Assembly: GCF_025153525.1 (NCBI RefSeq)
Contig: NZ_JANZNR010000008.1
Coordinates: 124,001 to 188,000 of the forward strand
Source of the DNA: Psychroserpens sp. SPM9
GTDB lineage: Bacteria; Bacteroidota; Bacteroidia; Flavobacteriales; Flavobacteriaceae
DNA length: 64,000 bases
Direction of reading: 5' to 3'
In this document: positions 1 to 64,000 of the stretch, piece by piece
How positions within the stretch are numbered: the first letter of the stretch is position 1
Layout of the letters: each line of letters opens with the position of its first letter
Program-made: the position numbers and the translations under genes
The notes under the pieces: model-generated
Seen by the model: the letters and a program-made list of their open reading frames with translations, nothing else
Told to the model about the DNA's origin: nothing
The model's database searches: none

Positions 1-308
1 AAACAGGTGTTAAATTTGGATATAAAAACCTTCTCGCCAATGTGCAGTATTCGTATTTAAGTCGGCAATTTACAGATGCAACCAACTCTGAAGATGCTAA
101 TTTAAGTGGTGTGATTGGTGCCATTCCTCAGTATGATATTTTAGATGTCTCATTATCGTATACCTATAAGCGTTTTAAGCTAGAAGCTGGAATCAATAAT
201 GTCTTAGACGAAACGTATTTTACACGTAGAGCTACAGGTTATCCAGGTCCTGGAATTATACCTTCTGCTCCAAGAAACTGGTACACAACACTTCAAATTA
301 AACTCTGA
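1..308 (+). CDS. TonB-dependent outer membrane receptor, C-terminal fragment
   Basis: The reading frame is already open at the window edge (codons in phase from base 3) and ends with TGA at 306-308, so only the last ~100 residues are present. They show alternating beta-strand patterns, the motif NNVLDETYFTRRA and the C-terminal NWYTTLQIKL, which are typical of the last strands of a FecA-like TonB-dependent siderophore receptor barrel. The protein would import a ferric chelate or another large substrate across the outer membrane. The ferritin gene 89 bp downstream fits an iron role, but the substrate cannot be read from this piece. The plug domain and TonB box lie outside the window. Confidence 0.85.
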   Translation, partial: TGVKFGYKNLLANVQYSYLSRQFTDATNSEDANLSGVIGAIPQYDILDVSLSYTYKRFKLEAGINNVLDETYFTRRATGYPGPGIIPSAPRNWYTTLQIKL

Positions 309-397
309 TGGGATGTACAATTTAGAGTCAGTCTTAATTTTACTGTGCGTTATTTTTCCTTTTAAAAGTTCATTATCTTCGTAAAAAACAATGATTT

Positions 398-901
398 ATG
401 AATGCTACTATTGAAACATTATTGAATAATCAAATCAAATACGAAGCGCAAGCATCTATGCAATACCTAGCCATGGCTTCATGGGCTGATGCCACAGGGT
501 ATAACGGTGTTGCTGATTTCTTTTATAGCCAATCAGAAGAAGAACGCGTGCACATGACCAAGTTGGTGAAATTTGTGAACGAAAGAGGCGGAAAGGTAAG
601 TATCCCAAAATTAGAAGAACCTAAAGCGACTTACAAAGGACTTAATGAATTATTTGAAAAGTTTTTGGAAAGCGAAATGTTTGTAACAGAGCAAATTAAT
701 CATGTGATTTATGAATGTTTACAACATAAAGATTATAATGTTCATAATTTTATGCAATGGTACGTTACCGAGCAGCTTGAAGAAGAAGCTATGGCCAGAA
801 CTTTACTCGATAAATTAAATATAATCGGTAATGATAAATCGGGACACTACTTGTTTGATCGTGATATAATTACCATCGCAGCGGCACAAGATAACGCTTA
901 A
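398..901 (+). CDS. ftnA: Ferritin (bacterial FtnA type)
   Basis: A 167-residue four-helix-bundle ferritin, the usual length for bacterial non-haem ferritin. Ferroxidase-centre residues are visible: Glu16 (KYEAQASMQY), Glu49 and His52 (SEEERVH), and the later EQLEEEA stretch. It oxidises Fe(II) with O2 or peroxide and stores the ferric mineral in a 24-mer in the cytoplasm. The ATG follows an AT-rich leader with a weak TATCTTCG box at 374-381. The gene is monocistronic, since a strong terminator follows. It lies downstream of an iron-type outer-membrane receptor, which suggests a small iron uptake and storage locus. Confidence 0.96.
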   Translation: MNATIETLLNNQIKYEAQASMQYLAMASWADATGYNGVADFFYSQSEEERVHMTKLVKFVNERGGKVSIPKLEEPKATYKGLNELFEKFLESEMFVTEQINHVIYECLQHKDYNVHNFMQWYVTEQLEEEAMARTLLDKLNIIGNDKSGHYLFDRDIITIAAAQDNA

Positions 902-924
902 ACTTACTGTTAATAACTAACTCG

Positions 925-955
925 AAAAAGATGCTATGATTAGCATCTTTTTTTT
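925..955 (+). terminator. Rho-independent terminator after ferritin
   Basis: A perfect 12-bp stem (925-936 paired with 941-952, core AGATGCTA/TAGCATCT) with a TGAT loop runs into a T tract. It is A-rich on the 5' arm, so it may work in both directions. Confidence 0.92.
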
Positions 956-989
956 ATAAATTTGCATTTATTTAGAATAAATTAAAATA

Positions 990-1133
990 ATGCAAGACGA
1001 ATTGACCATAGAAAATGCTCCAGTAATTATCACTTCATGTGTGTTGTATTGTGACCTCAATAAGAAATCAAAGTGCTGTAAAAAGTATAAGAAAAAAGGG
1101 AAAACCAATTGTAGACGTTGCCCAAGACTTTAG
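990..1133 (+). CDS. Small cysteine-rich basic protein (47 aa)
   Basis: ATG at 990 to TAG at 1131-1133, 47 residues. The first half is acidic/hydrophobic (MQDELTIENAPVIITSC). The second half is very lysine-rich with cysteines at 17, 21, 29, 30, 41 and 44, arranged as CxxxC, CC and CxxC. This pattern could bind a metal (Zn or Fe-S), but no named family is recognised. It lies alone between the ferritin terminator and the guaB promoter. Its clean start and stop, strongly biased composition and paired cysteines argue for a real gene. I have the impression that similar mini-proteins occur in other flavobacteria, but this was not verified. Confidence 0.6.
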   Translation: MQDELTIENAPVIITSCVLYCDLNKKSKCCKKYKKKGKTNCRRCPRL

Positions 1134-1211
1134 GCTATCATTTATTTTTATTCTGAACATATTTTCAATTAAGATTTAACTCAGTCTTAATGTAGTTCCT
1201 TATTTATATCG

Positions 1212-1219
1212 TATATTTG
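1212..1219 (+). promoter_or_regulatory. Bacteroidota-type -7 box for guaB
   Basis: TATATTTG fits the TAnnTTTG consensus. Its position places transcription start near 1226. This rules out the in-frame GTG at 1219, which would lie upstream of the transcript start, and favours the ATG at 1246. No clear -33 TTG is seen. Confidence 0.7.
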
Positions 1220-1245
1220 TGCGCAATTATAATTGTAATTGCATC

Positions 1246-2718
1246 ATGACAGCACACGAAAACAAAATTGTTGGAGAAGGTCTTACCTACGACGACGTTC
1301 TACTAGTTCCGGCATTTTCGGAAGTCTTACCAAGAGAAGTCAATATTCAAACCAAATTCACGCGTAACATTACTATTAATATCCCTGTGGTTTCTGCTGC
1401 TATGGATACTGTTACCGAAAGTAAAATGGCTATTGCCATGGCGCAAGAAGGTGGTATTGGAGTGCTTCATAAAAACATGACTATTGAACAGCAAGCCGAA
1501 AAGGTTCGAAAGGTTAAACGTGCCGAAAGCGGTATGATTATCGATCCAGTGACTTTGCCGTTAACTGCTAAAGTGAGTGATGCCAAACAATCTATGGCTG
1601 AACACAGTATTGGTGGTATTCCAATTGTTGATGATCAAGGGACTTTAAAAGGTATTGTTACCAATAGAGATTTACGTTTTGAACATCGTGATGATCGGCC
1701 AATTATTGAAGTCATGACAGCCGAAAACCTTGTAACAGCTGCTGTTGGGACCTCATTAAAAGATGCCGAGCAAATCCTTCAGCAGAATAAAATTGAAAAA
1801 CTACTCATCGTCGATGACCACTATAAATTGGTTGGACTCATCACCTTTAGAGATATTACAAAAGTGACCCAAAAGCCAATGGCTAACAAAGATACCTATG
1901 GAAGGTTACGTGTGGCCGCTGCAATTGGTGTTACTGGAGATGCCGTTGAACGCGCTTCAGCTTTAGTTAAAGCGGGAGTTGATGCAGTGATAATTGATAC
2001 AGCGCATGGACATACTAAAGGTGTGGTCATGGTTTTAAAAGCTATCAAAAAGCAATTTCCGAAGCTAGAGGTTGTTGTTGGAAATATAGCTACAGCCGAA
2101 GCTGCTAAATATTTGGTAGAAGCAGGAGCCGATGCTGTAAAAGTAGGTATTGGTCCGGGTTCTATTTGTACAACCAGAGTTGTTGCAGGTGTTGGTTTTC
2201 CGCAGTTTTCAGCTGTATTAGAAGTTGCAGCCGCTATTAAAGGCTCAGGTGTTCCTGTGATTGCCGATGGTGGTATTCGTTATACAGGTGATATTCCAAA
2301 AGCAATTGCTGCTGGTGCTGATAGTGTGATGTTAGGTTCGCTATTGGCTGGTACAAAGGAGAGTCCGGGAGAAACCATCATCTATGAAGGCCGTAAATTT
2401 AAATCCTATCGTGGGATGGGTTCTGTTGAAGCCATGAAACAAGGAAGTAAAGACCGTTATTTTCAGGATGTTGAAGATGATATTAAAAAACTTGTTCCTG
2501 AAGGTATCGTAGGTCGTGTTCCTTATAAAGGTGAATTGGTTGAAAGTATTCATCAGTTTGTAGGCGGACTCCGTGCAGGAATGGGGTATTGTGGTGCAAA
2601 GGATGTAGAGACCTTAAAAACTACAGGGCGATTTGTAAAAATTACCTCTTCAGGAATAAATGAAAGTCATCCTCATGATGTTACCATTACTAAAGAAGCG
2701 CCTAATTATTCGCGATAG
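1246..2718 (+). CDS. guaB: IMP dehydrogenase
   Basis: A 490-residue enzyme converting IMP to XMP with NAD+, the committed step of GTP synthesis. The TIM barrel is interrupted by a tandem CBS (Bateman) module at about residues 91-201. The catalytic loop GPGSICTTR carries Cys308. The flap and cation-site region ends with [10 protein letters not shown] near the C-terminus. A longer frame opens at a GTG at 1219, but that codon overlaps the -7 promoter box, so the ATG beginning [12 protein letters not shown] is chosen; it also gives the usual family length. The gene is monocistronic with its own terminator. Confidence 0.97.
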
Positions 2719-2741
2719 ATTTTTAGACGATCATAATATAT

Positions 2742-2768
2742 AAGCGCAGCCTAGGTTGCGCTTTTTTT
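2742..2768 (+). terminator. Terminator after guaB
   Basis: Stem AAGCGCA/TGCGCTT (2742-2748 with 2757-2763), extended inward by GCC/GGT with one G-T pair, followed by seven T residues. Downstream to 2869 nothing further was recognised. Confidence 0.88.
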
Positions 2769-2869
2769 GTCAAACCAATTGGAGATATGACTTTGATTAG
2801 TAATTTGAAGATGATTAGGTACAATAAAGTAACTATCAGAGAGTATAAACCAAATAGCTTGATTGCTTT

Positions 2870-3532
2870 TTAAGTATCACATGAGACATCGTCCCAATCC
2901 AAATCCAAATAATTAATAAGCCAGTTTAGTGCATAATGGCGTTCGTAAACTACACCAGGATGTACATTCAACTCGTGATTGTTTAATCTGGCATCTACAC
3001 AAGCCCAATCAAACCTGTAGTATAAGTCATTGGCATCTAAAATTTCCTTTTTAGAACGTATGGTATGACTTTTATCGATAAATATATTTGGGTCTTTCCC
3101 AGGTTGCGTCGGATATTGTTCTATAGGAATCTCATTAAGATCGCACATCGTATTCGGGTAATCTAATTCGTCAACAATTTTAAGCGCCCAAAGGAGCGTC
3201 CAAATGCCTTCACATTTCCAGGATTCTTGATTTTTTCTTTCGTCTGTTGGATGATTTAAAAACTTAATTTCATCAGGTGTTACATACTGCCAGAGCTTAT
3301 GACTTTTAAGATATTCTATAGCTTGTTCGCTAGTTATTGCACTAAACGCAACAAGATTGGTAACAGCCAAAATGGTCACTCTTTGCGCGATCTCTTTTGG
3401 TGTTCTAATGGTGGTCTCGTCATCAGATTCAATATTAGGAAGGTTATAATTAACTTTGACACCTTTCTTTTCGAGAAACTTAATAGAACGTTCTTTTCGG
3501 GATAGAGGTTTCTTTTTAAATAGATTAAACAT
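2870..3532 (-). CDS. DUF4272 domain-containing protein
   Basis: A 220-residue soluble protein. The central region matches the DUF4272 pattern as I know it: RTPKEIAQRV, then a tryptophan-rich SWKCEGIWTLLWAL, a YPNTMCDLNE segment and an RSKKEILDANDLYYRFDWACVDARL block, ending with ERHYALNWLI. No enzymatic motif or signal peptide is evident, and the function is unknown. The N-terminus is basic (MFNLFKKKPLSRKERSIKFL). It lies 29 bp downstream of the PanE-like gene on the same strand and could be the last gene of that transcript. Confidence 0.8.
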   Translation of the reverse strand: MFNLFKKKPLSRKERSIKFLEKKGVKVNYNLPNIESDDETTIRTPKEIAQRVTILAVTNLVAFSAITSEQAIEYLKSHKLWQYVTPDEIKFLNHPTDERKNQESWKCEGIWTLLWALKIVDELDYPNTMCDLNEIPIEQYPTQPGKDPNIFIDKSHTIRSKKEILDANDLYYRFDWACVDARLNNHELNVHPGVVYERHYALNWLINYLDLDWDDVSCDT

Positions 3533-3561
3533 GTTGCAGGCTTTCAGAATTTAATAGGTTA

Positions 3562-4434
3562 TCAAGATAGTAATTTTATAATCATATCATTGATAGGTGT
3601 TTTAACATTATAAGTGTTTCCGAGTTTTGAAATAATTCCGTTTTTGGCTTCGAGTTCCAGGCGGTTTCCGTGACGTAAATCGGTGAGCATAGAACTTCCT
3701 TTAGTATCAGGATACGCCAATACCTTATTCATTAGAATATCTACAAAATGAGATTCGATTTGAGCGCCATCAGCAATAGCAACCTGAATGCACTCCTGTA
3801 ATAAATCTTTAAATTCCTGTTGTCTGTTTTCAGCTTTAAAAATTCTACAGGTATCATTGTGCAAGCAAAGTATGGCACCAAGTGTGGCGCTTTCGCAGAG
3901 TTTTTTCCAACTTTCGGTTTTATAATCGTCAACCTGGCGTATGTGTATTTTAGAAGTGTCAAACAACGCTTCGAATTTGGAGGCCAGGCTACCTTTTGGA
4001 ACTGTAATTATAGGTGTTTTATGTATTTCGTAGTAGTCGTTTTGGGATTGTTGTGTCGGACAATCAATACTGCATTCTAAAATATGCGCTTCAGAAGTAA
4101 ATTTTAGAAAAGGCGTTTTTAAATGGAGCCCGTTTCTAATAACAGCTACTTTAGTTTTAGAGGAGATAAGAGGAGAGAACCACTGTTGCGCGTCGTTATA
4201 TTGATGTGCTTTGATACAAACGATTAGCCAATCTAAATTAGGAGATGTCGTCGTTTCGGTTTGAATATCAACCGGAATAGTATAAGTTGAGGTTTTAGAA
4301 ATTAAATGTAGCTGTTCGCGTTTTGTTCTACTGAAATAGAACAATTCATTCTTGATTTGTTCCTGTAAATGGCAAGCAATGACAGTACCTATAGCGCCAA
4401 CACCCAAAATGCCTATAGTTGTTTTGTTGTCCAT
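3562..4434 (-). CDS. panE: Ketopantoate reductase family (PanE/ApbA) oxidoreductase
   Basis: A 290-residue NADPH-dependent reductase that in its classic form makes pantoate from ketopantoate for CoA synthesis. An N-terminal Rossmann fold carries the dinucleotide motif GVGAIG at 11-16, and the N-G pair at 101-102 fits the substrate-side loop. The catalytic lysine is probably Lys178 in WKKLCES. The asparagine that normally follows four residues later in PanE (KxxxN) is Ser182 here, and the family motif around it is also degraded (ATLGAILCLHN). It may be a paralogue with another 2-oxo acid substrate. The ACT-domain gene lies 7 bp upstream, so the two are probably cotranscribed. Confidence 0.75.
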   Translation of the reverse strand: MDNKTTIGILGVGAIGTVIACHLQEQIKNELFYFSRTKREQLHLISKTSTYTIPVDIQTETTTSPNLDWLIVCIKAHQYNDAQQWFSPLISSKTKVAVIRNGLHLKTPFLKFTSEAHILECSIDCPTQQSQNDYYEIHKTPIITVPKGSLASKFEALFDTSKIHIRQVDDYKTESWKKLCESATLGAILCLHNDTCRIFKAENRQQEFKDLLQECIQVAIADGAQIESHFVDILMNKVLAYPDTKGSSMLTDLRHGNRLELEAKNGIISKLGNTYNVKTPINDMIIKLLS

Positions 4435-4441
4435 TTAGGGT

Positions 4442-4858
4442 TTAAAACTTTGGTGTTTTGTGATATTCTTTTGAAGCGGCATTTAAGACTTCAATAGCGC
4501 GAATGGCATCCTTTTTATCCACAAAAATATGGTCGTGATAGTAGCCAGCAATCACGTTACAACTGATGTTGTGCTTGGCTAATACTGAAGAAAAAACAGC
4601 CGTTAAGCCAACGGCTTCTAGTGACGAATGAATACTTAATGTAATCCAAGTAGCCACATAATGGTAGTCGAGTTGTAAGGTATCAGCTTTGCTTTTTTCG
4701 ATGATAATGGTGGTACCTTCAGTTTCTTTAAATTCGCAAATGGTCTCGTTTCGATCAATTTTAGACAGGTCTTTTACAGTACAAAACACAAAGTCTCCTT
4801 GTTGGTGGATAGGTTTCATGTTTTTGATCAGTTCTGCAATGTTTTTTTCTCCAGACAT
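4442..4858 (-). CDS. Tandem ACT-domain protein
   Basis: 138 residues. The second half, LSIHSSLEAVGLTAVFSSVLAKHNISCNVIAGYYHDHIFV, is the hallmark of the paired ACT_3/ACT_7 proteins, which carry two small ligand-binding folds and probably sense an amino acid. No catalytic domain is attached. It precedes the PanE-like reductase with 7 bp spacing, so it leads that operon, behind a -7 box at 4887-4894. The actual ligand is unknown. Confidence 0.85.
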   Translation of the reverse strand: MSGEKNIAELIKNMKPIHQQGDFVFCTVKDLSKIDRNETICEFKETEGTTIIIEKSKADTLQLDYHYVATWITLSIHSSLEAVGLTAVFSSVLAKHNISCNVIAGYYHDHIFVDKKDAIRAIEVLNAASKEYHKTPKF

Positions 4859-4886
4859 ATTCCGATTTATAACGCTTTGAAGTACT

Positions 4887-4894
4887 CAAAGATA
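4887..4894 (-). promoter_or_regulatory. -7 box for the ACT/PanE operon
   Basis: On the minus strand this reads TATCTTTG, matching TAnnTTTG, about 30 bp upstream of the ACT gene start. No clear -33 TTG is seen. Confidence 0.55.
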
Positions 4895-4956
4895 AGCGAT
4901 AATGCTCACATGTATTGTAAATGTTTCGGTAAGGACTCAATAAATTCAGTAAACAC

Positions 4957-5523
4957 CTACAATTTATAAAAAACGGCAGTACGTTTTGTAGCTGTATTCA
5001 GGTTGATGTTTGTGGAGTCTCTATAGACAAAAACCAATGAGTCATTATTTATTTCTTCAATGAGAAATGATTCCATAGTTTCAGCAGATCCATCAAGTCC
5101 CCAATAATTATAAAGTCTGTTGTTTTCAATATACCAACCACCATTATAAGTAGGAAAACAAGCAGAGATATATGCTGTTTCTAAATAATAGGTCTTAAGT
5201 TTATTTGCTAAGGTATTTGGTGCTTTTATCGGACAATAATCTTCAAAACCTACAAATTTGGACGCATAAAATTTAATAGAATCGGTTCTGTCTGTATTTC
5301 CATAATTAAGCAAGGAGTGGTAGACTATAGAGTCGTTACCAGAATTCAGCTTAAATATTTCATAGCCAAAAGACCAAGTTCCCAGTAAAGTTCTTTCTTG
5401 GTCGCTCATTTCACTAAATAGATCAATGCCGCTATACTGATCCGGTTCTGGTGCTAATGTATCACTATTTGAACACGATATAATCACAAGGATTAATATG
5501 GCAAGTTGGAAAATAGTTTTCAT
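4957..5523 (-). CDS. Lipocalin-like lipoprotein, unknown function
   Basis: 188 residues with a lipoprotein signal (hydrophobic stretch ending ISC, Cys17). After a Ser/Asp-rich linker the domain begins LLGTWSFGYEIF, the G-x-W opening typical of lipocalin-like or DUF-type lipoproteins of Bacteroidota. The rest is beta-rich with aromatic pairs (GGWYIENNRLYNYWG). It is probably anchored to the outer membrane facing the periplasm. Ligand and partners are unknown. It lies in a row of small minus-strand lipoproteins. Confidence 0.6.
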   Translation of the reverse strand: MKTIFQLAILILVIISCSNSDTLAPEPDQYSGIDLFSEMSDQERTLLGTWSFGYEIFKLNSGNDSIVYHSLLNYGNTDRTDSIKFYASKFVGFEDYCPIKAPNTLANKLKTYYLETAYISACFPTYNGGWYIENNRLYNYWGLDGSAETMESFLIEEINNDSLVFVYRDSTNINLNTATKRTAVFYKL

Positions 5524-5651
5524 TTTAAAATATTGACTATCAGTAGTATAAATATAATGAAATTATTTCGTTTTAGTATTGACAACGTCTTTTAGTAGCA
5601 TTTGCGACGCATTAGAAATGTTAAGTTATGAGATGTTTTGCGCAAAAGATT

Positions 5652-6224
5652 TTATTCAATCTCTTTATAATTCCCAGAACTGAATTGGTTTTTCTTGTTG
5701 GTTTTATAGAAAATGGCAATCTCGTTTTGAACACCCCAATCGGTATCTGGCACAAAAAAAGCGCCTTTAAAATAAAGTCTATTTGATCGAATACCAGTGT
5801 ATTCTAGTCCGAGTAAAATACACTTGTCATAAAACTCACGAGACAAGCTATCTTTAAACATTTCTTTATGGAATACAGACTGAAAAATTGTGTCGTTATG
5901 TCGCTTTAAAATAATGTTGAAATTATAATTATGATAGATTTCTTTGAGGGTTCCGTTCATTTTGGTAATCGAACTATCATTAAGCGAATAGGATTTGATG
6001 TCGAGTTGGTGTACAAGATTTCCAATCTTGATGTTTTGGGTGTTTGAAATGGTATCGTAATCTGTTTGCCAGTAAACTACAGATTCTGTTTTTTGAGGTT
6101 CAGATTTTAGTTTGGTGACTACTTCTGTTTTTGGAGTTGTGTCTAATGGCACAGTCTTAGACTGTTTTTCCTTACAACTTATCAAAATCGAAAAAGCACA
6201 TAGCATTGTTAGAAGTGTTTTCAT
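5652..6224 (-). CDS. Lipoprotein, possibly DUF4738 family
   Basis: 190 residues. Signal sequence with lipobox ISC (Cys17) followed by a charged, Thr/Lys-rich linker to about residue 45. The mature domain has IKIGNLVHQLDIKSYSLNDSSI, which recalls DUF4738 proteins of Bacteroidota, and a C-terminal YKEIE. No catalytic motif is seen. The family assignment is from memory and uncertain; that it is a lipoprotein is clear. Confidence 0.55.
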   Translation of the reverse strand: MKTLLTMLCAFSILISCKEKQSKTVPLDTTPKTEVVTKLKSEPQKTESVVYWQTDYDTISNTQNIKIGNLVHQLDIKSYSLNDSSITKMNGTLKEIYHNYNFNIILKRHNDTIFQSVFHKEMFKDSLSREFYDKCILLGLEYTGIRSNRLYFKGAFFVPDTDWGVQNEIAIFYKTNKKNQFSSGNYKEIE

Positions 6225-6306
6225 GGTTTGAACTTTTTTAAGATACGTCTAACTTTGATTTATTATTATAAATTGTTGTACTTATTTAATAATCATCAGA
6301 ATTGTT

Positions 6307-7113
6307 TTATTTTTCCCATTCGTAGATAAGTTCAAGCCCTTTTCTTACGGGTTCATCTTCATTTTTGCTTTTTTGAAAATCGGATGGTAAATTAGGGTAA
6401 TTTTTTGCCAAATACATTCCTCCTTTTGTTTGATCTGAAAGTTCTACAAAATCAGTCAGGTTCATTTCTCTTAGGCTATTTAATTCTTGGATTACATTTT
6501 GAGCAAAACTTAAAAGTTGTTCCGAATCATAATTTTTTATGCTACTTAATTCCCATTTTAATTTATTTTCTGAATCGTAAATAAGCATTGGAACTCCTTT
6601 GAAACCATTAAATTTCCAAGGGCCAAAATCATACTTTAATTCTAAGGCTACATAGGCGTTGTAGGTTCTGCCTCTAAATTCTGTCTCATAAAGACGGCAT
6701 TTTTGATTCATTATAGTTTTCTCAATATCAGTCTCTCTCCATTTCATTTTAAGTAATTCTTCCTTTGTTTTTACAATCATATTACCAATTACTCTTGATT
6801 CAAAATGTAGGCTTTTATTAATAGAGGTTAATTCATATTGCCTACCATTTCCAGCAGATTTTAAATTAATAAATCTGTGATTTCCTATACTATCATAATG
6901 ACTGTCTTCTAATTTATCTTTAAAATCACTTTTTGTTGTAAAAAAATATTTATCACCTTTAAATTTAAACAAATAGCCTTTTTTTGTCAATTTTTTTCCA
7001 AGATTGTAGGTGATATTATATTCAATAAATAAATTAGATTTTTTATCTTCTTGACCAATACAAATGCTGAATATCAATATATTAAGTAGGAATAAGCGGT
7101 GTTTTATTTTCAT
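6307..7113 (-). CDS. GLPGLI family secreted protein
   Basis: 268 residues with an N-terminal signal peptide (LFLLNILIFSICIGQE). The beta-rich body opens FIEYNITYNLGKK. The family signature occurs as GPWKFNGFKGVPMLIYD, where the usual GLPGLI core is expanded and altered. GLPGLI proteins are common in Bacteroidota, often near TonB-dependent receptors, but their function is unknown. The gene starts 10 bp downstream of the lipoprotein gene at 7124-7438, so the two are likely cotranscribed. Confidence 0.75.
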   Translation of the reverse strand: MKIKHRLFLLNILIFSICIGQEDKKSNLFIEYNITYNLGKKLTKKGYLFKFKGDKYFFTTKSDFKDKLEDSHYDSIGNHRFINLKSAGNGRQYELTSINKSLHFESRVIGNMIVKTKEELLKMKWRETDIEKTIMNQKCRLYETEFRGRTYNAYVALELKYDFGPWKFNGFKGVPMLIYDSENKLKWELSSIKNYDSEQLLSFAQNVIQELNSLREMNLTDFVELSDQTKGGMYLAKNYPNLPSDFQKSKNEDEPVRKGLELIYEWEK

Positions 7114-7123
7114 AATTTAGGTT

Positions 7124-7438
7124 TTAAATTAAGATTTTAGCTGTTTTTATATGGTTAACTTCTCTAAGCCATGAAAATTGCAATGTATTGAACTCGCAAG
7201 GGATTCCATCATAATCTTCAGGAAAGTATTCATTACCTGTGTTTCCGTTATTGAATGTTGTTGTTTGATCGATTCCACAGCCAAAAACAGGAACATCATT
7301 ACCTTGATTTTCAACCGACTTTAAGCTCCAAGTGGCAATAAGTTCATCTTGATTTGTAGTGTTTGTATCATCATCAGATGCACAAGAAAAAAGTATAAGT
7401 CCGAAGAAAAGTACGAGTAGTAAGTTTGTTTTTTTCAT
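7124..7438 (-). CDS. Short lipocalin-like lipoprotein, perhaps truncated
   Basis: 104 residues: a signal peptide with lipobox FSC (Cys19), an Asp-rich linker SDDDTNTTNQ, then LIATWSLKSVENQGNDV, the usual opening of lipocalin-like domain lipoproteins, and a pair of cysteines (CGIDQTT and IPCEFNTLQFSW). Family members I know run to about 130-150 residues and keep further beta strands. Here the frame stops shortly after FSWLREVNHIKTAKILI, and the next gene starts 10 bp later, so the C-terminus looks shortened. Confidence 0.55.
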   Translation of the reverse strand: MKKTNLLLVLFFGLILFSCASDDDTNTTNQDELIATWSLKSVENQGNDVPVFGCGIDQTTTFNNGNTGNEYFPEDYDGIPCEFNTLQFSWLREVNHIKTAKILI

Positions 7439-7532
7439 GGTTTAATGAGGCTTAAAAATGGCTTGTATGATTAATATTTATTGGGTTTTGTTGCTAATAT
7501 AGGAAAAAGAAAACGAGTCGATAGATAATGGT

Positions 7533-7967
7533 TTAATTAACCTTCCACATTTCGAATTCTCCGTTTATGATATCCTCAAGATAGCCATCAGCATATTTTT
7601 CTTCATAAACGGTCATTTCCCAATTTCCATTGACATATTTTTTATTCTCATCTAGAAAACCAAGGTAATGAATGTCAGGATGTTCAGAAGAGGGGTCTAA
7701 AATTATGTTTCCTTTTTCGTCTTTGTAATAATAACAAGGGTATTTCATTACAAAGCTAATTTTATCATCTTCAATAAAACCTTTTACAGTTGCAGGTTTA
7801 TTAAAAGCATCTTTTGATTCAAGGTCATAGGATATTCCAATAAACGAATTTTCTGAGAGCGTGATTTCTAAGGTGAATTCAACTTTTTGATACTGTTGGG
7901 AAGTATCATATGCTTCCAGATACGTAAAAAATCCTTTCCAGTTTTGTTTTAAGTGAACGGTTTTCAT
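7533..7967 (-). CDS. Hypothetical protein, beta-rich
   Basis: 144 residues, no signal peptide or membrane segment, and not recognised. The sequence alternates short beta stretches with charged turns and contains YPCYYYKDEKGNI and HYLGFLDENKKYVNGNWEM, which suggest a small barrel or sandwich that may bind a ligand. It stands alone with gaps of about 95 bp upstream to its neighbour and 142 bp downstream. Confidence 0.6.
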   Translation of the reverse strand: MKTVHLKQNWKGFFTYLEAYDTSQQYQKVEFTLEITLSENSFIGISYDLESKDAFNKPATVKGFIEDDKISFVMKYPCYYYKDEKGNIILDPSSEHPDIHYLGFLDENKKYVNGNWEMTVYEEKYADGYLEDIINGEFEMWKVN

Positions 7968-8109
7968 CTAATCTTGAAGGATTCGTTTATGATGCGTTGT
8001 ATTGCTTTGAATAAAGTTTATGAAGTAAGCGAACTATGAATGAAAACTTTAGAGTTTAAAGAAGATATATAGAACTACAATAGATTATATAGAGTTTGAG
8101 CACAAGTTC

Positions 8110-8487
8110 TTACTTTTTTTCTTCACGTAAAATTTTTTCCATTTTACGACCTTTTGCCAGTTCATCAATGAGCTTTTCCATACGTCTACATTGCTTATAC
8201 AATTCAAATTCATCTTCTATTTCTTCAATACGATATCCGCAAACAACCCCTTTTATCATGTGTGCGTTAGGATGTATTTTAGCTTTTTCAAAAAATGTTC
8301 TATAAGTTACTTTCTCATCAATGAGTGTTTGTAATTTATTTGTATCATAACCCGTTAACCATTCTATGACTTGGTTAAGCTCTTCTTTTGTTCTCCCATT
8401 TTTTTCTAATCTATTTAAGTAAAGGGGATAAATGGATGCAAATACCATATTGGCGACTTGTTCATTTTTTTCGGCTGTAACTTTCAT
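8110..8487 (-). CDS. DUF2200 domain-containing protein
   Basis: 125 residues that match the DUF2200 pattern nearly throughout: VANMVFASIYPLYL, KNGRTKEELNQVIEWLTGY, FFEKAKIHPNAHMIKGVVCGYRIEEIEDEF and the C-terminal KLIDELAKGRKMEKILRE. It is a small cytosolic, mostly helical protein of unknown biochemical function that is widely spread by horizontal transfer. It is the first unit of the repeat-separated gene array that runs up to 26.5 kb. Confidence 0.9.
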   Translation of the reverse strand: MKVTAEKNEQVANMVFASIYPLYLNRLEKNGRTKEELNQVIEWLTGYDTNKLQTLIDEKVTYRTFFEKAKIHPNAHMIKGVVCGYRIEEIEDEFELYKQCRRMEKLIDELAKGRKMEKILREEKK

Positions 8488-8697
8488 TTTTTATGATTTT
8501 GAATGGATTGCTGCTATTGTGATTGCGTTAGACACGTAGCTTAAAAATACGACTATTTTGATAAAGTAAGCATTTGTTTGGGAGCTACGTTCTTGAGCTG
8601 TGTTTTATACATTAAAAATTTTTTAAGCTATCAATTTTTTTAGCCATTTTCTTGCTTGGTTTTAGTTGTTGTCAATCGTTTTATTATAGTTGATTTC
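8488..8697. other. Gene-free spacer with inverted repeat ACGTAGCT/AGCTACGT
   Basis: No coding frame is seen. An exact 8-bp inverted repeat lies at 8534-8541 and 8583-8590 around an AT-rich 41-bp centre. It may be a decayed or different palindromic element preceding the repeat copy at 8698-8813. Confidence 0.4.
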
Positions 8698-8813
8698 GTA
8701 CAAGTAGGCAACGCATTAAGGTGATACAATATAGTGAATTGTGAGGAATGGTTATGCACTTAGCCAACAGCAACAATTAAATAATATCATTACATTATTG
8801 GCAACTGGTTTTT
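8698..8813. repeat. Array repeat, copy 1 (subclass B)
   Basis: It aligns by eye with the copy at 9277-9396: an ACAAGTA start, ATACAATATAGTGAAT in the middle, CTTAGCCAACAGCAA later and the shared end TTGGCAACTGGTTTTTA. It sits between the DUF2200 gene and the next VOC gene. The remaining bases to 8836 show nothing else. Confidence 0.65.
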
Positions 8814-8836
8814 AGGAGTTGTCTACATAAACCTAA

Positions 8837-9220
8837 TTAGATATCATCGTTAATTTCAATCCAATAGCCATTTATGTCTTGAAAGTAGATTTGTTTTATG
8901 CCATCTTTTCTTATATAATCTTTGTTTGGTGTATCCAGCCAATCAGAATAATCAATTTTTAATTTTTTTAGATGTTCTATAAATGAATTTATATCGGTTG
9001 TGGCTAAAGCAAAATGAACAGCTTTATTAATTTTTATTTCAGAATTGGGACGAGGAATCAGATGAAGTTGTTTTCCCTCATACAGCGATAACCATCTTGT
9101 TTTTGAGTTTGAAGCTGTGTTTTCAATTTCTTGAAGTTGCAGTACTTTTTTATAAAACGCAACAGATTCATTTACATTTTTAACTGAAAGCGCTATGTGG
9201 TTGAATGAAAAAGTAAGCAT
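8837..9220 (-). CDS. VOC (glyoxalase/bleomycin resistance) family protein
   Basis: 127 residues with two beta-alpha-beta-beta-beta modules: FNHIALSVKNVNESVAFYKKVL at the N-terminus and VHFALATTDINSFIEHLKK followed by KQIYFQDINGYWIEIND at the end. Metal ligands of the VOC fold are plausible at His8, His68 and the C-terminal Glu (WIEI). It might be a glyoxalase, dioxygenase or antibiotic-binding protein; the substrate cannot be read. It is a single-gene unit flanked on both sides by array repeats. Confidence 0.88.
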   Translation of the reverse strand: MLTFSFNHIALSVKNVNESVAFYKKVLQLQEIENTASNSKTRWLSLYEGKQLHLIPRPNSEIKINKAVHFALATTDINSFIEHLKKLKIDYSDWLDTPNKDYIRKDGIKQIYFQDINGYWIEINDDI

Positions 9221-9276
9221 TTATTGAGTTTTTTAGATTATAATAATGTTAAAGAAGACCCTAATGTTTAAAGTTT

Positions 9277-9396
9277 GTTGGTGGCATACAAGTACGCGCT
9301 AATTGTTGCATAACAATATAGTGAATAGTAAGAGAAGATTCTGCCCTTAGCTATCAGTAATAATTAATTTTATATGTTATGGCAACTGGTTTTTAA
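9277..9396. repeat. Array repeat, copy 2 (subclass B)
   Basis: About 120 bp containing TACAAGTACGC, GTTGCATAACAATATAGTGAAT, a short imperfect hairpin AGAGAAGATTCTGCCCTT and the end TATGGCAACTGGTTTTTA. The end overlaps the stop codon of the VOC gene that follows on the minus strand. Confidence 0.7.
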
Positions 9397-9905
9397 TTTG
9401 AATAAGCACCAGAAGAATATGTTAGTTCATAGCTATGAGTGTAAATTTCAAATACAATTCCAAATGGATCTTCAACATAGCACATTTTGAAAGGTTTATC
9501 ATTTGGATAGTATTCCCTTATTGGCATTCTTTGTTTTCCTCCATAAGACAAAATTTTATCAATGAGTGCTTCAATATTTGGGTCTTGTACACAAAAATGA
9601 AATAGACCCGTATTGAAAGGATTAAATTCAGGTGCTTCTTTGATGCCATTTGGGAACGAAAATAATTCAATTCCAATTCCGTCTGAAGTTGCTAAATGAG
9701 CAATTTCAAATTCCGTCCAATCGTCTCCAAAAACGTCAATACACATTTGCCCAATTGCAGTTTCTTTTTCTTTTTTGACTTTTGAAGGCTCCATGATTAT
9801 GTACCAGCCCATTACTTCCGAATAGAATGTTACTGCTTCTTTTATATTAGGGACTGTTATGCCGATATGGGAAAATGATTTTGGATAATTTTTATTAGTT
9901 GTCAT
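9393..9905 (-). CDS. VOC family protein, second copy type
   Basis: 170 residues. VOC modules: FSHIGITVPNIKEAVTFYSEVMGWYII near the N-terminus, LFHFCVQDPNIEALIDKI in the middle and MCYVEDPFGIVFEIYTHSYE near the end. Likely metal ligands are His13, a His in the middle module and the C-terminal Glu. It is longer than and only distantly similar to the VOC protein at 8837-9220. It is transcribed divergently from an HxlR regulator at 10027, with a good promoter and two inverted repeats in the 121-bp gap, so it is probably induced by an electrophile or small aromatic sensed by that regulator. Confidence 0.88.
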   Translation of the reverse strand: MTTNKNYPKSFSHIGITVPNIKEAVTFYSEVMGWYIIMEPSKVKKEKETAIGQMCIDVFGDDWTEFEIAHLATSDGIGIELFSFPNGIKEAPEFNPFNTGLFHFCVQDPNIEALIDKILSYGGKQRMPIREYYPNDKPFKMCYVEDPFGIVFEIYTHSYELTYSSGAYSN

Positions 9906-9923
9906 AAGTTATATTTTAGATTG

Positions 9924-9954
9924 CAAAATTAATCTATATTTGCTTTATTGGCAA
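9924..9954 (-). promoter_or_regulatory. Promoter of the VOC gene at 9393-9905
   Basis: On the minus strand: TTG (9954-9952), a 20-bp spacer, then TAATTTTG (9931-9924), matching the Bacteroidota consensus. Transcription would begin near 9917, a dozen bases before the ATG. Confidence 0.72.
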
Positions 9955-9959
9955 TAACT

Positions 9960-9993
9960 TACTAAAAGGTAGTATAGTTACTAAAAAGAGTAA
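9960..9993. promoter_or_regulatory. Two inverted repeats, putative HxlR-regulator operator
   Basis: TACTA-N5-TAGTA at 9960-9974 and TTACT-N6-AGTAA at 9978-9993 lie side by side in the divergent gap, just upstream of the VOC -33 box. HxlR/YodB-type dimers bind short TACT/AGTA palindromes, so these are good candidates. That they are bound by the neighbouring regulator is inferred. Confidence 0.5.
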
Positions 9994-10026
9994 AATACTG
10001 ATAATTAATAATATAAATCTTAAATT

Positions 10027-10338
10027 TTGAATAAAGAAAATAGTTGTCCATTGAATTACACAATGAATTTAATAGGGACAAAATGGAAACCATTAGTTCT
10101 ATTTCATTTATTAGAAGGCGGTTTGCGTTCAGGAATATTACAAAAGAAAATTCCAGGTATTTCAAATAAAATGTTTACCCAAACAGTGAGGGATTTAGAA
10201 AAGGACGGACTTATTTCTAGAAAAGTTTTTCCTGTGGTTCCTCCTAAAGTGGAATACACGTTAACGACCAGAGGGAAATCACTTGAGACTATTTTAAGAA
10301 GTTTGGATACTTGGGGTTTGAAAGATTGTAAGAAGTAA
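10027..10338 (+). CDS. HxlR family transcriptional regulator
   Basis: 103 residues starting at a TTG codon, which gives the usual HxlR N-terminus MNKENSCPLNYTMNLIGTKWKPLVLFHLLEGGLR. A Cys sits at position 7, where redox- or electrophile-sensing members carry their reactive cysteine. The winged helix follows (ISNKMFTQTVRDLEKDGLISRKV, then VEYTLTTRGKSLETIL). It is the only plus-strand gene in the 8-26 kb array and is divergent from a VOC protein, the common regulator-target arrangement for this family. Autoregulation through the repeats at 9960-9993 is likely. Confidence 0.9.
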   Translation: MNKENSCPLNYTMNLIGTKWKPLVLFHLLEGGLRSGILQKKIPGISNKMFTQTVRDLEKDGLISRKVFPVVPPKVEYTLTTRGKSLETILRSLDTWGLKDCKK

Positions 10339-10379
10339 TGTGAGATGTGCTCGATTTCAAACTTTCAGTAACAGCAATT

Positions 10380-10841
10380 TTATTCAGCTGCTTTTAAATC
10401 TAGGTTTTTGGTTTTACTTAGTTCTAATTTTTGAACAGCTAATTTTAGATCTTTTATTTGTCCGTAAAGATTATTCCAAGGTTCAGCATTTATCTGAAAA
10501 GTTTCTGTGTTTTTTCCTAGAGCATTTTTATACTTAATAACAAAACCTCTAAAAAAATCCAATTCGATAATTTCATTGATGTTTAGGGATAGTTCTTTTT
10601 TTCCGCCAAATAGCGAATAACTTTTGATGTTTATATCGTCCCGATTTATTACAATTTCAAGTAAGATTTTCTTTTCCCTAACCATTAGATACGTTGGGTA
10701 AACTAAATAGATGAGCCAAGCATACCATTCAATTGGCTTAAATGTATTTATAAAATATAGTAATAATCCTCCAATTATAAAATTTCCAATTAAACTCCAG
10801 AATAATGATAATTTAAGATTCTTAATTAAGTGGTCATTCAT
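10380..10841 (-). CDS. Hypothetical membrane protein with two TM helices
   Basis: 153 residues. Two hydrophobic segments at about 11-31 and 39-54 are separated by a short loop (NTFKPIEW). A soluble C-terminal part of about 95 residues with beta character follows (LEIVINRDDINIKSYSLFGGKKELSLNINEIIELDFF), resembling the PH-like domains found after two TM helices in small bacterial membrane proteins. No specific family is recognised. It converges with the HxlR gene and is followed upstream by a repeat copy. Confidence 0.65.
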   Translation of the reverse strand: MNDHLIKNLKLSLFWSLIGNFIIGGLLLYFINTFKPIEWYAWLIYLVYPTYLMVREKKILLEIVINRDDINIKSYSLFGGKKELSLNINEIIELDFFRGFVIKYKNALGKNTETFQINAEPWNNLYGQIKDLKLAVQKLELSKTKNLDLKAAE

Positions 10842-10879
10842 TTTGCTATGAGTGAGTTTTGATGCTTGTAAACGAATTT

Positions 10880-10998
10880 GTGTATGGTTTCGTTACTTAC
10901 AAATACGCAATAATTCTTTGTGATGCAATATAATAAAAGTAAAGAAGGAACATCATCTTAACCAACTTGCATAGCATTAATTATATGCGTTGTTGTGC
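10880..10998. repeat. Array repeat, copy 3 (subclass B)
   Basis: It starts GTGTATGGTTTCGTTACTTAC, contains GATGCAATATAATAAAAG and CTTAACCAACTTGCATAGC, and ends AATTATATGCGTTGTTGTG. It lies between the hypothetical membrane protein and the lipoprotein gene at 11031. Confidence 0.75.
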
Positions 10999-11030
10999 AA
11001 GGTTTTAATTTTAAAGTCTGAATAGTTTGA

Positions 11031-11378
11031 TTATTGTTTGACTATAGTCGTCACAGAGAATTTATTTTTTGAAAATGTTGTGTCAATTACAAAACTTACC
11101 TTATCAGCTGTAAATTCTGGATTATTATTTTTACGTACCAATTTCACAATCCGTTTTCTCTCTTTAATAAAAGTTGATTCTTTTATGGATTGTCCCTTTT
11201 TAAATTTCGTTTTATCCATATGAGTGTACAATAAATCTTTAATACTACTATCCGTAACATTATAATCAACCATATCTAATTTATAATCAATTGCAGTAAC
11301 GCTTGCCTGCTTTGAGGTACTACAGTTAATGAAGCAAGTGATGGATAATAGTGCAAAAATTAATTTAAGAGTTTTCAT
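11031..11378 (-). CDS. Small lipoprotein, unknown function
   Basis: 115 residues: signal peptide with lipobox INC (Cys19), then a charged mature part with SIKDLLYTHMDKTKFKKGQS and a C-terminal FVIDTTFSKNKFSVTTIVKQ. No family is recognised. It is a single-gene unit bracketed by a subclass B repeat downstream and a subclass A repeat upstream. Confidence 0.6.
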   Translation of the reverse strand: MKTLKLIFALLSITCFINCSTSKQASVTAIDYKLDMVDYNVTDSSIKDLLYTHMDKTKFKKGQSIKESTFIKERKRIVKLVRKNNNPEFTADKVSFVIDTTFSKNKFSVTTIVKQ

Positions 11379-11409
11379 ATGTTTTGAATTTAAGTTTTTA
11401 TAGTTTCAG

Positions 11410-11527
11410 GATTCCTAGTATTGGCTGGAACTAAGTTAGCAAAAATGAAAGGAACAATTAGGAAAACCCGATAGGATTTTCCGAGTACACACAGAACCAT
11501 CAACTAGTTATACACCTTGTTGTGCGT
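11410..11527. repeat. Array repeat, copy 4 (subclass A)
   Basis: It contains GGCTGGAACTAAGTTAGCAAAAA, a hairpin GGAAAACCC-gata-GGATTTTCC (one internal mismatch), CCGAGTACACACAGAACCATCAA and the end AGTTATACACCTTGTTGTG. It lies between the AraC gene stop and the small lipoprotein start. Confidence 0.8.
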
Positions 11528-11543
11528 TAGTTTTACTCTCTTT

Positions 11544-12428
11544 TCAACTAGCAGATGCCCTATCAAAGCCAACGGTTTCTCTATATAGCTGTGGTGAAAT
11601 TTCAACATTTTTTTTAAAAAACCTACTAAAATAGTATTCGTCATTATAGCCTAACTCAAAAGCAATTTCTTTAATTGTTTTATTGGTTAAATACAATTCT
11701 CTTTTGGCTTCTATAATGATACGTTCTGATATTAAATTGGTTAATGTTTTATTGTAATGGGTTTTGGTAAGTTTTGTTAATGCTTTTGGTGTAATTGCTA
11801 GCATATTGGCATATTCACTAGCAGAATGCACTGTTTTGTAATGTTTTTCAATATAATTTTTTAAATTCTGTAAAATGAAGGGTTCTTCGTTATTGGTGTT
11901 TGTTTTTATTTCAATGGTCTGCTGTTCTGTTTTTAATCTTGATCCGGTTATTAAAAATATTTTTAAATAGGATATTAATAACTCATATTGAGCTAAAGCA
12001 GACTTTCTCATTTCGTCTTTGAACAGCTCTATTATCATTTCAAAACTTGCTGCAGCTTTGCCTTCAACTTGAACTATAGGTGGGTTGTAAATATTGTTAA
12101 ATAATACACCCTGACAAGCAACCTCTTTGTGATGTTTATGAATACAAAAAAAGTCGGGATGAAAATGAATTACCACACCACTTATGTTTGCTTTAGTGCA
12201 AAGCATAAATGGTTGGTAAGGTGAAAAGGACAACAACATATTTTCATTAAAATCGTATTCAGAAAAATCAGCTTTTAAGATACCATTCCCTTTTTGGATC
12301 CAAATGAGTGAGTAATAATTTAGTCTCTGGATATGGTCAAAAGGATTATCTTTTTCTAAATGATATATTTTAAATGCTAGATTACCCGTTTGCGGATTAA
12401 TAAGTGTGAAGTTGTTGTTTTGTATCAT
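11544..12428 (-). CDS. AraC family transcriptional regulator
   Basis: 294 residues. An N-terminal cupin-like sensor (about 1-110, with LIWIQKGNGILKADF and MLLSFSPYQPF) is followed by a linker and a C-terminal double HTH (about 190-285: HSASEYANMLAITPKALTKLTK and KTIKEIAFELGYNDEYYFSRFFKKNVEISPQLYR). It is the third gene of a minus-strand group with DUF1348 (11 bp upstream) and an AhpD-like protein, and probably controls that group. The effector is unknown. Confidence 0.93.
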   Translation of the reverse strand: MIQNNNFTLINPQTGNLAFKIYHLEKDNPFDHIQRLNYYSLIWIQKGNGILKADFSEYDFNENMLLSFSPYQPFMLCTKANISGVVIHFHPDFFCIHKHHKEVACQGVLFNNIYNPPIVQVEGKAAASFEMIIELFKDEMRKSALAQYELLISYLKIFLITGSRLKTEQQTIEIKTNTNNEEPFILQNLKNYIEKHYKTVHSASEYANMLAITPKALTKLTKTHYNKTLTNLISERIIIEAKRELYLTNKTIKEIAFELGYNDEYYFSRFFKKNVEISPQLYRETVGFDRASAS

Positions 12429-12439
12429 TATTCAACATT

Positions 12440-12859
12440 TTACATGAGTTTTCTTTCGCTTTCTTCAATTTTTAAATCGTTTATACTAGCGTAACGTTTT
12501 TTCATGAGTCCATTTTCATTAAATTCCCAAAGTTCATTGCCATAAGCTCTGTGCCATTGGTCGTTTTTATCTTGAAATTCATACTCAAATCTAACAGCCA
12601 TTCTATTTTCTCTAAAACCCCATAGTTCTTTTTTTAGTTTATAATGTTTTTCGTTTTCCCATTTCTTAGTTAAAAATGCAATAATTTCTTCTCTTCCGTT
12701 AATAAATTGTGTTCTATTTCTCCATTCAGAATCTATGGTGTATGCGTTTGAGACTTGTATGGGGTTTTTGGAATTCCATGCATCTTCTGCTTTTTGAACT
12801 TTTTCAAGTGCAGATTCTAAATTAAATGGGGGAAGCGGATATTTTTTTTCTTGATTCAT
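12440..12859 (-). CDS. DUF1348 / NTF2-like (SnoaL) protein
   Basis: 139 residues matching the DUF1348 family from end to end: [71 protein letters not shown] and the C-terminal [18 protein letters not shown]. It is a cone-shaped NTF2-like fold, probably a small enzyme or binding protein. It is often found with stress or xenobiotic genes, but the reaction is unknown. It lies between an AhpD-like protein and an AraC regulator. Confidence 0.92.
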
Positions 12860-12882
12860 ATCTTAATTAGTTTAAAAGTTAT

Positions 12883-12920
12883 AAATAAAGGAAATATGAC
12901 AGCCCATATTTCCTTTATTT
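12883..12920 (-). terminator. Perfect 16-bp hairpin between the AhpD-like and DUF1348 genes
   Basis: Stem 12883-12898 pairs exactly with 12905-12920 around the loop ACAGCC. It begins 4 bases after the stop codon of the AhpD-like gene in the direction of transcription. The stem is AT-rich and the following run is only moderately T-rich, so it may be a partial terminator or mRNA stabiliser rather than a full stop. Confidence 0.6.
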
Positions 12921-12923
12921 GCT

Positions 12924-13469
12924 TTAAATGGTTACAGCTAAAGGGAAATCTACAGGCACTTTAGTGAGATTGTGTAAATAATTCATAGCTGTTTTATCAC
13001 TCACTTGAAGTATTACATCCACAAGATTTTCTTTAGTATATCCTTGAGCAAAAAAGTCCTCTACATTTTCATTTTTAGCTTTACCTCTGTTTTGAGTGAT
13101 ATCTGCTGCCAATTTTACTAATGCATTTAATTTAGGATTTTCACTTCTTCCTTTTCTTATATCTAATAATTGTTCATCATTAAAGCCATTCATTTTTCCT
13201 AATACTACATGTGCACTTTGACAATAAACACATTCATTTACCTGACTTACAATAAGGTTTACGGCTTCTTTCTCCTTGTTGTTTAATGAGGTTTTTGCAT
13301 TTTGATAGTCTAAAAATCGTTTTAAGCCATTGTCTGAATACCCTATTGTTGCATAAAGATTAGGCACAAATCCTAATGCTTTATTTAAATTGTCAAAAAT
13401 CTCTTGATTGGTTTGAGATACTTCATCTCTTGTTGGAACGTTAAATTCTGTTTTAGATAAATTTTCCAT
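12924..13469 (-). CDS. Carboxymuconolactone decarboxylase / AhpD-like protein
   Basis: 181 residues, all-helical AhpD-like fold. The redox motif is NECVYCQSAHVVLGKMNGF (CxxC plus downstream His), as in alkylhydroperoxidase D-like proteins. The N-terminal part FNVPTRDEVSQTNQEIFDNLNKALGFVPNLYATIGYS is also typical. It probably reduces peroxides or acts on a reactive small molecule in the cytosol. It is the first gene of the group ending in the AraC regulator, and a perfect 16-bp palindrome lies just upstream. Confidence 0.92.
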   Translation of the reverse strand: MENLSKTEFNVPTRDEVSQTNQEIFDNLNKALGFVPNLYATIGYSDNGLKRFLDYQNAKTSLNNKEKEAVNLIVSQVNECVYCQSAHVVLGKMNGFNDEQLLDIRKGRSENPKLNALVKLAADITQNRGKAKNENVEDFFAQGYTKENLVDVILQVSDKTAMNYLHNLTKVPVDFPLAVTI

Positions 13470-13490
13470 TTTTTTATTCTTTAAAATTGC

Positions 13491-13506
13491 TTGTCAATAT
13501 TGACAA
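13491..13506. promoter_or_regulatory. Perfect 16-bp palindrome upstream of the AhpD-like gene
   Basis: TTGTCAATATTGACAA reads the same on both strands and lies 22-37 bp upstream of the ATG at 13469, just downstream of a weak -7-like CAACTTTG on the minus strand. This is the position expected for a repressor site over the transcript start. The binding protein is unknown. From 13507 to 13649 nothing else was recognised. Confidence 0.6.
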
Positions 13507-13649
13507 TACAAAGTTGATGAAGAATGAAATAGTGTAAAATGGATAATTCTCGTTTATAGATGGACGATTTTCTTAAATACGATTTAATTGTGATTTATGT
13601 TAAACATTTCTCTTGTTATTAATTGGGTTTTCTTATACAGGGAATGATA

Positions 13650-13777
13650 TATAACGTGTGGGTGATTAATTGCGTTAGGAAAAACTGAGTTAGTAAATAG
13701 AAAACGAACCAGAGGAATATCAGCGAGCATTTTCCGAGTACACACGAAGCAAAGCATGGATTATACCTGGTGTTAGG
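13650..13777. repeat. Array repeat, copy 5 (subclass A)
   Basis: It starts ATAACGTGTGGGTGATTAATTGCGTTAGG, continues GAGTTAGTAAATAGAAAACGAACCAGAGG, has a weakened hairpin, then TTTTCCGAGTACACACGAAGCAAAGCA and the degraded end GGATTATACCTGGTGTTAGG. It fills the gap between the AhpD-like and esterase genes. Confidence 0.75.
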
Positions 13778-13778
13778 A

Positions 13779-14708
13779 TTAGTTTTTTATCCACTCAATT
13801 GAACTTTTCGACATTTTTTTATAGTCGTGACCTATATTTTTCACAGTATCTATTTCCCAATTAAACTTCCAATTATTTTTATTCTTCAATTCCTTATTCG
13901 CGTTAAAAAAGGTGGTTCCACGTTCTAATCTATGTGCTCCTTGTTTCATAGCCAATTCCGTTGTTCTGAAAGTTCCTAAACTAGGGTCATTGTCTAATTC
14001 TCCTAATAAAATTATCAATCTTTTATTGAAAGACTTTTGTAAATCTATTTCTGTGTTTTGAATGCCATAGGGAAATTCAAGATCCTTATTCGGTAAACTA
14101 TAAAATCCAGAATTAGCTGCGATAGCTGTTCCAATTCTGGATTCAGGCATTAGCATTACCATCCTATGTACAAATTGTCCGCCAGCCGAATGTCCAAATA
14201 TATCATATTGTTCGTTTGTAATACTGTTAACCGATTTGATATGGTCAAAAATATTTTCTACGATCGTATATGCCCACTCGCTTTTTGGGTTTTTAGTGCC
14301 AAAAAAAGTAAATAAATTTCCCTCTTGGTAATCATTGGTAGTATATTTCGAAAATTTATTCTCGAATTCTGGTGCGACTATTAACAAATTATTTTTGTCT
14401 GCTAATTCTACCCAAGCATTTAAATAGTCTTCTGCATTTCGTCCTCCGCCGTGCATAACAAAAACTATTTGGTCTTTGTCATTCCAATTTTCAGGTTTGT
14501 AAGTCCATACCCTAATCGTTTTTCTCTCACTACTTTTATAAGCGTTAATTACAAAAGAGTCAATACCCTTATCGATTTTTTTAATTGGCGTAATTTCAGG
14601 TCCTTTTGGTAGTACATATAGGTAAACGTAGCCTGTAACTGAAAGAAGTAAGAGGATTGAGAAGGTATATATAATTCCCTTTTTTAAAATTCTTAAAGCC
14701 TTATTCAT
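13779..14708 (-). CDS. Alpha/beta hydrolase (esterase/PHB depolymerase-like), membrane-anchored or secreted
   Basis: 309 residues. An N-terminal hydrophobic helix (about 11-30) anchors or exports it. The hydrolase core has VFVMHGGGRNAEDY (oxyanion strand) and the nucleophile elbow GHSAGG with the catalytic Ser. A late Asp (LLGELDNDPS) and His (NIGHDYKK) complete a plausible triad. This layout is common in feruloyl-esterase or PHB-depolymerase-like enzymes acting on extracellular esters. It is a single-gene unit between repeat copies. Confidence 0.82.
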   Translation of the reverse strand: MNKALRILKKGIIYTFSILLLLSVTGYVYLYVLPKGPEITPIKKIDKGIDSFVINAYKSSERKTIRVWTYKPENWNDKDQIVFVMHGGGRNAEDYLNAWVELADKNNLLIVAPEFENKFSKYTTNDYQEGNLFTFFGTKNPKSEWAYTIVENIFDHIKSVNSITNEQYDIFGHSAGGQFVHRMVMLMPESRIGTAIAANSGFYSLPNKDLEFPYGIQNTEIDLQKSFNKRLIILLGELDNDPSLGTFRTTELAMKQGAHRLERGTTFFNANKELKNKNNWKFNWEIDTVKNIGHDYKKMSKSSIEWIKN

Positions 14709-14839
14709 TTAGTTAAATATTTATGATTGCTCAAATCTAAATCTATTTGGTAATTTACAGAATTTTTTATTTCCGAACTGTATTTTTTCAAGGACGAAGT
14801 GTTAATCAAATTAATTTTAATGTGTTTATGTGGCTATTT

Positions 14840-14902
14840 GTGGTGTTATGTTTAAGTTAACACAACAAGCCAAACCGTGAATTATATATGGTATTTGCAA
14901 CA
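14840..14902. repeat. Array repeat, copy 6 (partial)
   Basis: Only the two ends are recognisable: GTGGTGTTATGTTTAAGTTAACAC and then CAACAAGCCAAACCGTGAATTATATATGG, ending ATTTGCAACAGTTTTT. The internal hairpin is missing. It lies between the azoreductase and esterase genes. Confidence 0.5.
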
Positions 14903-14906
14903 GTTT

Positions 14907-15530
14907 TTAAATCTGTTTAATCTTTTGATAGATTTTCTTTTTAGATTTTTCAAATAGGTCTCCACCAAACTCTTCATTGTCTAATGAGATTATCGAAATA
15001 TCTTCTATACCCATAATCCCAAAAACGAATTTTAAGTAAGTTGTTTGGTAATTCATATGTTCGTTTTTCTCATTTTCTCCATAACCTGTGTCGCCACGAC
15101 TTGACAGAATGAACATTTTTTTGTGTTCAAGAAGTCCAACATAATCTCCATCTGGTTGGCCTGAACGGAATTTCCAAGTTTCGTTAATTCTCATAAGTTG
15201 ATCGATGTAAGATTTTAGTCCGCTTGGAATAGACCAATTGTACATTGGTGTTCCTAAAACATAAATATTATGTTCTTTAAACTCTTTAATCAATTCGTTA
15301 CTAAACTCAACACCCAATTGATTTTCTTCTGTTCTTTCACTCGGTTTGATAAATGCACTTGCAATCCATTTTTCATCTATAGGTGGGATTTCAGTGAGTC
15401 CGACTTCTCTATAAGAAAAAGTGTCTTTTGGGTTTTTGTTTTTCCAGTTTTCTACAAAAAGGTGCGTTAGTTTTCTACTGTGCGATTTTTCATTTCTGAC
15501 ACTTGCATTAATAATAAGTACTTTGTTCAT
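14907..15530 (-). CDS. FMN-dependent NADH-azoreductase / NAD(P)H oxidoreductase
   Basis: 207 residues, flavodoxin-like fold. Flavin-binding segments are KVLIINASVRNEKSHSRKL (phosphate loop), LGTPMYNWSIPSGLKSYIDQLMRINETW (typical of AzoR) and FILSSRGDTGYGE. It reduces quinones or azo compounds by two electrons with NAD(P)H. The Crp-type regulator gene ends 66 bp upstream on the same strand, so the two probably form a regulator-enzyme pair. Confidence 0.9.
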   Translation of the reverse strand: MNKVLIINASVRNEKSHSRKLTHLFVENWKNKNPKDTFSYREVGLTEIPPIDEKWIASAFIKPSERTEENQLGVEFSNELIKEFKEHNIYVLGTPMYNWSIPSGLKSYIDQLMRINETWKFRSGQPDGDYVGLLEHKKMFILSSRGDTGYGENEKNEHMNYQTTYLKFVFGIMGIEDISIISLDNEEFGGDLFEKSKKKIYQKIKQI

Positions 15531-15596
15531 TTTTTTCTAATTTTTGAATAATGAAGCAAAGTTCTATAATGAGAATAAGAAAAATATTGACCTAGT

Positions 15597-16178
15597 TTAA
15601 GATAGGTTATATTTTTTGCGAATTCTGCTCAAAAATTCTGGGGTAATCCCTAGGTAAGAAGCGATTAAATATTGAGGTACTTTATTTGCAATTTCTGAGT
15701 AATTTTCAATGAAGCTGAAATAACGTTGTTCGGCGTCCAAGGTGTTATTTGTGATTAACCTTTTTTGTAAACTACCAAGATAATTTTCAAGAATAATTCT
15801 AAAAAAGCGCTCTAGCTTTGGGATTTTAATTAACATTTTTTGAAAGGAGTGGTAGTTAATTTGTAGTAGTTCAGTTGTTTCAATTGCTTGAATATTATAG
15901 ATAGAAGCCTTTTGTTTTTGAAAACTTTCAATATCAGTTGCCCACCAATTTTCAATTGCAAAATATAGAATCTCTTCCTTTCCTGTTTGGGGGTTAATGT
16001 AAAACGCTTTTAACACCCCATTAGTAACAAAATTGTCAGTTCTGCAAATTTCACCATTTCTCAAAAGATAATCTCCTTTTTCAAGGATTTTCTTAGTCCA
16101 GAAATCTTCAATTACATTTTCTTCTTCAGAACTTAATTTAATGTGTTTTGAAATGGAATTGATTAGTTGTTCTTTCAT
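15597..16178 (-). CDS. Crp/Fnr-like transcriptional regulator
   Basis: 193 residues. A cyclic-nucleotide-binding-like beta barrel (EKGDYLLRNGEICRTDNFVTNGVLKAFYINPQTGKEEILYFAIENWW) precedes a dimer helix and a very short HTH ending VPQYLIASYLGITPEFLSRIRKKYNLS. This compact form is the usual Bacteroidota Crp-like regulator that drives neighbouring oxidoreductase genes. The ligand is unknown; canonical cAMP-binding residues are not evident. Confidence 0.9.
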   Translation of the reverse strand: MKEQLINSISKHIKLSSEEENVIEDFWTKKILEKGDYLLRNGEICRTDNFVTNGVLKAFYINPQTGKEEILYFAIENWWATDIESFQKQKASIYNIQAIETTELLQINYHSFQKMLIKIPKLERFFRIILENYLGSLQKRLITNNTLDAEQRYFSFIENYSEIANKVPQYLIASYLGITPEFLSRIRKKYNLS

Positions 16179-16199
16179 TCAAATTGTTGTCGATGTAAG

Positions 16200-16319
16200 G
16201 TGTATGACTAGTTATATAGGCTGGAACTAAGTTAACAAAAGAAAAATGAACAGAGGAAAATTCGCTAAGGTTTTCCGAGTGCACACAAATCAGGCAATTG
16301 GTTAAACACGCTGTTGTGA
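16200..16319. repeat. Array repeat, copy 7 (subclass A)
   Basis: It begins GTGTATGACTAGTTATATAGGCTGG, has AACTAAGTTAACAAAAG, hairpin GGAAAATTC-gcta-AGGTTTTCC (with G-T pairs), CCGAGTGCACACAAATCAGGCAATT and the end GGTTAAACACGCTGTTGTG. It lies between the Crp-like and DUF6090 genes. Confidence 0.8.
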
Positions 16320-16326
16320 GTTTTTA

Positions 16327-17109
16327 TCAATTGGATGGTTTGTTCGTTTTCAATACATTAGTTAAATCCAATTGAAGGTTTTTATTGGTTTTTAATAGAT
16401 CTTCCAATGCTGTTTTTGCCCAAGATGTTCTTATACCTAAATCGAACAACATTTGTTCTAATTCCACCGTTCCATATTGTTCTTTAAGTTTTGAATAAGA
16501 GAACACATTCTTTTCTCTAAGCTCATAATAGCTTAATTGGTGATTATTGAATAATTCTTTCGCATCATTGATTCCATGTTTTGCTAAATAGGGTTTTAAA
16601 TGTTCTTCTTTAAATTCCGCCATCATATTAAATGCGTCCTTTACGTGTTGCTCTTCTCTAAAATAGTGGTCAATATTATCTAAAATCTGAGGCATTTTGA
16701 TGTCTTTGGTTAAGTGAGAGTAATTTACCGTTAGAATCAGATCAAATATTCTCGCAGCTCTAATGGTACTGAATTCAGTTATAGAATCGTTGGTTGAAAA
16801 TCTCTGGGTTTCTTGATAAATATTATTAAGAATTTCTTGATCTTTATTATAGTACACAATGTGTTCATTTATTCGATTTTCATCTATTTGCAAATCCACT
16901 AGAATACGACCATATAATTCTTTCTCAAATATTTTAGCTTTCCTTTCCTCATTCCAATTATTAATCTGCAAAGCAATGAGAATACCAATGACCACGAGTA
17001 TAACTTCTCCAATCGCGTACTTTAAATACCTGCCTGTCCGGCTGGCAGGCTTTCCAGTTTTTCCTTCTGAGAGTAAGTTCTGCCTAATCTTTCTAAAGAA
17101 TTTTATCAT
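16327..17109 (-). CDS. DUF6090 family membrane protein
   Basis: 260 residues. The N-terminus MIKFFRKIRQNLLSEGKTGKP leads to the family core RYLKYAIGEVILVVIGILIALQINNWNE, whose TM helix spans about 34-49. The remaining 200 residues are charged, helical and probably periplasmic. Function unknown. Residues 20-27 (KPASRTGR) are encoded by a GC-rich palindrome that looks inserted in frame. It overlaps the YwqK/MORN gene by 4 bp and is therefore translationally coupled to it. A second member lies at 23527-24324. Confidence 0.85.
   Translation of the reverse strand: MIKFFRKIRQNLLSEGKTGKPASRTGRYLKYAIGEVILVVIGILIALQINNWNEERKAKIFEKELYGRILVDLQIDENRINEHIVYYNKDQEILNNIYQETQRFSTNDSITEFSTIRAARIFDLILTVNYSHLTKDIKMPQILDNIDHYFREEQHVKDAFNMMAEFKEEHLKPYLAKHGINDAKELFNNHQLSYYELREKNVFSYSKLKEQYGTVELEQMLFDLGIRTSWAKTALEDLLKTNKNLQLDLTNVLKTNKPSN
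17029..17049. repeat. GC-rich palindrome inside DUF6090 gene (copy 1)
   Basis: A 21-bp sequence with arms CCTGCC/GGCAGG and centre TGTCCGGCT. It is identical to the copy at 24244-24264 and strikingly GC-rich against AT-rich surroundings. It is read in frame by the DUF6090 gene. Confidence 0.75.
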
Positions 17110-18020
17110 TGGTTCTGAATAACACCATTTACAACTTCTATTTTACCATCCAACTTGCCTTCACTATCATAATAAATAAGCGTACCATTACCATCTTTAA
17201 AATCGCCATAATCTAATTCGTTTCCGTTATTATCATTATAACTAATAATGTTCATTAACTTATTATTTTCCCATAAAACTACTTTAAACAATACACCATT
17301 TTTATAATATACCGTTTCCTTACCATCCATTAGTCCATTTGAGTAATTGACTATTCTACCCAATTGATGGTTTGGGTAATAGCTTTTCCAAACGCCTACT
17401 TGTTTGCTATCTGTATTGGTATGTCCTTCGGATTCAATTTGGCCGTTTTCATAATAAAATTTCCAATAATCAAGATCATTACTTATTTGGTATTCACGTT
17501 GAATTTTACCTGTATTTACATTATATTCTTTCATCCAAGTCACCTTGGCTCCATCATAATTCTGTATAGTGAATAACTGACCATTTTCATCGTAGCTCTT
17601 CCATTCTCCATGCATTTGATGCCCATAAATGTCATGAAAAGAATAGCTTCCCATAGCTTTAAGTTTACCGTTTTCGTGATAAAACTTCCAAACACCATCT
17701 TTTTTTGACGTTAATGATGTGATTGTCCATTTTCCTTCAGATTCTATTTGACCGTTCTCATAATAATACTTCCAGAAATCAGTACGTCGCCCTTTTTTAT
17801 AGGATCCAATACTTTTAAGTTTGCCATTTTCATAATAAAATTTCCATTCTCCTTCCGCAGGAGGTGGCTGATTTGGGTTTAAGGTAATAGGAGCATTAGG
17901 GTTTTTTCCTTTACCAATGGATTTTAATTGACCATTGTCGTAATATTCTTTTTGTACTTCTTGAGCATATGTATTTACAAAAATGATACAAATGATTAAT
18001 AACTGGATTGTTTTTTTCAT
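17106..18020 (-). CDS. Secreted MORN/YwqK-repeat protein
   Basis: 304 residues with a signal peptide (LLIICIIFVNTYAQE). The mature part is a string of about nine repeats of the type YYENGQLKSIGSYKKG-W-FY, the YwqK/MORN_2 repeat that forms a beta-hairpin ribbon. Annotation pipelines call such proteins YwqK-family antitoxins, but no toxin is evident here. It overlaps the DUF6090 gene by 4 bp, indicating coupled expression. The following minus-strand upstream gene at 18063-19286 carries the same repeat type. Confidence 0.8.
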   Translation of the reverse strand: MKKTIQLLIICIIFVNTYAQEVQKEYYDNGQLKSIGKGKNPNAPITLNPNQPPPAEGEWKFYYENGKLKSIGSYKKGRRTDFWKYYYENGQIESEGKWTITSLTSKKDGVWKFYHENGKLKAMGSYSFHDIYGHQMHGEWKSYDENGQLFTIQNYDGAKVTWMKEYNVNTGKIQREYQISNDLDYWKFYYENGQIESEGHTNTDSKQVGVWKSYYPNHQLGRIVNYSNGLMDGKETVYYKNGVLFKVVLWENNKLMNIISYNDNNGNELDYGDFKDGNGTLIYYDSEGKLDGKIEVVNGVIQNQ

Positions 18021-18062
18021 ACTGATGTGTTTGAAATATGTTAAATGATGTTAGATGTCACT

Positions 18063-19286
18063 TTACTCTAAAATTGATTTTAGATTATTAATAGTAGCCA
18101 ATAAATCTTCGTTAGGTTTCAATTTATAAGCTTTCTCAAGTGACTTAAGCGCTTGTTTACAAATATTTTTTCTTTGACTTTTTAATTCTTCATATCTTGC
18201 ATTGTCCGCACTAGAGGAGCCTAAACTATTTATTTCTTTCATAATTAAAGTTTCATTATCTAAATACAATAAACCTAGATTTAAGCATGCACTAAAGTGA
18301 TTTTTATCGCAAAGTTTATTGTATAATTGAGTAGCATAATCTAAATCAATATCAGTTCCCATCCCTGTATGGTACATAACAGCAAGGTTATACTGAGCAT
18401 CTAAATTTCCATTTTTAGCAGCTTCTTTTAAATGAACGATGGCTTTGGTATATTGTTCTTTTTCTAAATACGAAACTGCTTTTTTTAAATGAATAGTCTC
18501 TAATGCTTTACAAGTTCTTGAAATGTTTTTATTGCAAAGTTCCTCGTATAATTTGATTGCTAAATCTAAATTCTTCTCAACACCTTGCCCATCTTCATAC
18601 ATCATCGCAAGGAATTGCTTTGCTATTAAATCGCCATCTTTTGCAGCTTCATTAAAATGTGTAAATGCATTTTTATAATCTTTATTGTCATAATAAAGCA
18701 CTGAGGCTAGTTCTAAATCATATGATCTTTCATTACCATTTTCATCATAATATCTACAAGTTTCTAAATCTAGTTGTCCGTTATGGTGGTAGCATTTTCT
18801 TTTTAAATTTCCTGAGTCGTAATAAAATTCTTCTATTCCATCTTTGTTGCCATCTATTAAATTAGTCTTAGATATCATTACCTCATTTTCATTATACTCC
18901 TTCCAAAGCCCATTTAATACTATGAATTTTTCTTTGAGGTATTCAAACCCAATAAAATACTGGTAAGGTTCATCATCCGTTTCGCTAACCCTGAAGGTTC
19001 GTAAAAAAAAGTCTACAACATAATGATCACCAATAAATACTAATTGTCCTTTCCTGTCAAAATATTTAGTTATGGGTTCTCCAGTGCCATCACCATAATC
19101 TGCTAAAGCACTAGAACCATCTTTTGAATAATATTTCCAAATCCCAACTTCTTTGTTATTTTTAACTTCACCTTCTCCAGTAATTCTTCCAGATAGGTTA
19201 TCTTTTTCAACAGCCATTCCGCTTTTTTGTGCAAATAAATTTGAACACATTGTGATGATTACAACTACTAATACTATTTTTTTCAT
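18063..19286 (-). CDS. Secreted protein with YwqK/MORN and Sel1-like repeats
   Basis: 407 residues with a signal peptide (VVVIITMCSNLFAQK). The N-terminal half (to about 175) has YwqK-type hairpins (GVGIWKYYSKDGS-like, LWKEYNENEVMISKTNL, FYYDSGNLKRKCYHHNGQLD). The C-terminal half has Sel1/TPR helices (AKQFLAMMYEDGQGVEKNLDLAIKLYEELC and AQYNLAVMYHTGMGTDIDLDYATQLYNKLC). Sel1 repeats mediate protein contacts. It lies 42 bp upstream of the YwqK gene, so 18063-19286, 17106-18020 and 16327-17109 probably form one three-gene unit. The role is unknown. Confidence 0.78.
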   Translation of the reverse strand: MKKIVLVVVIITMCSNLFAQKSGMAVEKDNLSGRITGEGEVKNNKEVGIWKYYSKDGSSALADYGDGTGEPITKYFDRKGQLVFIGDHYVVDFFLRTFRVSETDDEPYQYFIGFEYLKEKFIVLNGLWKEYNENEVMISKTNLIDGNKDGIEEFYYDSGNLKRKCYHHNGQLDLETCRYYDENGNERSYDLELASVLYYDNKDYKNAFTHFNEAAKDGDLIAKQFLAMMYEDGQGVEKNLDLAIKLYEELCNKNISRTCKALETIHLKKAVSYLEKEQYTKAIVHLKEAAKNGNLDAQYNLAVMYHTGMGTDIDLDYATQLYNKLCDKNHFSACLNLGLLYLDNETLIMKEINSLGSSSADNARYEELKSQRKNICKQALKSLEKAYKLKPNEDLLATINNLKSILE

Positions 19287-19447
19287 AATTAATTTATTTG
19301 TAAATATTCAGGCTTATCTTTTTTTAAATTGTAATTAGACATTTTATGTGTGCTCTAGATTTATACATTTTATCAGATTTGCTATAATCTTTTTATGAAT
19401 GTATAATTAATCCTTTTGGAGCTCTATTATATTTTAAGGCTTGACAT
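19287..19447. other. Gene-free spacer
   Basis: AT-rich leader region of the Sel1/YwqK gene. I see no convincing promoter box, coding frame or hairpin here. The rest of the 640-bp gap holds a probable gene remnant and a repeat copy. Confidence 0.5.
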
Positions 19448-19711
19448 TTATACTTGCTTTTGGGTAATAAAAATACCCTTAGTAGAAATAAATTTATTTA
19501 AGCCTAAACTGTTATTAGTTTTAACTCTATATCTAATGGTACTATTAGATTTACTAAACCTCTTATCAATCTTACTACAATTAACTTCTTGACCTGTTCT
19601 GCTAAGTGAGAAACCAAATACGACTAGCAGCCCTAATACGACTTGTTTCTTAAGATTAATTTCTCCAAAGGGGTATTGAAAATACGTCCCTGTTTTTTTA
19701 TGAAATTGGGT
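19448..19711 (-). pseudogene. Possible DUF6090-related gene remnant
   Basis: An open frame of about 87 codons without an ATG, ending at TAA 19448-19450. Its first part reads HKKTGTYFQYPFGEINL, which resembles KTGxxxxRTGRYFKYAIGEIIL of the DUF6090 gene at 23527-24324. It then diverges into KKQVVLGLLVVFGFSLSRTGQEVNC and a Lys/Asn/Ser-rich tail. It may be the fused remains of two cassettes. The similarity is short and was judged by eye, so it could be chance. Confidence 0.3.
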
Positions 19712-19770
19712 TTAGACGAATTTTAAATAGAATTTTTTAATTGGTTTAGCGGCTGGCCATAATGAAGGCT

Positions 19771-19902
19771 AACGTGTTGTTTATGATGTTGTTGTATTGG
19801 TTTGGTCTAAGGTAGTAAAACAAATCGAATCAAAGGAATATTCCGCAGAAATTTTCCGAGCACACACGAACCGAACAATAAATTATACAGGTTATTGCCA
19901 AC
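19771..19902. repeat. Array repeat, copy 8 (subclass A)
   Basis: It begins AACGTGTTGTTTATGATGTTG, continues TTTGGTCTAAGGTAGTAAAACAAATCGAATC, has hairpin GGAATATTC-cgca-GAAATTTTCC, then CCGAGCACACACGAACCGAACAATA and the end AATTATACAGGTTATTGCC. It lies downstream of the VCBS-repeat gene on the minus strand. Confidence 0.78.
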
Positions 19903-19926
19903 TGTGCTTTATTTCAATTAGTTTTT

Positions 19927-22900
19927 CTATCGTTTTATTATTTTTTTCCATTCAACTGAGTTATGAATGTCTTTTAATTCAATAATATAAATTCCAGATT
20001 CAAAATTTGATAGATCTATAGAGTCTGAATGAGTACATAAATACATAAGTTGACCTATACTATTATATACTTTTACAATACTAATTGGCAGATTAGATGT
20101 AATTGATAAAAGACCATGTGTTGGATTTGGATACAATTTAAAAATTGATTGCGTATTATCTTGAATAGAAAGCTCATCATCAATTATCTCAGTGGAAACA
20201 GTATTTGTAATTATCGGTGGATTAAAATCAAAATATATTTCAGCAGTATTGAAAATAATATTACCAACAATAACATCATTCTTAGGCTTTATTTTATACG
20301 CTACAAAACCATGAGAATTAAGTTCGTCATTAGTGCTGTCTGGTAAATTAATGTCATCAAAAATAAAATTTATTTCACTGCCATTTGTGATTTCTACTCT
20401 GCCTGTATGACTTAAACTCTCAAGTTGCATAGTTGTCCAATCCAATTTTTGATCTAATGTATTGCTAACTCTGACATTTATAGCACTAGCGGTTCCGGTA
20501 TTTTGAAATCGAATTACATAATGCAAATATTTGTCAACATCTTCAAATAGTATTTCGTCTCCTTCTAAAACTGTAATGTCATTTGGGTCGTAAGAGCCAA
20601 TAACAGTTTGTTCAAAAGAAAATACGTTATCGTTTTCAGTCGCATCATTGGTAATAGGGTTAATTGTAGCTGTAAAAGCTAAGATATCATCAATATTTGT
20701 TGTAGGTGGAGTAAGTATATTAAAATCTAGATTAATAGTTCTAGTTTCAAACGGATTTAAATCTGAAAAATCAAATGTAACTATTCCAGCAGACTGTGAA
20801 TTTATAGATTCACTAGCTCCTAAAAAATTCATTTTAGAACTGTCAAATTGAAAAGTTATAGAACCAGTCAATTGTTCTGTACCAATATTTTTATAAACTA
20901 TTTGATAGGATGTATCAAAACCTGGTCTTGGATCATCTAAATCTGGAATGATACTAATATTTAAATCGTTAATAATTTGGATAGGTTCTAAGCAGAAATC
21001 TCCTATAAATGAATCATTTGTGTTTGTGAAAGTCACAGCGTAAAAATCAGGATTAGATTGGTAATTATTTTCAATTGGCGAAATAATTGAGACATCATAT
21101 TCACCACTAACAACATTTATAAGGTAACTGCCATTTTCTTGTGTAAATGAAGCAAAACTTTCATTAAGCTTTTCTGCTATAACTAAAACGTTAGGGATTT
21201 CTAGATCATTATCGTCACAACCGTTAGAATTTAAATCAAGTTTTATAGTACCAGTAATTTGATTGACAATGCCTAAATTTTCATGAATGATTATCTTATC
21301 AGAACCTGAAGAAATAACATCCATATCTCCATCATTATCAATATCTATGGTAAATACTGATTTTGCAAATTCTACATCTAATGAGATGATTTTTTGAGAA
21401 CTAAAACTTCCTAGTCCGTTTTGATTTTCATACCAAGCTATTTTTCCATCTCCTTCTGATGCAGAAATAACATCCATATCACCATCATTATCTAAATCAC
21501 CAGCAGTTACTGCTCTAGCTCCATCTGCATTAGTAGAAATAATTTGTTCTACACCAAAATTACCCAGTCCATCTAAATTTTCATACCAAGCTATTTTATC
21601 ATCAATATCTGATGCAGACAAAACATCCTCATCTCCATCACCATCTATATCGGCAGAATAGACAGAATATGCAGAATTAGCAGTTAAAGTTATAATCTTT
21701 TCGTTAGAGAAATTCCCTAAACCATCTAAGTTTTCGTACCATGCTATTTTATCTTGAAATGAAATAGCAGATAGAATATCCATGTCTCCATCATTATCTA
21801 TATCTGAAGCATAAACTGAACGAGCAGAAAGAGCATTATCAGTTATTGTATTTGCTGAAGAGAAAGCTCCTACGCCATTTAGGTTTTTATACCATACTAT
21901 TTCATTATTATTATTTGAAGCAACAACGATATCAATCAAATTATCACCATCAATATCAGCTGATAATAAACATGGTACTCCAGAAATGTCGTTAGCAATA
22001 TCATTCTGAGTAGCTAAAAAACCAGGCCCTATATTTTCAAGCCAAAATGCATTATTTTCAATATTAGTTACGGCAAAGACATCAACAAAATCATCGTTAT
22101 TAATGTCTGTGGGTAATACACTATAAATGTTATTATTAAACGTAGATACAAATTGTGGTGAAGGGTTATCAAAATCACCGCTAATATTTTTTATCCAGAT
22201 CAGCTTATCATGATTAGGATTTGAATAGCCAGACAAAATATCTGTATTACCATCGTTATTAAAATCTGCTTGATGAACAGAGCCTACCTGACCATATCCA
22301 ACATTTATTGTCAATTTAGGAAAATTAACTCCACTAGAATTATTATAAAACCAAACAACTTCACTCATTTGATTTTCAATACTAGAACCTGCTATTACAT
22401 CAAAAACTCCATCATCATCAATATCTGCAACACTTATAGTTTTCACATCATCTGAGTTATCTGAAATAATATTTTGGTTACCAAAATTACCATTACTATC
22501 TAAGTTTTCATACCATGCTATTTTACCATCATCTTCTGATGCTGAAAGAATATCATTATCACCATCATTATCAAAGTCTGTTACAAATATTGAACGAATT
22601 CCATTAATTTCAGTCGTTATAATTTGACTCGATCCAAAATTCCCTAAGCCATCTAAATTTTCTAACCACACTAAACGATCTGAAAGTGTTGAAAATGTAT
22701 AATATCCAACAATTAAATCCATATCTCCATCATTATCTAAATCAGAAGATGCGATAGACTCAGCCTTGTAAAATTCTAACTGATCTATTATGATTTCATC
22801 ACTAAAATCCCCAAGTCCATTAAGATTTTCGTACCAAATTATCTTTTCTTCTGTAAATGAATTAGAAATTATATCCATATCTCCATCCATATCTAAATCT

Positions 22901-23490
22901 ACTGATATTACTGAGTGAGGCTCTGCAGTAATTGATATAATTTGTTGGTTTCCAAAATCGCCTAAGCCATTTGTGTTTTCATACCAAGCAATTTTATCGT
23001 CATCTCTTGACGCTGAAACAATATCATAATCACCATCTCCGTCAATATCTGCGGATATTATACTTAATACATAATTCAAATCACTTGAAATCATTTGTCT
23101 ATCGCCAAAATTTCCTAATCCGTCCATGTTTTCACACCAATATATTGTATTCTCAAAGGATGAAGCATAAACAACATCTTTATCACCATCATTATCAAAA
23201 TCTTCTACAAAAACACTACTAGGCTGACTTGAGCCCGTCTCAATTTCAGCAATAACATTTAGTTTACTAAAATCGGTAGCAGCTTCAAGGTTTTCAAACC
23301 ATCCTATTATATCATGTGTAGCGACTAATAAATCACTATCACCATCATTGTCAAAATCTACCGAAATAATTTGATGGACATCACCACTTATTTTGTCAGT
23401 ATCTAAAATGGTATTATCCAAAAACCCAATTTGAGAATTACAAATAGTAAAGCAAAGACAAGCTAACAGTAAAGATAGTTTTAGTTTCAT
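19927..23490 (-). CDS. Large secreted FG-GAP/VCBS-repeat protein with T9SS sorting domain
   Basis: 1187 residues. The signal peptide ends near NSQIG. Roughly residues 25-740 are a dozen or more FG-GAP/VCBS repeats with calcium-type loops such as DIDGDGD, DLDNDGDMD and DFDNDGDND, separated by IAWYENLDGLGNFG-like linkers, giving a beta-propeller or propeller pair. A carboxypeptidase-regulatory-like module follows (TGTIKLDLNSNGCDDND), then DUF11-like beta domains. The C-terminal ~75 residues (LYPNPTHGLLSI, FESGIYIIELKD, ending KKIIKR) are a type A T9SS sorting domain, so the protein is exported by the gliding/PorSS machinery to the cell surface. It probably acts in adhesion. Confidence 0.92.
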   Translation of the reverse strand: MKLKLSLLLACLCFTICNSQIGFLDNTILDTDKISGDVHQIISVDFDNDGDSDLLVATHDIIGWFENLEAATDFSKLNVIAEIETGSSQPSSVFVEDFDNDGDKDVVYASSFENTIYWCENMDGLGNFGDRQMISSDLNYVLSIISADIDGDGDYDIVSASRDDDKIAWYENTNGLGDFGNQQIISITAEPHSVISVDLDMDGDMDIISNSFTEEKIIWYENLNGLGDFSDEIIIDQLEFYKAESIASSDLDNDGDMDLIVGYYTFSTLSDRLVWLENLDGLGNFGSSQIITTEINGIRSIFVTDFDNDGDNDILSASEDDGKIAWYENLDSNGNFGNQNIISDNSDDVKTISVADIDDDGVFDVIAGSSIENQMSEVVWFYNNSSGVNFPKLTINVGYGQVGSVHQADFNNDGNTDILSGYSNPNHDKLIWIKNISGDFDNPSPQFVSTFNNNIYSVLPTDINNDDFVDVFAVTNIENNAFWLENIGPGFLATQNDIANDISGVPCLLSADIDGDNLIDIVVASNNNNEIVWYKNLNGVGAFSSANTITDNALSARSVYASDIDNDGDMDILSAISFQDKIAWYENLDGLGNFSNEKIITLTANSAYSVYSADIDGDGDEDVLSASDIDDKIAWYENLDGLGNFGVEQIISTNADGARAVTAGDLDNDGDMDVISASEGDGKIAWYENQNGLGSFSSQKIISLDVEFAKSVFTIDIDNDGDMDVISSGSDKIIIHENLGIVNQITGTIKLDLNSNGCDDNDLEIPNVLVIAEKLNESFASFTQENGSYLINVVSGEYDVSIISPIENNYQSNPDFYAVTFTNTNDSFIGDFCLEPIQIINDLNISIIPDLDDPRPGFDTSYQIVYKNIGTEQLTGSITFQFDSSKMNFLGASESINSQSAGIVTFDFSDLNPFETRTINLDFNILTPPTTNIDDILAFTATINPITNDATENDNVFSFEQTVIGSYDPNDITVLEGDEILFEDVDKYLHYVIRFQNTGTASAINVRVSNTLDQKLDWTTMQLESLSHTGRVEITNGSEINFIFDDINLPDSTNDELNSHGFVAYKIKPKNDVIVGNIIFNTAEIYFDFNPPIITNTVSTEIIDDELSIQDNTQSIFKLYPNPTHGLLSITSNLPISIVKVYNSIGQLMYLCTHSDSIDLSNFESGIYIIELKDIHNSVEWKKIIKR

Positions 23491-23500
23491 AAGTACATTT

Positions 23501-23522
23501 TAATTATACACGTTGTTGTGCG
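23501..23522. repeat. Array repeat, copy 9 (terminal half-motif only)
   Basis: Only the end motif TTAATTATACACGTTGTTGTG remains, filling most of the 36-bp gap between the DUF6090 stop and the VCBS-repeat gene start. Confidence 0.6.
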
Positions 23523-23526
23523 TTCG

Positions 23527-24324
23527 TTAGTTTTTGTCTTTCAGTTCAGATTCAATTAAATTCAATATATTATCTGTGTAATCTAACATTTTAACATACA
23601 AGTTTAATCGATTATTTTCAACACCCATTTTCATAAAGAGTGGGTGTAGAATATTTGGGTTATGATATAATTCTATTAATTTTTTATTCTGAAACTCAAT
23701 ATCATTTTTAAAAGCTTTGCTTAAGCCAAAAGATTGTCTAATTCTATTGTCTAAAAATAATCCTCCAATTGATTTAAATTCAATATGTAGTGTGTTTAGT
23801 AAATTCATAGATAATGTTTCATCTTCGAATCCTTGATTGATTTCCGCTGAAAATAAGGCTAATTTTGATTTAAGATTTTCACTTTTCAATATTTTTAAAT
23901 CTCCACTTCCAATCAAAGCTTGATAACTTCCAACAATAGGTTCGGTTCTATAATAATTAAAAGCTCCATAGTAGATAAATCTACCAACAGAGTCTCTCTT
24001 ATATTGCAAATCTTTTCTTTCTAAGCATTCTATAAGTGATTTACAACTATTAATTACAAACGTCTGTTTATCGATTACCTCTGAATATATTTTTTTGTTT
24101 TCAATAAAGTCTTTTTGCAGAGTTTTAAGTATTAATATTTCACTCTTTTTTTCTTTTTGTTTTTCATTCCAATTATTGATACTTAATGCAATTAAAATTC
24201 CAATGACCACTAGGATAATCTCTCCGATTGCATATTTAAAATACCTGCCTGTCCGGCTGGCAGGCTTTCCAGTTTTGTTTTTTTTCATGAGGTCGTATCT
24301 TATTTTTCTAAAGAATTTTATCAT
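23527..24324 (-). CDS. DUF6090 family membrane protein (second copy)
   Basis: 265 residues. The N-terminus MIKFFRKIRYDLMKKNKTGKPASRTGRYFKYAIGEIILVVIGILIALSINNWNE is very like the protein at 16327-17109, including the palindrome-encoded KPASRTGR insert. After the TM helix (about 36-51) the two diverge almost completely, as expected for members with a fixed anchor and variable extracytoplasmic domain. It sits only 36 bp upstream of the large T9SS cargo gene. Function unknown. Confidence 0.85.
   Translation of the reverse strand: MIKFFRKIRYDLMKKNKTGKPASRTGRYFKYAIGEIILVVIGILIALSINNWNEKQKEKKSEILILKTLQKDFIENKKIYSEVIDKQTFVINSCKSLIECLERKDLQYKRDSVGRFIYYGAFNYYRTEPIVGSYQALIGSGDLKILKSENLKSKLALFSAEINQGFEDETLSMNLLNTLHIEFKSIGGLFLDNRIRQSFGLSKAFKNDIEFQNKKLIELYHNPNILHPLFMKMGVENNRLNLYVKMLDYTDNILNLIESELKDKN
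24244..24264. repeat. GC-rich palindrome inside DUF6090 gene (copy 2)
   Basis: The same 21 bp as at 17029-17049, with arms CCTGCC/GGCAGG, in the same reading phase. Flanking bases are also identical for about ten positions on each side, which could reflect gene duplication rather than two separate insertions. Confidence 0.75.
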
Positions 24325-24344
24325 TGGTTAATTATAATGACGCA

Positions 24345-24468
24345 TAACGTGATTATATATGGTTAGAAGTATTAGAGAACTAAGTTAGCAAAAAAGAAAG
24401 AAGAGTGCGGAAATTCGGTAGAATTTCCCGAACCATCATTAAACACTATTAACTATACACGTTGTTGT
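24345..24468. repeat. Array repeat, copy 10 (subclass A)
   Basis: It starts ATAACGTGATTATATATGGTTAG, has GAACTAAGTTAGCAAAAAAG, a perfect 8-bp hairpin GGAAATTC-ggta-GAATTTCC, CCGAACCATCATTAAACA and the end TTAACTATACACGTTGTTGT. It lies between the LRR and DUF6090 genes. Confidence 0.82.
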
Positions 24469-24500
24469 AAAACATTTAATATTTTTTAATAAAAAATCTT

Positions 24501-25712
24501 TCAAAAATCACACGAATCGCTAACGTTTATGTTATCGATTTCTAGTTCTTTTAAAACAGATTTTATTTTTTCTTCTTCTTTCTTATTGGTACAAATTTGC
24601 CTTAATTTCGGAAGATCGTAAAAATCTATATCTTTTGTGTAGCCCTTTATATTTAAGTGTTCTATGAGGTTGTTTTCTAATTTTAGAGCATCTATATTTG
24701 GAGAATTAGAAATATCCAAAGAAATTAAATTATTGTCATCACAATATAATTGTGTCAAGTAAACTAAACCAGATGTATTCAATGTTTTTAGATTATTCCC
24801 TCCACATCTTAATACTTCAATTTCCAGATTGTTAGAAAGATTTAACTCTGTTAACATATTAGAACCACATTTTAAAACATTTAGGCTAACTAAATCATCT
24901 AAGTTTATTGATTTTAATTGATTTGTGAAACAAACTAAAGATTTTAATTGAGACAAATTAGATACGTTTAAATATTGTAACTCATTAAAAGCGCACTCCA
25001 GTTCAATAAGCTTAGTGCACTTCGAAAAATCTAATGAAGTTATATTATTTGATTTACAACTGAACTCAGTCATGTGAATCATTTTAGATACATCTAAGGT
25101 TTTTAGTTCATTACGAACACAATTTAACTTTTCTACATTAATTAATTTGGATTCGTCTAAGTCAGTTAATTTGTTTGCCGCACAATTTAATTCTATAATG
25201 CTATTAGATTTAGGTAAATTCAGAAACTCCAACTCATTATCTGTACAATTTAAATACTTTAGGTTCTCTAAATTTGATACATCAAGTTTTTTCAATTTAT
25301 TATACCCACAACCTAAGTATTCGAGACTAGTTATATGGTTAATTTCTAATGAAGCTATATCATTACCTAAACACTGAAGAACTGATAAATTTACTAGCTT
25401 ACTTACATCCAGAGAAGTTAATTTATTTCTCATACATTCTAAGTAAATCAGATTTTTGAAACTATTTATTCCTTCTAAGGAACTAATATTGGCTTCAAAC
25501 AATTCTAAATATCCTACTTTTTCGGCTTCACTTATTTGGATTTCGCCATCGTTGTTTGCATCTATATCTAATGAATTTCCATTTAAATCTTTGGCACTTG
25601 TATAACCGGTTTTTAGTAATTCTTTTTTGAAGTTTGCATCAGGAATATGAACCGTTTGTGAGTACAGAGAAGTCGTTAGTACAAGAAAGATTACAATTTT
25701 AAAGTATTTCAT
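24501..25712 (-). CDS. Secreted leucine-rich-repeat protein
   Basis: 403 residues. A signal peptide (IVIFLVLTTSLYSQT) is followed by HIPDANFKKELL, an EF-hand-like loop DANNDGEIQISEAE, then about 13 LRRs of 20-22 residues with consensus L-x-x-LDVSxLxNLxxLxCxxNxL (internalin-like, with Cys at the asparagine-ladder side). The C-terminus DNINVSDSCDF ends without a T9SS sorting domain, so surface export through T9SS is not supported. It is likely a periplasmic or secreted binding protein. Single-gene unit between two repeats. Confidence 0.9.
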   Translation of the reverse strand: MKYFKIVIFLVLTTSLYSQTVHIPDANFKKELLKTGYTSAKDLNGNSLDIDANNDGEIQISEAEKVGYLELFEANISSLEGINSFKNLIYLECMRNKLTSLDVSKLVNLSVLQCLGNDIASLEINHITSLEYLGCGYNKLKKLDVSNLENLKYLNCTDNELEFLNLPKSNSIIELNCAANKLTDLDESKLINVEKLNCVRNELKTLDVSKMIHMTEFSCKSNNITSLDFSKCTKLIELECAFNELQYLNVSNLSQLKSLVCFTNQLKSINLDDLVSLNVLKCGSNMLTELNLSNNLEIEVLRCGGNNLKTLNTSGLVYLTQLYCDDNNLISLDISNSPNIDALKLENNLIEHLNIKGYTKDIDFYDLPKLRQICTNKKEEEKIKSVLKELEIDNINVSDSCDF

Positions 25713-25758
25713 TATAATATCATCTGGTTTTTATTACTGTTATTTGATTAAAATGTTT

Positions 25759-25886
25759 TACGTGTTCGTTTATGGTTAGTTGCGTGTAAGTACGCTATTA
25801 TTTTTTGCTATGCAATATACTAAAAAGTAGGGAAGGACCTTCGTCTTAGCCAACTTGCGAAGCAATTAATTATACACGTTGTTGTA
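25759..25886. repeat. Array repeat, copy 11 (subclass B)
   Basis: It starts TACGTGTTCGTTTATGGTTAG, contains GTAAGTACGC, TTGCTATGCAATATACTAAAAAG, a hairpin GAAGG-a-CCTTC, CTTAGCCAACTTGCGAAGCAA and the end TTAATTATACACGTTGTTGT. Confidence 0.82.
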
Positions 25887-25887
25887 G

Positions 25888-26334
25888 CTAGTTTTTGTGT
25901 TTTAAACTATCAGAGGACTTGTTTTTGGACTTAAAATTGTACGTTTTAAACGTGCTATCTTTTAGTTTCAGAGCTTCGTCCATTTTCTGTAGCTGCATTT
26001 CCATTTCAGCTAATAAACTTTTGATTTTATAATGACCATCAATTAATTCATGAATTTTATTTCCTCCAAGAGAATCAATAGCTTCACTATATGACATTTT
26101 AAAGACTGTGAGATATTCCTTAGCAATGGTATCTCCTTCTTTTGCTTTACTATGTATAATATTTGAGAATTCCTCGTGATTAGAATAATACTTAACCATT
26201 TTATCAAAATCACTTTCTGAATAAGAAATCGAGTCTTTAATGATTTCAATGTTGTCATTCAAGTTCTTATCAGAAGAATTTTGAGCTTCAAGTGACAATA
26301 TAGATAGAAGAGAAAGTAATAAAAGAAACTTCAT
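25888..26334 (-). CDS. Hypothetical secreted/periplasmic protein
   Basis: 148 residues from the ATG at 26334, chosen because it starts a clean signal peptide (MKFLLLLSLLSILSLEAQ); the frame is open 8 codons further up. The mature part is charged and largely helical with a likely coiled coil near the end (KSLLAEMEMQLQKMDEALKLKDS). No family is recognised. Single-gene unit between two repeat copies and the last minus-strand gene of the array. Confidence 0.6.
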   Translation of the reverse strand: MKFLLLLSLLSILSLEAQNSSDKNLNDNIEIIKDSISYSESDFDKMVKYYSNHEEFSNIIHSKAKEGDTIAKEYLTVFKMSYSEAIDSLGGNKIHELIDGHYKIKSLLAEMEMQLQKMDEALKLKDSTFKTYNFKSKNKSSDSLKHKN

Positions 26335-26354
26335 ATAATCTTTAATAATTAACC

Positions 26355-26482
26355 ACAACGTGTTGTGTATGGCTAGTTGCGTTGGTTAGGTCTAATTTAG
26401 TAAAAGAAAACGAACCAGAGGAAAATCCGAAGGAATTTTCCGAGTACATACGAACCAAACAATGAATTATACACGTTGTTGT
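26355..26482. repeat. Array repeat, copy 12 (subclass A, best preserved)
   Basis: 128 bp from ACAACGTGTTGTGTATGGC to AATTATACACGTTGTTGT. The two ends are inverted repeats of each other. Inside are GGTTAGGTCTAATTTAGTAAAAG, AACGAACCAGA, the hairpin GGAAAATCC-gaa-GGAATTTTCC and CCGAGTACATACGAACC. It separates the minus-strand array from the plus-strand NTPase. Confidence 0.85.
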
Positions 26483-26487
26483 ACAAC
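26477..26487 (+). repeat. 11-bp direct repeat, left copy
   Basis: TGTTGTACAAC at the outer end of repeat copy 12; an identical 11-mer is at 30305-30315, on the far side of the NTPase gene. The core GTTGTACAAC is itself a perfect palindrome. Confidence 0.5.
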
Positions 26488-26613
26488 GTTTTTTAATTAT
26501 CATTTTCGTTTTTTTATGACAATATGGCATTGTTTTTTAGGAGATTATTATTAAAATGTATTTTTTTTTTGATTTGGATTGCTTTTTGTTAATGTATTGT
26601 TAAACATATAATT

Positions 26614-29600
26614 ATGGTTGATAGATTGAAGACTTTTTGGATTGGGTTAAAAGAATTAGTTAAAGAATTGTTCCAGAAAAGTGATTCAATTATCGATTCA
26701 AAAAATCAGTATATTAGTTATGATTCATTGACTCCAAAAGTCTTAAATTTTGAAGAAGTAGAGACTTATATGCATGCTTTAAAATCAGGAATTGATGATG
26801 AAGATATTCGTAATATAGCTTTAACTGGAACATATGGCTCTGGAAAAAGTAGCCTAATTAAGACATTCATAAATAAATTTAAGAGTAACTATAAATTTCT
26901 TAATATTTCACTAGCCTCTTTTGAAAATGGTGGAACGACCCAAAACATTGAAAAAAAAGTTGAATTAAGTATTATTCAGCAAATAATTTATCATGTTAAA
27001 GCCAGTAAAATACCAGATTCACGATTTAAGAGAATAAATAATATCACTAAATCTCAAATGGTTTGGTTTTTATTGGGTTTTTCTTTTTGGACTTTAAGTA
27101 CAATAATAATTTATGAATTTGATTACTTAAATAGTTTAAATCCAAGAAATTGGAATGGAAATCCACAATATTTAGATGTGGTTGCGATAGCACTATATAG
27201 TATATTTTTTGTAGGTGTTGCATTTTTAATAAAAAAAATCATTCGTTTTTTTAATAATTCTAAAATAAGCAAAGTAAGCTTAAAAGGTGAAGTCGATTTT
27301 AATAACGTAGACAAATCGATTTTAAATGAATATTTAGACGAACTTTTGTATTTCTTTGAAAGGAATCATTATGATGTTATTGTGATTGAGGACTTAGACA
27401 GGTTTAAGAACAGTTTAGAAATTTTCACTAAACTAAGAGAAATAAATTCTTTAATAAATAACTCAGAACAGAGAATCAACAAAGGAAAGATTGTATTTAT
27501 CTATGCTATTAAAGATGATATTTTTACTCAAGAAAAAGAAAGGACCAAGTTTTTTGATTTTATAATACCAGTAATACCAATTATTAATAAATCCAATTCT
27601 GCAGGAAAACTAAGAGAGCGCTTATTGTTTTTGGATGAAAATGACAGACCATCTGAAACTTTTATTGATGATATATCTTTATTTGTAGACGATATGAGAT
27701 TACTAAATAATATTTGTAATGAGTATTTAATTTATCGCAAAAACTTAAACCCTAAGTTAAACACTGATAGGCTATTGGCTATGATGGTTTATAAAAATGT
27801 AAGACCAGATGATTTTAATCTTTTAAATAATGGAGAAGGAAAATTGCATGACATCTTAAATTTGAGAAAAGAATTTATATCCAAAAAACTAATTGATGTG
27901 GATTTAAAATTAGATGAACTTAATTCCAAAATTGAAAAAATTGAAAATGAAAAATTAACCTCTGTAAAAGAATTGAGAGCAATTTATTTAAATACACTAC
28001 AGGATATGCTACCTCAATTATATGGTGTAAACTTTGGTTCAACTACATTTACTCCTAATAAGTTGGTTTCTGATGAAAAATTTAAAATGCTGAGAGATTC
28101 TACCAATATAAGTTACAAACAGCAGTATAGTGGAAATTATTTGCAAAATGTTAATAGTGGTAAGAAATTTAGCGATATAGAAAAAAATATTGATTCAGAT
28201 TTAAGTTATGATGAAAGAGAGAATCTTATACTTGAAAAGCTGGATAATTCAATATCTTCTTATAACATGCAGATAGATTCATTGAAGACAGAAAAACGTG
28301 ATATTTCTGCTTTAGGAATGGATAAGATTCTTTCAGAGACTAATTTTGATGCATTATTGACAGAGGATGTTCAAAATGACAGATTAATAATGTTTTTATT
28401 AAGAAATGGTTATATCAAAGAAGATTATTTTGATTATGTTTCTTATTTTCATGAAGGTAGTATTACTTCTAATGACAATGATTTTTTGCAAAGCATTAAA
28501 AGTAAGTTAAGTGTTTCTTCAGATTATAGTTTAGATAAAGTTGAAAATATTATTGATAGGATAAGTTTGGAGCATTTTAAAGATGAATATGTGCTCAACT
28601 ATGATTTAGTAGATACTTTAGTTAAAAATAAGACTAAGTACAACACAAAAATAAATGCTTTGCTAGACTCCTTAGTTTTTAAACAAGAAAGAGCAATTAA
28701 ATTTCTATCTGACTATAAAGATATTGGTAGAGAAGTTAAAGCATTTGTAAAATTATTATGCAAAAAGGATAGAAACTTATGGAAATTTATTGAGAGTAAT
28801 ACTGAATATAACTCAAAATTAAAAGATGAACTTCTTCTTCTAATTCTCAATAATTCGGATATTAAAGATGTAACTACTTTGGCAAAGACGTCAAGCATTG
28901 ATAAATATTTGTCTAATAAAAAAGAACCAATTAGTTTTTTCGCCCAAGTATCATCCTTAGAAAAAGCGAAAAAAATTATATCTCAATTAAAGTTAAAATT
29001 CAATTTTTTAGATAAACCAAGTCAATCTAAAAGTGAGCTTTTTGGTTATGTGAAATTAAATAAATTGTATGTCTTAAATAAGAGGAATATTGATTTTATC
29101 ATTAACCATGATAATAGCGAAGTTTCTCAAGAACAGTTAGATACTCAAAATTACACCACAATTGTTAACTCAAAAAGTGATAAACTTATAGAATATGTAG
29201 AAGATAATATATCTAATTATACTGATGAAATTTTACTTTCATTTACTGAAAATAATGATGAAAATGAACAAGCATTAATTAGACTTTTGAACAATATTGA
29301 ATTATCAGATGAGCAAAAAGAAAGATTAATTGAGCACAATTCGAATCCTATAATTGATTTAAAAACTATTGACGAGAATGATGTGAAGGCGATGTTGTTA
29401 AATCAATTTATGATTAAAGTTAACTGGGAGAATGTACTTAATTACTATTTGACCGTTGATCAAGATAAATTAGATGAGCCGTTATTTAATTACTTAAATT
29501 CTGAGAATATATATAAAGAACTTTCCAAACACCAGTTATCATTAACATCATATGATCATGATGATCAAAAGAAAATATCATTGGCTATTATAGAATGTAA

Positions 29601-30276
29601 TGAATTCGAGATTGATTCTTATGAAAATCTTTTAAAATCGGTGTTACAAAAGTGGACTGGTTTAGTCCTTAGTAAAATTGAAAAAGCAAAGGTTGAGAAA
29701 ATAATTGATTTGAAACTTATAAATTTATCAGTTATTTATTACGATGATTTAAGAAGTGATTTTAAAGGATTGCATTTAAAGTTTATAGAGGATAATTTTA
29801 ATGAATTTTTGGAAAATTATGATGAATATGAAATGGACGAAGATGAGATAACACAACTTTTAAATTCATCAAAAGTAAAAGACAATAAAAAAATAGAATT
29901 TATAAAAGAGCTAGATGAATATATAATTACTGAATCGAAAAAACTCGGAGCGAAAGTAACAGAGTTGATATCTAAAAATGATTATGGTGCTTTGAATTCA
30001 AGCTTTCTTTTAGGTTTATTTAATTGTAGTGATTCTAATGATGACAGGATTAAACTTTTTAACAATCAAGCAGGTTATTTATCGCCAGAAGAGGCAAAAA
30101 GTTTAGTTGCCCATTTATCTTATCCATATTCTGATTTTCTTGTTCCTAGAAAACAAACTAAATTGAAAGCTACACAACTTAATATTGATTTTACTGAAAA
30201 TCTAAAAAGAAAAGGTATTATTTCGTCTGTTTCAATTAAGAGAGGAAAAGTTAAAGTAGTGGCTAAATATTCTTAA
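26614..30276 (+). CDS. YobI/KAP-type membrane-associated P-loop NTPase, candidate defence protein
   Basis: 1220 residues. Walker A is GTYGSGKSS (72-80) and Walker B is YDVIVIEDLDRF (253-264) with a KAP/STAND-like D-L-D-R end. A probable sensor strand VFIYAIKDDIF lies at 294-304. Two hydrophobic helices (about 149-168 and 187-207) are inserted between Walker A and B, the arrangement seen in KAP NTPases. The opening YDSLTPKVLNFEEVETYMHALKSGIDDEDIRNIALTG matches the YobI-like ATPase family. The remaining 880 residues are long, helical and very Asn/Lys/Asp-rich with no recognised effector. Such NTPases are predicted in phage defence or other conflict roles. It stands alone, at the edge of the repeat array, and is markedly AT-rich. 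Confidence 0.85.
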   Translation: MVDRLKTFWIGLKELVKELFQKSDSIIDSKNQYISYDSLTPKVLNFEEVETYMHALKSGIDDEDIRNIALTGTYGSGKSSLIKTFINKFKSNYKFLNISLASFENGGTTQNIEKKVELSIIQQIIYHVKASKIPDSRFKRINNITKSQMVWFLLGFSFWTLSTIIIYEFDYLNSLNPRNWNGNPQYLDVVAIALYSIFFVGVAFLIKKIIRFFNNSKISKVSLKGEVDFNNVDKSILNEYLDELLYFFERNHYDVIVIEDLDRFKNSLEIFTKLREINSLINNSEQRINKGKIVFIYAIKDDIFTQEKERTKFFDFIIPVIPIINKSNSAGKLRERLLFLDENDRPSETFIDDISLFVDDMRLLNNICNEYLIYRKNLNPKLNTDRLLAMMVYKNVRPDDFNLLNNGEGKLHDILNLRKEFISKKLIDVDLKLDELNSKIEKIENEKLTSVKELRAIYLNTLQDMLPQLYGVNFGSTTFTPNKLVSDEKFKMLRDSTNISYKQQYSGNYLQNVNSGKKFSDIEKNIDSDLSYDERENLILEKLDNSISSYNMQIDSLKTEKRDISALGMDKILSETNFDALLTEDVQNDRLIMFLLRNGYIKEDYFDYVSYFHEGSITSNDNDFLQSIKSKLSVSSDYSLDKVENIIDRISLEHFKDEYVLNYDLVDTLVKNKTKYNTKINALLDSLVFKQERAIKFLSDYKDIGREVKAFVKLLCKKDRNLWKFIESNTEYNSKLKDELLLLILNNSDIKDVTTLAKTSSIDKYLSNKKEPISFFAQVSSLEKAKKIISQLKLKFNFLDKPSQSKSELFGYVKLNKLYVLNKRNIDFIINHDNSEVSQEQLDTQNYTTIVNSKSDKLIEYVEDNISNYTDEILLSFTENNDENEQALIRLLNNIELSDEQKERLIEHNSNPIIDLKTIDENDVKAMLLNQFMIKVNWENVLNYYLTVDQDKLDEPLFNYLNSENIYKELSKHQLSLTSYDHDDQKKISLAIIECNEFEIDSYENLLKSVLQKWTGLVLSKIEKAKVEKIIDLKLINLSVIYYDDLRSDFKGLHLKFIEDNFNEFLENYDEYEMDEDEITQLLNSSKVKDNKKIEFIKELDEYIITESKKLGAKVTELISKNDYGALNSSFLLGLFNCSDSNDDRIKLFNNQAGYLSPEEAKSLVAHLSYPYSDFLVPRKQTKLKATQLNIDFTENLKRKGIISSVSIKRGKVKVVAKYS

Positions 30277-30304
30277 TTAAAGTTTGGGATTATCGATAGT
30301 CAAA

Positions 30305-30315
30305 TGTTGTACAAC
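30305..30315 (+). repeat. 11-bp direct repeat, right copy
   Basis: TGTTGTACAAC, identical to 26477-26487. Its last base is the last base of the M1 peptidase stop codon (minus strand). The following ACTAGTTATAT resembles stretches near the ends of repeat copies 4 and 7. Confidence 0.5.
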
Positions 30316-32162
30316 TAGTTATATCCCAACATCTCATCAATTGTATTGCTGGTTACCGAGTGGTAATTGCCTCGCGCTTTATGGTAGATTTCTAAGGCTT
30401 CATCTACTTTATCATGGCGTTTAAAGGCTTTATAAAGTGTAGATACATACCAGCGTCTGCCAACACGAATTAAAAAGTCCTCAATCTTTTGATCTACATG
30501 ATGATCATGATAATCGTGATTAATCGCCTGTTCAAACCATACCATTGCAATATGAGAATTGCTAGAATTGGTGAAATGAAAGGCGTCATCTAGTCGCTTC
30601 ATATCTTCGACAGTTATACTCTCTGGGAAATTTCTAATAAAATGAACCCATTCTTGTGTTGTCCAATTTTGTGTTTTGGAAACGTCCACCGTTTTTTGGT
30701 CTAAAAAGGATTGTAAAGTACGTCGCGCATTTTCAAATTTATCTGAAACGATTACGGCTTGATTGTCTGGAATACCTGGTTGGTAAATCCATTCGTCGAC
30801 ATTAAATTCTATAGCATTTGGTTCTAAAAGATTCGTATTTAAGTAATCTACAAAGCCTTCCGTAGTAACTGTTGAAAAGGCATTGGTTTTAAAATAGTTT
30901 TTTAAAAAGGCGTCAAACTTTTCACGACCTACGGTTTCTTCTAAGGTGCGTAAAAATAAATAGCCCTTATCATAAGCGATGCTATTCATACCATCATCTG
31001 GATTTTTATTGGTGAGATCCAGTTTTAGTTTGGTCATTTCGGGCTCGTTTTTAAATCCTTCAACTTCTTCTTCCAGATCTTGTCGGCCAATTAAAGCAAT
31101 CATATTCGCTCGATCTTTTCCGTAGAGCGCTTCCATAATTCTGATTTCAAAATAGACAGTAAATCCTTCGTTAAGCCAAAAGTCATTCCATGTCGCATTT
31201 GTCACGAGGTTTCCAGACCAAGAATGGGCTAATTCGTGTGCAATTAAAGAGGTTAAACTTTTGTCGCCAGCAATAACAGTTGGTGTAGCAAAAGTTAATC
31301 TAGGGTTTTCCATGCCTCCAAAAGGAAAACTCGGCGGAAGGACAATCACATCAAATTGATCCCAGTCATAATCGCCATAAAGATTTTCTGCAGCGACAAC
31401 CATTTTTTCCATATCGCTAAATTCGGCTTGCGCTTTATCAACCATAGAAGGTTCGGCGTAAACGCCAGTTCGGTGACTTACGGCTTTATACTGTATATCG
31501 CCAACAGCCAAGGCCATGAGGTAAGGCGAAATGGGTTGCTTCATTTTAAAGGTATAAATCCCATCGGCTGTTTTTTCTTTCGGATTTTCGGCGCTCATCA
31601 CAGCCATTAATGCTTTAGGGACTTTGACAGTGGCATTGTAGGTGATTCTAATTTGCGGACTATCCTGAATGGGAATCCAACTACGTGTTAAAATGGCTTG
31701 CCCTTGCGTAAATAAAAACGGATGTGTTTTGTCTGCTGTTTGTTGCGGACTCAACCATTGTAAGGCTTCCGTTTGATCGGTTGTGTTATAAAAAACCGTA
31801 ATTGAATTTGTATTTGGAGCAATGTCAATAATTAAAGGGCGACCTAACTGTGCGTCAAAATCACCTAAGGTGAAGGTTGTGTCTTTTCCATCCGCTTGAA
31901 CCTTAGTAATGTTTAAAAATTTAGAATCCAGAACAATAGAAGTTGCTACATTATTATCAATAGCATAAGTGGCACTTCCAGAAATCGTCTTGGTATCAAA
32001 ATTAGCTTCAATGTCTAAATCTAAATGCGTTATCGCAGCTGTATTAGGACGCGCATACGAATGCGATTCTTCGACATACTTAGGAGTAATGGGTTCTTTT
32101 TTTTCGTCATGGCAAGCAAATGCCAATACGATTAAGGAAAACAATAGACTGTGTTTTTTCAT
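30315..32162 (-). CDS. M1 family aminopeptidase (LTA4 hydrolase-like lipoprotein)
   Basis: 615 residues. Lipobox AC (Cys17) after a short signal peptide places it in the periplasm or on the outer membrane. Hallmarks: substrate motif GGMENP at 282-287, zinc motif HELAHSW (His309, Glu310, His313) and the third ligand Glu332 in NEGFT. The C-terminal helical domain resembles the leukotriene-A4-hydrolase ARM-like domain. It trims N-terminal residues from peptides. Two small genes lie immediately upstream, probably in the same operon. It converges with the NTPase gene without a clear terminator. Confidence 0.95.
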   Translation of the reverse strand: MKKHSLLFSLIVLAFACHDEKKEPITPKYVEESHSYARPNTAAITHLDLDIEANFDTKTISGSATYAIDNNVATSIVLDSKFLNITKVQADGKDTTFTLGDFDAQLGRPLIIDIAPNTNSITVFYNTTDQTEALQWLSPQQTADKTHPFLFTQGQAILTRSWIPIQDSPQIRITYNATVKVPKALMAVMSAENPKEKTADGIYTFKMKQPISPYLMALAVGDIQYKAVSHRTGVYAEPSMVDKAQAEFSDMEKMVVAAENLYGDYDWDQFDVIVLPPSFPFGGMENPRLTFATPTVIAGDKSLTSLIAHELAHSWSGNLVTNATWNDFWLNEGFTVYFEIRIMEALYGKDRANMIALIGRQDLEEEVEGFKNEPEMTKLKLDLTNKNPDDGMNSIAYDKGYLFLRTLEETVGREKFDAFLKNYFKTNAFSTVTTEGFVDYLNTNLLEPNAIEFNVDEWIYQPGIPDNQAVIVSDKFENARRTLQSFLDQKTVDVSKTQNWTTQEWVHFIRNFPESITVEDMKRLDDAFHFTNSSNSHIAMVWFEQAINHDYHDHHVDQKIEDFLIRVGRRWYVSTLYKAFKRHDKVDEALEIYHKARGNYHSVTSNTIDEMLGYN

Positions 32163-32168
32163 AAGGAG

Positions 32169-32405
32169 TTATTCGTTGTATAATTGTCCGCGATGCGGTT
32201 TTAGTGCATCTCTAATAGGTTTCATTTCGTCATCTGTTACCACCATAAAGGCAATGCTATGCTGCGTGTTGAGTTGTTCAAATCCGGTAATTTGAAGGTT
32301 CGTTTTTTTAATAACGATAAACTCTTTAAGATGTTTTTCGTGGTGTTCGGCAATTTTTAAAGCATCGGGACCTCTAAAGTCCCAGATTAGTTTTAGTTTA
32401 CGCAT
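32169..32405 (-). CDS. Conserved hypothetical protein, 78 aa
   Basis: Starting from the ATG at 32405 (MRKLKLIWDFRGPDALKIAEHHEKHLKEF) it overlaps the stop of the SRPBCC gene (ATGCGTAA), a typical coupled arrangement. An earlier in-frame ATG at 32432 would enlarge the overlap and is less likely. Features: a ferredoxin-like alternation of strands and helices, AEHHEKHL, and the ending RDALKPHRGQLYNE. No named family; sandwiched between SRPBCC and M1 peptidase genes. Confidence 0.7.
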   Translation of the reverse strand: MRKLKLIWDFRGPDALKIAEHHEKHLKEFIVIKKTNLQITGFEQLNTQHSIAFMVVTDDEMKPIRDALKPHRGQLYNE

Positions 32406-32853
32406 TAGCAACAGAGGTTCCGTTTTCGGCAAAATTTTTAAAGTCTTGCATGTATTTTAGAGATTGCTTTTTAAAAGCACCTGGCATTATAAAAAGTAAA
32501 ATTCTCATTACCAAATTTAAGGGTAAAAATTCACTTACCGACGTCCATTTTGTAAATCCGTCACTCGTTTTTTCAAAATAGTTCTGCTGTACGTTATGAA
32601 CAGTTTTGCTGGTGTAGTTGGCATGAAATTCATTTGGGAAGTTGCGTTTGGTAATGGTTTCAATGAGTTCCATTTTACGATTGCCAAATTTATATTTGAG
32701 TTTCATTTTTGCACCAAGTTCTCCGGGATCACCTGAGATGTGTTCCGCAGAAACTAAACCGCGTTGCCAATGTTTCATGTTTTCGACATTGTCCATTTTT
32801 TTTATGAACTCGTCTAATGGCACATTCACTTTTATTTCTGTAGTATATTTCAT
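32398..32853 (-). CDS. SRPBCC (START-like) family protein
   Basis: 151 residues with the helix-grip pattern of SRPBCC proteins: MKYTTEIKVNVPLDEFIKKMDNVENMKHWQRGL at the N-terminus, then GELGAKMKLKYKFGNRKMELIETI and a long C-terminal helix (FKKQSLKYMQDFKNFAE). It binds a hydrophobic ligand or acts on a small molecule; the specificity is unknown. It is the first gene of an apparent three-gene unit with the 78-aa protein and the M1 peptidase. Confidence 0.85.
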   Translation of the reverse strand: MKYTTEIKVNVPLDEFIKKMDNVENMKHWQRGLVSAEHISGDPGELGAKMKLKYKFGNRKMELIETITKRNFPNEFHANYTSKTVHNVQQNYFEKTSDGFTKWTSVSEFLPLNLVMRILLFIMPGAFKKQSLKYMQDFKNFAENGTSVANA

Positions 32854-33025
32854 TTGAATGTAGAGGGATTATTCAACTTTAAATATAAATAGATTCATTT
32901 ACAATCTAAGGATTAAAAGTCCAATAGCAATAATTTTAGTTGAGTGGTCAATTAAAGTATCTCTTAAATTATATCAGCTCTAATTTCATACTAAAAAGGA
33001 ATCCTAAACGTTTCCAAAAAGCAAC

Positions 33026-33055
33026 TTGTTTTATAGGTGAATTGTGTTATTTTTG
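33026..33055 (+). promoter_or_regulatory. Promoter of the parvulin/MoxR operon
   Basis: TTG at 33026-33028, exactly 19 bp, then TATTTTTG at 33048-33055: a textbook Bacteroidota promoter. Transcription would start near 33062, leaving a leader of about 105 bases before the ATG at 33167. Confidence 0.82.
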
Positions 33056-33166
33056 CTGAAATTAGCTTGTATTCAGTTAAATTTAAAAAAGCGGCATTTT
33101 AGACTTTAAATAGTGCGCTTTTTTAAGGATGAGTTTACACATGATTATTAAAATAAAAACGTACAA

Positions 33167-35107
33167 ATGAAATTATTAGTTACTGTTGTCCTTCTTTGTG
33201 TTTCCTTATTTAGTCAAGCACAAGTCAAGGATAAGGATGTCTTGTTTACTGTTGATAATGAGCCTGTAATGGCTTCGGAATTTTTAAGAGTTTACAATAA
33301 AAATCTCGATTTGGTAAAAGATGAAAGTCAGAAAGACATCGATTCGTATTTAGAACTTTTTATCAATTATCAGTTAAAAGTTAAAGAAGCACGACGACTA
33401 GAATTGGATAAAGATCCTAATTATATTAGAGAGTTCAATAATTATAAAAAGCAGCTTACTAAAAATTACATGTCGGATAGTGAAGTGACAGACGCACTGG
33501 TAAAAGAAGCTTATGAACGTACAACTAATGATGTAAAAGCATCTCATATTTTAATTCGTATTGACGAAACCGAAACCGATACCATGGCGGTTTATAACCG
33601 TTTATTAAAATTGCGTGAGCGTTTGCAAAATGAAGACTTTGCTACTTTGCAAAAAGAAATACACGATGGGAAAACTATGTTTGCCGAAGACTTAGGTTAT
33701 TTTGGCGGTTTTAAAATGGTGTATCCTTTTGAATCAGCAGCTTTTAATACCGCAATAGGCGAAGTGTCAATGCCATTTAGAACACGCTTTGGATTTCATA
33801 TCGTTAAGGTATTTGACAAACGCAAATCATTAGGTGAAGTTACAGTAGCGCATATTATGGTGTCTTCAAAGCAAAAAGATTCGACGCTTAATCCTGAAAC
33901 CAGAATCCGTCAAATTTATAAGAAAATAGAGCAAGGCGAAAAATTTGAATCGCTTGCTAAGCAGTTTTCTGATGATAAAAGCTCTTCGTCTAAAGGCGGT
34001 ATGTTGGCACCTTTTACTGGCGGACAATTAACGTCTAAGGAGTTTGAGGAAATGGCTTTTTCACTAGAAAATAAAGGAGATATCTCCAAACCTTTTAAAA
34101 CCGATTATGGTTGGCATATTGTAAAGTTAATTGGTAAGAAAGGCATTCAGCCTTTTGAAGAGGTGCAATTAGAATTAAAGAATAAAGTAAAGCGTGATTC
34201 GAGATCAAATCTAATTAATTCGACATTGGTTAAAAAATTAGCTTCCAAGTATGATGTTGAACAACATAAAGAAGGGTTAACTTATTTTGAAAGTATCATT
34301 ACCGATGATTTTTTCAAGCGTGCATGGAAAGCTCCAGAAAATCTAGAAGCCGATAAAACTCTAATCAAAATTGGAAAGCGTTCAGTAACATATAAAGATT
34401 TTTTAGGGCATTTGATGAGCAGCCAACGTAAGTATAGTACTAGAAATGTAACGGTTAAAGCAATGCTTGCGACCGAATATAATACCTTTTATGAGCAGCA
34501 AGTCTTAAAATATCATGAAGATAATTTAGAGTTTGAAAATGAAGATTTTGCTTTCGTTTTAAAAGAATACAGAGATGGATTGTTATTGTTTGATCTTATG
34601 GAACAAGAGGTTTGGAATGCTGCCTCCAAAGACTCCGTTGGTCTACAGGAATTCTACGAAACCCATACCGCTAATTATGTCTGGAAAGACCGTGTTGATG
34701 CTGTGATTTTGTCATCGGCTTCAAAAGCGACTATAGAAAAGGTAAAACGTCAGTTAGAAAATGGGGTTTCTGTTGAAAATATACTTCCTGAAATGAATGC
34801 AAATGGTGAACTAAACGTGATTTCAACAGCCGATGTCTTTGAGAAAGGAAACGAAACACTTCCTGCCGATTTCGAATTTAAGAAAGGCACTTCAAAAGTG
34901 TATCAGCACAATGATTCTTATCATGTTGTATATGTTAAAGAGGTTCATCCTGCAGGTCCAAAATCCTTAGATGAAGCTAAAGGGAAAGTGGTTAGTGATT
35001 ATCAAACTTATATTGAAGACAATTGGGTGAAGGCTTTGAACCAACGTTATAACGTAACGCTCAACGAATCGGTATTAAAACGCGTTAAAAAACAAATCAA
35101 AAACTAA
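33167..35107 (+). CDS. Periplasmic peptidylprolyl isomerase (PpiC/parvulin type, two domains)
   Basis: 646 residues with signal peptide (VVLLCVSLFSQAQV). An N-terminal helical chaperone part is followed by two parvulin domains at about 124-215 (KASHILIRIDETETD to GFHIVKVFDKR) and 229-322 (VAHIMVSSKQKD to GWHIVKLIGKKG), then a further ~300-residue helical region. It is a SurA/PrsA-like folding helper for outer-membrane or secreted proteins. First of three consecutive PPIase-type genes; next gene 5 bp downstream. Confidence 0.93.
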   Translation: MKLLVTVVLLCVSLFSQAQVKDKDVLFTVDNEPVMASEFLRVYNKNLDLVKDESQKDIDSYLELFINYQLKVKEARRLELDKDPNYIREFNNYKKQLTKNYMSDSEVTDALVKEAYERTTNDVKASHILIRIDETETDTMAVYNRLLKLRERLQNEDFATLQKEIHDGKTMFAEDLGYFGGFKMVYPFESAAFNTAIGEVSMPFRTRFGFHIVKVFDKRKSLGEVTVAHIMVSSKQKDSTLNPETRIRQIYKKIEQGEKFESLAKQFSDDKSSSSKGGMLAPFTGGQLTSKEFEEMAFSLENKGDISKPFKTDYGWHIVKLIGKKGIQPFEEVQLELKNKVKRDSRSNLINSTLVKKLASKYDVEQHKEGLTYFESIITDDFFKRAWKAPENLEADKTLIKIGKRSVTYKDFLGHLMSSQRKYSTRNVTVKAMLATEYNTFYEQQVLKYHEDNLEFENEDFAFVLKEYRDGLLLFDLMEQEVWNAASKDSVGLQEFYETHTANYVWKDRVDAVILSSASKATIEKVKRQLENGVSVENILPEMNANGELNVISTADVFEKGNETLPADFEFKKGTSKVYQHNDSYHVVYVKEVHPAGPKSLDEAKGKVVSDYQTYIEDNWVKALNQRYNVTLNESVLKRVKKQIKN

Positions 35108-35112
35108 TTAGC

Positions 35113-35964
35113 TTGAAAAAAGTAACTGTTTTAGTTATCAGTATTATGACCTTGGTTTCTTGTGATTTCTTTAAAGAAACCGATGACAGAATTCCTGTGG
35201 CTCGTATTGGCGAAAACTACCTGTATCAAGAAGATATTGAAGATTTGGTTGTAGAAGGAACGCCAGCCAATGACAGCACACAAATTGTAAACAGTTTTAT
35301 AAACCGATGGGCCACACAACAACTCTTACTAGATGGTGCTGTGCGTAACCTTTCGGAAGGCAAGCAAGCCGATTTTAATAAATTAATAACGCAGTATAAA
35401 AACGATTTGTATACCAAAGCCTATCTGGAAGCTCTGGTAAAAAAAAGCATCGATACTGTAGTTAATGAAACCGAAGCAAAAGCCGTTTTTGATGCCAATC
35501 AAGAAACCTTTAAGCTTAATGAGGAATTGGTGAAATTCAGATACATTACAATTCCGCAGAACGCCATCAATGAAGACGAAATTAAGTCGCGATTTAAACG
35601 TTTTGATGCCGACGATAAGCGCTATTTAGATTCTATTTCAGTTCAGTTTAAAAGCTATTCGCTTAATGATTCAGTTTGGGTAAAAGCATCACAAATGACT
35701 GAAAAAATCAGTGTTTTAAATTCTGAAAACAAAAAAGAACTGTTAAAAAAATCTAATTTTGTACAACTCAAAGATTCATTAGACCTATATTTGATGCAAA
35801 TAAAAGACGTCTTGTCGCAAAACGATTTAGCGCCTTTAGAGTACGTAAAACCTACGGTTGAACAAATCGTTATAAACAAAAGAAAATTAGAGTTGATTAA
35901 ACAACTTGAAAAAGATATTACTAAAGATGCAATTAAAAACAAACAATTTGAAATCTACAACTAA
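35113..35964 (+). CDS. SurA-like lipoprotein chaperone lacking a clear PPIase domain
   Basis: 283 residues from a TTG start, 5 bp after the previous stop; the TTG yields a proper lipoprotein signal (VLVISIMTLVSC, Cys17). The sequence begins the SurA-like helical fold (IPVARIGENYLYQEDI) but I see no HILI...GFHI parvulin signature, so it is probably a chaperone-only paralogue. It lies between two parvulins and overlaps the next gene by about 38 bp, indicating one operon. Confidence 0.8.
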   Translation: MKKVTVLVISIMTLVSCDFFKETDDRIPVARIGENYLYQEDIEDLVVEGTPANDSTQIVNSFINRWATQQLLLDGAVRNLSEGKQADFNKLITQYKNDLYTKAYLEALVKKSIDTVVNETEAKAVFDANQETFKLNEELVKFRYITIPQNAINEDEIKSRFKRFDADDKRYLDSISVQFKSYSLNDSVWVKASQMTEKISVLNSENKKELLKKSNFVQLKDSLDLYLMQIKDVLSQNDLAPLEYVKPTVEQIVINKRKLELIKQLEKDITKDAIKNKQFEIYN

Positions 35965-37381
35965 ATCTATATACACCACTTTACTTGTGTGTGTCTTGAC
36001 GATGAGCGTATCCTTTGCTCAGGAAATTATTCAGGATGTTGAAGATACCTCTAAAAAAGAAATAGATTCGACGCAACGTTCAGATCGAAGAAAAGTGGAT
36101 GGTGTTGCAGCAGTCGTTGGTGACTTTGTTGTATTAGATTCTGATATTGACAAAGAATACATCCAACTACAAGCACGAGGTGTTTCGATTAAAGAGATTA
36201 CAAGATGCCAGTTGTTTGGAAAATTACTGGAAGACAAACTGTATGCGCATCATGCTATTCAGGATAGTATAACAGTTAACGAATTGGAAATCCGTTCTAA
36301 TATCGAGCAACAAATGAATGCCTTTTTAGAACAAAAAGGAACCATGCAAGAACTGTTAGATTATTACAATAAAGATAGTGAGCAAAGTTTGCGTGAAGAA
36401 ATGTTTGAAATCAACAAAAACCAAAAACTGGCAAGCGATATGCAACGTAAAATTATCGCTGATGTTGAGGTTACTCCTGAAGAAGTTAGAGACTATTTTA
36501 ACAGTATCCCTAAAGATGAGCGTCCTGTATTTGGTACCGAACTGAAAGTAGCTCAAATTGTAGTTATTCCTGAAATTAGTGAGGAAGCCAAACAAGCTGC
36601 TATTGACAAACTTAAAGAGTATAAAGCCGATGTTATCGAAAACGGAGCGAGTTTTACAACCAAAGCAGTATTCTATTCTGATGATGTTGCTGCCAAGAAA
36701 AAAGGAGGGATGTACACTTTAAACAGAAAGCGTCCTCAAATGGTAAAAGAGTTTAGAGATGTCGCTTTTTCATTGCAAGAAGGCGAAATATCAGAACCTT
36801 TTGAAACCGATTTTGGATATCATATTATTTTGTTAGAAAAAATTAGAGGACAAGAATACGATGTAAGACACATATTGCTACGTCCAGAAATTACCGAAGC
36901 CTCTATATTAGCTGCAAAAGAAAAAATCACGAAAGTGCGAGAGCAAATTATTGCAGGAGATTTAAGCTTTGCTGATGCTGCTCGTGAGTTTAGTGATGAG
37001 AAGGAAACGAAGTATGAGGGCGGACAATTAATCAATCCTTACACACAAGATTCCAGTATGGAGTTAACCAAAATGGATCCTGAGCTTTATGGTCAAATTC
37101 AAGATTTAAAGGATGATGAAATTAGTTTGGTGTTACAAGACCAGGATAGAATCAATCCAATCAAATTTAAAATACTTACAGTTACAGATAGAATTGATGA
37201 GCATGAAGCCGACTTCTCTCGTGATTATCTAAAAATTAAAGCCTTAGCGCTTCAAGAAAAGCAGTACAAAGAAATTCAAAAATGGCAAGAAGAAAAGATT
37301 TTTGATACCTATGTAAAAATCAGTGATGATTATAAAAGCTGCGAATTTAATAGTAACTGGTTAAAAACAGAAAAAGAATAA
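35927..37381 (+). CDS. surA: Periplasmic peptidylprolyl isomerase, SurA-like
   Basis: 484 residues from the ATG at 35927, overlapping the previous gene; a TTG at 35906 or 35948 is also possible, and all leave the signal peptide IYTTLLVCVLTMSVSFAQ intact. The SurA N-domain (VDGVAAVVGDFVVLDSDID) is followed by two parvulin domains (LKVAQIVVIPEIS to GYHIILLEKIRG, then VRHILLRPEIT onward). It escorts outer-membrane proteins through the periplasm. MoxR follows 1 bp later. Confidence 0.93.
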   Translation: MQLKTNNLKSTTKSIYTTLLVCVLTMSVSFAQEIIQDVEDTSKKEIDSTQRSDRRKVDGVAAVVGDFVVLDSDIDKEYIQLQARGVSIKEITRCQLFGKLLEDKLYAHHAIQDSITVNELEIRSNIEQQMNAFLEQKGTMQELLDYYNKDSEQSLREEMFEINKNQKLASDMQRKIIADVEVTPEEVRDYFNSIPKDERPVFGTELKVAQIVVIPEISEEAKQAAIDKLKEYKADVIENGASFTTKAVFYSDDVAAKKKGGMYTLNRKRPQMVKEFRDVAFSLQEGEISEPFETDFGYHIILLEKIRGQEYDVRHILLRPEITEASILAAKEKITKVREQIIAGDLSFADAAREFSDEKETKYEGGQLINPYTQDSSMELTKMDPELYGQIQDLKDDEISLVLQDQDRINPIKFKILTVTDRIDEHEADFSRDYLKIKALALQEKQYKEIQKWQEEKIFDTYVKISDDYKSCEFNSNWLKTEKE

Positions 37382-37382
37382 T

Positions 37383-38336
37383 ATGTCTGACGTCGCTGCA
37401 ATTGAACAGTTTGTAAAAAAATATAATGCCCTAAAAACCGAAGTCGCCAAAGTTATTGTTGGTCAGGATGAGGTTGTAAATCAGATTTTAATATCGATTT
37501 TTTCGGGAGGTCACTCCTTATTAATTGGTGTGCCTGGTTTAGCAAAAACCTTAATGGTAAATACCATTGCTCAGGCTTTAGGCTTAGATTTTAAACGAAT
37601 TCAGTTTACGCCAGATTTGATGCCAAGTGATATTCTTGGAAGCGAAATATTAGACGAAAACAGACAATTTAAATTTATTAAAGGTCCGATATTTGCCAAT
37701 ATTATTTTGGCAGATGAGATCAACCGTACGCCTCCAAAAACACAAGCCGCTTTATTAGAAGCAATGCAGGAACGCGCTGTGACTGTGTCTGGACATCATT
37801 ATAAGTTGAGTTTACCGTATTTTGTTTTAGCAACACAAAACCCTATTGAGCAAGAAGGAACCTATCCGTTACCCGAAGCGCAATTAGACCGATTTATGTT
37901 TGCAATCAATCTAGAATATCCAACATTTGCTGAAGAAGTTCAGGTAGTGAAATCTACCACAACAGATGTACAAAATCAAGTGAATGCTTTATTTACAGCT
38001 CAGGAAATTATCGATTTTCAGAATGTGATTCGTCGCATTCCTGTGCCAGATAATGTGATTGAATATGCAGTTCGTATGGTTAGTAAAACAAGACCAAAAG
38101 CCTCAACAGCATCAGAGTTAGTGGCCGAATTTGTAGATTGGGGAGCTGGACCAAGAGCATCACAGAATTTGATTCTTGCAGCAAAAACTCATGCTGCCAT
38201 TAATGGGAAATTTTCACCAGATATAGAAAATATTCAAGCGGTTGCTTCTGGGATTCTTCGCCATAGAATTATCAAAAACTACAAAGCCGAAGCAGAAGGC
38301 ATTACCGATGAGCAAATCATCAAAAGTTTGTTTTAA
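37383..38336 (+). CDS. moxR: MoxR family AAA+ ATPase
   Basis: 317 residues with Walker A GVPGLAKT, Walker B IILADEINR, the family signature TPPKTQAALLEAMQERAV and sensor LATQNPIEQEGTYPLPEAQLDRF. MoxR ATPases assist maturation of protein complexes, usually with VWA-domain partners. No VWA gene follows in this window; the next gene is convergent with no gap. Last gene of the parvulin operon. Confidence 0.96.
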   Translation: MSDVAAIEQFVKKYNALKTEVAKVIVGQDEVVNQILISIFSGGHSLLIGVPGLAKTLMVNTIAQALGLDFKRIQFTPDLMPSDILGSEILDENRQFKFIKGPIFANIILADEINRTPPKTQAALLEAMQERAVTVSGHHYKLSLPYFVLATQNPIEQEGTYPLPEAQLDRFMFAINLEYPTFAEEVQVVKSTTTDVQNQVNALFTAQEIIDFQNVIRRIPVPDNVIEYAVRMVSKTRPKASTASELVAEFVDWGAGPRASQNLILAAKTHAAINGKFSPDIENIQAVASGILRHRIIKNYKAEAEGITDEQIIKSLF

Positions 38337-38930
38337 TTAGTCTAATAATCGACGAATATCTGCTTCTAAAAGGTGTAAGTCACTTTCCAAAAGAATATTA
38401 TAAAACCCACGAATGTATTGTTGCTTGTCAATTAATGCGACGTAGCTGGAATGGTAAAAGTCTGTCCCATCTTCGTTAGGCCTAAAATTGGTTTTTAGTT
38501 GTTGTGCAATCGCTTGTAATTGTGCTTCGGAAGTTGCGCGTAACAATTGCCATTGCGAAGTATTGATATGGTGAATTTTAGAATAGTAGGCCAATTGCTC
38601 TATGTTGTCTTTTTCAAAATCTATCGATATCGAAAATTGTTTAAACTGCTTCTCTTCAGAAAATATTTCAGAAAGCTCTTGTTGTTTGATCCGCATTGGC
38701 GGACAAATAGAAGGGCAGGTTGTGAAGAAGAAATTCATGGTATGTACTGTGCCTTCCGTAGCCGATGAGGTAATGGTATCACCATCTTGATTGACGAATT
38801 TGAAATCTGAAATTTTATATACTTCTTTCTTTCCGTCAACATAATTATAACTCAATATAGGAAGCTCTGCAGCCTTTTCGCTACAAGCGAGTGTCAAAAA
38901 CAGTAATCCGTAAAGAAGTTTTGATTTCAA
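38337..38930 (-). CDS. SCO1/SenC family copper chaperone lipoprotein
   Basis: 197 residues with lipobox LAC (Cys16). A thioredoxin-like fold carries the copper site TCPSICPPM (Cys72, Cys76) and a distal His160 in FYHSSYVALID. SCO proteins deliver Cu to the CuA site of cytochrome oxidase or to other periplasmic copper enzymes. It is 3 bp downstream of the membrane-anchored PHM-like protein on the same strand, which suggests that protein as client. No oxidase subunit is nearby. Confidence 0.93.
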   Translation of the reverse strand: MKSKLLYGLLFLTLACSEKAAELPILSYNYVDGKKEVYKISDFKFVNQDGDTITSSATEGTVHTMNFFFTTCPSICPPMRIKQQELSEIFSEEKQFKQFSISIDFEKDNIEQLAYYSKIHHINTSQWQLLRATSEAQLQAIAQQLKTNFRPNEDGTDFYHSSYVALIDKQQYIRGFYNILLESDLHLLEADIRRLLD

Positions 38931-38933
38931 AGC

Positions 38934-40076
38934 CTAAAGTTTGAGTTCTCTAACTTTATTTTCCATTTCACCATCGTAGTAAAAGATAGCCATACTTGCC
39001 ATCATTTCCTGATCGTTGTCTGTTGTATTGTCTACATCCAATTCCATTTCATAAACATGGTCTGCATACATCCAAACGCCTTTCTGGCTGGAAAATGAAG
39101 GTGTGCTTTTTAAACCAATTTTTTCTGTGAAATTTTCACTGTTACAATCGTAAATTATAGTACCCGTAGTTTTATCTCTGAGTTTAAAGCGATTGGCAAA
39201 CGGATGTAAATGCGAAGTGATTTGATGTAACCGTATGCTGTCTTTAATTTGTAATTGTTGTGTAGCATCGTAGGTGTAATTATGTTTCCCTGGCGCTATG
39301 ATCCAATGCCCGGAAAGTGCATTGCCTTCAGTATCTAAATACGAATGGTTTTTAGTTTCTACAGGAATGCAAGCGTTTGGGAGTTGCTCTGTCGGACCTT
39401 TAAAAGGATCTTTTGGGTCGTAAGGAAACATCATAAATACCGTTTTTGGTTGCAACGGAATTAAGGTTTTCTCACGGTTGTTTACATAACCAATTTCAAT
39501 TTTATGCTTTATGTTAAATGTAGAATCTGTGATATTGTGATTAAGAGCTTGCGCATTGATAAATAAACGTTCGTTTGAAAATACAGGAAAGCCAAAACCG
39601 TCTGGTAATTTAAAATCTTCAACCCCATTACTTATGGATGTGATTCTAGGATATTGCGAACCAATACGTTCTGTTAAGTTCCATCGGTTGTAATGTTCGG
39701 CATCGCGATATTCAAAATTGGTGTGACAAACAAAGTCGTTGGATAGTTTTCGCTTTTCATCAGATGAAACAGCATTTGTTTTAAAAGAGGTCAACCATAA
39801 TAATTCATCTTTTGAATCGTCAATAACTACATATTGATCCGATTTTGGGCCTTCCATAGACTTGTAAATATTACTAATAACGAAGGTTGGAGACGTGAAA
39901 ACAATCTTGTCCTTACTTAGGTCTTTTTTCCATTCAGAATCTACTAAATTTAAAGTGTAATAAATCTTAGATTTGATGAGCTCTTGATGTCTTGTTTTTA
40001 AGGTTTTGAAATAAATAAATCCGCCACCAAGAATCAAAACCAGAAAAATTAGTATAAATTTAAACCTCTTGCGCAT
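38934..40076 (-). CDS. Membrane-anchored protein with PHM-like copper ligands
   Basis: 380 residues with an N-terminal anchor helix (about 7-24). The order of potential copper ligands mirrors peptidylglycine/dopamine monooxygenase folds: Cys117-His118 (VCHTNFEY), His180, then His289-x-His291 (SHLHPFANRF) and Met358/Met359 (DQEMMASMAIFYYDG) near the end. The family assignment is my inference and not a known annotation; the second HH-type ligand is partly replaced. It lies directly upstream of the SCO gene. Alternative: a non-catalytic copper-binding protein. Confidence 0.55.
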   Translation of the reverse strand: MRKRFKFILIFLVLILGGGFIYFKTLKTRHQELIKSKIYYTLNLVDSEWKKDLSKDKIVFTSPTFVISNIYKSMEGPKSDQYVVIDDSKDELLWLTSFKTNAVSSDEKRKLSNDFVCHTNFEYRDAEHYNRWNLTERIGSQYPRITSISNGVEDFKLPDGFGFPVFSNERLFINAQALNHNITDSTFNIKHKIEIGYVNNREKTLIPLQPKTVFMMFPYDPKDPFKGPTEQLPNACIPVETKNHSYLDTEGNALSGHWIIAPGKHNYTYDATQQLQIKDSIRLHQITSHLHPFANRFKLRDKTTGTIIYDCNSENFTEKIGLKSTPSFSSQKGVWMYADHVYEMELDVDNTTDNDQEMMASMAIFYYDGEMENKVRELKL

Positions 40077-40140
40077 AACTTAAAATGTGTATAATCAAAT
40101 GTAATGAAACCATCATGATAAAAAAAATGATGTGACACGA

Positions 40141-41277
40141 ATGAAAATAGACAACGAGAAACGAATTTTTGGCTTAGATATCATGCGTGCCATAGCAATA
40201 CTTTTGGTCGTAGCATCACATGCGGTTTGGATTTTTCCGCAATCTAAAAATATAGTGACCGATTTGATGAGTATTGCAGGTGTTTTGGGTGTGGAGATTT
40301 TCTTTGTACTGAGTGGTTTTTTAATTGGAAGATTGATTTATCGTCTTTTTCAAAATGATGATTTTAGCTTTAAAAGTATAAGCTATTTTTGGGTAAGGCG
40401 CTGGTTTCGAACCTTACCTAATTATTATTTAATTTTGTTAGTTAATGTGATTTTGGCACTGTTTCTCGGAACTGTGATGCCAGATCATTTGTGGCGTTAT
40501 GCGTTTTTTATGCAAAATTTTTCTTGGGAAATGCCGCTCTTTTTTGGTGAATCCTGGAGTTTGCCTATTGAAGAATTTGCCTATATCATTGGGCCATTAT
40601 TACTATATTTTTTAGGGTTTCTTAAACTGAAGGTCAACAAGTCTAAACTGTTTTTTGGGGTAACCCTTATCATTGTCATTTTCTTTTTTGTAACCAAAGT
40701 GTTTTACAACAACAGTCACCCGGAAACTAATATGATATTTTGGAATGTGAATTTAAAAGCAGTGACGATTTATAGAATTGACGCTATTTATTATGGCGTT
40801 TTAGCAGCTTATGTATCTATTATTCGTGTGTCATTTTGGAAGCGATACCGCTATTTATTTTTAATACTCGGAGGTCTTATGTTTTTAGGGTTGAACTTTG
40901 TAGTGCCTATGAAACAGATTTTTATTGAAAGTCATCCGTTTTTTTGGAATGTACTTTACTTACCAATTAACTCGATAGCGATTGCATTTACACTTCCGTT
41001 TTTATCGCAACTAAAATCGGCTCCTAAATGGATTTTGATGCCCGTAACGCTCATTAGTTTGATTTCTTATTCTATGTATTTGATTCATTACTCTGTAGTG
41101 ATGCAAGTCATGAAGCATTTTTTTCCTACGGAAGGCTTGTCAACAACATTGCTATTAGGCTATTGTTTCGTTTATCTTATTGTTACCTGTATCTTGTCTT
41201 ATGTCTTATATGTGCTTTTTGAACGACCAATGACCAATCTACGTGATTCTGATAGAATTAAGAATCATTTTAAATAA
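40141..41277 (+). CDS. Acyltransferase 3 (OafA/YrhL-like) membrane protein
   Basis: 378 residues from the ATG at 40141; a GTG at 40132 adds three residues. About ten TM segments. The family opening GLDIMRAIAILLVVASHAVWIFP contains the conserved catalytic-site His (SHA), followed by FFVLSGFLIGRLI and RWFRTLPNYYLILLV with the conserved arginines. It transfers acyl groups to surface carbohydrates or lipids; the acceptor is unknown. It stands alone, divergent from the copper pair. Confidence 0.9.
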   Translation: MKIDNEKRIFGLDIMRAIAILLVVASHAVWIFPQSKNIVTDLMSIAGVLGVEIFFVLSGFLIGRLIYRLFQNDDFSFKSISYFWVRRWFRTLPNYYLILLVNVILALFLGTVMPDHLWRYAFFMQNFSWEMPLFFGESWSLPIEEFAYIIGPLLLYFLGFLKLKVNKSKLFFGVTLIIVIFFFVTKVFYNNSHPETNMIFWNVNLKAVTIYRIDAIYYGVLAAYVSIIRVSFWKRYRYLFLILGGLMFLGLNFVVPMKQIFIESHPFFWNVLYLPINSIAIAFTLPFLSQLKSAPKWILMPVTLISLISYSMYLIHYSVVMQVMKHFFPTEGLSTTLLLGYCFVYLIVTCILSYVLYVLFERPMTNLRDSDRIKNHFK

Positions 41278-41390
41278 GGTTCATTTGTTAATTTAATAAT
41301 TTTGACCTATTTTTTTTGTTAATATTTCATTTTAAACCTAAAAAACAATGGTTTTAGTGAGTTATGTTTAATGTTTTTAGCATTTTATTA

Positions 41391-41426
41391 CATATTTTAA
41401 AATATGCTATAAAATTCGTAATTTTG
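41391..41426 (+). promoter_or_regulatory. Promoter region of aconitase with palindrome
   Basis: The -7 box TAATTTTG is at 41419-41426. A perfect 16-bp AT palindrome CATATTTTAAAATATG lies at 41391-41406, where the -33 element would be expected; no TTG is present, so an activator may bind there. Confidence 0.5.
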
Positions 41427-41468
41427 CGAGACTTTTTAATACGATAATTAACCCTTTAAAAAATATAT

Positions 41469-43739
41469 ATGGCTTTTGATATAGACATGATAAAAAAGGT
41501 TTATGCTAATATGACTGAGCGTGTAGATGCCGCTCGTGATATTGTTGGTAAACCACTAACACTTTCAGAAAAAATATTATACGCACATCTTTGGGATGGT
41601 AATCCAACAAAAGCTTTTACTAGAGGTAAAGACTATGTGGATTTTGCTCCAGACAGAGTAGCGTGTCAGGATGCAACAGCACAAATGGCTTTATTACAAT
41701 TTATGCAAGCTGGAAAACCTAAAGTGGCTGTTCCTACTACTGTACATTGTGATCACTTGATTCAAGCTAAAAATGGTGCAACTTCAGATTTGCAACATGC
41801 CATTAATACGAGTAATGAAGTGTTTAATTTCTTAGAGTCTGTTTCAAATAAATATGGTATTGGTTTCTGGAAACCTGGTGCAGGAATTATTCACCAGGTG
41901 GTTTTAGAAAATTATGCATTTCCTGGCGGAATGATGATTGGAACCGATTCTCACACCGTAAATGCTGGTGGATTAGGAATGGTTGCCATTGGTGTAGGTG
42001 GAGCAGATGCTGTTGATGTGATGGCTGGTATGGCTTGGGAATTGAAATTTCCGAAGTTAATTGGTGTAAGATTAACTGGTAAATTATCAGGATGGACAGC
42101 ACCTAAAGACGTTATTCTTAAAGTAGCTGATATCTTAACCGTTAAAGGTGGAACAGGAGCTATTGTTGAATATTTCGGACCAGGAGCTACAGGAATGTCT
42201 TGTACGGGTAAAGGAACCATTTGCAATATGGGAGCCGAAATTGGTGCGACGACGTCAACGTTTGGTTATGACGAATCTATGGAGCGTTATTTACGTGCTA
42301 CAGATCGACCAGATGTTGCCGATGCGGCAAATCAAATTAAAGACTATTTAACAGGTGATGCTGAAGTATATGCGAATCCAGAATTATACTTTGACCAGGT
42401 TATCGATATCGATTTATCAGAATTAAATCCGTTGTTAAACGGTCCGTTTACACCAGATTTATCAACCGCTGTGGGTTCAGCTATGAATGAAAAAGCTAAA
42501 GCTAACGATTGGCCATTAAAAGTAGAATGGGGATTAATCGGGTCCTGTACCAATTCTTCTTATGAAGATTTATCACGTGCCTCGTCTGTAGCACAACAAG
42601 CTTTAGATAAAGGTTTAAAAACAAAAGCTGAATTTGGAATCAATCCAGGCTCTGAAATGGTACGATATACCACTGAAAGAGACGGGATTCTTGAAATTTT
42701 TGAAAAATTAGATGCTAAGATTTTTACGAATGCTTGCGGACCATGTATTGGACAATGGGCACGTTATGAAGATCCTAAAAATGCACCTAAAAACAGTATC
42801 GTACATTCATTTAACAGAAACTTTGCCAAGCGTGCCGATGGAAATCCAAATACACATGCCTTTGTCGCGTCTCCTGAAATAACGGCTGCAATCGCAATTG
42901 CTGGTCGCTTGGATTTTAATCCGATGACCGATAAATTAATCAATGAAAATGGAGAAGAAGTGATGCTAGATGAACCAACAGGATGGGAATTACCTCCTAA
43001 AGGTTTTGCAGTGGATGATAACGGATATTTAGAGCCTATGGCAGACGGAAGTGGTGTAGAAGTTAAAGTCGCTTCAGATTCTGAACGTCTACAATTACTA
43101 ACACCTTTCGAACCTTTAGGTGATTCGATCACTGGTGCCAAACTTTTAATTAAAGCCTTCGGAAAATGTACAACAGACCACATTTCCATGGCTGGACCTT
43201 GGTTACGTTTCCGTGGACATCTAGATAATATTGCAAACAACACCTTAATTGGTGCTGTAAATGCCTTTGGTAAGAAAACCAACTTTGTTAAAAACCAATT
43301 AACAGGTGAATATGGAGGTGTGCCAGATACCGCTAGAGCTTATAAAGCTGCCGGAGTTAAATCGATTGTTGTGGGAGACCATAACTACGGAGAAGGGTCA
43401 TCTCGTGAGCATGCTGCGATGCAACCACGTCATTTGGGTGTTGCTGCGGTGATTGTAAAATCATTTGCACGTATCCACGAAACTAACCTTAAAAAACAAG
43501 GGATGTTAGGATTGACTTTTGCAAATGAAAGTGATTACGATTTAATTCAGGAAGATGATACGTTTAACTTCTTAGACCTAAACGAGTTTGCTCCAGACAA
43601 GCAATTAACAATTGAAATTGTACATGCTGATGGAACAAAAGATACTATTAAAGTAAACCATACGTATAACCAATCTCAAATTGACTGGTATAATGAAGGT
43701 TCTGCTTTAAACTTAATTAAAAAAGAGAATGCTGCTTAG
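41469..43739 (+). CDS. acnA: Aconitate hydratase (mitochondrial-type AcnA)
   Basis: 756 residues, the length of mitochondrial-type aconitases. It interconverts citrate and isocitrate in the TCA cycle. The 4Fe-4S ligands are visible in [10 protein letters not shown] and in [11 protein letters not shown] (CxxC). The swivel domain at the C-terminus has [22 protein letters not shown] with the active-site serine/arginine region. Monocistronic with its own terminator. Confidence 0.97.
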
Positions 43740-43761
43740 CATTTTAAAGCTAATAAATTAC

Positions 43762-43791
43762 AAAGCCCTTGATGTTTCAAGGGCTTTTTTT
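43762..43791 (+). terminator. Terminator after aconitase
   Basis: Perfect 11-bp stem AAAGCCCTTGA/TCAAGGGCTTT (43762-43772 with 43777-43787), TGTT loop, then T run. Confidence 0.95.
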
Positions 43792-43831
43792 ATGAGAGAA
43801 CTGTAAGGCTTTTAGAGCTAGAACGACTGCT

Positions 43832-44530
43832 ATGACATCTAACTCTAAAACGTTCCTAATGCAATCCATGTGGTTTTTTGATGATGTCAACCTGTTTAAG
43901 GTGCTTTGTCCTCATAAATTCAAAGCCTATAAAAACGATCACGATTTTGATGCCTACAAGAAAAAAGACTACATCTACTTTGAAGACGACTCAGCCAATA
44001 AAGTATACCTTATTGAAAAAGGAAAAGTGAAAATTGGTTATTACACTGATGCAGGTGATGAAGTTGTCAAAGCCATTTTGTCTAGTGGAGAGTTGTTTGG
44101 AGAGAAAGCCATTCTTGGTGATAATAAGCGTGATGAATTTGCTCAATCCATAGATAATAAAACGTCTATTTGTCCCATAGGAGTCTCAACAATGCATGAC
44201 TTAATGCGAGACAATCAAACCTTTAGCTTTAAGGTGTATAAGTTTATCGGATTTAAATTTAAAAAGTTAGAACGCCGACTCCAGTTACTTTTATTTAAAG
44301 ATACCAAAACACGACTTGTAGAGTTTCTAGATGAATTGTGTTCCGATTATGGTTACGACTGTCAGAAAACAGGAGATCATGTGATTAAACATCCCTACAC
44401 CCAAAAAGATATGGCTTCTTTAATTGGCACCTCCAGATCAACGCTCAATATTCTTCTCAATGAACTCAAAGAAGAAAATTACCTCAATTTCAATAGAAAA
44501 GAAATTAGAATATTAAAAAAAATCGCTTAG
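43832..44530 (+). CDS. Crp/Fnr family transcriptional regulator
   Basis: 232 residues. The cyclic-nucleotide-binding-type beta roll has VYLIEKGKVKIGYYTDAGDEVVKAILSSGELFGEKAIL. A dimerisation helix follows, and the HTH is YTQKDMASLIGTSRSTLNILLNELKEE with wing FNRKEIRIL. A second in-frame ATG lies 10 codons in (MQSMWFFDDV), so the exact start is uncertain. No Fe-S cysteine cluster of the Fnr type is seen. Targets unknown. Confidence 0.92.
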   Translation: MTSNSKTFLMQSMWFFDDVNLFKVLCPHKFKAYKNDHDFDAYKKKDYIYFEDDSANKVYLIEKGKVKIGYYTDAGDEVVKAILSSGELFGEKAILGDNKRDEFAQSIDNKTSICPIGVSTMHDLMRDNQTFSFKVYKFIGFKFKKLERRLQLLLFKDTKTRLVEFLDELCSDYGYDCQKTGDHVIKHPYTQKDMASLIGTSRSTLNILLNELKEENYLNFNRKEIRILKKIA

Positions 44531-44602
44531 TGTTAGCTAGCTAACATTTTATGAAGCTGTGACCTTATAATTTTGAAGCATAAATTTTAAAATTATAAAG
44601 CG

Positions 44603-45484
44603 ATGATTAAAAAAATGTTTTTAGCTGTATTGGCAACAGGAATGTTAGCCACAGCATGTAGTAGTGATGACGATAACGGAAGCAATCCTACAAACTCAGA
44701 ATTAATTCTTAACCTAAGCGGATTAGAAGCGCTTGGTGATGATTTTGTCTACGAAGGCTGGATTATTGTCGATGGTGCTCCGGTTTCTACAGGAACTTTT
44801 TCAAGTGTTACATTTCCACAAACCTTTTCAGTGAATACGGCACAATTAAACAGTGCCACAACATTTGTACTGTCTATCGAACCAGCAGTTGATCCAGATC
44901 CTGCACCTGCCGCTACAAAAATTTTAGCAGGCGATTTTTCAGGAAACTCAGCTAGTGTAGATTCTAATGGTATTGTTGCCAATTTTAGTGCTTCCACAGG
45001 AACTTACATTCTGGCAACACCAACCGATACCGATGATACTAATGAAGAAAGTGGTGTTTGGTTTTTAGACAATTCAAGTGGAAGTGCTGTGACTGGCTTA
45101 GATTTACCAACCTTAACAGAGGGCTGGGTTTATGAAGGCTGGGCGGTTATAGACGGAACACCAATTAGCACAGGAACTTTTACCGATCCTTCGTCTGCCG
45201 ATACTAATGCTGCAACATCAATGTTTAAAGGTGATGCCAACAACGGACCAAACTATCCTGGTGAGGATTATTTACAAAATGCTCCAGCAGGAATGACATT
45301 TCCAACAGATTTAAGAGGTCAAACGATTGTGATTTCTGTAGAACCTAGTCCAGATAACAGTGCCATGCCATTTACTTTTAAACCGCTAGCAAATATGGTG
45401 CCTGCTGATGCGATGACCCATACGGCACTTTCTCTAGGAACTGGTCCTGTGACTGTAATTTCTGGATCTGTGACACGAAACTAA
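44603..45484 (+). CDS. Lipoprotein with two anti-sigma-K-like (RskA-type) repeats
   Basis: 293 residues with lipobox TAC (Cys19) and a Ser/Asp linker. Two similar halves: YEGWIIVDGAPVSTGTF...LSIEPAVDPDPAPAATKILAGDF and YEGWAVIDGTPISTGTF...ISVEPSPDNS. The phrases SVEP/SIEPA and ILAGDFSGNSA recall the extracytoplasmic domain of anti-sigma-K factors, but there is no TM helix or cytosolic anti-sigma part, so it is more likely a stand-alone surface lipoprotein. Function unknown. Confidence 0.65.
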   Translation: MIKKMFLAVLATGMLATACSSDDDNGSNPTNSELILNLSGLEALGDDFVYEGWIIVDGAPVSTGTFSSVTFPQTFSVNTAQLNSATTFVLSIEPAVDPDPAPAATKILAGDFSGNSASVDSNGIVANFSASTGTYILATPTDTDDTNEESGVWFLDNSSGSAVTGLDLPTLTEGWVYEGWAVIDGTPISTGTFTDPSSADTNAATSMFKGDANNGPNYPGEDYLQNAPAGMTFPTDLRGQTIVISVEPSPDNSAMPFTFKPLANMVPADAMTHTALSLGTGPVTVISGSVTRN

Positions 45485-45578
45485 TTTAGGGATTAGTAGT
45501 ATACAACATTTAGAGTTTTTGTTGTTAGATTTGAAACGTATTGCCGACTATGGTGATACGTTTCTTATTTTTATACCT

Positions 45579-46157
45579 ATGGCAAAATCCAAAAGATCAA
45601 AAATATATAACCTCATTTTTATAATTGTTATTGTTTTGCTGATTATACCACAAACGCGACAGCCGATTCAGGTTGTATTGAATAAAGGACTTGCGATGGT
45701 TGTAAAACCTTCGGTAATTGATACTTCGGAACGGATTCAGCTAAAAAACTATAACTGGCAATTGAAAAATTTAAACGGAACTGATTTTAATTTTTCTGCT
45801 GCGGAAGGGAAAGTGGTTGTCCTAAATTTCTGGGCGACTTGGTGTCCGCCTTGTATTGCCGAAATGCCAAGCTTAGAAAAACTGTATCAAGATTATAGCT
45901 CTAATGACGATGTTGTATTTTTATTTGTGTCAAATGAAGACAGTGATAAACTTCATAAATTTATGATGGATAAAGTCTACAACTTTCCTGTGTATCAACC
46001 GTTGACGCCATATCCTTCAGAATTTAAGGTGTCTTCCATTCCGAGAACGTTTATTATTGACAAAAATGGAGCGATTGTGATTGATAAGTCTGGTGCAGCC
46101 GACTGGCATAGTGATAAGGTTATCAATACGATAGATGAATTGCTTAAAGCGTTTTAA
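45579..46157 (+). CDS. TlpA-like thioredoxin-fold protein, membrane-anchored
   Basis: 192 residues from the ATG at 45579; a longer frame opens with TTG at 45519 but lacks a plausible N-terminus. An anchor helix (about 10-25) precedes the periplasmic thioredoxin domain with VVLNFWATWCPPCIAEMPSL (CPPC active site) and the cis-Pro loop SSIPRTFIIDKNG. It probably reduces periplasmic disulfides or serves cytochrome maturation. Its 3' end overlaps crtY by 14 bp, convergent. Confidence 0.9.
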   Translation: MAKSKRSKIYNLIFIIVIVLLIIPQTRQPIQVVLNKGLAMVVKPSVIDTSERIQLKNYNWQLKNLNGTDFNFSAAEGKVVVLNFWATWCPPCIAEMPSLEKLYQDYSSNDDVVFLFVSNEDSDKLHKFMMDKVYNFPVYQPLTPYPSEFKVSSIPRTFIIDKNGAIVIDKSGAADWHSDKVINTIDELLKAF

Positions 46158-47289
46158 AAAAGGCTTTGATAAACGACCAGGAAAAAAGAGAGGTCATAAT
46201 TTTAAATTCTTCAGCAAATGATGACTCTTCATCTAAAAACCGAAACATGGTCTGTACCGAATTTTTATCATAAAATTGCTGAAAAATCCATTCGCCTTTG
46301 TGGTTTTCATCTTTTAAGACTTTAAGAAATACCTTGTCATAAAACTTGTATTTTCTTCGGAACAATCCATGAGATGGTAAACGTCCCGCTTTTAAATTTT
46401 CAATAATGAGCGCTACTTTTTTTTCAGTGTGTTTAAATGAATAGCCAGTAGACCCTTTTACCCATCCGCCACCAGTTCCAATTTTAGTAATGTTTTGAGT
46501 ATTAAACTTTCCGAAGTTAAAGTTCGTCATAGGAATCTGTCCTGTTTCAGTTTCTATAATCGTGTAGTTGTCAATCTTCAAATAGTCTTTAATATAGGTT
46601 TTGATATAGTCATCATAGACTGCGTCATCAACTATATGCTCAGTAAAATAGGTGAACTCTACTAAGGCTTCTCTTTTCGAAAAGGGTAACACATAAGTGA
46701 AGTTGGTTTGCTTAGCATCTTTTAAACGGTAATCCATCATCGTAAAATGGTCATCATCAAAAGTATCCTTATCGGTTTGTATTACCCAACCTTTAAAATG
46801 TTGAATAATTGATATGCTATTTGTTTTTTCTTCTGAAAATGCCTTAGGGACGCGACTATCAAATACATGTCTTGCTGTATAAGAATTTGTTTCGGTAGTA
46901 ACGGTCACTTGTTGCTCTTCGGAAACAGCAATCACACGATCAACAATACGATGAATATTAGGTTGCTGACGGAGTTTTGCTTTAGCTTCCGTGTAAAAAT
47001 CAATAGCACGAATGGTATTATAGGTATAGGGATTTAGGTGTAAATCAATGTTCTTTTTAGAAGTTTTTACGGAAGCTTTGCTCCAGGATTTATAGATGAT
47101 AGCATCCCATTGCGAAGGTTTCTTTTCCCAGAAACTCCAGGTTTTATCATTGGTGTTTTTTTCAGAAGGATCAATAAGCGCAATTTGTTTGTCTTTAAAA
47201 AAAGGATCTGCAGCTAGTTTTAAAGCCAGTTGAAAGCCCGCTAAACCATTTCCTATAATGATATAATCGAAATGGGAAAACTTAGTCAT
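46144..47289 (-). CDS. crtY: Lycopene beta-cyclase
   Basis: 381 residues, the CrtY-type flavoprotein cyclase. The N-terminal dinucleotide motif YIIIGNGLAGFQLALKL is followed by the family motif KTWSFWEKKPSQWD and, further on, YVLPFSKREALVEFTYF and GTGGGWVKGSTGYSF. It closes both ends of lycopene to beta-ionone rings, giving beta-carotene at the membrane. Last gene of the crtI-crtB-crtZ-crtY operon; 15 bp after crtZ. Confidence 0.95.
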   Translation of the reverse strand: MTKFSHFDYIIIGNGLAGFQLALKLAADPFFKDKQIALIDPSEKNTNDKTWSFWEKKPSQWDAIIYKSWSKASVKTSKKNIDLHLNPYTYNTIRAIDFYTEAKAKLRQQPNIHRIVDRVIAVSEEQQVTVTTETNSYTARHVFDSRVPKAFSEEKTNSISIIQHFKGWVIQTDKDTFDDDHFTMMDYRLKDAKQTNFTYVLPFSKREALVEFTYFTEHIVDDAVYDDYIKTYIKDYLKIDNYTIIETETGQIPMTNFNFGKFNTQNITKIGTGGGWVKGSTGYSFKHTEKKVALIIENLKAGRLPSHGLFRRKYKFYDKVFLKVLKDENHKGEWIFQQFYDKNSVQTMFRFLDEESSFAEEFKIMTSLFSWSFIKAFFKTL

Positions 47290-47304
47290 AGGATAGAAAT
47301 ACTA

Positions 47305-47754
47305 CTATTTTTTAAAGTATTTGAAAGGTACGAAAAGCATCCCAAAACACTCGCCTCTATCTTTTCCTAAGTGTTTGTGGTGAATTTTATGGGCTCGTCT
47401 CACACCTTTGGCATACCAGTTATTGGCATTTCGGAAGAGTTTAAACCGCTGATGAATAAAAATATCATGAACCACAAAATAGGTCGCACCATAAGCCATA
47501 ATACCCAGTGCAATTGGTAAACAATACCAAACATCTTCATAACTCCATAAGTAAAAGCAAGTCATACTTACAATGGCATAAAATATAAAAAAGGCATCGT
47601 TACGTTCAAACCAGCTATCGTGATCTTTAAGATGATGGTCTTTATGCAGGCTCCATAAAAAACCGTGCATCACATATTTATGGGTAAACCACGCCATAAA
47701 TTCCATGATACAGAACACACCTAAAAAAATAAGAATCCAATATAACGTATGCAT
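47305..47754 (-). CDS. crtZ: Beta-carotene 3-hydroxylase
   Basis: 149 residues, four TM segments and the diiron histidine clusters of the fatty-acid hydroxylase superfamily: HKYVMHG, HKDHHLKDH, HDIFIHQRF and RAHKIHHKHLG. It adds hydroxyls to both rings of beta-carotene to give zeaxanthin. It sits between crtB (5 bp upstream) and crtY. Confidence 0.96.
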   Translation of the reverse strand: MHTLYWILIFLGVFCIMEFMAWFTHKYVMHGFLWSLHKDHHLKDHDSWFERNDAFFIFYAIVSMTCFYLWSYEDVWYCLPIALGIMAYGATYFVVHDIFIHQRFKLFRNANNWYAKGVRRAHKIHHKHLGKDRGECFGMLFVPFKYFKK

Positions 47755-47759
47755 GCGAT

Positions 47760-48599
47760 TTACATTAAATTAAGTTGATATTTGACATAACTTCTGGTAA
47801 GCAGCTCAAATTTTTTGTAGTTAGGCACTCTAATTCGGGTGGATTTAATCTCTAAAGCAGGTGTTTTTTTGAGTTTTTTGAGTAACTGACTGTAATATCT
47901 GTAAGCCATAAAGACACCAAATTTGGCTTCTATTGGTAATTTTTTAATGCCTTGTAAGCCCTTGTTAAAATCATTTTCAATGTCTGTGATAATGGCTTGC
48001 TTTGAGTTTTCATCTAACTGACTTAGATCGGTGTTTGGGAAATACGACCGACTTAAATCTTCATAATCTGCTTTTAAATCTCTGAGGAAATTTACCTTTT
48101 GAAAGGCAGAACCTAAACTCATTGCTGAGTCTTTTAGTGCATCATATTTATCTTGGTCGCCTTTTACAAAAACCTTCAAACACATGAGTCCGACAACATC
48201 GGCAGATCCATAAATGTATTGTTTGTATTCTTCAGTGGTTAAGTAATTCTGTTTATGTAAATCTAAACGCATACTTTTCATGAACGCGTCAACCAGGCTT
48301 TTATCAATGCTGTATTTATGATAAGTTTCTTGAAACGAATTTAAGATTGGGTTTAAACTTATTTTATGCTGAAGAGCTAATTCTAAATCTTTTGAAAAAT
48401 TATCGAATAAAAGTTCTTTGTTATAATCATGAAAACTATCAACAATTTCATCTGCAAATCTTACAAACCCATAAATATTATAAATATCCTGACGAATGGA
48501 GTTGGATAGCATTTTGGTAGCCAATGAAAACGAGGTGCTATACGACTTGGTAACAGTCTTACTGCATTGGTTCGAAACGGAGTCAAAAATAGCTTTCAT
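47760..48599 (-). CDS. crtB: Phytoene synthase
   Basis: 279 residues. The two aspartate-rich substrate motifs are FVRFADEIVDSFHD and NFLRDLKADYEDLSRSYFP, both intact. The opening SYSTSFSLATKML is also typical. It condenses two geranylgeranyl diphosphates into phytoene. It begins 1 bp after the crtI stop, so translation is coupled. Confidence 0.97.
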   Translation of the reverse strand: MKAIFDSVSNQCSKTVTKSYSTSFSLATKMLSNSIRQDIYNIYGFVRFADEIVDSFHDYNKELLFDNFSKDLELALQHKISLNPILNSFQETYHKYSIDKSLVDAFMKSMRLDLHKQNYLTTEEYKQYIYGSADVVGLMCLKVFVKGDQDKYDALKDSAMSLGSAFQKVNFLRDLKADYEDLSRSYFPNTDLSQLDENSKQAIITDIENDFNKGLQGIKKLPIEAKFGVFMAYRYYSQLLKKLKKTPALEIKSTRIRVPNYKKFELLTRSYVKYQLNLM

Positions 48600-48600
48600 A

Positions 48601-50067
48601 TTAATTGCTGTGGTGTTTTTTAATGAGTTCTGCCACTAATTTTCCTGAAATTAGAGAAGGCGGAACTCCTGGTCCTGGAACCGTTAATTGTCCTGTGAAA
48701 TATAAATTACTGACCTTTTTACTTTTTAATTTGGGTCTCAAAAATGCAGTTTGTAAGAGCGTGTTAGCCATTCCGTAGGCATTTCCTTTGTACGAGTTAT
48801 AATCGTTGATAAAATCGTTGACACAAAAGGACTCTTTAAATATAATATTTTTTTTGACGCTTTGAGAGGTGAGATTTTCAAATCGGTCAATTATTTTGTT
48901 AAAATAAAGCGCTCTTAATTCTGGAGTATCTTCTAAACCTGGAGCAAGCGGAATTAAAAAAATGCCAGCTTCTTTTCCAGCAGGTGCAGCATGATCATCT
49001 GTAATAGAAGGAAAGCTCGCATAAAACAAAGGGTTTTCAGGCCACTTAGGTGTATCGTAAATAGCTTTGGCATGCACCTCAAAGTCAACATCAAAAAATA
49101 AGGTATGATGATTAACATTTTTTAGTTTTTTATCAAAACCAACATAGAATAACAAGGAAGAAGGCGCAAAAGTTTTTTTCTCCCAGTAATTTTGTGAGTA
49201 CTGTACATAGTTGGCGTCTAAGAGTGTTTCGGTATGATGGTAATCGGCACCACTCAAAATAATATCGCTTTTATAATTAATTCCATTTGTGACTATTGCA
49301 ACGGCTTTACCATTATCTACGATAATTTTATCGATAGAGTTTTCTGTTTTTATGATCACACCTAAACTTTTGGCTAAAGCTTCAATAGCCAGAATGACTT
49401 GATACATCCCTTTTTTTGGATGAAATGTGCCAATTCCGAAATCGGCATAATTCATAAAGCTATAAAAGGAGGGTGTGTGATCTGGTTTAGCGCCTAAAAA
49501 AAGTACCGGAAACTCAAGAATCATGGCAAGTCTCTCATTTTTAAAGGCCTTTCTAACATCTTTTTTAATCGTGCTAAAAAACTGTCCGATTTTTTTCATG
49601 GTGACAGGCGTGACCAATTCAAAAGGCGATACACCAGGTCTGTATACTAAATCTTTGATGGCTACATCGTAGTTGTTTTGAGCATTTTTAATGAATTTTA
49701 GAAGTTGTTTGGAGCTTCCGGGTTCTTCCTTTTCAAAAGCAATGCAAATTTTTTCTAAGGTATCTTCAATGGTGATATAATCGTCTTTTCCGAAGTAAAC
49801 ACTATAAGCCGGGTTGAGTTTTTCGAGTGTGTAATACGTTTCTGGAGTGGTATTGAAATCGGCAAAAAAGCGTTCAAATACATCTGGCATCCAATACCAT
49901 GTTGGACCAATATCGAAGGTAAAACCTTCTTTTTTTAGCTGTCTTGCGCGACCACCAACCGTTTTGTTTTTTTCAAATATGGTGACCTCATAACCATCAC
50001 GTGCAAGGTAGCAAGAAGCAGCGAGTGCCGAAAAACCAGATCCAATTATTGAGATACGTTGTTTCAT
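48601..50067 (-). CDS. crtI: Phytoene desaturase
   Basis: 488 residues. FAD-binding start RISIIGSGFSALAASCYLARDGYEVTIFEKN (slightly altered GxGxxA), GGRARQLKKEGFTFDIGPTWYWMPDVF next, and the C-terminal signature LYFTGQLTVPGPGVPPSLISGKLVAELI. It makes the four desaturations from phytoene to lycopene. It is the first enzyme gene of the carotenoid operon; its promoter contains an inverted repeat shared with the regulator gene upstream. Confidence 0.97.
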   Translation of the reverse strand: MKQRISIIGSGFSALAASCYLARDGYEVTIFEKNKTVGGRARQLKKEGFTFDIGPTWYWMPDVFERFFADFNTTPETYYTLEKLNPAYSVYFGKDDYITIEDTLEKICIAFEKEEPGSSKQLLKFIKNAQNNYDVAIKDLVYRPGVSPFELVTPVTMKKIGQFFSTIKKDVRKAFKNERLAMILEFPVLFLGAKPDHTPSFYSFMNYADFGIGTFHPKKGMYQVILAIEALAKSLGVIIKTENSIDKIIVDNGKAVAIVTNGINYKSDIILSGADYHHTETLLDANYVQYSQNYWEKKTFAPSSLLFYVGFDKKLKNVNHHTLFFDVDFEVHAKAIYDTPKWPENPLFYASFPSITDDHAAPAGKEAGIFLIPLAPGLEDTPELRALYFNKIIDRFENLTSQSVKKNIIFKESFCVNDFINDYNSYKGNAYGMANTLLQTAFLRPKLKSKKVSNLYFTGQLTVPGPGVPPSLISGKLVAELIKKHHSN

Positions 50068-50097
50068 TGTTTAACAAATATATAAAAAAGTTAAACA
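50068..50097 (-). promoter_or_regulatory. crtI promoter with overlapping operator (CarH-like site)
   Basis: Inverted repeat TGTTTAAC (50068-50075), 14 bp, GTTAAACA (50090-50097), half-site centres 22 bp apart. The minus-strand -7 box TATATTTG (50082-50075) lies inside it, so a bound protein would block RNA polymerase. The half-site GTTAAACA recurs at the regulator gene's own promoter. Confidence 0.65.
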
Positions 50098-50120
50098 AAA
50101 TTAACTTTCGTAGATATAAT

Positions 50121-51020
50121 TTAGAGTTTTTTAACTAAGCTTTCAATACTATCAAATGTTGCTATATGTTTTGGAAGTGATTTTAGATTGGCTTCTTTTA
50201 GTATTCTTCCGAGAACCCATAGTTTTGTTTTTGGGTAAGTGAGTATCGTTTCAGAAAAGCTATTGAGGTAATCATTAATACAATCTTTATCAGGTTTAAC
50301 CGTAAAATAGGATATAAAAGTAATAGCATCGTGATGTTCTAAAACATCAATTAAGCTTGTAATAGGAACACTTTGCCCCAGATAAATGCTTTGATGGCCT
50401 CTGGCTATAATTTCATAGTTCAACATCATTAGTCCGAGTTCATGCACTTCATTGTCTGGAAGAAATAATACAAATTCCTTTTTAGCTTTACTTTGATTTT
50501 GAGCTTGAATAATTTCAGTATTCACTAAGATTTTTTGACGAATTAAAGTCGTAGCAAAATGTTCATGAGCAGGCGTAATCGTATCAGTTTGCCAGAGCAT
50601 TCCAATTTCAGAAAGCAAAGGAATAAAATCCTGATAGAAAATATCGGTAAACGATTTTTCTTTTTCCAAACTGGTATAAGTGTCGTAAAACAGCTTTTGG
50701 TCAAAGTTAATCATCGCAAGCTTAAATGTACTCAACGTATGACTGTTAGTTACATCTTTTTGGGCAACATCTCTAACAAGGTCTTGAATTTCTGAACTTT
50801 CAATAGCTGCTATTTTAGAAATTTTGTAACCATTATTGTTAAGGTAACTAATGTTGAGCAGTTTTTGAAGATTGCTTAAGCTGTAATATCTTATATTGGT
50901 GTCAGTTCGTTCTGGTTCCAGCAAGTTGTATCTTTTTTCCCAAATTCTAATGGTGTGTGCCTTGATACCTGAGAGGTTTTCAAGATCTTTAATACTAAAT
51001 CTACTTTTAATATTGTTCAT
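50121..51020 (-). CDS. carH: CarH/LitR-like B12-dependent MerR photoreceptor regulator
   Basis: 299 residues from the ATG at 51020 (an upstream in-frame ATG at 51044 is less likely, because it would sit on the putative operator). A MerR HTH (IKDLENLSGIKAHTIRIWEKRYNLLEPERTDTNIRYYS) is followed by a four-helix domain with Trp143-x9-Glu153-His154 and a cobalamin fold with Glu191-x-His193-x-x-Gly196. These are the adenosylcobalamin light-sensor signatures. In the dark it should repress the crt operon; light destroys the B12 adduct and frees the promoter. The role here is inferred. Confidence 0.82.
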   Translation of the reverse strand: MNNIKSRFSIKDLENLSGIKAHTIRIWEKRYNLLEPERTDTNIRYYSLSNLQKLLNISYLNNNGYKISKIAAIESSEIQDLVRDVAQKDVTNSHTLSTFKLAMINFDQKLFYDTYTSLEKEKSFTDIFYQDFIPLLSEIGMLWQTDTITPAHEHFATTLIRQKILVNTEIIQAQNQSKAKKEFVLFLPDNEVHELGLMMLNYEIIARGHQSIYLGQSVPITSLIDVLEHHDAITFISYFTVKPDKDCINDYLNSFSETILTYPKTKLWVLGRILKEANLKSLPKHIATFDSIESLVKKL

Positions 51021-51024
51021 ATTT

Positions 51025-51043
51025 AGTTTAAAAAGGTTAAACA
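51025..51043 (-). promoter_or_regulatory. Putative autoregulatory operator of the CarH-like gene
   Basis: Half-site GTTAAACA at 51036-51043 is identical to that at crtI. An imperfect inverted partner AGTTTAAA is at 51025-51032, with centres 11 bp apart, half the spacing at crtI. It abuts the ATG. Confidence 0.5.
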
Positions 51044-51143
51044 AAAATAAGCTTTTTTTGAACTTGAACTAAAATTTAGGTTTTTTTTAATAGCAGGAAA
51101 AGCGAGCTTGTTGTATTTGGTGAAGTATGAATTAAAAATAATG

Positions 51144-51227
51144 TGCGCACGAGAAGACTCGAACTTCCACGGACTAATGTCCACTAACCCCTCAAGCTAG
51201 CGCGTCTACCAATTCCGCCACGTGCGC
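51144..51227 (-). tRNA. tRNA-Leu (GAG)
   Basis: 84-nt cloverleaf: acceptor GCGCACG paired with CGTGCGC, anticodon stem CTAGC/GTTAG and loop TTGAGGG with anticodon GAG (codons CTC/CTT), a variable arm of leucine type and TTCGAGT T-loop. Discriminator A at 51144; CCA is not encoded. Confidence 0.96.
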
Positions 51228-51282
51228 ATTATTTCAGTAAAGATAAAAAAAAAGTTAAGCGAGTGCTTAACGATTTTATTTG

Positions 51283-51355
51283 TGACCAGTCTGGGGCTCG
51301 AACCCAGGACCCTCTCCTTAAAAGGGAGATGCTCTACCAACTGAGCTAACTGGTC
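51283..51355 (-). tRNA. tRNA-Lys (UUU)
   Basis: 73-nt cloverleaf: acceptor GACCAGT/ACTGGTC, D arm AGCTCAGTTGGTAGAGC, anticodon stem TCTCC/GGAGA, loop CTTTTAA with anticodon TTT, T arm GGGTTCGAGCCC. Discriminator A; CCA is not encoded. It lies 55 bp upstream of tRNA-Leu and is likely cotranscribed with it. Confidence 0.97.
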
Positions 51356-51484
51356 AATAAGTTTCTCTAACGAGGGTGCAAATATAAAACGTTTAATTAA
51401 TATTCCAAACCTATTATTAGATAATTTTTTGTTTTTTTGTCATTAAATATCTTATGTTTTTAATAATCAATTTATAAGGAGAAA

Positions 51485-52003
51485 ATGATATTATTTTTAG
51501 TTGGATATATGGGGTCAGGAAAATCGTTAATCGGGCGACAATTAGCTGAGGTTTTGAATTATAATTACATGGATTTTGATGATTATATAGAACAAAATGA
51601 AAACGCGACAATAAAAACGATTTTTGAAACTAAAGGCGAGATTTATTTTAGAAAGGCTGAAAGTAATTATCTGCAATCGGTTTTAAACTTAGACAACACC
51701 GTGATTTCTCTTGGAGGCGGAACGCCTTGTTATGGTCGTAATATGGAACAACTTATAATGGCTAATGACGCTCTATGTATTTACCTGAAGGCGACGATAC
51801 CAACTTTAGTAGATCGTTTGTTTGATGAAAGATCTAAGCGTCCATTAATTTCCCATATTGCTTCAAAAGACGTGTTGAGTGAATTTATAGGTAAACATTT
51901 ATTTGAAAGAGCTCCTTTTTATGAACAGTCGCAATTACAGATAAAAACTGATGATAAATCGGTAAGTACTATTGTTGAAGAATTACTACTACAACTATTT
52001 TAA
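51485..52003 (+). CDS. aroK: Shikimate kinase
   Basis: 172 residues. Walker A GYMGSGKS, the nucleoside/shikimate motif MDFDDYIEQ, GEIYFRKAES and the shikimate-binding glycine loop SLGGGTPCY, plus LID arginines in DERSKRPL. It phosphorylates shikimate on the chorismate pathway to aromatic amino acids. Its 3' end overlaps the convergent PRTase gene by 9 bp. Confidence 0.96.
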   Translation: MILFLVGYMGSGKSLIGRQLAEVLNYNYMDFDDYIEQNENATIKTIFETKGEIYFRKAESNYLQSVLNLDNTVISLGGGTPCYGRNMEQLIMANDALCIYLKATIPTLVDRLFDERSKRPLISHIASKDVLSEFIGKHLFERAPFYEQSQLQIKTDDKSVSTIVEELLLQLF

Positions 52004-52519
52004 ATAAGCTTCTTGTGTTTTTCCGGTTAAGATAATTTCTACATGCTCATTTAGCGAGGTCGATAGTGAAATCCCTTTAAAATCTGCTTTCACAGGGTAT
52101 TTTTTGTGGTTTCTATTGACTAATACAGCTGTTTTGAATTGTTTTAACGGAACATCTAAAAAGTGTTTTACACCATAAATTAATGTACTTCCCGAATTTA
52201 AAACATCATCAATAAGTACTATAGATTTATTGGTATACTCCTCCTGATCTAGTGAAGTTGTAATGGGTGATAACGGATTTTTCTTATCTATAGTCACCTT
52301 ACATAATATAGGTTTTAAGTCAGAAATTTTCTCAAGATTAAGTTTGAGTTTTTTAGCAAGAATATAGCCATTACTTTCTATACCAGCTAAAATGATCTCC
52401 TTTTCATAAACATTGCTTTCATAAATCTGGTAGGCAATACGTCTGATTTTATGTTGAATTTCCTGATGATTAAGAATTATATTTTTAGGAATGCTCATTG
52501 GTGATTTTGATTTTTTCAA
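51995..52519 (-). CDS. Phosphoribosyltransferase (PyrR-like type I PRTase)
   Basis: 174 residues (or 167 if the second ATG at 52498 is used). The PRPP-binding loop SIVLIDDVLNSGSTLIYG is intact, and IILAGIESNGYILAKKL forms the hood region. The family is shared by PyrR regulators and salvage enzymes; with no pyr operon here I leave the substrate open. It lies directly downstream of an S4 RNA-binding protein gene on the same strand. Confidence 0.85.
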   Translation of the reverse strand: MKKSKSPMSIPKNIILNHQEIQHKIRRIAYQIYESNVYEKEIILAGIESNGYILAKKLKLNLEKISDLKPILCKVTIDKKNPLSPITTSLDQEEYTNKSIVLIDDVLNSGSTLIYGVKHFLDVPLKQFKTAVLVNRNHKKYPVKADFKGISLSTSLNEHVEIILTGKTQEAYLK

Positions 52520-52555
52520 AGATAAAAAAGAGTTTTCTTAAACACTCTTTAAATT

Positions 52556-52936
52556 CTAGATATCTTCTTCTGGTGTATCGTAAAAGTCGTCTATATCTCT
52601 TCGGTCTTTTTTTGTAGGCCTTCCTACACCTTTTTTTCGGTAATAATCTTTAGAGTATTTAAGTAGTTCCTTTGCTTCAAAAGCTTCTTTAGGCGTGACA
52701 TCGGTTCTGTAGATGTCGACTAATTTTGCACCAACTCTGCTTTCAGGAATGTCATTAACAATAATTTGATAGTTGATTTGGTCTTTTCTGAATTCAATTT
52801 TATCTGTAGGATAAACTTCACGGCTGGGTTTTACAACTTGATCGTTAACTTTAACCTGACCTTTTTTACAAGCAGTAGTAGCTATACTTCTGGTTTTGCA
52901 GTATCTAATGCACCAAAGATATTTATCGACTCTCAT
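52556..52936 (-). CDS. hslR: S4-domain RNA-binding protein, Hsp15-like
   Basis: 126 residues. The N-terminal S4 domain MRVDKYLWCIRYCKTRSIATTACKKGQVKVNDQVVKPSREV is characteristic of HslR, which rescues stalled 50S subunits carrying nascent chains. The C-terminal basic tail (YYRKKGVGRPTKKDRRDIDDFYD) also matches. It is followed 36 bp later by the PRTase gene. Confidence 0.93.
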   Translation of the reverse strand: MRVDKYLWCIRYCKTRSIATTACKKGQVKVNDQVVKPSREVYPTDKIEFRKDQINYQIIVNDIPESRVGAKLVDIYRTDVTPKEAFEAKELLKYSKDYYRKKGVGRPTKKDRRDIDDFYDTPEEDI

Positions 52937-52966
52937 GTTAAAACTCTAAAATTGACGTTAATTGTA

Positions 52967-52998
52967 TTGCACAAAAATATTATATTATTGTATCTTGC
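52967..52998 (+). promoter_or_regulatory. Promoter for the FKBP lipoprotein gene
   Basis: TTG at 52967-52969, 21-bp spacer, TATCTTGC at 52991-52998 (one deviation from TAnnTTTG). The start near 53005 would leave a leader of about 55 bases. Confidence 0.5.
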
Positions 52999-53060
52999 GT
53001 GTTAAAAATAAGCAATATTGAACGATTCAAATTGTATTTGAATTAAAGAAAAATTTAATC

Positions 53061-54011
53061 ATGATGAAATTACAAAACAGTCTAATAGTTGTGGTACTAT
53101 TAGTAGCGATGCTTGCTTCCTGTAAGCCTGACGACGCTGAAGTAAGCTTGGTTCCAGAAGCCGATAGAACGGAACAGCAAGTAAAAGACAGAGATTCTAT
53201 AATTAGTTATTTGGAAACGCATTATTACAATGCAGGTGATTTGGTCGATGACGGAACCGATTATTCAATCGATGATATTATTATTACAGAATTACCTCAA
53301 GACGATGAAGGTAATTATTTGCCGCTTCCAGATCCAGATACGAATACCTTACTCATCGATGCTGTTGAAACGCATTTTACAACTTTTGAAGAGGCCGATT
53401 ACGAATACTATATCTTAAGAATCAATCAAGGTGAAGGGGAGTATTCTCCTAATTTCTCTGATGATATCCGATTAGTGTATTCTGGAATTAATATTGAGGA
53501 TGGTGAAATTTTTGATAGTGCTATTAATCCCAATGCACCTTTTGATATGCTTGGATTGATTCAAGGATGGCGTAATGTTATTCCGCAATTCAATGTTGCT
53601 TCAGAGTTTGTGGTGAATGAAGATGGAACTGTTGATTATTCAGGTTCCGGACTAGGAGTTATGTTTATTCCTTCAGGATTAGCATATTTTGCGTCGCCTC
53701 CTTTCGGATTGGGCGTTTATGATAATTTGGTCTTTAAATTTGAATTGTACCAAGCTGATGCTAACGATCATGATGGTGATGGAATCTTAACGCATCTTGA
53801 AGATTTAAACAATAACGAAGATGTTAATGATGATGACACCGATGGCGATAACGTTCCTAACTTTTTTGATCCAGATGACGATGGTGATGGTGTGTTAACT
53901 ATTTACGAAGATTTAGATGGTGATGGCGATCCATCAAATGATGATTCTGATGGTGATGGAATTCCTAATTACTTAGATGAAGACTCCACAGAATCTAATC
54001 AAGACAGTTAA
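53061..54011 (+). CDS. FKBP-type PPIase lipoprotein with thrombospondin type 3 calcium repeats
   Basis: 316 residues with a lipobox (MLASC, Cys21). The FKBP domain (about 125-235: RLVYSGINIEDGEIFDS, MLGLIQGWRNVIPQF, VMFIPSGLAYFASPPFGLGVYDNLVFKFELYQ) is somewhat divergent. The last ~75 residues are acidic TSP3-like calcium loops (DHDGDGILTHLEDLNNNED, DDDGDGVLTIYEDLDGDGD). It probably assists folding of cell-surface proteins at the outer membrane, with the tail binding Ca2+. Single gene with its own promoter and terminator. Confidence 0.9.
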   Translation: MMKLQNSLIVVVLLVAMLASCKPDDAEVSLVPEADRTEQQVKDRDSIISYLETHYYNAGDLVDDGTDYSIDDIIITELPQDDEGNYLPLPDPDTNTLLIDAVETHFTTFEEADYEYYILRINQGEGEYSPNFSDDIRLVYSGINIEDGEIFDSAINPNAPFDMLGLIQGWRNVIPQFNVASEFVVNEDGTVDYSGSGLGVMFIPSGLAYFASPPFGLGVYDNLVFKFELYQADANDHDGDGILTHLEDLNNNEDVNDDDTDGDNVPNFFDPDDDGDGVLTIYEDLDGDGDPSNDDSDGDGIPNYLDEDSTESNQDS

Positions 54012-54031
54012 GAATTTGATTAATACATAAT

Positions 54032-54064
54032 AAAAAAAGACGCTATTTCTAGCGTCTTTTTTTT
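54032..54064 (+). terminator. Terminator after the FKBP gene
   Basis: Perfect 14-bp stem with core AGACGCTA/TAGCGTCT (54032-54045 with 54050-54063), TTTC loop, T run. The A-rich 5' arm could also terminate the convergent PorT-like gene. Confidence 0.95.
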
Positions 54065-54081
54065 GTCTGTTATTTCTCATT

Positions 54082-54672
54082 TTAAAGGGCAACCGATAAA
54101 CTTAAAATCAGTTGATCTGGCCTCGTATCAATTCTGCTAATAATACCTTCGCCTAAATTATTGCCTATAAATGTCGCTTCATTGTCTGAAAATCCTCTTT
54201 CATATCTTAAATCGATTCCAATCTTATTGAAGTTTAAACCGATTCCAAAATTTAATCCTACCGAAAAATCATCTTCGACATTGTCGATATTAATACCTTC
54301 AAATTCGGTATCTAATATATACTGAAGTGAAGGGCCGCCAAAGACACTTACTGGTCCGATAACTTTAATACCAACTAATAGAGGCGCATCAATTTTTTTC
54401 ATATCAAAAGAATCATTCTGATAATCACTTTTGGTACTTGTATAAATGAGCTCTGGTCTAAAATAAAGGTCGTTACCAATTTTTCCGAAGACACCAATAT
54501 GATAGCCTATATTGCGGTCTGGATGTTGCGCATTATCTCCAATAGATTCAAAATAATCACCATTGGCATTGTAATTCAATCCACCTTTAAGTCCGAAAGA
54601 ACTTCCTTTTTGCGCCGAGGCACTAAAACAAAATAACGTTAATAAAAACGTGCTAATAACTAATTTCTTCAT
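54082..54672 (-). CDS. Outer-membrane beta-barrel protein (PorT/OMP_b-brl family)
   Basis: 196 residues. Signal peptide VISTFLLTLFCFSASAQ, then GSSFGLKGGLNYNANGDYF, LYFRPELIYTST, VSVFGGPSLQYIL and IGLDLRY-like strands giving about eight amphipathic beta strands. The C-terminus LILSLSVAL ends in a hydrophobic strand. It resembles the small PorT-type barrels common in Bacteroidota; exact role unknown. Confidence 0.88.
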   Translation of the reverse strand: MKKLVISTFLLTLFCFSASAQKGSSFGLKGGLNYNANGDYFESIGDNAQHPDRNIGYHIGVFGKIGNDLYFRPELIYTSTKSDYQNDSFDMKKIDAPLLVGIKVIGPVSVFGGPSLQYILDTEFEGINIDNVEDDFSVGLNFGIGLNFNKIGIDLRYERGFSDNEATFIGNNLGEGIISRIDTRPDQLILSLSVAL

Positions 54673-54750
54673 AATAATATTCGTTTTTTGTGATTTGGAT
54701 GTATAGTATCAAAAACGTTGCCAAACGAAAATTATTTCTTTTTTTATGAA

Positions 54751-55707
54751 TTAGTTTTTACGTTTTAAGACCTTTTCAGTAGCGCTAATAATGGCATTAG
54801 CGTTTAAACCGTATTTTTCCATAAGCTGTTCAGGTGTTCCAGATTCTCCAAAAGTATCATTTGTTGCAACAAATTCCTGAGGTGTTGGTTGGTGTTGCGC
54901 TAATACTCTGGCAACACTTTCTCCTAAACCGCCAAGGTAGTTATGTTCTTCGGCAGTCACAATACAACCCGTTTTAGATACCGAATCAAGAATGGCCTTA
55001 TCGTCAAGAGGTTTGATCGTGTGGATATTTATGACTTCAGCAGAAATACCTTTTTCGTGTAAAGTTTTAGAGGCTTCAAGAGCTTCCCAAACCAAATGAC
55101 CTGTCGCGACGATAGTGACGTCTGTACCTTCAGTTAATTGTACTGCTTTACCGATTTCAAAGCTTTGATTTTCGGGAGTAAAATTAGCTACTTTTGGTCT
55201 TCCAAAACGAAGGTAAACCGGTCCGTGATGTTCAGCAATAGCAATCGTAGCAGCTTTAGTTTGATTGTAATCACAAGTGTTAATAACGGTCATGCCTGGA
55301 AGCATTTTCATCAAGCCAATATCTTCTAAGATTTGATGTGTTGCACCATCTTCACCTAAAGTTAAACCAGCGTGAGAGGCACAAATTTTTACATTTTTAT
55401 CAGAGTAGGCAACACTTTGTCTAATTTGGTCATAAACACGACCTGTAGAAAAGTTAGCGAAGGTTCCTGTAAACGGAATTTTTCCACCAATGGTCATACC
55501 AGCTGCTAAACCAATCATATTCGCTTCAGCAATTCCTACTTGAAAAAAGCGTTCTGGATGATTCGCTTTAAAGTCGTCCATTTTAAGAGAACCAATTAAA
55601 TCGGCACAAAGCGCAACCACATTCTCGTTAGTTTTTCCTAATTCTGTTAATCCAGCTCCAAAACCTGAGCGTGTATCCTTATTTCCTGTGTTTGTGTATG
55701 TTTTCAT
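54751..55707 (-). CDS. Transketolase, C-terminal subunit (PYR plus C domain)
   Basis: 318 residues. The PYR domain carries the TPP-activating glutamate in GIAEANMIGLAAGM, followed by HAGLTLGEDGATHQILEDIGLMKMLPG and the C domain (EEHNYLGGLGESVARVLA). With the N-terminal subunit at 56413-57258 it forms the transketolase that shuttles two-carbon units in the pentose phosphate pathway. A secreted-protein gene is inserted between the halves; its stop overlaps this start by 4 bp (ATGA). Confidence 0.95.
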   Translation of the reverse strand: MKTYTNTGNKDTRSGFGAGLTELGKTNENVVALCADLIGSLKMDDFKANHPERFFQVGIAEANMIGLAAGMTIGGKIPFTGTFANFSTGRVYDQIRQSVAYSDKNVKICASHAGLTLGEDGATHQILEDIGLMKMLPGMTVINTCDYNQTKAATIAIAEHHGPVYLRFGRPKVANFTPENQSFEIGKAVQLTEGTDVTIVATGHLVWEALEASKTLHEKGISAEVINIHTIKPLDDKAILDSVSKTGCIVTAEEHNYLGGLGESVARVLAQHQPTPQEFVATNDTFGESGTPEQLMEKYGLNANAIISATEKVLKRKN

Positions 55708-56411
55708 TCTGTGATTTTGAAACTGTAATTAATATTAATTGTTTTTGGAGTTGTATCCACATGTATTGCTTCGAGTATGGTTTCCCTTTTACTGCTCACT
55801 TTCATAATCAATCCTTCAGGAATGTTAATACCTAGTAAGCCTGAATTTCCTTCGGAAGCAAACATAATTTGGAATAAATTTTTAAATAATTGTGTATTGT
55901 CAATTTTTATAGATTCATCAAAAGCCATAGTTACAATATCTGTTTCCTTATGGGAAGGATATATATCGTAAATCGCTGCTTTTTTGTCTAGTATGGTGAT
56001 GCTTTCATTGGTGCTTTCAGAAATGAGTTCAAATTCATTACTTTCATCAATAATATCTGGTCCCGGAACGAGTTTTGATAACTCAACATTGAAAAATAAT
56101 TTATTTTTACCGGATTCAAAACACATCATTAACAGAGCGTCTTCAGCATTATAAATAACATATAAATCAGCGTTATCTAATAACTCCGGATTATTTTTAA
56201 ACATGTTACGCGCCAAGCTTTGCGCTAGTTTTTTACTGTCTGTCCAAACAAACTTTCCCGATTTGCTATATCCTATAGAAACGGTATCATTTGTTTTTCT
56301 TCGTTCACTAGGCACAATATAATCAACCGTATAATCAATTTGAATCTTTGTTTCTTGAGAATTTCCAAAGAAAAAAGAAAAGATTAATAAGGGTAGGATT
56401 AATGCTTTCAT
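55704..56411 (-). CDS. Secreted protein of unknown function wedged in the transketolase operon
   Basis: 235 residues from the ATG at 56411, 1 bp after the transketolase N-subunit stop. A signal peptide (ALILPLLIFSFFFGNSQ) leads to a beta-rich periplasmic protein opening IQIDYTVDYIVPSERR. It contains no cysteines in the mature part beyond one (MMCFESG) and no known motif. Its stop overlaps the C-subunit start (ATGA), so the three genes are translationally coupled even though this product leaves the cytoplasm. Such GLPGLI-like openings occur in many Bacteroidota secreted proteins; no family is assigned. Confidence 0.7.
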   Translation of the reverse strand: MKALILPLLIFSFFFGNSQETKIQIDYTVDYIVPSERRKTNDTVSIGYSKSGKFVWTDSKKLAQSLARNMFKNNPELLDNADLYVIYNAEDALLMMCFESGKNKLFFNVELSKLVPGPDIIDESNEFELISESTNESITILDKKAAIYDIYPSHKETDIVTMAFDESIKIDNTQLFKNLFQIMFASEGNSGLLGINIPEGLIMKVSSKRETILEAIHVDTTPKTININYSFKITE

Positions 56412-56412
56412 A

Positions 56413-57258
56413 TTAATAATCACCTAAAGTTTCAGCATTTTGACTTAAACCGATTTCTAACTGCTCATCGTTTGGAGCTTTACCGTGCCAAGCATGGGTG
56501 TGCATCATAAAGTCAACACCGTTACCCATAATAGTTTTAAGCAATACACATACAGGTTTACCTTGACCTGTTAGTGATTTTGCTTTGGCCATTCCTTCTA
56601 AAACAGCGGTGATATCATTCCCTTTTTCAATGCTAACAACAGTCCATCCGAAGGCTTCAAATTTAGCACGCAAACTTCCCATTGGTAAGACATCATCAGT
56701 AGCACCATCAATTTGTTGTCCGTTTAAATCTATTGTAGAAATGATATTATCAATATTATTGGCAGCAGCGTACATAATCCCTTCCCAGTTTTGGCCTTCT
56801 TGTAATTCGCCATCTCCATGAAGACTATACACCAAGTGTGAGTCGTTGTTTAATTTTTTAGTTTCGGCAGCACCTAAAGCAACACTAAAGCCTTGACCCA
56901 AAGATCCAGAGGCGACACGTACACCAGGTAAACCTTCGTGTGTGGTTGGATGACCTTGCAGACGCGAATTAATTAATCGGAATGTGTTTAATTCATCGAC
57001 AGGAAAATAACCTGATCTTGCAAGAACGCTATAAAATACCGGAGAAATATGACCGTTGGAAAGGAAGAATAAATCTTCGCCAATACCGTCCATATCAAAG
57101 GACGTTTTACGGTCCATAATCTCTTGGTAAAGCGCAACAAAAAATTCGGCACATCCTAATGAACCTCCAGGATGACCTGAGTTTACTTTGTGAACCATTC
57201 GCAAAATATCTCTGCGAACCTGTGTAGTTAAGTCTTGTAATTCTTGTGTATTTGGCAT
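56413..57258 (-). CDS. Transketolase, N-terminal subunit (PP domain)
   Basis: 281 residues, the TPP pyrophosphate-binding half. GHPGGSLGCAEFFVALYQEIMD at the start and the Mg-TPP motif GDGELQEGQNWEGIMYAAANNIDN...DLNGQQIDG are intact. It works with the C-terminal subunit encoded by the third gene of the operon. A strong minus-strand promoter lies at 57285-57314. Confidence 0.95.
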   Translation of the reverse strand: MPNTQELQDLTTQVRRDILRMVHKVNSGHPGGSLGCAEFFVALYQEIMDRKTSFDMDGIGEDLFFLSNGHISPVFYSVLARSGYFPVDELNTFRLINSRLQGHPTTHEGLPGVRVASGSLGQGFSVALGAAETKKLNNDSHLVYSLHGDGELQEGQNWEGIMYAAANNIDNIISTIDLNGQQIDGATDDVLPMGSLRAKFEAFGWTVVSIEKGNDITAVLEGMAKAKSLTGQGKPVCVLLKTIMGNGVDFMMHTHAWHGKAPNDEQLEIGLSQNAETLGDY

Positions 57259-57284
57259 AAAAATAGAGTGAGTAATTTAAGCCC

Positions 57285-57314
57285 CAAAAATAAAGTTTTC
57301 ATAAGCCTAATCAA
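57285..57314 (-). promoter_or_regulatory. Promoter of the transketolase operon
   Basis: Minus strand: TTG (57314-57312), exactly 19 bp, TATTTTTG (57292-57285). Start near 57278 leaves a 20-base leader. Best-matching promoter in the window together with 33026-33055. Confidence 0.82.
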
Positions 57315-57452
57315 AAATAGAGTTAACTCACTTATTAACGATTTTGCTCAGTTGCTAACAATTTCATCAGATTGAAAATGATGAAGGCGGATTTTAAGTT
57401 TTCTAAAGTATAATTTTATTAAATGTTTAAGACCATAATACGTCTATATAAT

Positions 57453-57460
57453 TATCTTTG
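57453..57460 (+). promoter_or_regulatory. -7 box for tgt
   Basis: TATCTTTG matches TAnnTTTG and puts the transcript start about 14 bases before the ATG at 57481. No -33 TTG at the usual distance. Confidence 0.6.
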
Positions 57461-57480
57461 CCCACTGATGACGTTTTTAT

Positions 57481-58611
57481 ATGAATTTTGAATTAAAAGG
57501 AAATGATGCTCAAAGTAAAGCCAGAGCAGGAGTAATAACTACAGATCACGGATCAATAGAAACCCCAATTTTTATGCCTGTTGGAACTGTTGCTTCTGTT
57601 AAAGGTGTGCATCAACGTGAACTCAAAAATGACATTAATCCTGATATTATCTTAGGAAACACTTACCATTTGTACTTGCGACCACAAACACCAATTTTAG
57701 AAAAGGCAGGTGGTTTGCATAAGTTTATGAATTGGGATAGAAATATTTTAACCGATTCGGGTGGTTATCAGGTATATTCACTTTCTGCAAATAGAAAAAT
57801 AAAAGAAGAAGGTGTAAAATTTAAATCACACATTGATGGAAGCTATCATGTTTTTACACCAGAAAATGTGATGGAAATACAGCGAAGTATTGGTGCCGAT
57901 ATCATTATGGCATTTGACGAATGTACGCCTTATCCTTGTGATTATAATTATGCCAAACGATCGATGCACATGACGCACAGATGGTTAGAACGTTGTTTAA
58001 CGCATTTAGATAAAACACCATTTAAGTATGATTATGAACAAACGTTTTTTCCGATAGTTCAAGGGAGTACTTATAAAGATTTACGAAAGCAATCTGCAGA
58101 GTATATTGCTAATGCTGGTGCTCAAGGGAATGCTATTGGCGGATTGTCTGTAGGCGAACCTGCCGAAGAAATGTATGCCATGACCGATGTGGTTTGCGAC
58201 ATTCTTCCTTGGGAAAAACCACGCTATTTAATGGGGGTAGGAACGCCTATTAATATCTTAGAAAACATTGCGCTTGGTGTCGATATGTTTGACTGTGTCA
58301 TGCCAACACGTAATGCAAGAAACGGCATGCTGTTTACAGCTCATGGCACTATTAATATTAAAAATTTGAAATGGGCAGACGATTTTTCACCTATAGATGA
58401 GATGGGCATCACTTTTGTAGATACTGAATATACGAAAGCTTATTTGAGACATCTGTTTACAGTTAATGAACTATTAGGAAAGCAAATTGCTACAATTCAT
58501 AATCTAGGGTTTTACATGTGGTTGGTAAGAGAAGCAAGAAAGCATATCTTAGCTGGTGATTTCAGAGCATGGAAAGACCAAATGGTAAAGCAAATGGATA
58601 AACGACTTTAA
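57481..58611 (+). CDS. tgt: tRNA-guanine (queuine) transglycosylase without zinc cysteines
   Basis: 376 residues. It exchanges guanine-34 of GUN-anticodon tRNAs for preQ1 on the queuosine pathway. Catalytic residues are present: Asp92 in LTDSGGYQ, the nucleophile Asp271 in DMFDCVMPTRNAR, and FDECTPYP. The zinc site normally formed by CxCxxC is replaced: where enterobacterial Tgt has DPECDCYTC, residues 305-314 read IDEMGITFVD; only a late His (340, TIHNLGFY) remains. I believe other flavobacteria share this change. Confidence 0.95.
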   Translation: MNFELKGNDAQSKARAGVITTDHGSIETPIFMPVGTVASVKGVHQRELKNDINPDIILGNTYHLYLRPQTPILEKAGGLHKFMNWDRNILTDSGGYQVYSLSANRKIKEEGVKFKSHIDGSYHVFTPENVMEIQRSIGADIIMAFDECTPYPCDYNYAKRSMHMTHRWLERCLTHLDKTPFKYDYEQTFFPIVQGSTYKDLRKQSAEYIANAGAQGNAIGGLSVGEPAEEMYAMTDVVCDILPWEKPRYLMGVGTPINILENIALGVDMFDCVMPTRNARNGMLFTAHGTINIKNLKWADDFSPIDEMGITFVDTEYTKAYLRHLFTVNELLGKQIATIHNLGFYMWLVREARKHILAGDFRAWKDQMVKQMDKRL

Positions 58612-58625
58612 AAAAGAGAGACTAT

Positions 58626-58718
58626 ATGAGTGCTTTTATGGATTTCTTCAAAAAACAACAGATAGTGAATCATGGAATCATTAGATTTTACAACCCAGTT
58701 AAACAATTAAAACAATAA
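58626..58718 (+). CDS. Possible 30-residue small protein between tgt and lptG
   Basis: ATG at 58626, TAA at 58716-58718, product MSAFMDFFKKQQIVNHGIIR followed by FYNPVKQLKQ: short, basic, amphipathic. It fits between the tgt stop (15 bp upstream) and the TTG start of the permease (8 bp downstream) as an operon member would. No homologue known to me; could be chance. Confidence 0.35.
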   Translation: MSAFMDFFKKQQIVNHGIIRFYNPVKQLKQ

Positions 58719-58725
58719 GCAACAC

Positions 58726-59796
58726 TTGAAAATACTCGATTGGTACATATTAAAACGTTACTTGTTTACATTTTTAATGATGTTGCTGCTCTTCATTCCT
58801 ATTGGGATTACGGTAAATCTTGCCGAGAAGATTGGTAAAATTCTTGAACGTGAAGTGCCTTTTGGAGCTGTTGCACAATATTACCTCGATTTCACCATTT
58901 ATTTTGCGAACTTACTATTTCCAATATTTTTGTTTTTATCTGTGATTTGGTTTACTTCTAAACTAGCCAATAACACCGAAATTGTAGCTTTTTTAAGTTC
59001 GGGTGTCTCGTTTTGGAGGTTTTTACGACCGTATATGATTGGAGCAACACTCATTGCGTTATTGGCTCTGGTTATGGGATTGTACTTAGCGCCTAAAGCG
59101 AGTAAAGGGTTTAATCAATTTAAGTATAAATACCTGAAAAATAATTCTAAGGTTATTCAAACTCAGAATATTTACAGGCAGATTAATGATAATGATTATA
59201 TCTATGTGAGTAATTTCAATCCGGTAACTAAAGTGGGCAGAAATTTTAGCTTAGAACACTTCGAAGACAATAAGCTTAAGTATAAAATTTCGGCCAATTC
59301 TATCAAGGATAACGATAGTATTTATCGATTAACTGGCTATGTTAAACGCACCTTTGGCGATTTTGATGATACCATTGAAACTGCCCGAAGAAAAGACATG
59401 GCTTTCGAATTTGATGCAGATGATTTAACTCCTGAAGAATACATTGCCGAAACACTTCAATATGGAGAATTAACCAAGTTTATTGAAAAAGAAAGAAGCA
59501 GAGGTTCTTCAAATATTGGACGCTATTTAGTCGTAAAATATAAAAAATGGAGTATTCCTGTATCTGTTTTTATTCTTACAATCATTGCCGTTGCCGTTTC
59601 TTCAATAAAACGTCGTGGCGGAATGGGTGTCAATTTAGCTTTCGGAATTACCATTGCCATGGTCTATGTTTTCTTCGATAAAGTATTTGGTGTGATGGCA
59701 GAACAATCTAGTTTTTCACCACTGGTTGCGGTGTGGTTTCCTAATATCGTTTTTGGTATCTTAGCGGTATATCTGCTATATAATGCCAAACGCTAA
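58726..59796 (+). CDS. lptG: LptF/LptG-family permease (lipopolysaccharide export)
   Basis: 356 residues from a TTG start, with the family opening KILDWYILKRYLFTFLMMLLLFIPIGITVNLAEKIG. Three TM helices at the N-side, a periplasmic beta-jellyroll-like domain (about 130-250), then three more TM helices at the end. It belongs to the inner-membrane part of the Lpt machinery that extracts LPS. Whether it is the F or G paralogue cannot be told from one gene. It overlaps the DMT transporter gene by 14 bp. Confidence 0.9.
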   Translation: MKILDWYILKRYLFTFLMMLLLFIPIGITVNLAEKIGKILEREVPFGAVAQYYLDFTIYFANLLFPIFLFLSVIWFTSKLANNTEIVAFLSSGVSFWRFLRPYMIGATLIALLALVMGLYLAPKASKGFNQFKYKYLKNNSKVIQTQNIYRQINDNDYIYVSNFNPVTKVGRNFSLEHFEDNKLKYKISANSIKDNDSIYRLTGYVKRTFGDFDDTIETARRKDMAFEFDADDLTPEEYIAETLQYGELTKFIEKERSRGSSNIGRYLVVKYKKWSIPVSVFILTIIAVAVSSIKRRGGMGVNLAFGITIAMVYVFFDKVFGVMAEQSSFSPLVAVWFPNIVFGILAVYLLYNAKR

Positions 59797-60697
59797 ACTA
59801 AAAAATTACATTCATTTACATGTCTTAGTATTTATTGCTGGCTTTACAGCAATTTTAGGCGAGCTAATTTCTATAGGTTCTACAGCATTAGTCTGGTATC
59901 GTATGTGTATTGCCGGAATTTTAATGTTTTTGTATATTAAAATGATTAAGCTTAAGATTAAAGTCAATACCAAAACAAAGCTTAAGTTTTTTGGTGCTGG
60001 AATCATTATTGCCTTGCATTGGATTACATTTTTTGAAGCGATTAACCAATCGAATGTGTCAATCACCTTAGCCATGTTTTCAACGGGAGCTTTTTTTGCG
60101 TCCTTTATTGAACCATTGATATATAAACGGAAGATTATTTGGTATGAAATTATCTTCGGAATGATAGTCATACTTGGCGTATTTTTAATTACCCAAAGTG
60201 AGATAAAATACCTTTACGGAATTGTACTTGGCATCGCTTCGGCCTTATTCTCAACGCTGTTTGCAGTTATTAACGGACGATTTATTGAGGTGCATCGCGC
60301 TACGGTAATTTCATTTTATGAATTCATTAGTGGAGTCGCTTTTCTATCATTATTTATTATGATATTTCAAGGAGGTTTTTCTGCGGATTTTTTCATCTTA
60401 TCATCCAATGATTGGTTCTATTTATTCATTTTAGCTTCAGTTTGTACGGCTTATGCATTTATTGGATCTGTTGATGTAATGCGCTATTTAAGTCCGTATA
60501 CCGTAATTTTAACCTATAATCTAGAACCTTTGTATGGTATTGCCATGGCCTTGGTTTTATTTCCTGAAACCGAAATTATGAGCGCCCAGTTTTATTATGG
60601 TGCCTTTTTAATATTAGCCACAGTTTTAGCTGATTGCATCTTAAAAAATTATAAGAGTTATAAAAACCGAAGTACCTTAACAAACAAACCCAATTAA
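59783..60697 (+). CDS. EamA/DMT-superfamily transporter
   Basis: 304 residues, about ten TM helices in two EamA-type halves. Recognisable stretches are ITFFEAINQSNVSITLAMFSTGAFFASFIEPLIYKRK (first half) and TAYAFIGSVDVMRYLSPYTVILTYNLEPLYGIAMALVLFPE (second half, with the conserved E-P-L-Y/G). It exports a small metabolite or amino acid across the inner membrane; substrate unknown. It starts inside the lptG-like gene, so it is translationally coupled. Confidence 0.93.
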   Translation: MPNAKLKNYIHLHVLVFIAGFTAILGELISIGSTALVWYRMCIAGILMFLYIKMIKLKIKVNTKTKLKFFGAGIIIALHWITFFEAINQSNVSITLAMFSTGAFFASFIEPLIYKRKIIWYEIIFGMIVILGVFLITQSEIKYLYGIVLGIASALFSTLFAVINGRFIEVHRATVISFYEFISGVAFLSLFIMIFQGGFSADFFILSSNDWFYLFILASVCTAYAFIGSVDVMRYLSPYTVILTYNLEPLYGIAMALVLFPETEIMSAQFYYGAFLILATVLADCILKNYKSYKNRSTLTNKPN

Positions 60698-60713
60698 AGT
60701 TTTTATATTTGCA

Positions 60714-60721
60714 CCAACTAA
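60714..60721 (+). promoter_or_regulatory. -7 box for accA
   Basis: TATATTTG, followed by CACC; transcript start near 60728 and a leader of about 28 bases before the ATG at 60756. Confidence 0.65.
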
Positions 60722-60755
60722 CTAATGACTAATTAAAAACTAAATCAAAATTTCA

Positions 60756-61709
60756 ATGGAATATTTAGATTTTGAACTACCCATAAAAGAACTCCAAGAT
60801 CAACTTGAAAAATGTCAATTAATAGGCGAGGAGAGTGATGTCGATGTGACTCAGACTTGTAAAAAAATTGAAAAGAAGTTGTTAGAGACTAAAAAAGAAA
60901 TTTACAAAAACCTAACAGCATGGCAACGTGTTCAACTGTCAAGACATCCTGATCGCCCTTATACTTTAGATCATATTAAGGCTTTGTGTGGTAATTCGTT
61001 TTTAGAATTACATGGTGACAGAAACGTTAAAGACGATAAAGCGATGATTGGTGGTTTAGGTAAGATTGGTGACCAAACGTACATGTTTATTGGTCAGCAA
61101 AAAGGATTCAATACCAAAACACGTCAGTACAGAAATTTTGGAATGTCAAACCCAGAAGGATATCGCAAAGCGCTACGTTTAATGAAATCTGCTGAGAAAT
61201 TCGGAATTCCTGTAGTCACCTTAATTGATACACCAGGTGCTTATCCAGGTTTGGAGGCAGAAGAGCGCGGACAAGGAGAAGCAATTGCGAGAAATATCAT
61301 GGAAATGGCCCGACTTAAAGTGCCTATTATTGCCATTGTTATTGGTGAAGGAGCTTCAGGAGGTGCTTTAGGTATTGGTGTAGGAGATCGCGTATTAATG
61401 TTAGAAAATGCTTGGTATTCTGTGATATCTCCCGAAAACTGTTCTTCTATTTTATGGAGAAGCTGGGACCAAAAAGAACAAGCAGCCGAAGCATTAAAGC
61501 TTACCGCTAGCGATGCTAAAAAGTTAAAAGTTGTAGACGCGATTATTAAAGAACCGCTTGGAGGTGCGCATGCCGATAGAACAGCTACATTTAAAGCTGT
61601 AAAAGATGCAATCGAAAAGAATTTTGAGGACCTTAAAAACTTATCACCAAAAGATTTGGTAAACCAGCGTATGGAAAAATACTTGGGAATGGGAGTTTTT
61701 AAAGGCTAA
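60756..61709 (+). CDS. accA: Acetyl-CoA carboxylase carboxyltransferase subunit alpha
   Basis: 317 residues. The opening [42 protein letters not shown] and the crotonase-fold core [26 protein letters not shown] and [19 protein letters not shown] are diagnostic. With AccD it transfers the carboxyl from biotin to acetyl-CoA, committing to fatty acid synthesis. Own promoter and terminator. Confidence 0.98.
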
Positions 61710-61730
61710 ACCTTATAGAATAAAGGATTG

Positions 61731-61763
61731 AAAAAACTGAAACGTTGAGTTTCGGTTTTTTTT
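61731..61763 (+). terminator. Terminator after accA
   Basis: 13-bp stem AAAAAACTGAAAC/GTTTCGGTTTTTT (one T-G pair) with GTTGA loop and trailing T run. Confidence 0.9.
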
Positions 61764-61875
61764 GTCGCTATTAACAATATAATCAAGTTATTAACAGTTA
61801 AATTGTTGATGACCTGTTAAGATTGAAAATTTTGTAAATTCAGTTTTAGGTCACAATTGTTTTACATTCGCAGTT

Positions 61876-63414
61876 ATGAAACAACCCAACCCAATAAAAG
61901 GTTATCAAGTCGATAAAAGCACAATTATTAGTTTAGAAAAAGGTAAAATACCTCCGCAAGCTATTGATTTAGAAGAAGTTGTGCTTGGTGCGATGATGAT
62001 TGACAAAAAAGGTGTCGATGAAGTTATTGATATTTTAAGTGCTGATGCTTTTTATAAAGAAGCGCATAAACACATCTTTGAAGCTATTTTCAAATTATTT
62101 GAAAACAGTGAACCTGTCGATTTATTAACCGTTTCTAGTCAACTTAAGAAAGATTCAAAATTAGACTTGGTTGGTGGTGATTTTTATCTCATTTCATTAA
62201 CCCAACGCGTCTCTTCTTCAGCCCATATCGAATTTCACGCTCGTATTATTCTTCAGAAATATATTCAACGTAGTTTGATCAAGATTTCTAACGAAATTAT
62301 TGAAGAAGCTTACGACGAAACCAAAGACGTTTTCGATTTATTAGATAATGCCGAAGCTAAACTTTATGAAGTAACCCAAGGTAACGTTAAGAAATCTACA
62401 GAAACGGCTCAGAGTTTGGTGATTCAGGCGAAAAAGAAAATTGAAGAAATTTCAAACAAAGAAGGCTTAAGTGGAATTCCTACCGGATTTACCAAGTTAG
62501 ATAAATTAACCTCAGGATGGCAACCAAGTGATTTAATTATTGTTGCTGCACGTCCAGGTATGGGTAAAACAGCTTTAACCTTGACGATGGCTAGAAATAT
62601 TGCAGTAAATTCTAATATTCCAGTTGCATTTTTCTCATTAGAGATGTCATCGGTACAATTGATTACGCGTTTGATTTCTTCGGAAACTGGTTTGTCTTCA
62701 GAAAAATTAAGAACTGGAAAGTTAGAAAAACACGAATGGGAACAATTAAATGTTAAGGTGAAAACCTTAGAGAAAGCGCCTTTGTTTATTGACGATACAC
62801 CATCCTTATCTATATTCGACTTAAGAGCAAAAGCGCGTCGTTTGGCTTCTCAATATGGTATTAAAATGATCATGATTGATTACCTGCAGTTAATGACCGC
62901 TGGAGGCAGTCAAAAAGGTGGAAACCGTGAACAGGAAATCTCTATGATTTCTCGTAACCTTAAAGCCTTGGCTAAAGAATTGGAAGTGCCTGTTATCGCC
63001 TTATCACAATTGTCACGTGCTGTTGAAACTCGTGGTGGTAGTAAGCGTCCGTTGCTATCAGATTTACGTGAATCTGGAGCGATTGAGCAAGATGCCGATA
63101 TTGTAAGTTTTATCTACAGACCAGAATACTACAAAATTGACGAATGGGATGATGACGAGCGTTCGCCAACCGAAGGGCAAGGTGAATTTATAGTTGCTAA
63201 GCATAGAAATGGTGGATTAGATAATATTAGATTAAAGTTTATCGGACATCTAGGTAAGTTTGATAACCTCGATGATTTTGATACACCTTTTGGCGAATTT
63301 CATTCCAAAATGAATGCTGCAGCAAATGATGACACCTTAAAACCAGACCACTTCCCGTCACCTTCTGATGCCTTTGATGCACCAGAGGATGATGACAATG
63401 ATGTGCCTTTTTAA
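61876..63414 (+). CDS. dnaB: Replicative DNA helicase
   Basis: 512 residues. The N-terminal helical domain opens IPPQAIDLEEVVLGAMMIDKKGVDEVID. The RecA-like motor has Walker A AARPGMGKTALT, Walker B IIMIDYLQLM and LSQLSRAVETRGGSKRPLLSDLRESGAIEQDAD. It unwinds DNA at the fork as a hexamer. No intein interrupts it. The acidic C-tail (DAFDAPEDDDNDVPF) is the usual flavobacterial form. Confidence 0.98.
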   Translation: MKQPNPIKGYQVDKSTIISLEKGKIPPQAIDLEEVVLGAMMIDKKGVDEVIDILSADAFYKEAHKHIFEAIFKLFENSEPVDLLTVSSQLKKDSKLDLVGGDFYLISLTQRVSSSAHIEFHARIILQKYIQRSLIKISNEIIEEAYDETKDVFDLLDNAEAKLYEVTQGNVKKSTETAQSLVIQAKKKIEEISNKEGLSGIPTGFTKLDKLTSGWQPSDLIIVAARPGMGKTALTLTMARNIAVNSNIPVAFFSLEMSSVQLITRLISSETGLSSEKLRTGKLEKHEWEQLNVKVKTLEKAPLFIDDTPSLSIFDLRAKARRLASQYGIKMIMIDYLQLMTAGGSQKGGNREQEISMISRNLKALAKELEVPVIALSQLSRAVETRGGSKRPLLSDLRESGAIEQDADIVSFIYRPEYYKIDEWDDDERSPTEGQGEFIVAKHRNGGLDNIRLKFIGHLGKFDNLDDFDTPFGEFHSKMNAAANDDTLKPDHFPSPSDAFDAPEDDDNDVPF

Positions 63415-63420
63415 GATTTT

Positions 63421-63455
63421 TTGGGATATTATAACAACATTTTATCCTAAATTTG
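63421..63455 (+). promoter_or_regulatory. Promoter for the AI-2E-family gene
   Basis: TTG at 63421-63423, 24-bp spacer (slightly long), TAAATTTG at 63448-63455; start near 63462. Confidence 0.55.
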
Positions 63456-63488
63456 CTTTTTGCCCGTTAACAAACGAAAATTTGCCTC

Positions 63489-64000
63489 ATGTTAGAACAA
63501 AGACGTACTACCAATATCCTACTGCTATTTATAGTGGTTCCGTTAGTATTTTATTTACTTAAAATATTATCATTTATTTTCATTCCGTTGATTTCTTCAA
63601 TGTTTATTGCTTTACTGTTTTTACCGCTTATGCGTTGGTTAGGCAGACGAAATGTGCCAAGATTGATTAGTATCATTATTGTGATAACCTTAATTGTGAT
63701 TGGTGTTTTTATAGGTGTCGAATTGGTTCAGCTTTCAAGCAAACAGATTTTATCAAATGACTCTGGCTTTTTTGGTAAGGCAGAAGTGAAAATTAACGAG
63801 CTTATGCTGTATATGCAGGATAAAGTCGGTATGGAATACAACCCGGAAGGTAACTTTTTATCACAATTTTTTCAGAAAGAAACCATAGGGTCTACCTTTG
63901 ATTTTGTGAGAAAATTTCTGACGAATATATTGATGATTACCTTTTTTACGATTCTATGGTTATCCGAATCGATTAACATGCATAAGGTGTTGAATAATAC
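63489..64000 (+). CDS. AI-2E family transporter (PerM-like), 5' part
   Basis: The ATG at 63489 opens a frame that runs off the window with no stop in 170 codons. The product begins MLEQRRTTNILLLFIVVPLVFYLL and shows three N-terminal TM helices (about 10-25, 29-47, 61-83), a soluble stretch and a further helix starting FVRKFLTNILMITFFTILWL. This is the topology of AI-2E/PerM permeases, which move small solutes or peptides; the autoinducer name is historical. The C-terminal half lies outside. Confidence 0.85.
   Translation, partial: MLEQRRTTNILLLFIVVPLVFYLLKILSFIFIPLISSMFIALLFLPLMRWLGRRNVPRLISIIIVITLIVIGVFIGVELVQLSSKQILSNDSGFFGKAEVKINELMLYMQDKVGMEYNPEGNFLSQFFQKETIGSTFDFVRKFLTNILMITFFTILWLSESINMHKVLNN

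Follow-up and report, generated by a model that had tools for sequence, protein, structure and literature searches.

A ~125-bp palindrome that follows one gene after another on the same strand raises the question of what it does there and whether the genes move with it. Such an arrangement occupies positions 8674-26480 of the window, by which we mean the whole 64,000-nucleotide stretch of Psychroserpens sp. SPM9 DNA analysed here. An earlier note had counted twelve copies of the repeat and read the locus as gene-plus-repeat modules that are gained, lost or shuffled through the repeat by a mover acting, if there is one, in trans, or else as a MITE/REP family that prefers gene ends. Our analysis indicates that the repeats are very probably attC-like sites of an integron-like system of the Flavobacteriaceae, and that the window contains what looks like a degenerate array of it.

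Repeat sites and genes in the window

We trained a covariance model on 35 copies of the repeat from the same genome, one training row being the window copy at 26357-26480. It identified 10 copies in the window (8674-26480, E<=1.8e-4), all on the minus strand and 116-130 bp long. Ten of the twelve copies counted earlier are recovered in full. Of the remaining two, one is the left half of a site only, matched by the left-end pattern and abutting the next gene (23497-23519), and the other, near 14840, is a doubtful remnant (14825-14910) seen in a MAFFT alignment and given no match by the model. An eleventh model match, on the plus strand (21109-21192, E 0.065), was taken as chance. A search of 7000-28000 against Rfam gave three matches, all below the gathering scores and none at the repeats.

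An intact site (AAC...GTT) lies at 26357-26480 (88.9 bits, E 1.2e-14). Next to it is a cassette body of 473 nt (25884-26356), whose ends match at 10/13 positions and which encloses a gene of 148 aa from its ATG, with no Pfam match (25891-26334). The next site is the top-scoring copy in the window (25759-25883, 118.5 bits, E 2.8e-20), even if its final GTT reads GTA. The body at 24467-25758, with ends that match at 12/13 positions at a 3-nt shift, contains a leucine-rich-repeat protein gene (24501-25712). Then come a site at 24346-24466 (77.3 bits, E 1.8e-12), a DUF6090 gene (23527-24324) with relatives that recur in other arrays of this genome, the half site, and a gene for an FG-GAP protein with a type IX secretion sorting domain (19927-23490).

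Further on, most sites have diverged. Those at 19771-19896 (48.8 bits) and 16193-16315 (46.2 bits) flank genes for DUF6090-like (21.8 bits, below the 23.5 cut-off), MORN and Sel1 proteins (16327-19286). Flavodoxin-like and cyclic-nucleotide-binding-domain genes (14907-16178) and a 309-aa gene without Pfam match (13779-14708) precede the diverged site at 13653-13774 (39.7 bits). Genes for an AraC-type regulator, a DUF1348 protein and a carboxymuconolactone decarboxylase (11544-13469) lead to another diverged site (11392-11521, 35.7 bits). A 115-aa gene without Pfam match (11031-11378) is followed by a site (10871-10994, 88.6 bits, E 1.3e-14) and by a 153-aa gene, also without Pfam match (10380-10841). 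All accepted array genes are on the minus strand, as had been noted, except one, an HxlR regulator (10027-10338, plus strand) divergent from a VOC/glyoxalase gene (9393-9905). Two diverged sites, 9263-9378 (45.3 bits) and the last of the array, 8674-8791 (35.2 bits), lie on either side of a second VOC/glyoxalase gene (8837-9220). Past them is a DUF2200 gene (8110-8487), on the far side of which the covariance model found no site.

The same repeat forms longer arrays on other contigs of this genome. The 23-nt left end, allowing up to 3 mismatches, has 51 matches in the genome (3.8 Mb), and the reversed pattern has 1. The matches are grouped in arrays, and those on any one contig share an orientation. 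The repeat is therefore not a product of chance, and the genome-wide distribution differs from random scatter. Among 40 cassette proteins of this genome, four carry DUF6090 and one was matched by PADLOC; by that library, these cassettes are thus not a store of defence genes.

Architecture of the sites and cassette ends

Each cassette comprises a single gene, or non-coding sequence, and behind it a ~125-bp site of the form AAC-(3 nt)-GTGTAT...ATACAC-(6 nt)-GTT. Its beginning, GTT-R-N6-A, recurs at its end as the reverse complement: the ~11 nt that follow GTT (R-N6-A-TTT) can pair with the ~11 nt that precede AAC in the same cassette. The site has two clear arm pairs plus one fixed mismatch, at position 8 of the cassette arms (A vs mostly C); we recognised no extrahelical bases of the kind that mark the recombined strand of attC.

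This complementarity far exceeds that under shuffled pairing of the ends. Over 10 nt it averages 7.06 in 54 cassettes of this genome vs 3.66 (sd 0.21) after shuffling, with a maximum of 4.52 in 5000 shuffles, and 37/44 of the genome's cassettes match at 7 or more of the 10 positions. In 273 unique cassettes of other genomes, it is 7.73 vs 3.71 (sd 0.09; maximum of 3000 shuffles 4.05), with 236/273 reaching 7/10. The closed genome G002 gives 7.98 vs 3.71, 259/272 cassettes reaching 7/10 and an A at position 8 of the first arm in 272/272. Position 7 is much weaker, with matches in 167/273 cassettes of other genomes. Clearly matching ends are kept in 2/9 units of the window, whose ends were set by the covariance-model coordinates.

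The inner arms, GTGTAT/ATACAC, show covariation. Among 187 variant sites, pairing is found at 94.1% of bases if the arms are aligned in register, and a slide of 1-4 nt lowers this to 45.5% or less. We rejected the register AACGTGT/ACACGTT proposed by RNAalifold (model R1): the covariation argues for GTGTAT/ATACAC, and the arms of the cassettes point to AAC/GTT. Folded as single-stranded DNA, individual in-array copies show, contrary to what one would expect of a palindrome, no general excess of structure (z below -2 in 1/10 only), in part because the arm that completes the fold belongs to the site's own cassette. The circle form is predicted to fold better than the in-array form in 107/120 cases for the top strand and 110/120 for the bottom strand.

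The probable unit of movement

The closed genome G002 carries 279 sites over 263 kb, and all 279 full-length sites are on one strand. When cassettes are duplicated, their downstream sites are 94% identical and their upstream sites 80%, close to the background of 78%. The downstream site is the more similar one in 20/22 duplicate families and the upstream site in 2/22. Because duplicates keep their downstream site and not the upstream one, the unit, as in integrons, is a gene with the site at its 3' end. Of 202 cassettes that have an ORF, 196 have their longest one on the array strand.

Such units seem to be mobile within and between genomes. One closed relative shows them duplicated and in changed order, each gene together with the site behind it. 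One cassette of our genome is 95.7% identical over 728/728 nt to a sequence in another genus (locus L117), and the shared segment runs exactly from the position behind GTT to the one in front of AAC. There is no recognisable site behind the L117 copy, since other sequence, perhaps an insertion, begins directly past its AAC. The contig of L117 ends soon afterwards. These comparisons with more distant genomes support the earlier notion of gene-plus-repeat modules, for the unit ends fall exactly at the repeats in our genome, in others and in G002. From this comparative sequence evidence, we infer that the cassettes are mobile.

A MITE or REP-like element that inserts next to gene ends and leaves the genes in place would also be a short palindrome, conserved at its ends and variable in the middle, located after genes. 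It would be expected in both orientations, not on one strand throughout 263 kb. Nor would it account for cassette-specific matching arms outside the repeat (the flanking match is inverted and part of the cassette), for duplicates of gene plus downstream site, or for the linkage of sites to a recombinase described below. The MITE/REP alternative raised earlier is thus unsupported, and we find it barely credible.

A tyrosine recombinase at the head of the arrays

In related genomes, a ~390-aa tyrosine recombinase with its catalytic residues (class A) directly precedes an attI-like site that abuts the first cassette. In our genome, the recombinase and the attI-like site end contig C33, and their junction with an array is for this reason deduced from the longer contigs of relatives. 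We found no recombinase within the window array, which looks like a decayed and remote array of the system, on another contig than the recombinase; the mover acting in trans that had been proposed would be this enzyme.

The sites are closely linked to the gene. With a site profile that was iterated on these same loci, sites are present at 34/36 recombinase loci with at least 3 kb downstream, 181/181 are co-oriented, and there are 210 matches in 341 kb downstream vs 8 in 728 kb upstream. Six of these eight are in L181, where the contig end cuts the recombinase. Two of the 36 loci, L147 and L201, have no site despite long downstream sequence. A model built only from the sites of our genome matches 13/20 recombinase regions; of the 7/20 without a match, four end within about 400 nt and three (L094, L104 and L105) are longer. 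Across genomes, sites match in 56/97 relatives. Two of them, G012 and G041, have many sites and no recombinase match at E<=1e-40, and the recombinase matches in 7/41 genomes without site matches. Of the Flavobacteriaceae genomes sampled, 92/349, or roughly one in four, carry the system. A second group of recombinases (class B, ~35% identity) also lies near arrays, less tightly, and is not one clade. In one of its loci, L110, recombinase and sites are on opposite strands, and therefore no claim made here rests on class B.

The attI-like site has the consensus ATATAAC-N-[AC]GTT. The motif occurs in 63/70 distinct regions downstream of class A genes, 59 of them in the strict form (0.26% in shuffled sequence), and is missing from the other 7. 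At 25-26 nt upstream of the junction, 24/63 have TAnnTTTG, for which the shuffled rate is 2.5%, and 39/63 have TAnnTTT[GA]. TAnnTTTG is the Bacteroidetes -7 motif, and these matches may mark a counterpart of the promoter from which, in integrons, the cassettes are driven on the integrase side.

Plain homologous recombination between repeats, with the recombinase as a bystander, could also produce some of the duplicates, as copies within one array are on average 78% alike. It leaves unexplained the matching arms with their fixed mismatch, the attI-like site and recombinase at the array head, and the occurrence of one exact unit in two genera, and is in our view very improbable. Another possibility is that a true IntI encoded elsewhere in the genome moves the cassettes, the array being a CALIN, i.e., an attC cluster lacking an integron-integrase. 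The window segment, with its sites and cassettes and no recombinase of its own, resembles one, and CALINs are common (PMC9024848). Yet the sites cluster behind the class A recombinase, which appears not to be IntI. Sites are found in the 56 relatives mentioned above, and IntI above the cut-off in 0/97, in a search without any match in these genomes; the same IntI family search finds proteins over the cut-off in 70/247 Bacteroidota genomes. We consider this explanation extremely unlikely.

Relation to integrons

The system resembles integrons such as the sedentary chromosomal one of Vibrio cholerae in several respects. A tyrosine recombinase gene adjoins a primary site, here the putative attI; a long array of genes in a single orientation follows, each carrying at its 3' end a palindromic site built of inner and outer arms; and the start of a cassette pairs with its end. 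In attC, this pairing occurs in the circle.

The recombinase itself differs from IntI. Its closest matches in sequence (5hxy, XerA, E 6e-45) and fold (Foldseek, E 7.2e-16) are among the XerA/XerC/XerD dimer-resolution recombinases, from which it is set apart by an N-terminal extension (~95 aa, no Pfam match, also absent from IntI), its location at the array head and the attI-like site. The XerC-like and XerD-like proteins of the genome are separate from it. Model NF040815 does not discriminate between these proteins, because the genome's XerD-like protein passes its cut-off of 220 (220.3, with 222.1 for the array recombinase) and 3/6 further array recombinases scored miss it.

The IntI-specific additional domain is absent, judging from spacing, alignment and cut-off. 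Box I and HxLRH are 91 residues apart in 25/26 class A rows and 92 in the other, 91 in class B (4/13 rows measured) and 97 in the XerD-like protein, vs 133 in IntI (16/18 rows measurable). The K box lies 58 aa from HxLRH in 24/26 class A rows (59 in one, 40 in another), vs 100 aa in IntI, measurable in only 5/18 rows. In the alignment, positions 268 to 294 of the query correspond to 179 to 248 of IntI4. Unlike in integrons, transcription of the array recombinase gene runs the same way as that of the cassettes.

The sites differ as well. The attC core consensus is given as RYYYAAC/GTTRRRY (PMC3053210). The junction of our sites is GTT-R-N6-A with ~11-nt cassette-specific arms: in two pooled lists, partly overlapping in G002, GTTR fits 613/619 junctions and GTTRRRY 47/619. 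A strict definition of integrons by IntI with its additional domain and by these core sites would thus appear to leave the system outside. The additional domain served to select intI in one study (PMC2426708), and is described as not fully conserved in another (PMC8138268).

Could this be an ordinary integron lineage, whose IntI has diverged and shed the insertion and whose attC sites have diverged too? The shared layout would fit, as would the score against the IntI model TIGR02249 (216.5 bits), which exceeds those for XerC (174.6) and XerD (173.7), and the presence of IntI4 among the nearest solved structures. The recombinase tree leaves the root unsettled, and support for the split between the array recombinases, classes A and B together, and all others is only 93/65. 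Nonetheless, 216.5 bits falls short of the curated cut-off of 265, which other Bacteroidota proteins exceed; the IntI rows lie apart on a branch supported at 100/100; and the 26/26 class A spacings and the junctions depart from the integron pattern. We regard this origin as doubtful. The cassette system appears, from its sequences, to be run by a recombinase other than the one that defines integrons.

Proposed mechanism and implications

The recombinase would excise cassettes as circles, which it would then insert into the attI-like site or into another site. Its substrate would be a folded single strand, with the GTT junction as the point of action. This would probably be the bottom strand, since it is predicted to fold better (-26.9 vs -23.2 kcal/mol). 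In the circle, the whole site could pair; once integrated, its right arm would belong to the next cassette and pairing would be reduced to the inner stem. Because full pairing would occur only in the circle, the long cassette-specific arms may favour capture over loss. We lean slightly towards a bolder reading, a second kind of integron in which a XerA-like recombinase with an uncharacterised N-terminal domain replaces IntI without the insertion, the arms act as a one-way ratchet favouring capture, and arrays reach 279 sites and 263 kb in a family about a quarter of whose sampled genomes carry the system. The superintegron of Vibrio cholerae is smaller than this.

Since the sites would be run by a recombinase that is not IntI, marine flavobacteria seem to own a separate and large machinery for collecting and shuffling genes. 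Integrons are usually recognised with IntI and attC models; this parallel system of a common marine family falls below the cut-off for IntI and departs from the GTTRRRY core, and may therefore be overlooked by such searches. Among the matches listed in a search of the open-licence PMC literature, no title or abstract opening described arrays of this kind in Flavobacteriaceae, which is weak evidence of novelty. If our reading holds, cassette capture would not require the IntI insertion, the system would provide a natural point of comparison for the reading of folded single-strand sites, and a large stock of cassette genes that have been little studied would become accessible. Arms that match within cassettes and differ between them provide a simple sequence test for such cassettes in other genomes.

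Repeat arrays in the window and across the genome

A model built from 35 copies in the own genome (3.8 Mb, 41 contigs) detected ten copies of the site in the window (E ≤ 1.8e-4), all on the minus strand and spanning 8674–26480, which bears out the repeat family described in the earlier note. Across the genome, the 23-nt left end of the site has 51 matches with at most three mismatches, against one for the reversed pattern. These are grouped on contigs C3–C7, C9, C10, C12, C36, and C40 (which holds the window), plus one on C22; their orientation is uniform within each contig and their spacing is mostly about one gene length. The cassette-like layout noted in the window is also found on other contigs, as arrays of one orientation. 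The absence of a recombinase from the window was likewise upheld: none was found by scanning frames longer than 150 aa for the motif H-x-[LF]-R-[HR] in combination with a tyrosine downstream of it. The array is bounded on the right by a gene for a YobI-like P-loop NTPase (26614–30276, plus strand).

Structure of the sites and complementarity of cassette ends

Nearly all unique full-length sites (437/444) start with AAC and end with GTT; the left spacer has 3 nt and the right one 6 nt. In place of the inner arm GTGTAT/ATACAC, some sites carry GTATAT, GTATAA, GGCTAT, GTGTAA, or others, the two halves having changed together: in 187 variant sites, 94.1% of the positions pair in register, versus at most 45.5% when the arms are slid by 1–4 nt.

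The pairing extends into the cassettes. From one site to the next, the sequence that follows GTT is matched by the reverse complement of the sequence ahead of the next AAC, e.g., GTT-GGCGGTAATT ... AACTACCGCC-AAC. Scored across 10 positions, 54 own cassettes (gaps of 6000 nt or more excluded) match on average at 7.06, versus 3.66 with shuffled partners. Profile-defined boundaries gave 7.55 versus 3.93 for 44 unique own cassettes and 7.73 versus 3.71 for 273 unique cassettes of other genomes, leaving out partial sites and cassettes of ≤150 or ≥2500 nt (as in the end counts of G002, the closed genome of a relative), sites near a locus end, and repeated end pairs. Arm position 8 is mismatched by rule: it matches in 5 of the 273 other-genome cassettes, the start being A in 270 and the complement of the end G or C in 266.

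We compared the predicted folding of the circle-form and in-array sites of 120 sampled G002 cassettes. The circle form folds better in 107/120 on the top strand and 110/120 on the bottom strand, with mean energies of −23.2 versus −20.1 and −26.9 versus −22.4 kcal/mol, respectively. With the start taken from another cassette, the top-strand mean is −20.1 kcal/mol.

In the window, ends match clearly in two of nine units (10/13 and 12/13, best over small shifts) and at 5–8 of 13 positions in the others. Most window sites left of 20 kb score lower than those right of 24 kb, the 10.9-kb copy excepted. We read the window array as old, split off or inserted off-site, and no longer or only rarely active.

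A tyrosine recombinase at the head of arrays in relatives

In the own genome, the protein that best matches the IntI (integron integrase) family is a tyrosine recombinase of 388 aa, encoded 154 nt short of the end of contig C33; we read the adjoining gene by eye as aroB. Residues R224, K249, H313, R316, H339, and Y348, which we take to be catalytic, are invariant among eight aligned relatives. The AlphaFold model (mean pLDDT 82, pTM 0.51) has as structural matches, in order, XerA, another archaeal Xer, and IntI4. In the three recombinases scanned (3/3), Pfam gave no match to the N-terminal ~95 aa, which perhaps read the site arms. This stretch (residues 1–95 of the recombinase at L128:9995–11173) is conserved, with predicted strands and helices and an invariant W.

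We scanned one genome per species (84,980 species) for relatives of this recombinase and used the best 80 of 391 encoding stretches. With a site profile iterated on these same loci, there are 210 site matches downstream of the recombinase in 341 kb versus 8 upstream in 728 kb. Sites are present in 34/36 loci with at least 3 kb of downstream sequence, where all 181 downstream sites (181/181) share the recombinase orientation. Of 20 fetched recombinase regions, 13 are matched (E ≤ 1) by a model whose training copies all came from the own genome; among the other seven, four stop within about 400 nt, and L094, L104, and L105 are longer. In 97 relatives, a recombinase match (E ≤ 1e-40, including the more diverse class B) occurs in 41/43 genomes with at least three site matches, 11/13 with one or two, and 7/41 without any, a tally that is confounded by kinship and uses site counts that are lower bounds, with scoring limited to 36 candidates in each genome. 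The array-head recombinases (class A, E ≤ 1e-80) occur in 92/349 sampled Flavobacteriaceae genomes and 68/237 genera; 247 genomes of the phylum gave 10 matches at E ≤ 1e-70, 8 of them within the family, own genome counted.

Shortly past the recombinase stop codon lies ATATAAC-N-[AC]GTT, an attI-like motif followed by the first cassette. It is found in 59/70 distinct class A regions in strict form and 63/70 in a slightly looser one (shuffled regions, 0.26%). TAnnTTTG, which has the form of the Bacteroidetes −7 promoter motif, stands 25–26 nt ahead of the junction in 24/63 (shuffled rate 2.5%), and the looser TAnnTTT[GA] in 39/63. A second recombinase set (L108–L121, ~35% identity, more diverse) is likewise found close to arrays of this kind of site, and some of its members have a different sequence at the attI position.

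A long array in a closed genome

The G002 array (L090, L123, L124, L228–L239) has 279 full-length sites on a single strand over 263 kb, besides four partial ones. Its 278 cassette bodies have a median of 648 nt, and 6 exceed 2500 nt; in the remaining 272, the longest ORF is on the array strand in 196 and on the other strand in 6, and 70 have none of at least 60 aa. Near-identical bodies make up 89/278 cassettes, in 22 families. Within families, the similarity of the downstream site is 0.94, that of the upstream site 0.80, and the background 0.78; the downstream site is the more alike in 20/22. Cassettes 35, 36, 37, and 38 are found again as 51, 53, 52, and 55, i.e., re-ordered. The far end resembles the window array: bodies are longer and arms weaker there (mean 7.4 for the last 35 versus 7.9–8.2 earlier). 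One cassette of ~472 nt, with no ORF of 60 aa, is present in 30 copies in the array (e.g., bodies 8, 11, and 14).

Comparison with integrons

The system is an integron by layout and logic, but not by its defining parts. The own recombinase scores 216.5 bits, below the IntI cut-off of 265, and lacks an insertion of ~42 residues: box I to HxLRH spans 91–92 aa in 26 class A rows, versus 133 aa in 16/18 IntI rows measured. The classical attC core GTTRRRY fits 47/619 junctions. A tree was built from 59 rows: 26 of class A, 13 of class B selected from a larger number, 18 of the 20 Bacteroidota IntI that were fetched, and 2 Xer. The IntI fall on one side of a branch with 100/100 support; class A has 99/97 and classes A and B together 93/65. 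Because both Xer sequences sit on long branches, the tree does not fix the root.

No IntI above the cut-off was found in the 97 relatives. In the phylum, 70/247 genomes have one (among them loci L208–L227 of G138, G139, and other genomes); among the matches listed, all lie outside Flavobacteriaceae. A share of 70/247 is more than the consulted parts of integron surveys suggested. For Bacteroidetes proper, PMC9024848 lists a single complete integron, that of Salinibacter ruber M1, where an earlier survey by its authors had only In0. A cluster of attC sites lacking integron-integrase (CALIN) is described in Polaribacter phage P12002L (in the part consulted of PMC9892861).

Cargo and probable transfer of the own-genome cassettes

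Ten of 48 own cassettes match elsewhere at E ≤ 1e-15, mostly partially and with 70–86% identity. A 728-nt cassette recurs in G028, a genome of another genus, with 95.7% identity from the first base after GTT to the last before AAC; the downstream site is absent from that copy, with other sequence after AAC, near the contig end.

The commonest identified cargo is DUF6090-like proteins (PF19578 in 4/40 cassette proteins), at 16327–17109 and 23527–24324 in the window and also in L041, L043, and L054; several start GTTGTGCTTCATTAT. A repeated ~282-nt body without ORF, starting GTTATATACAATGCC, lies between different neighbours in L041, L042, L043, and L045 (contigs C3, C4, C5, and C7) and resembles the repeated ORF-less cassette of G002. 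The array contigs of L041, L042, L043, L044, L045, L047, and L049 break soon past a site and do so at either of two recurring sequences, CGTACTTTCCTGAAATAG or TTGACCCGTCCTGAATATAGG; an insertion sequence settling beside sites may have these as its two ends.
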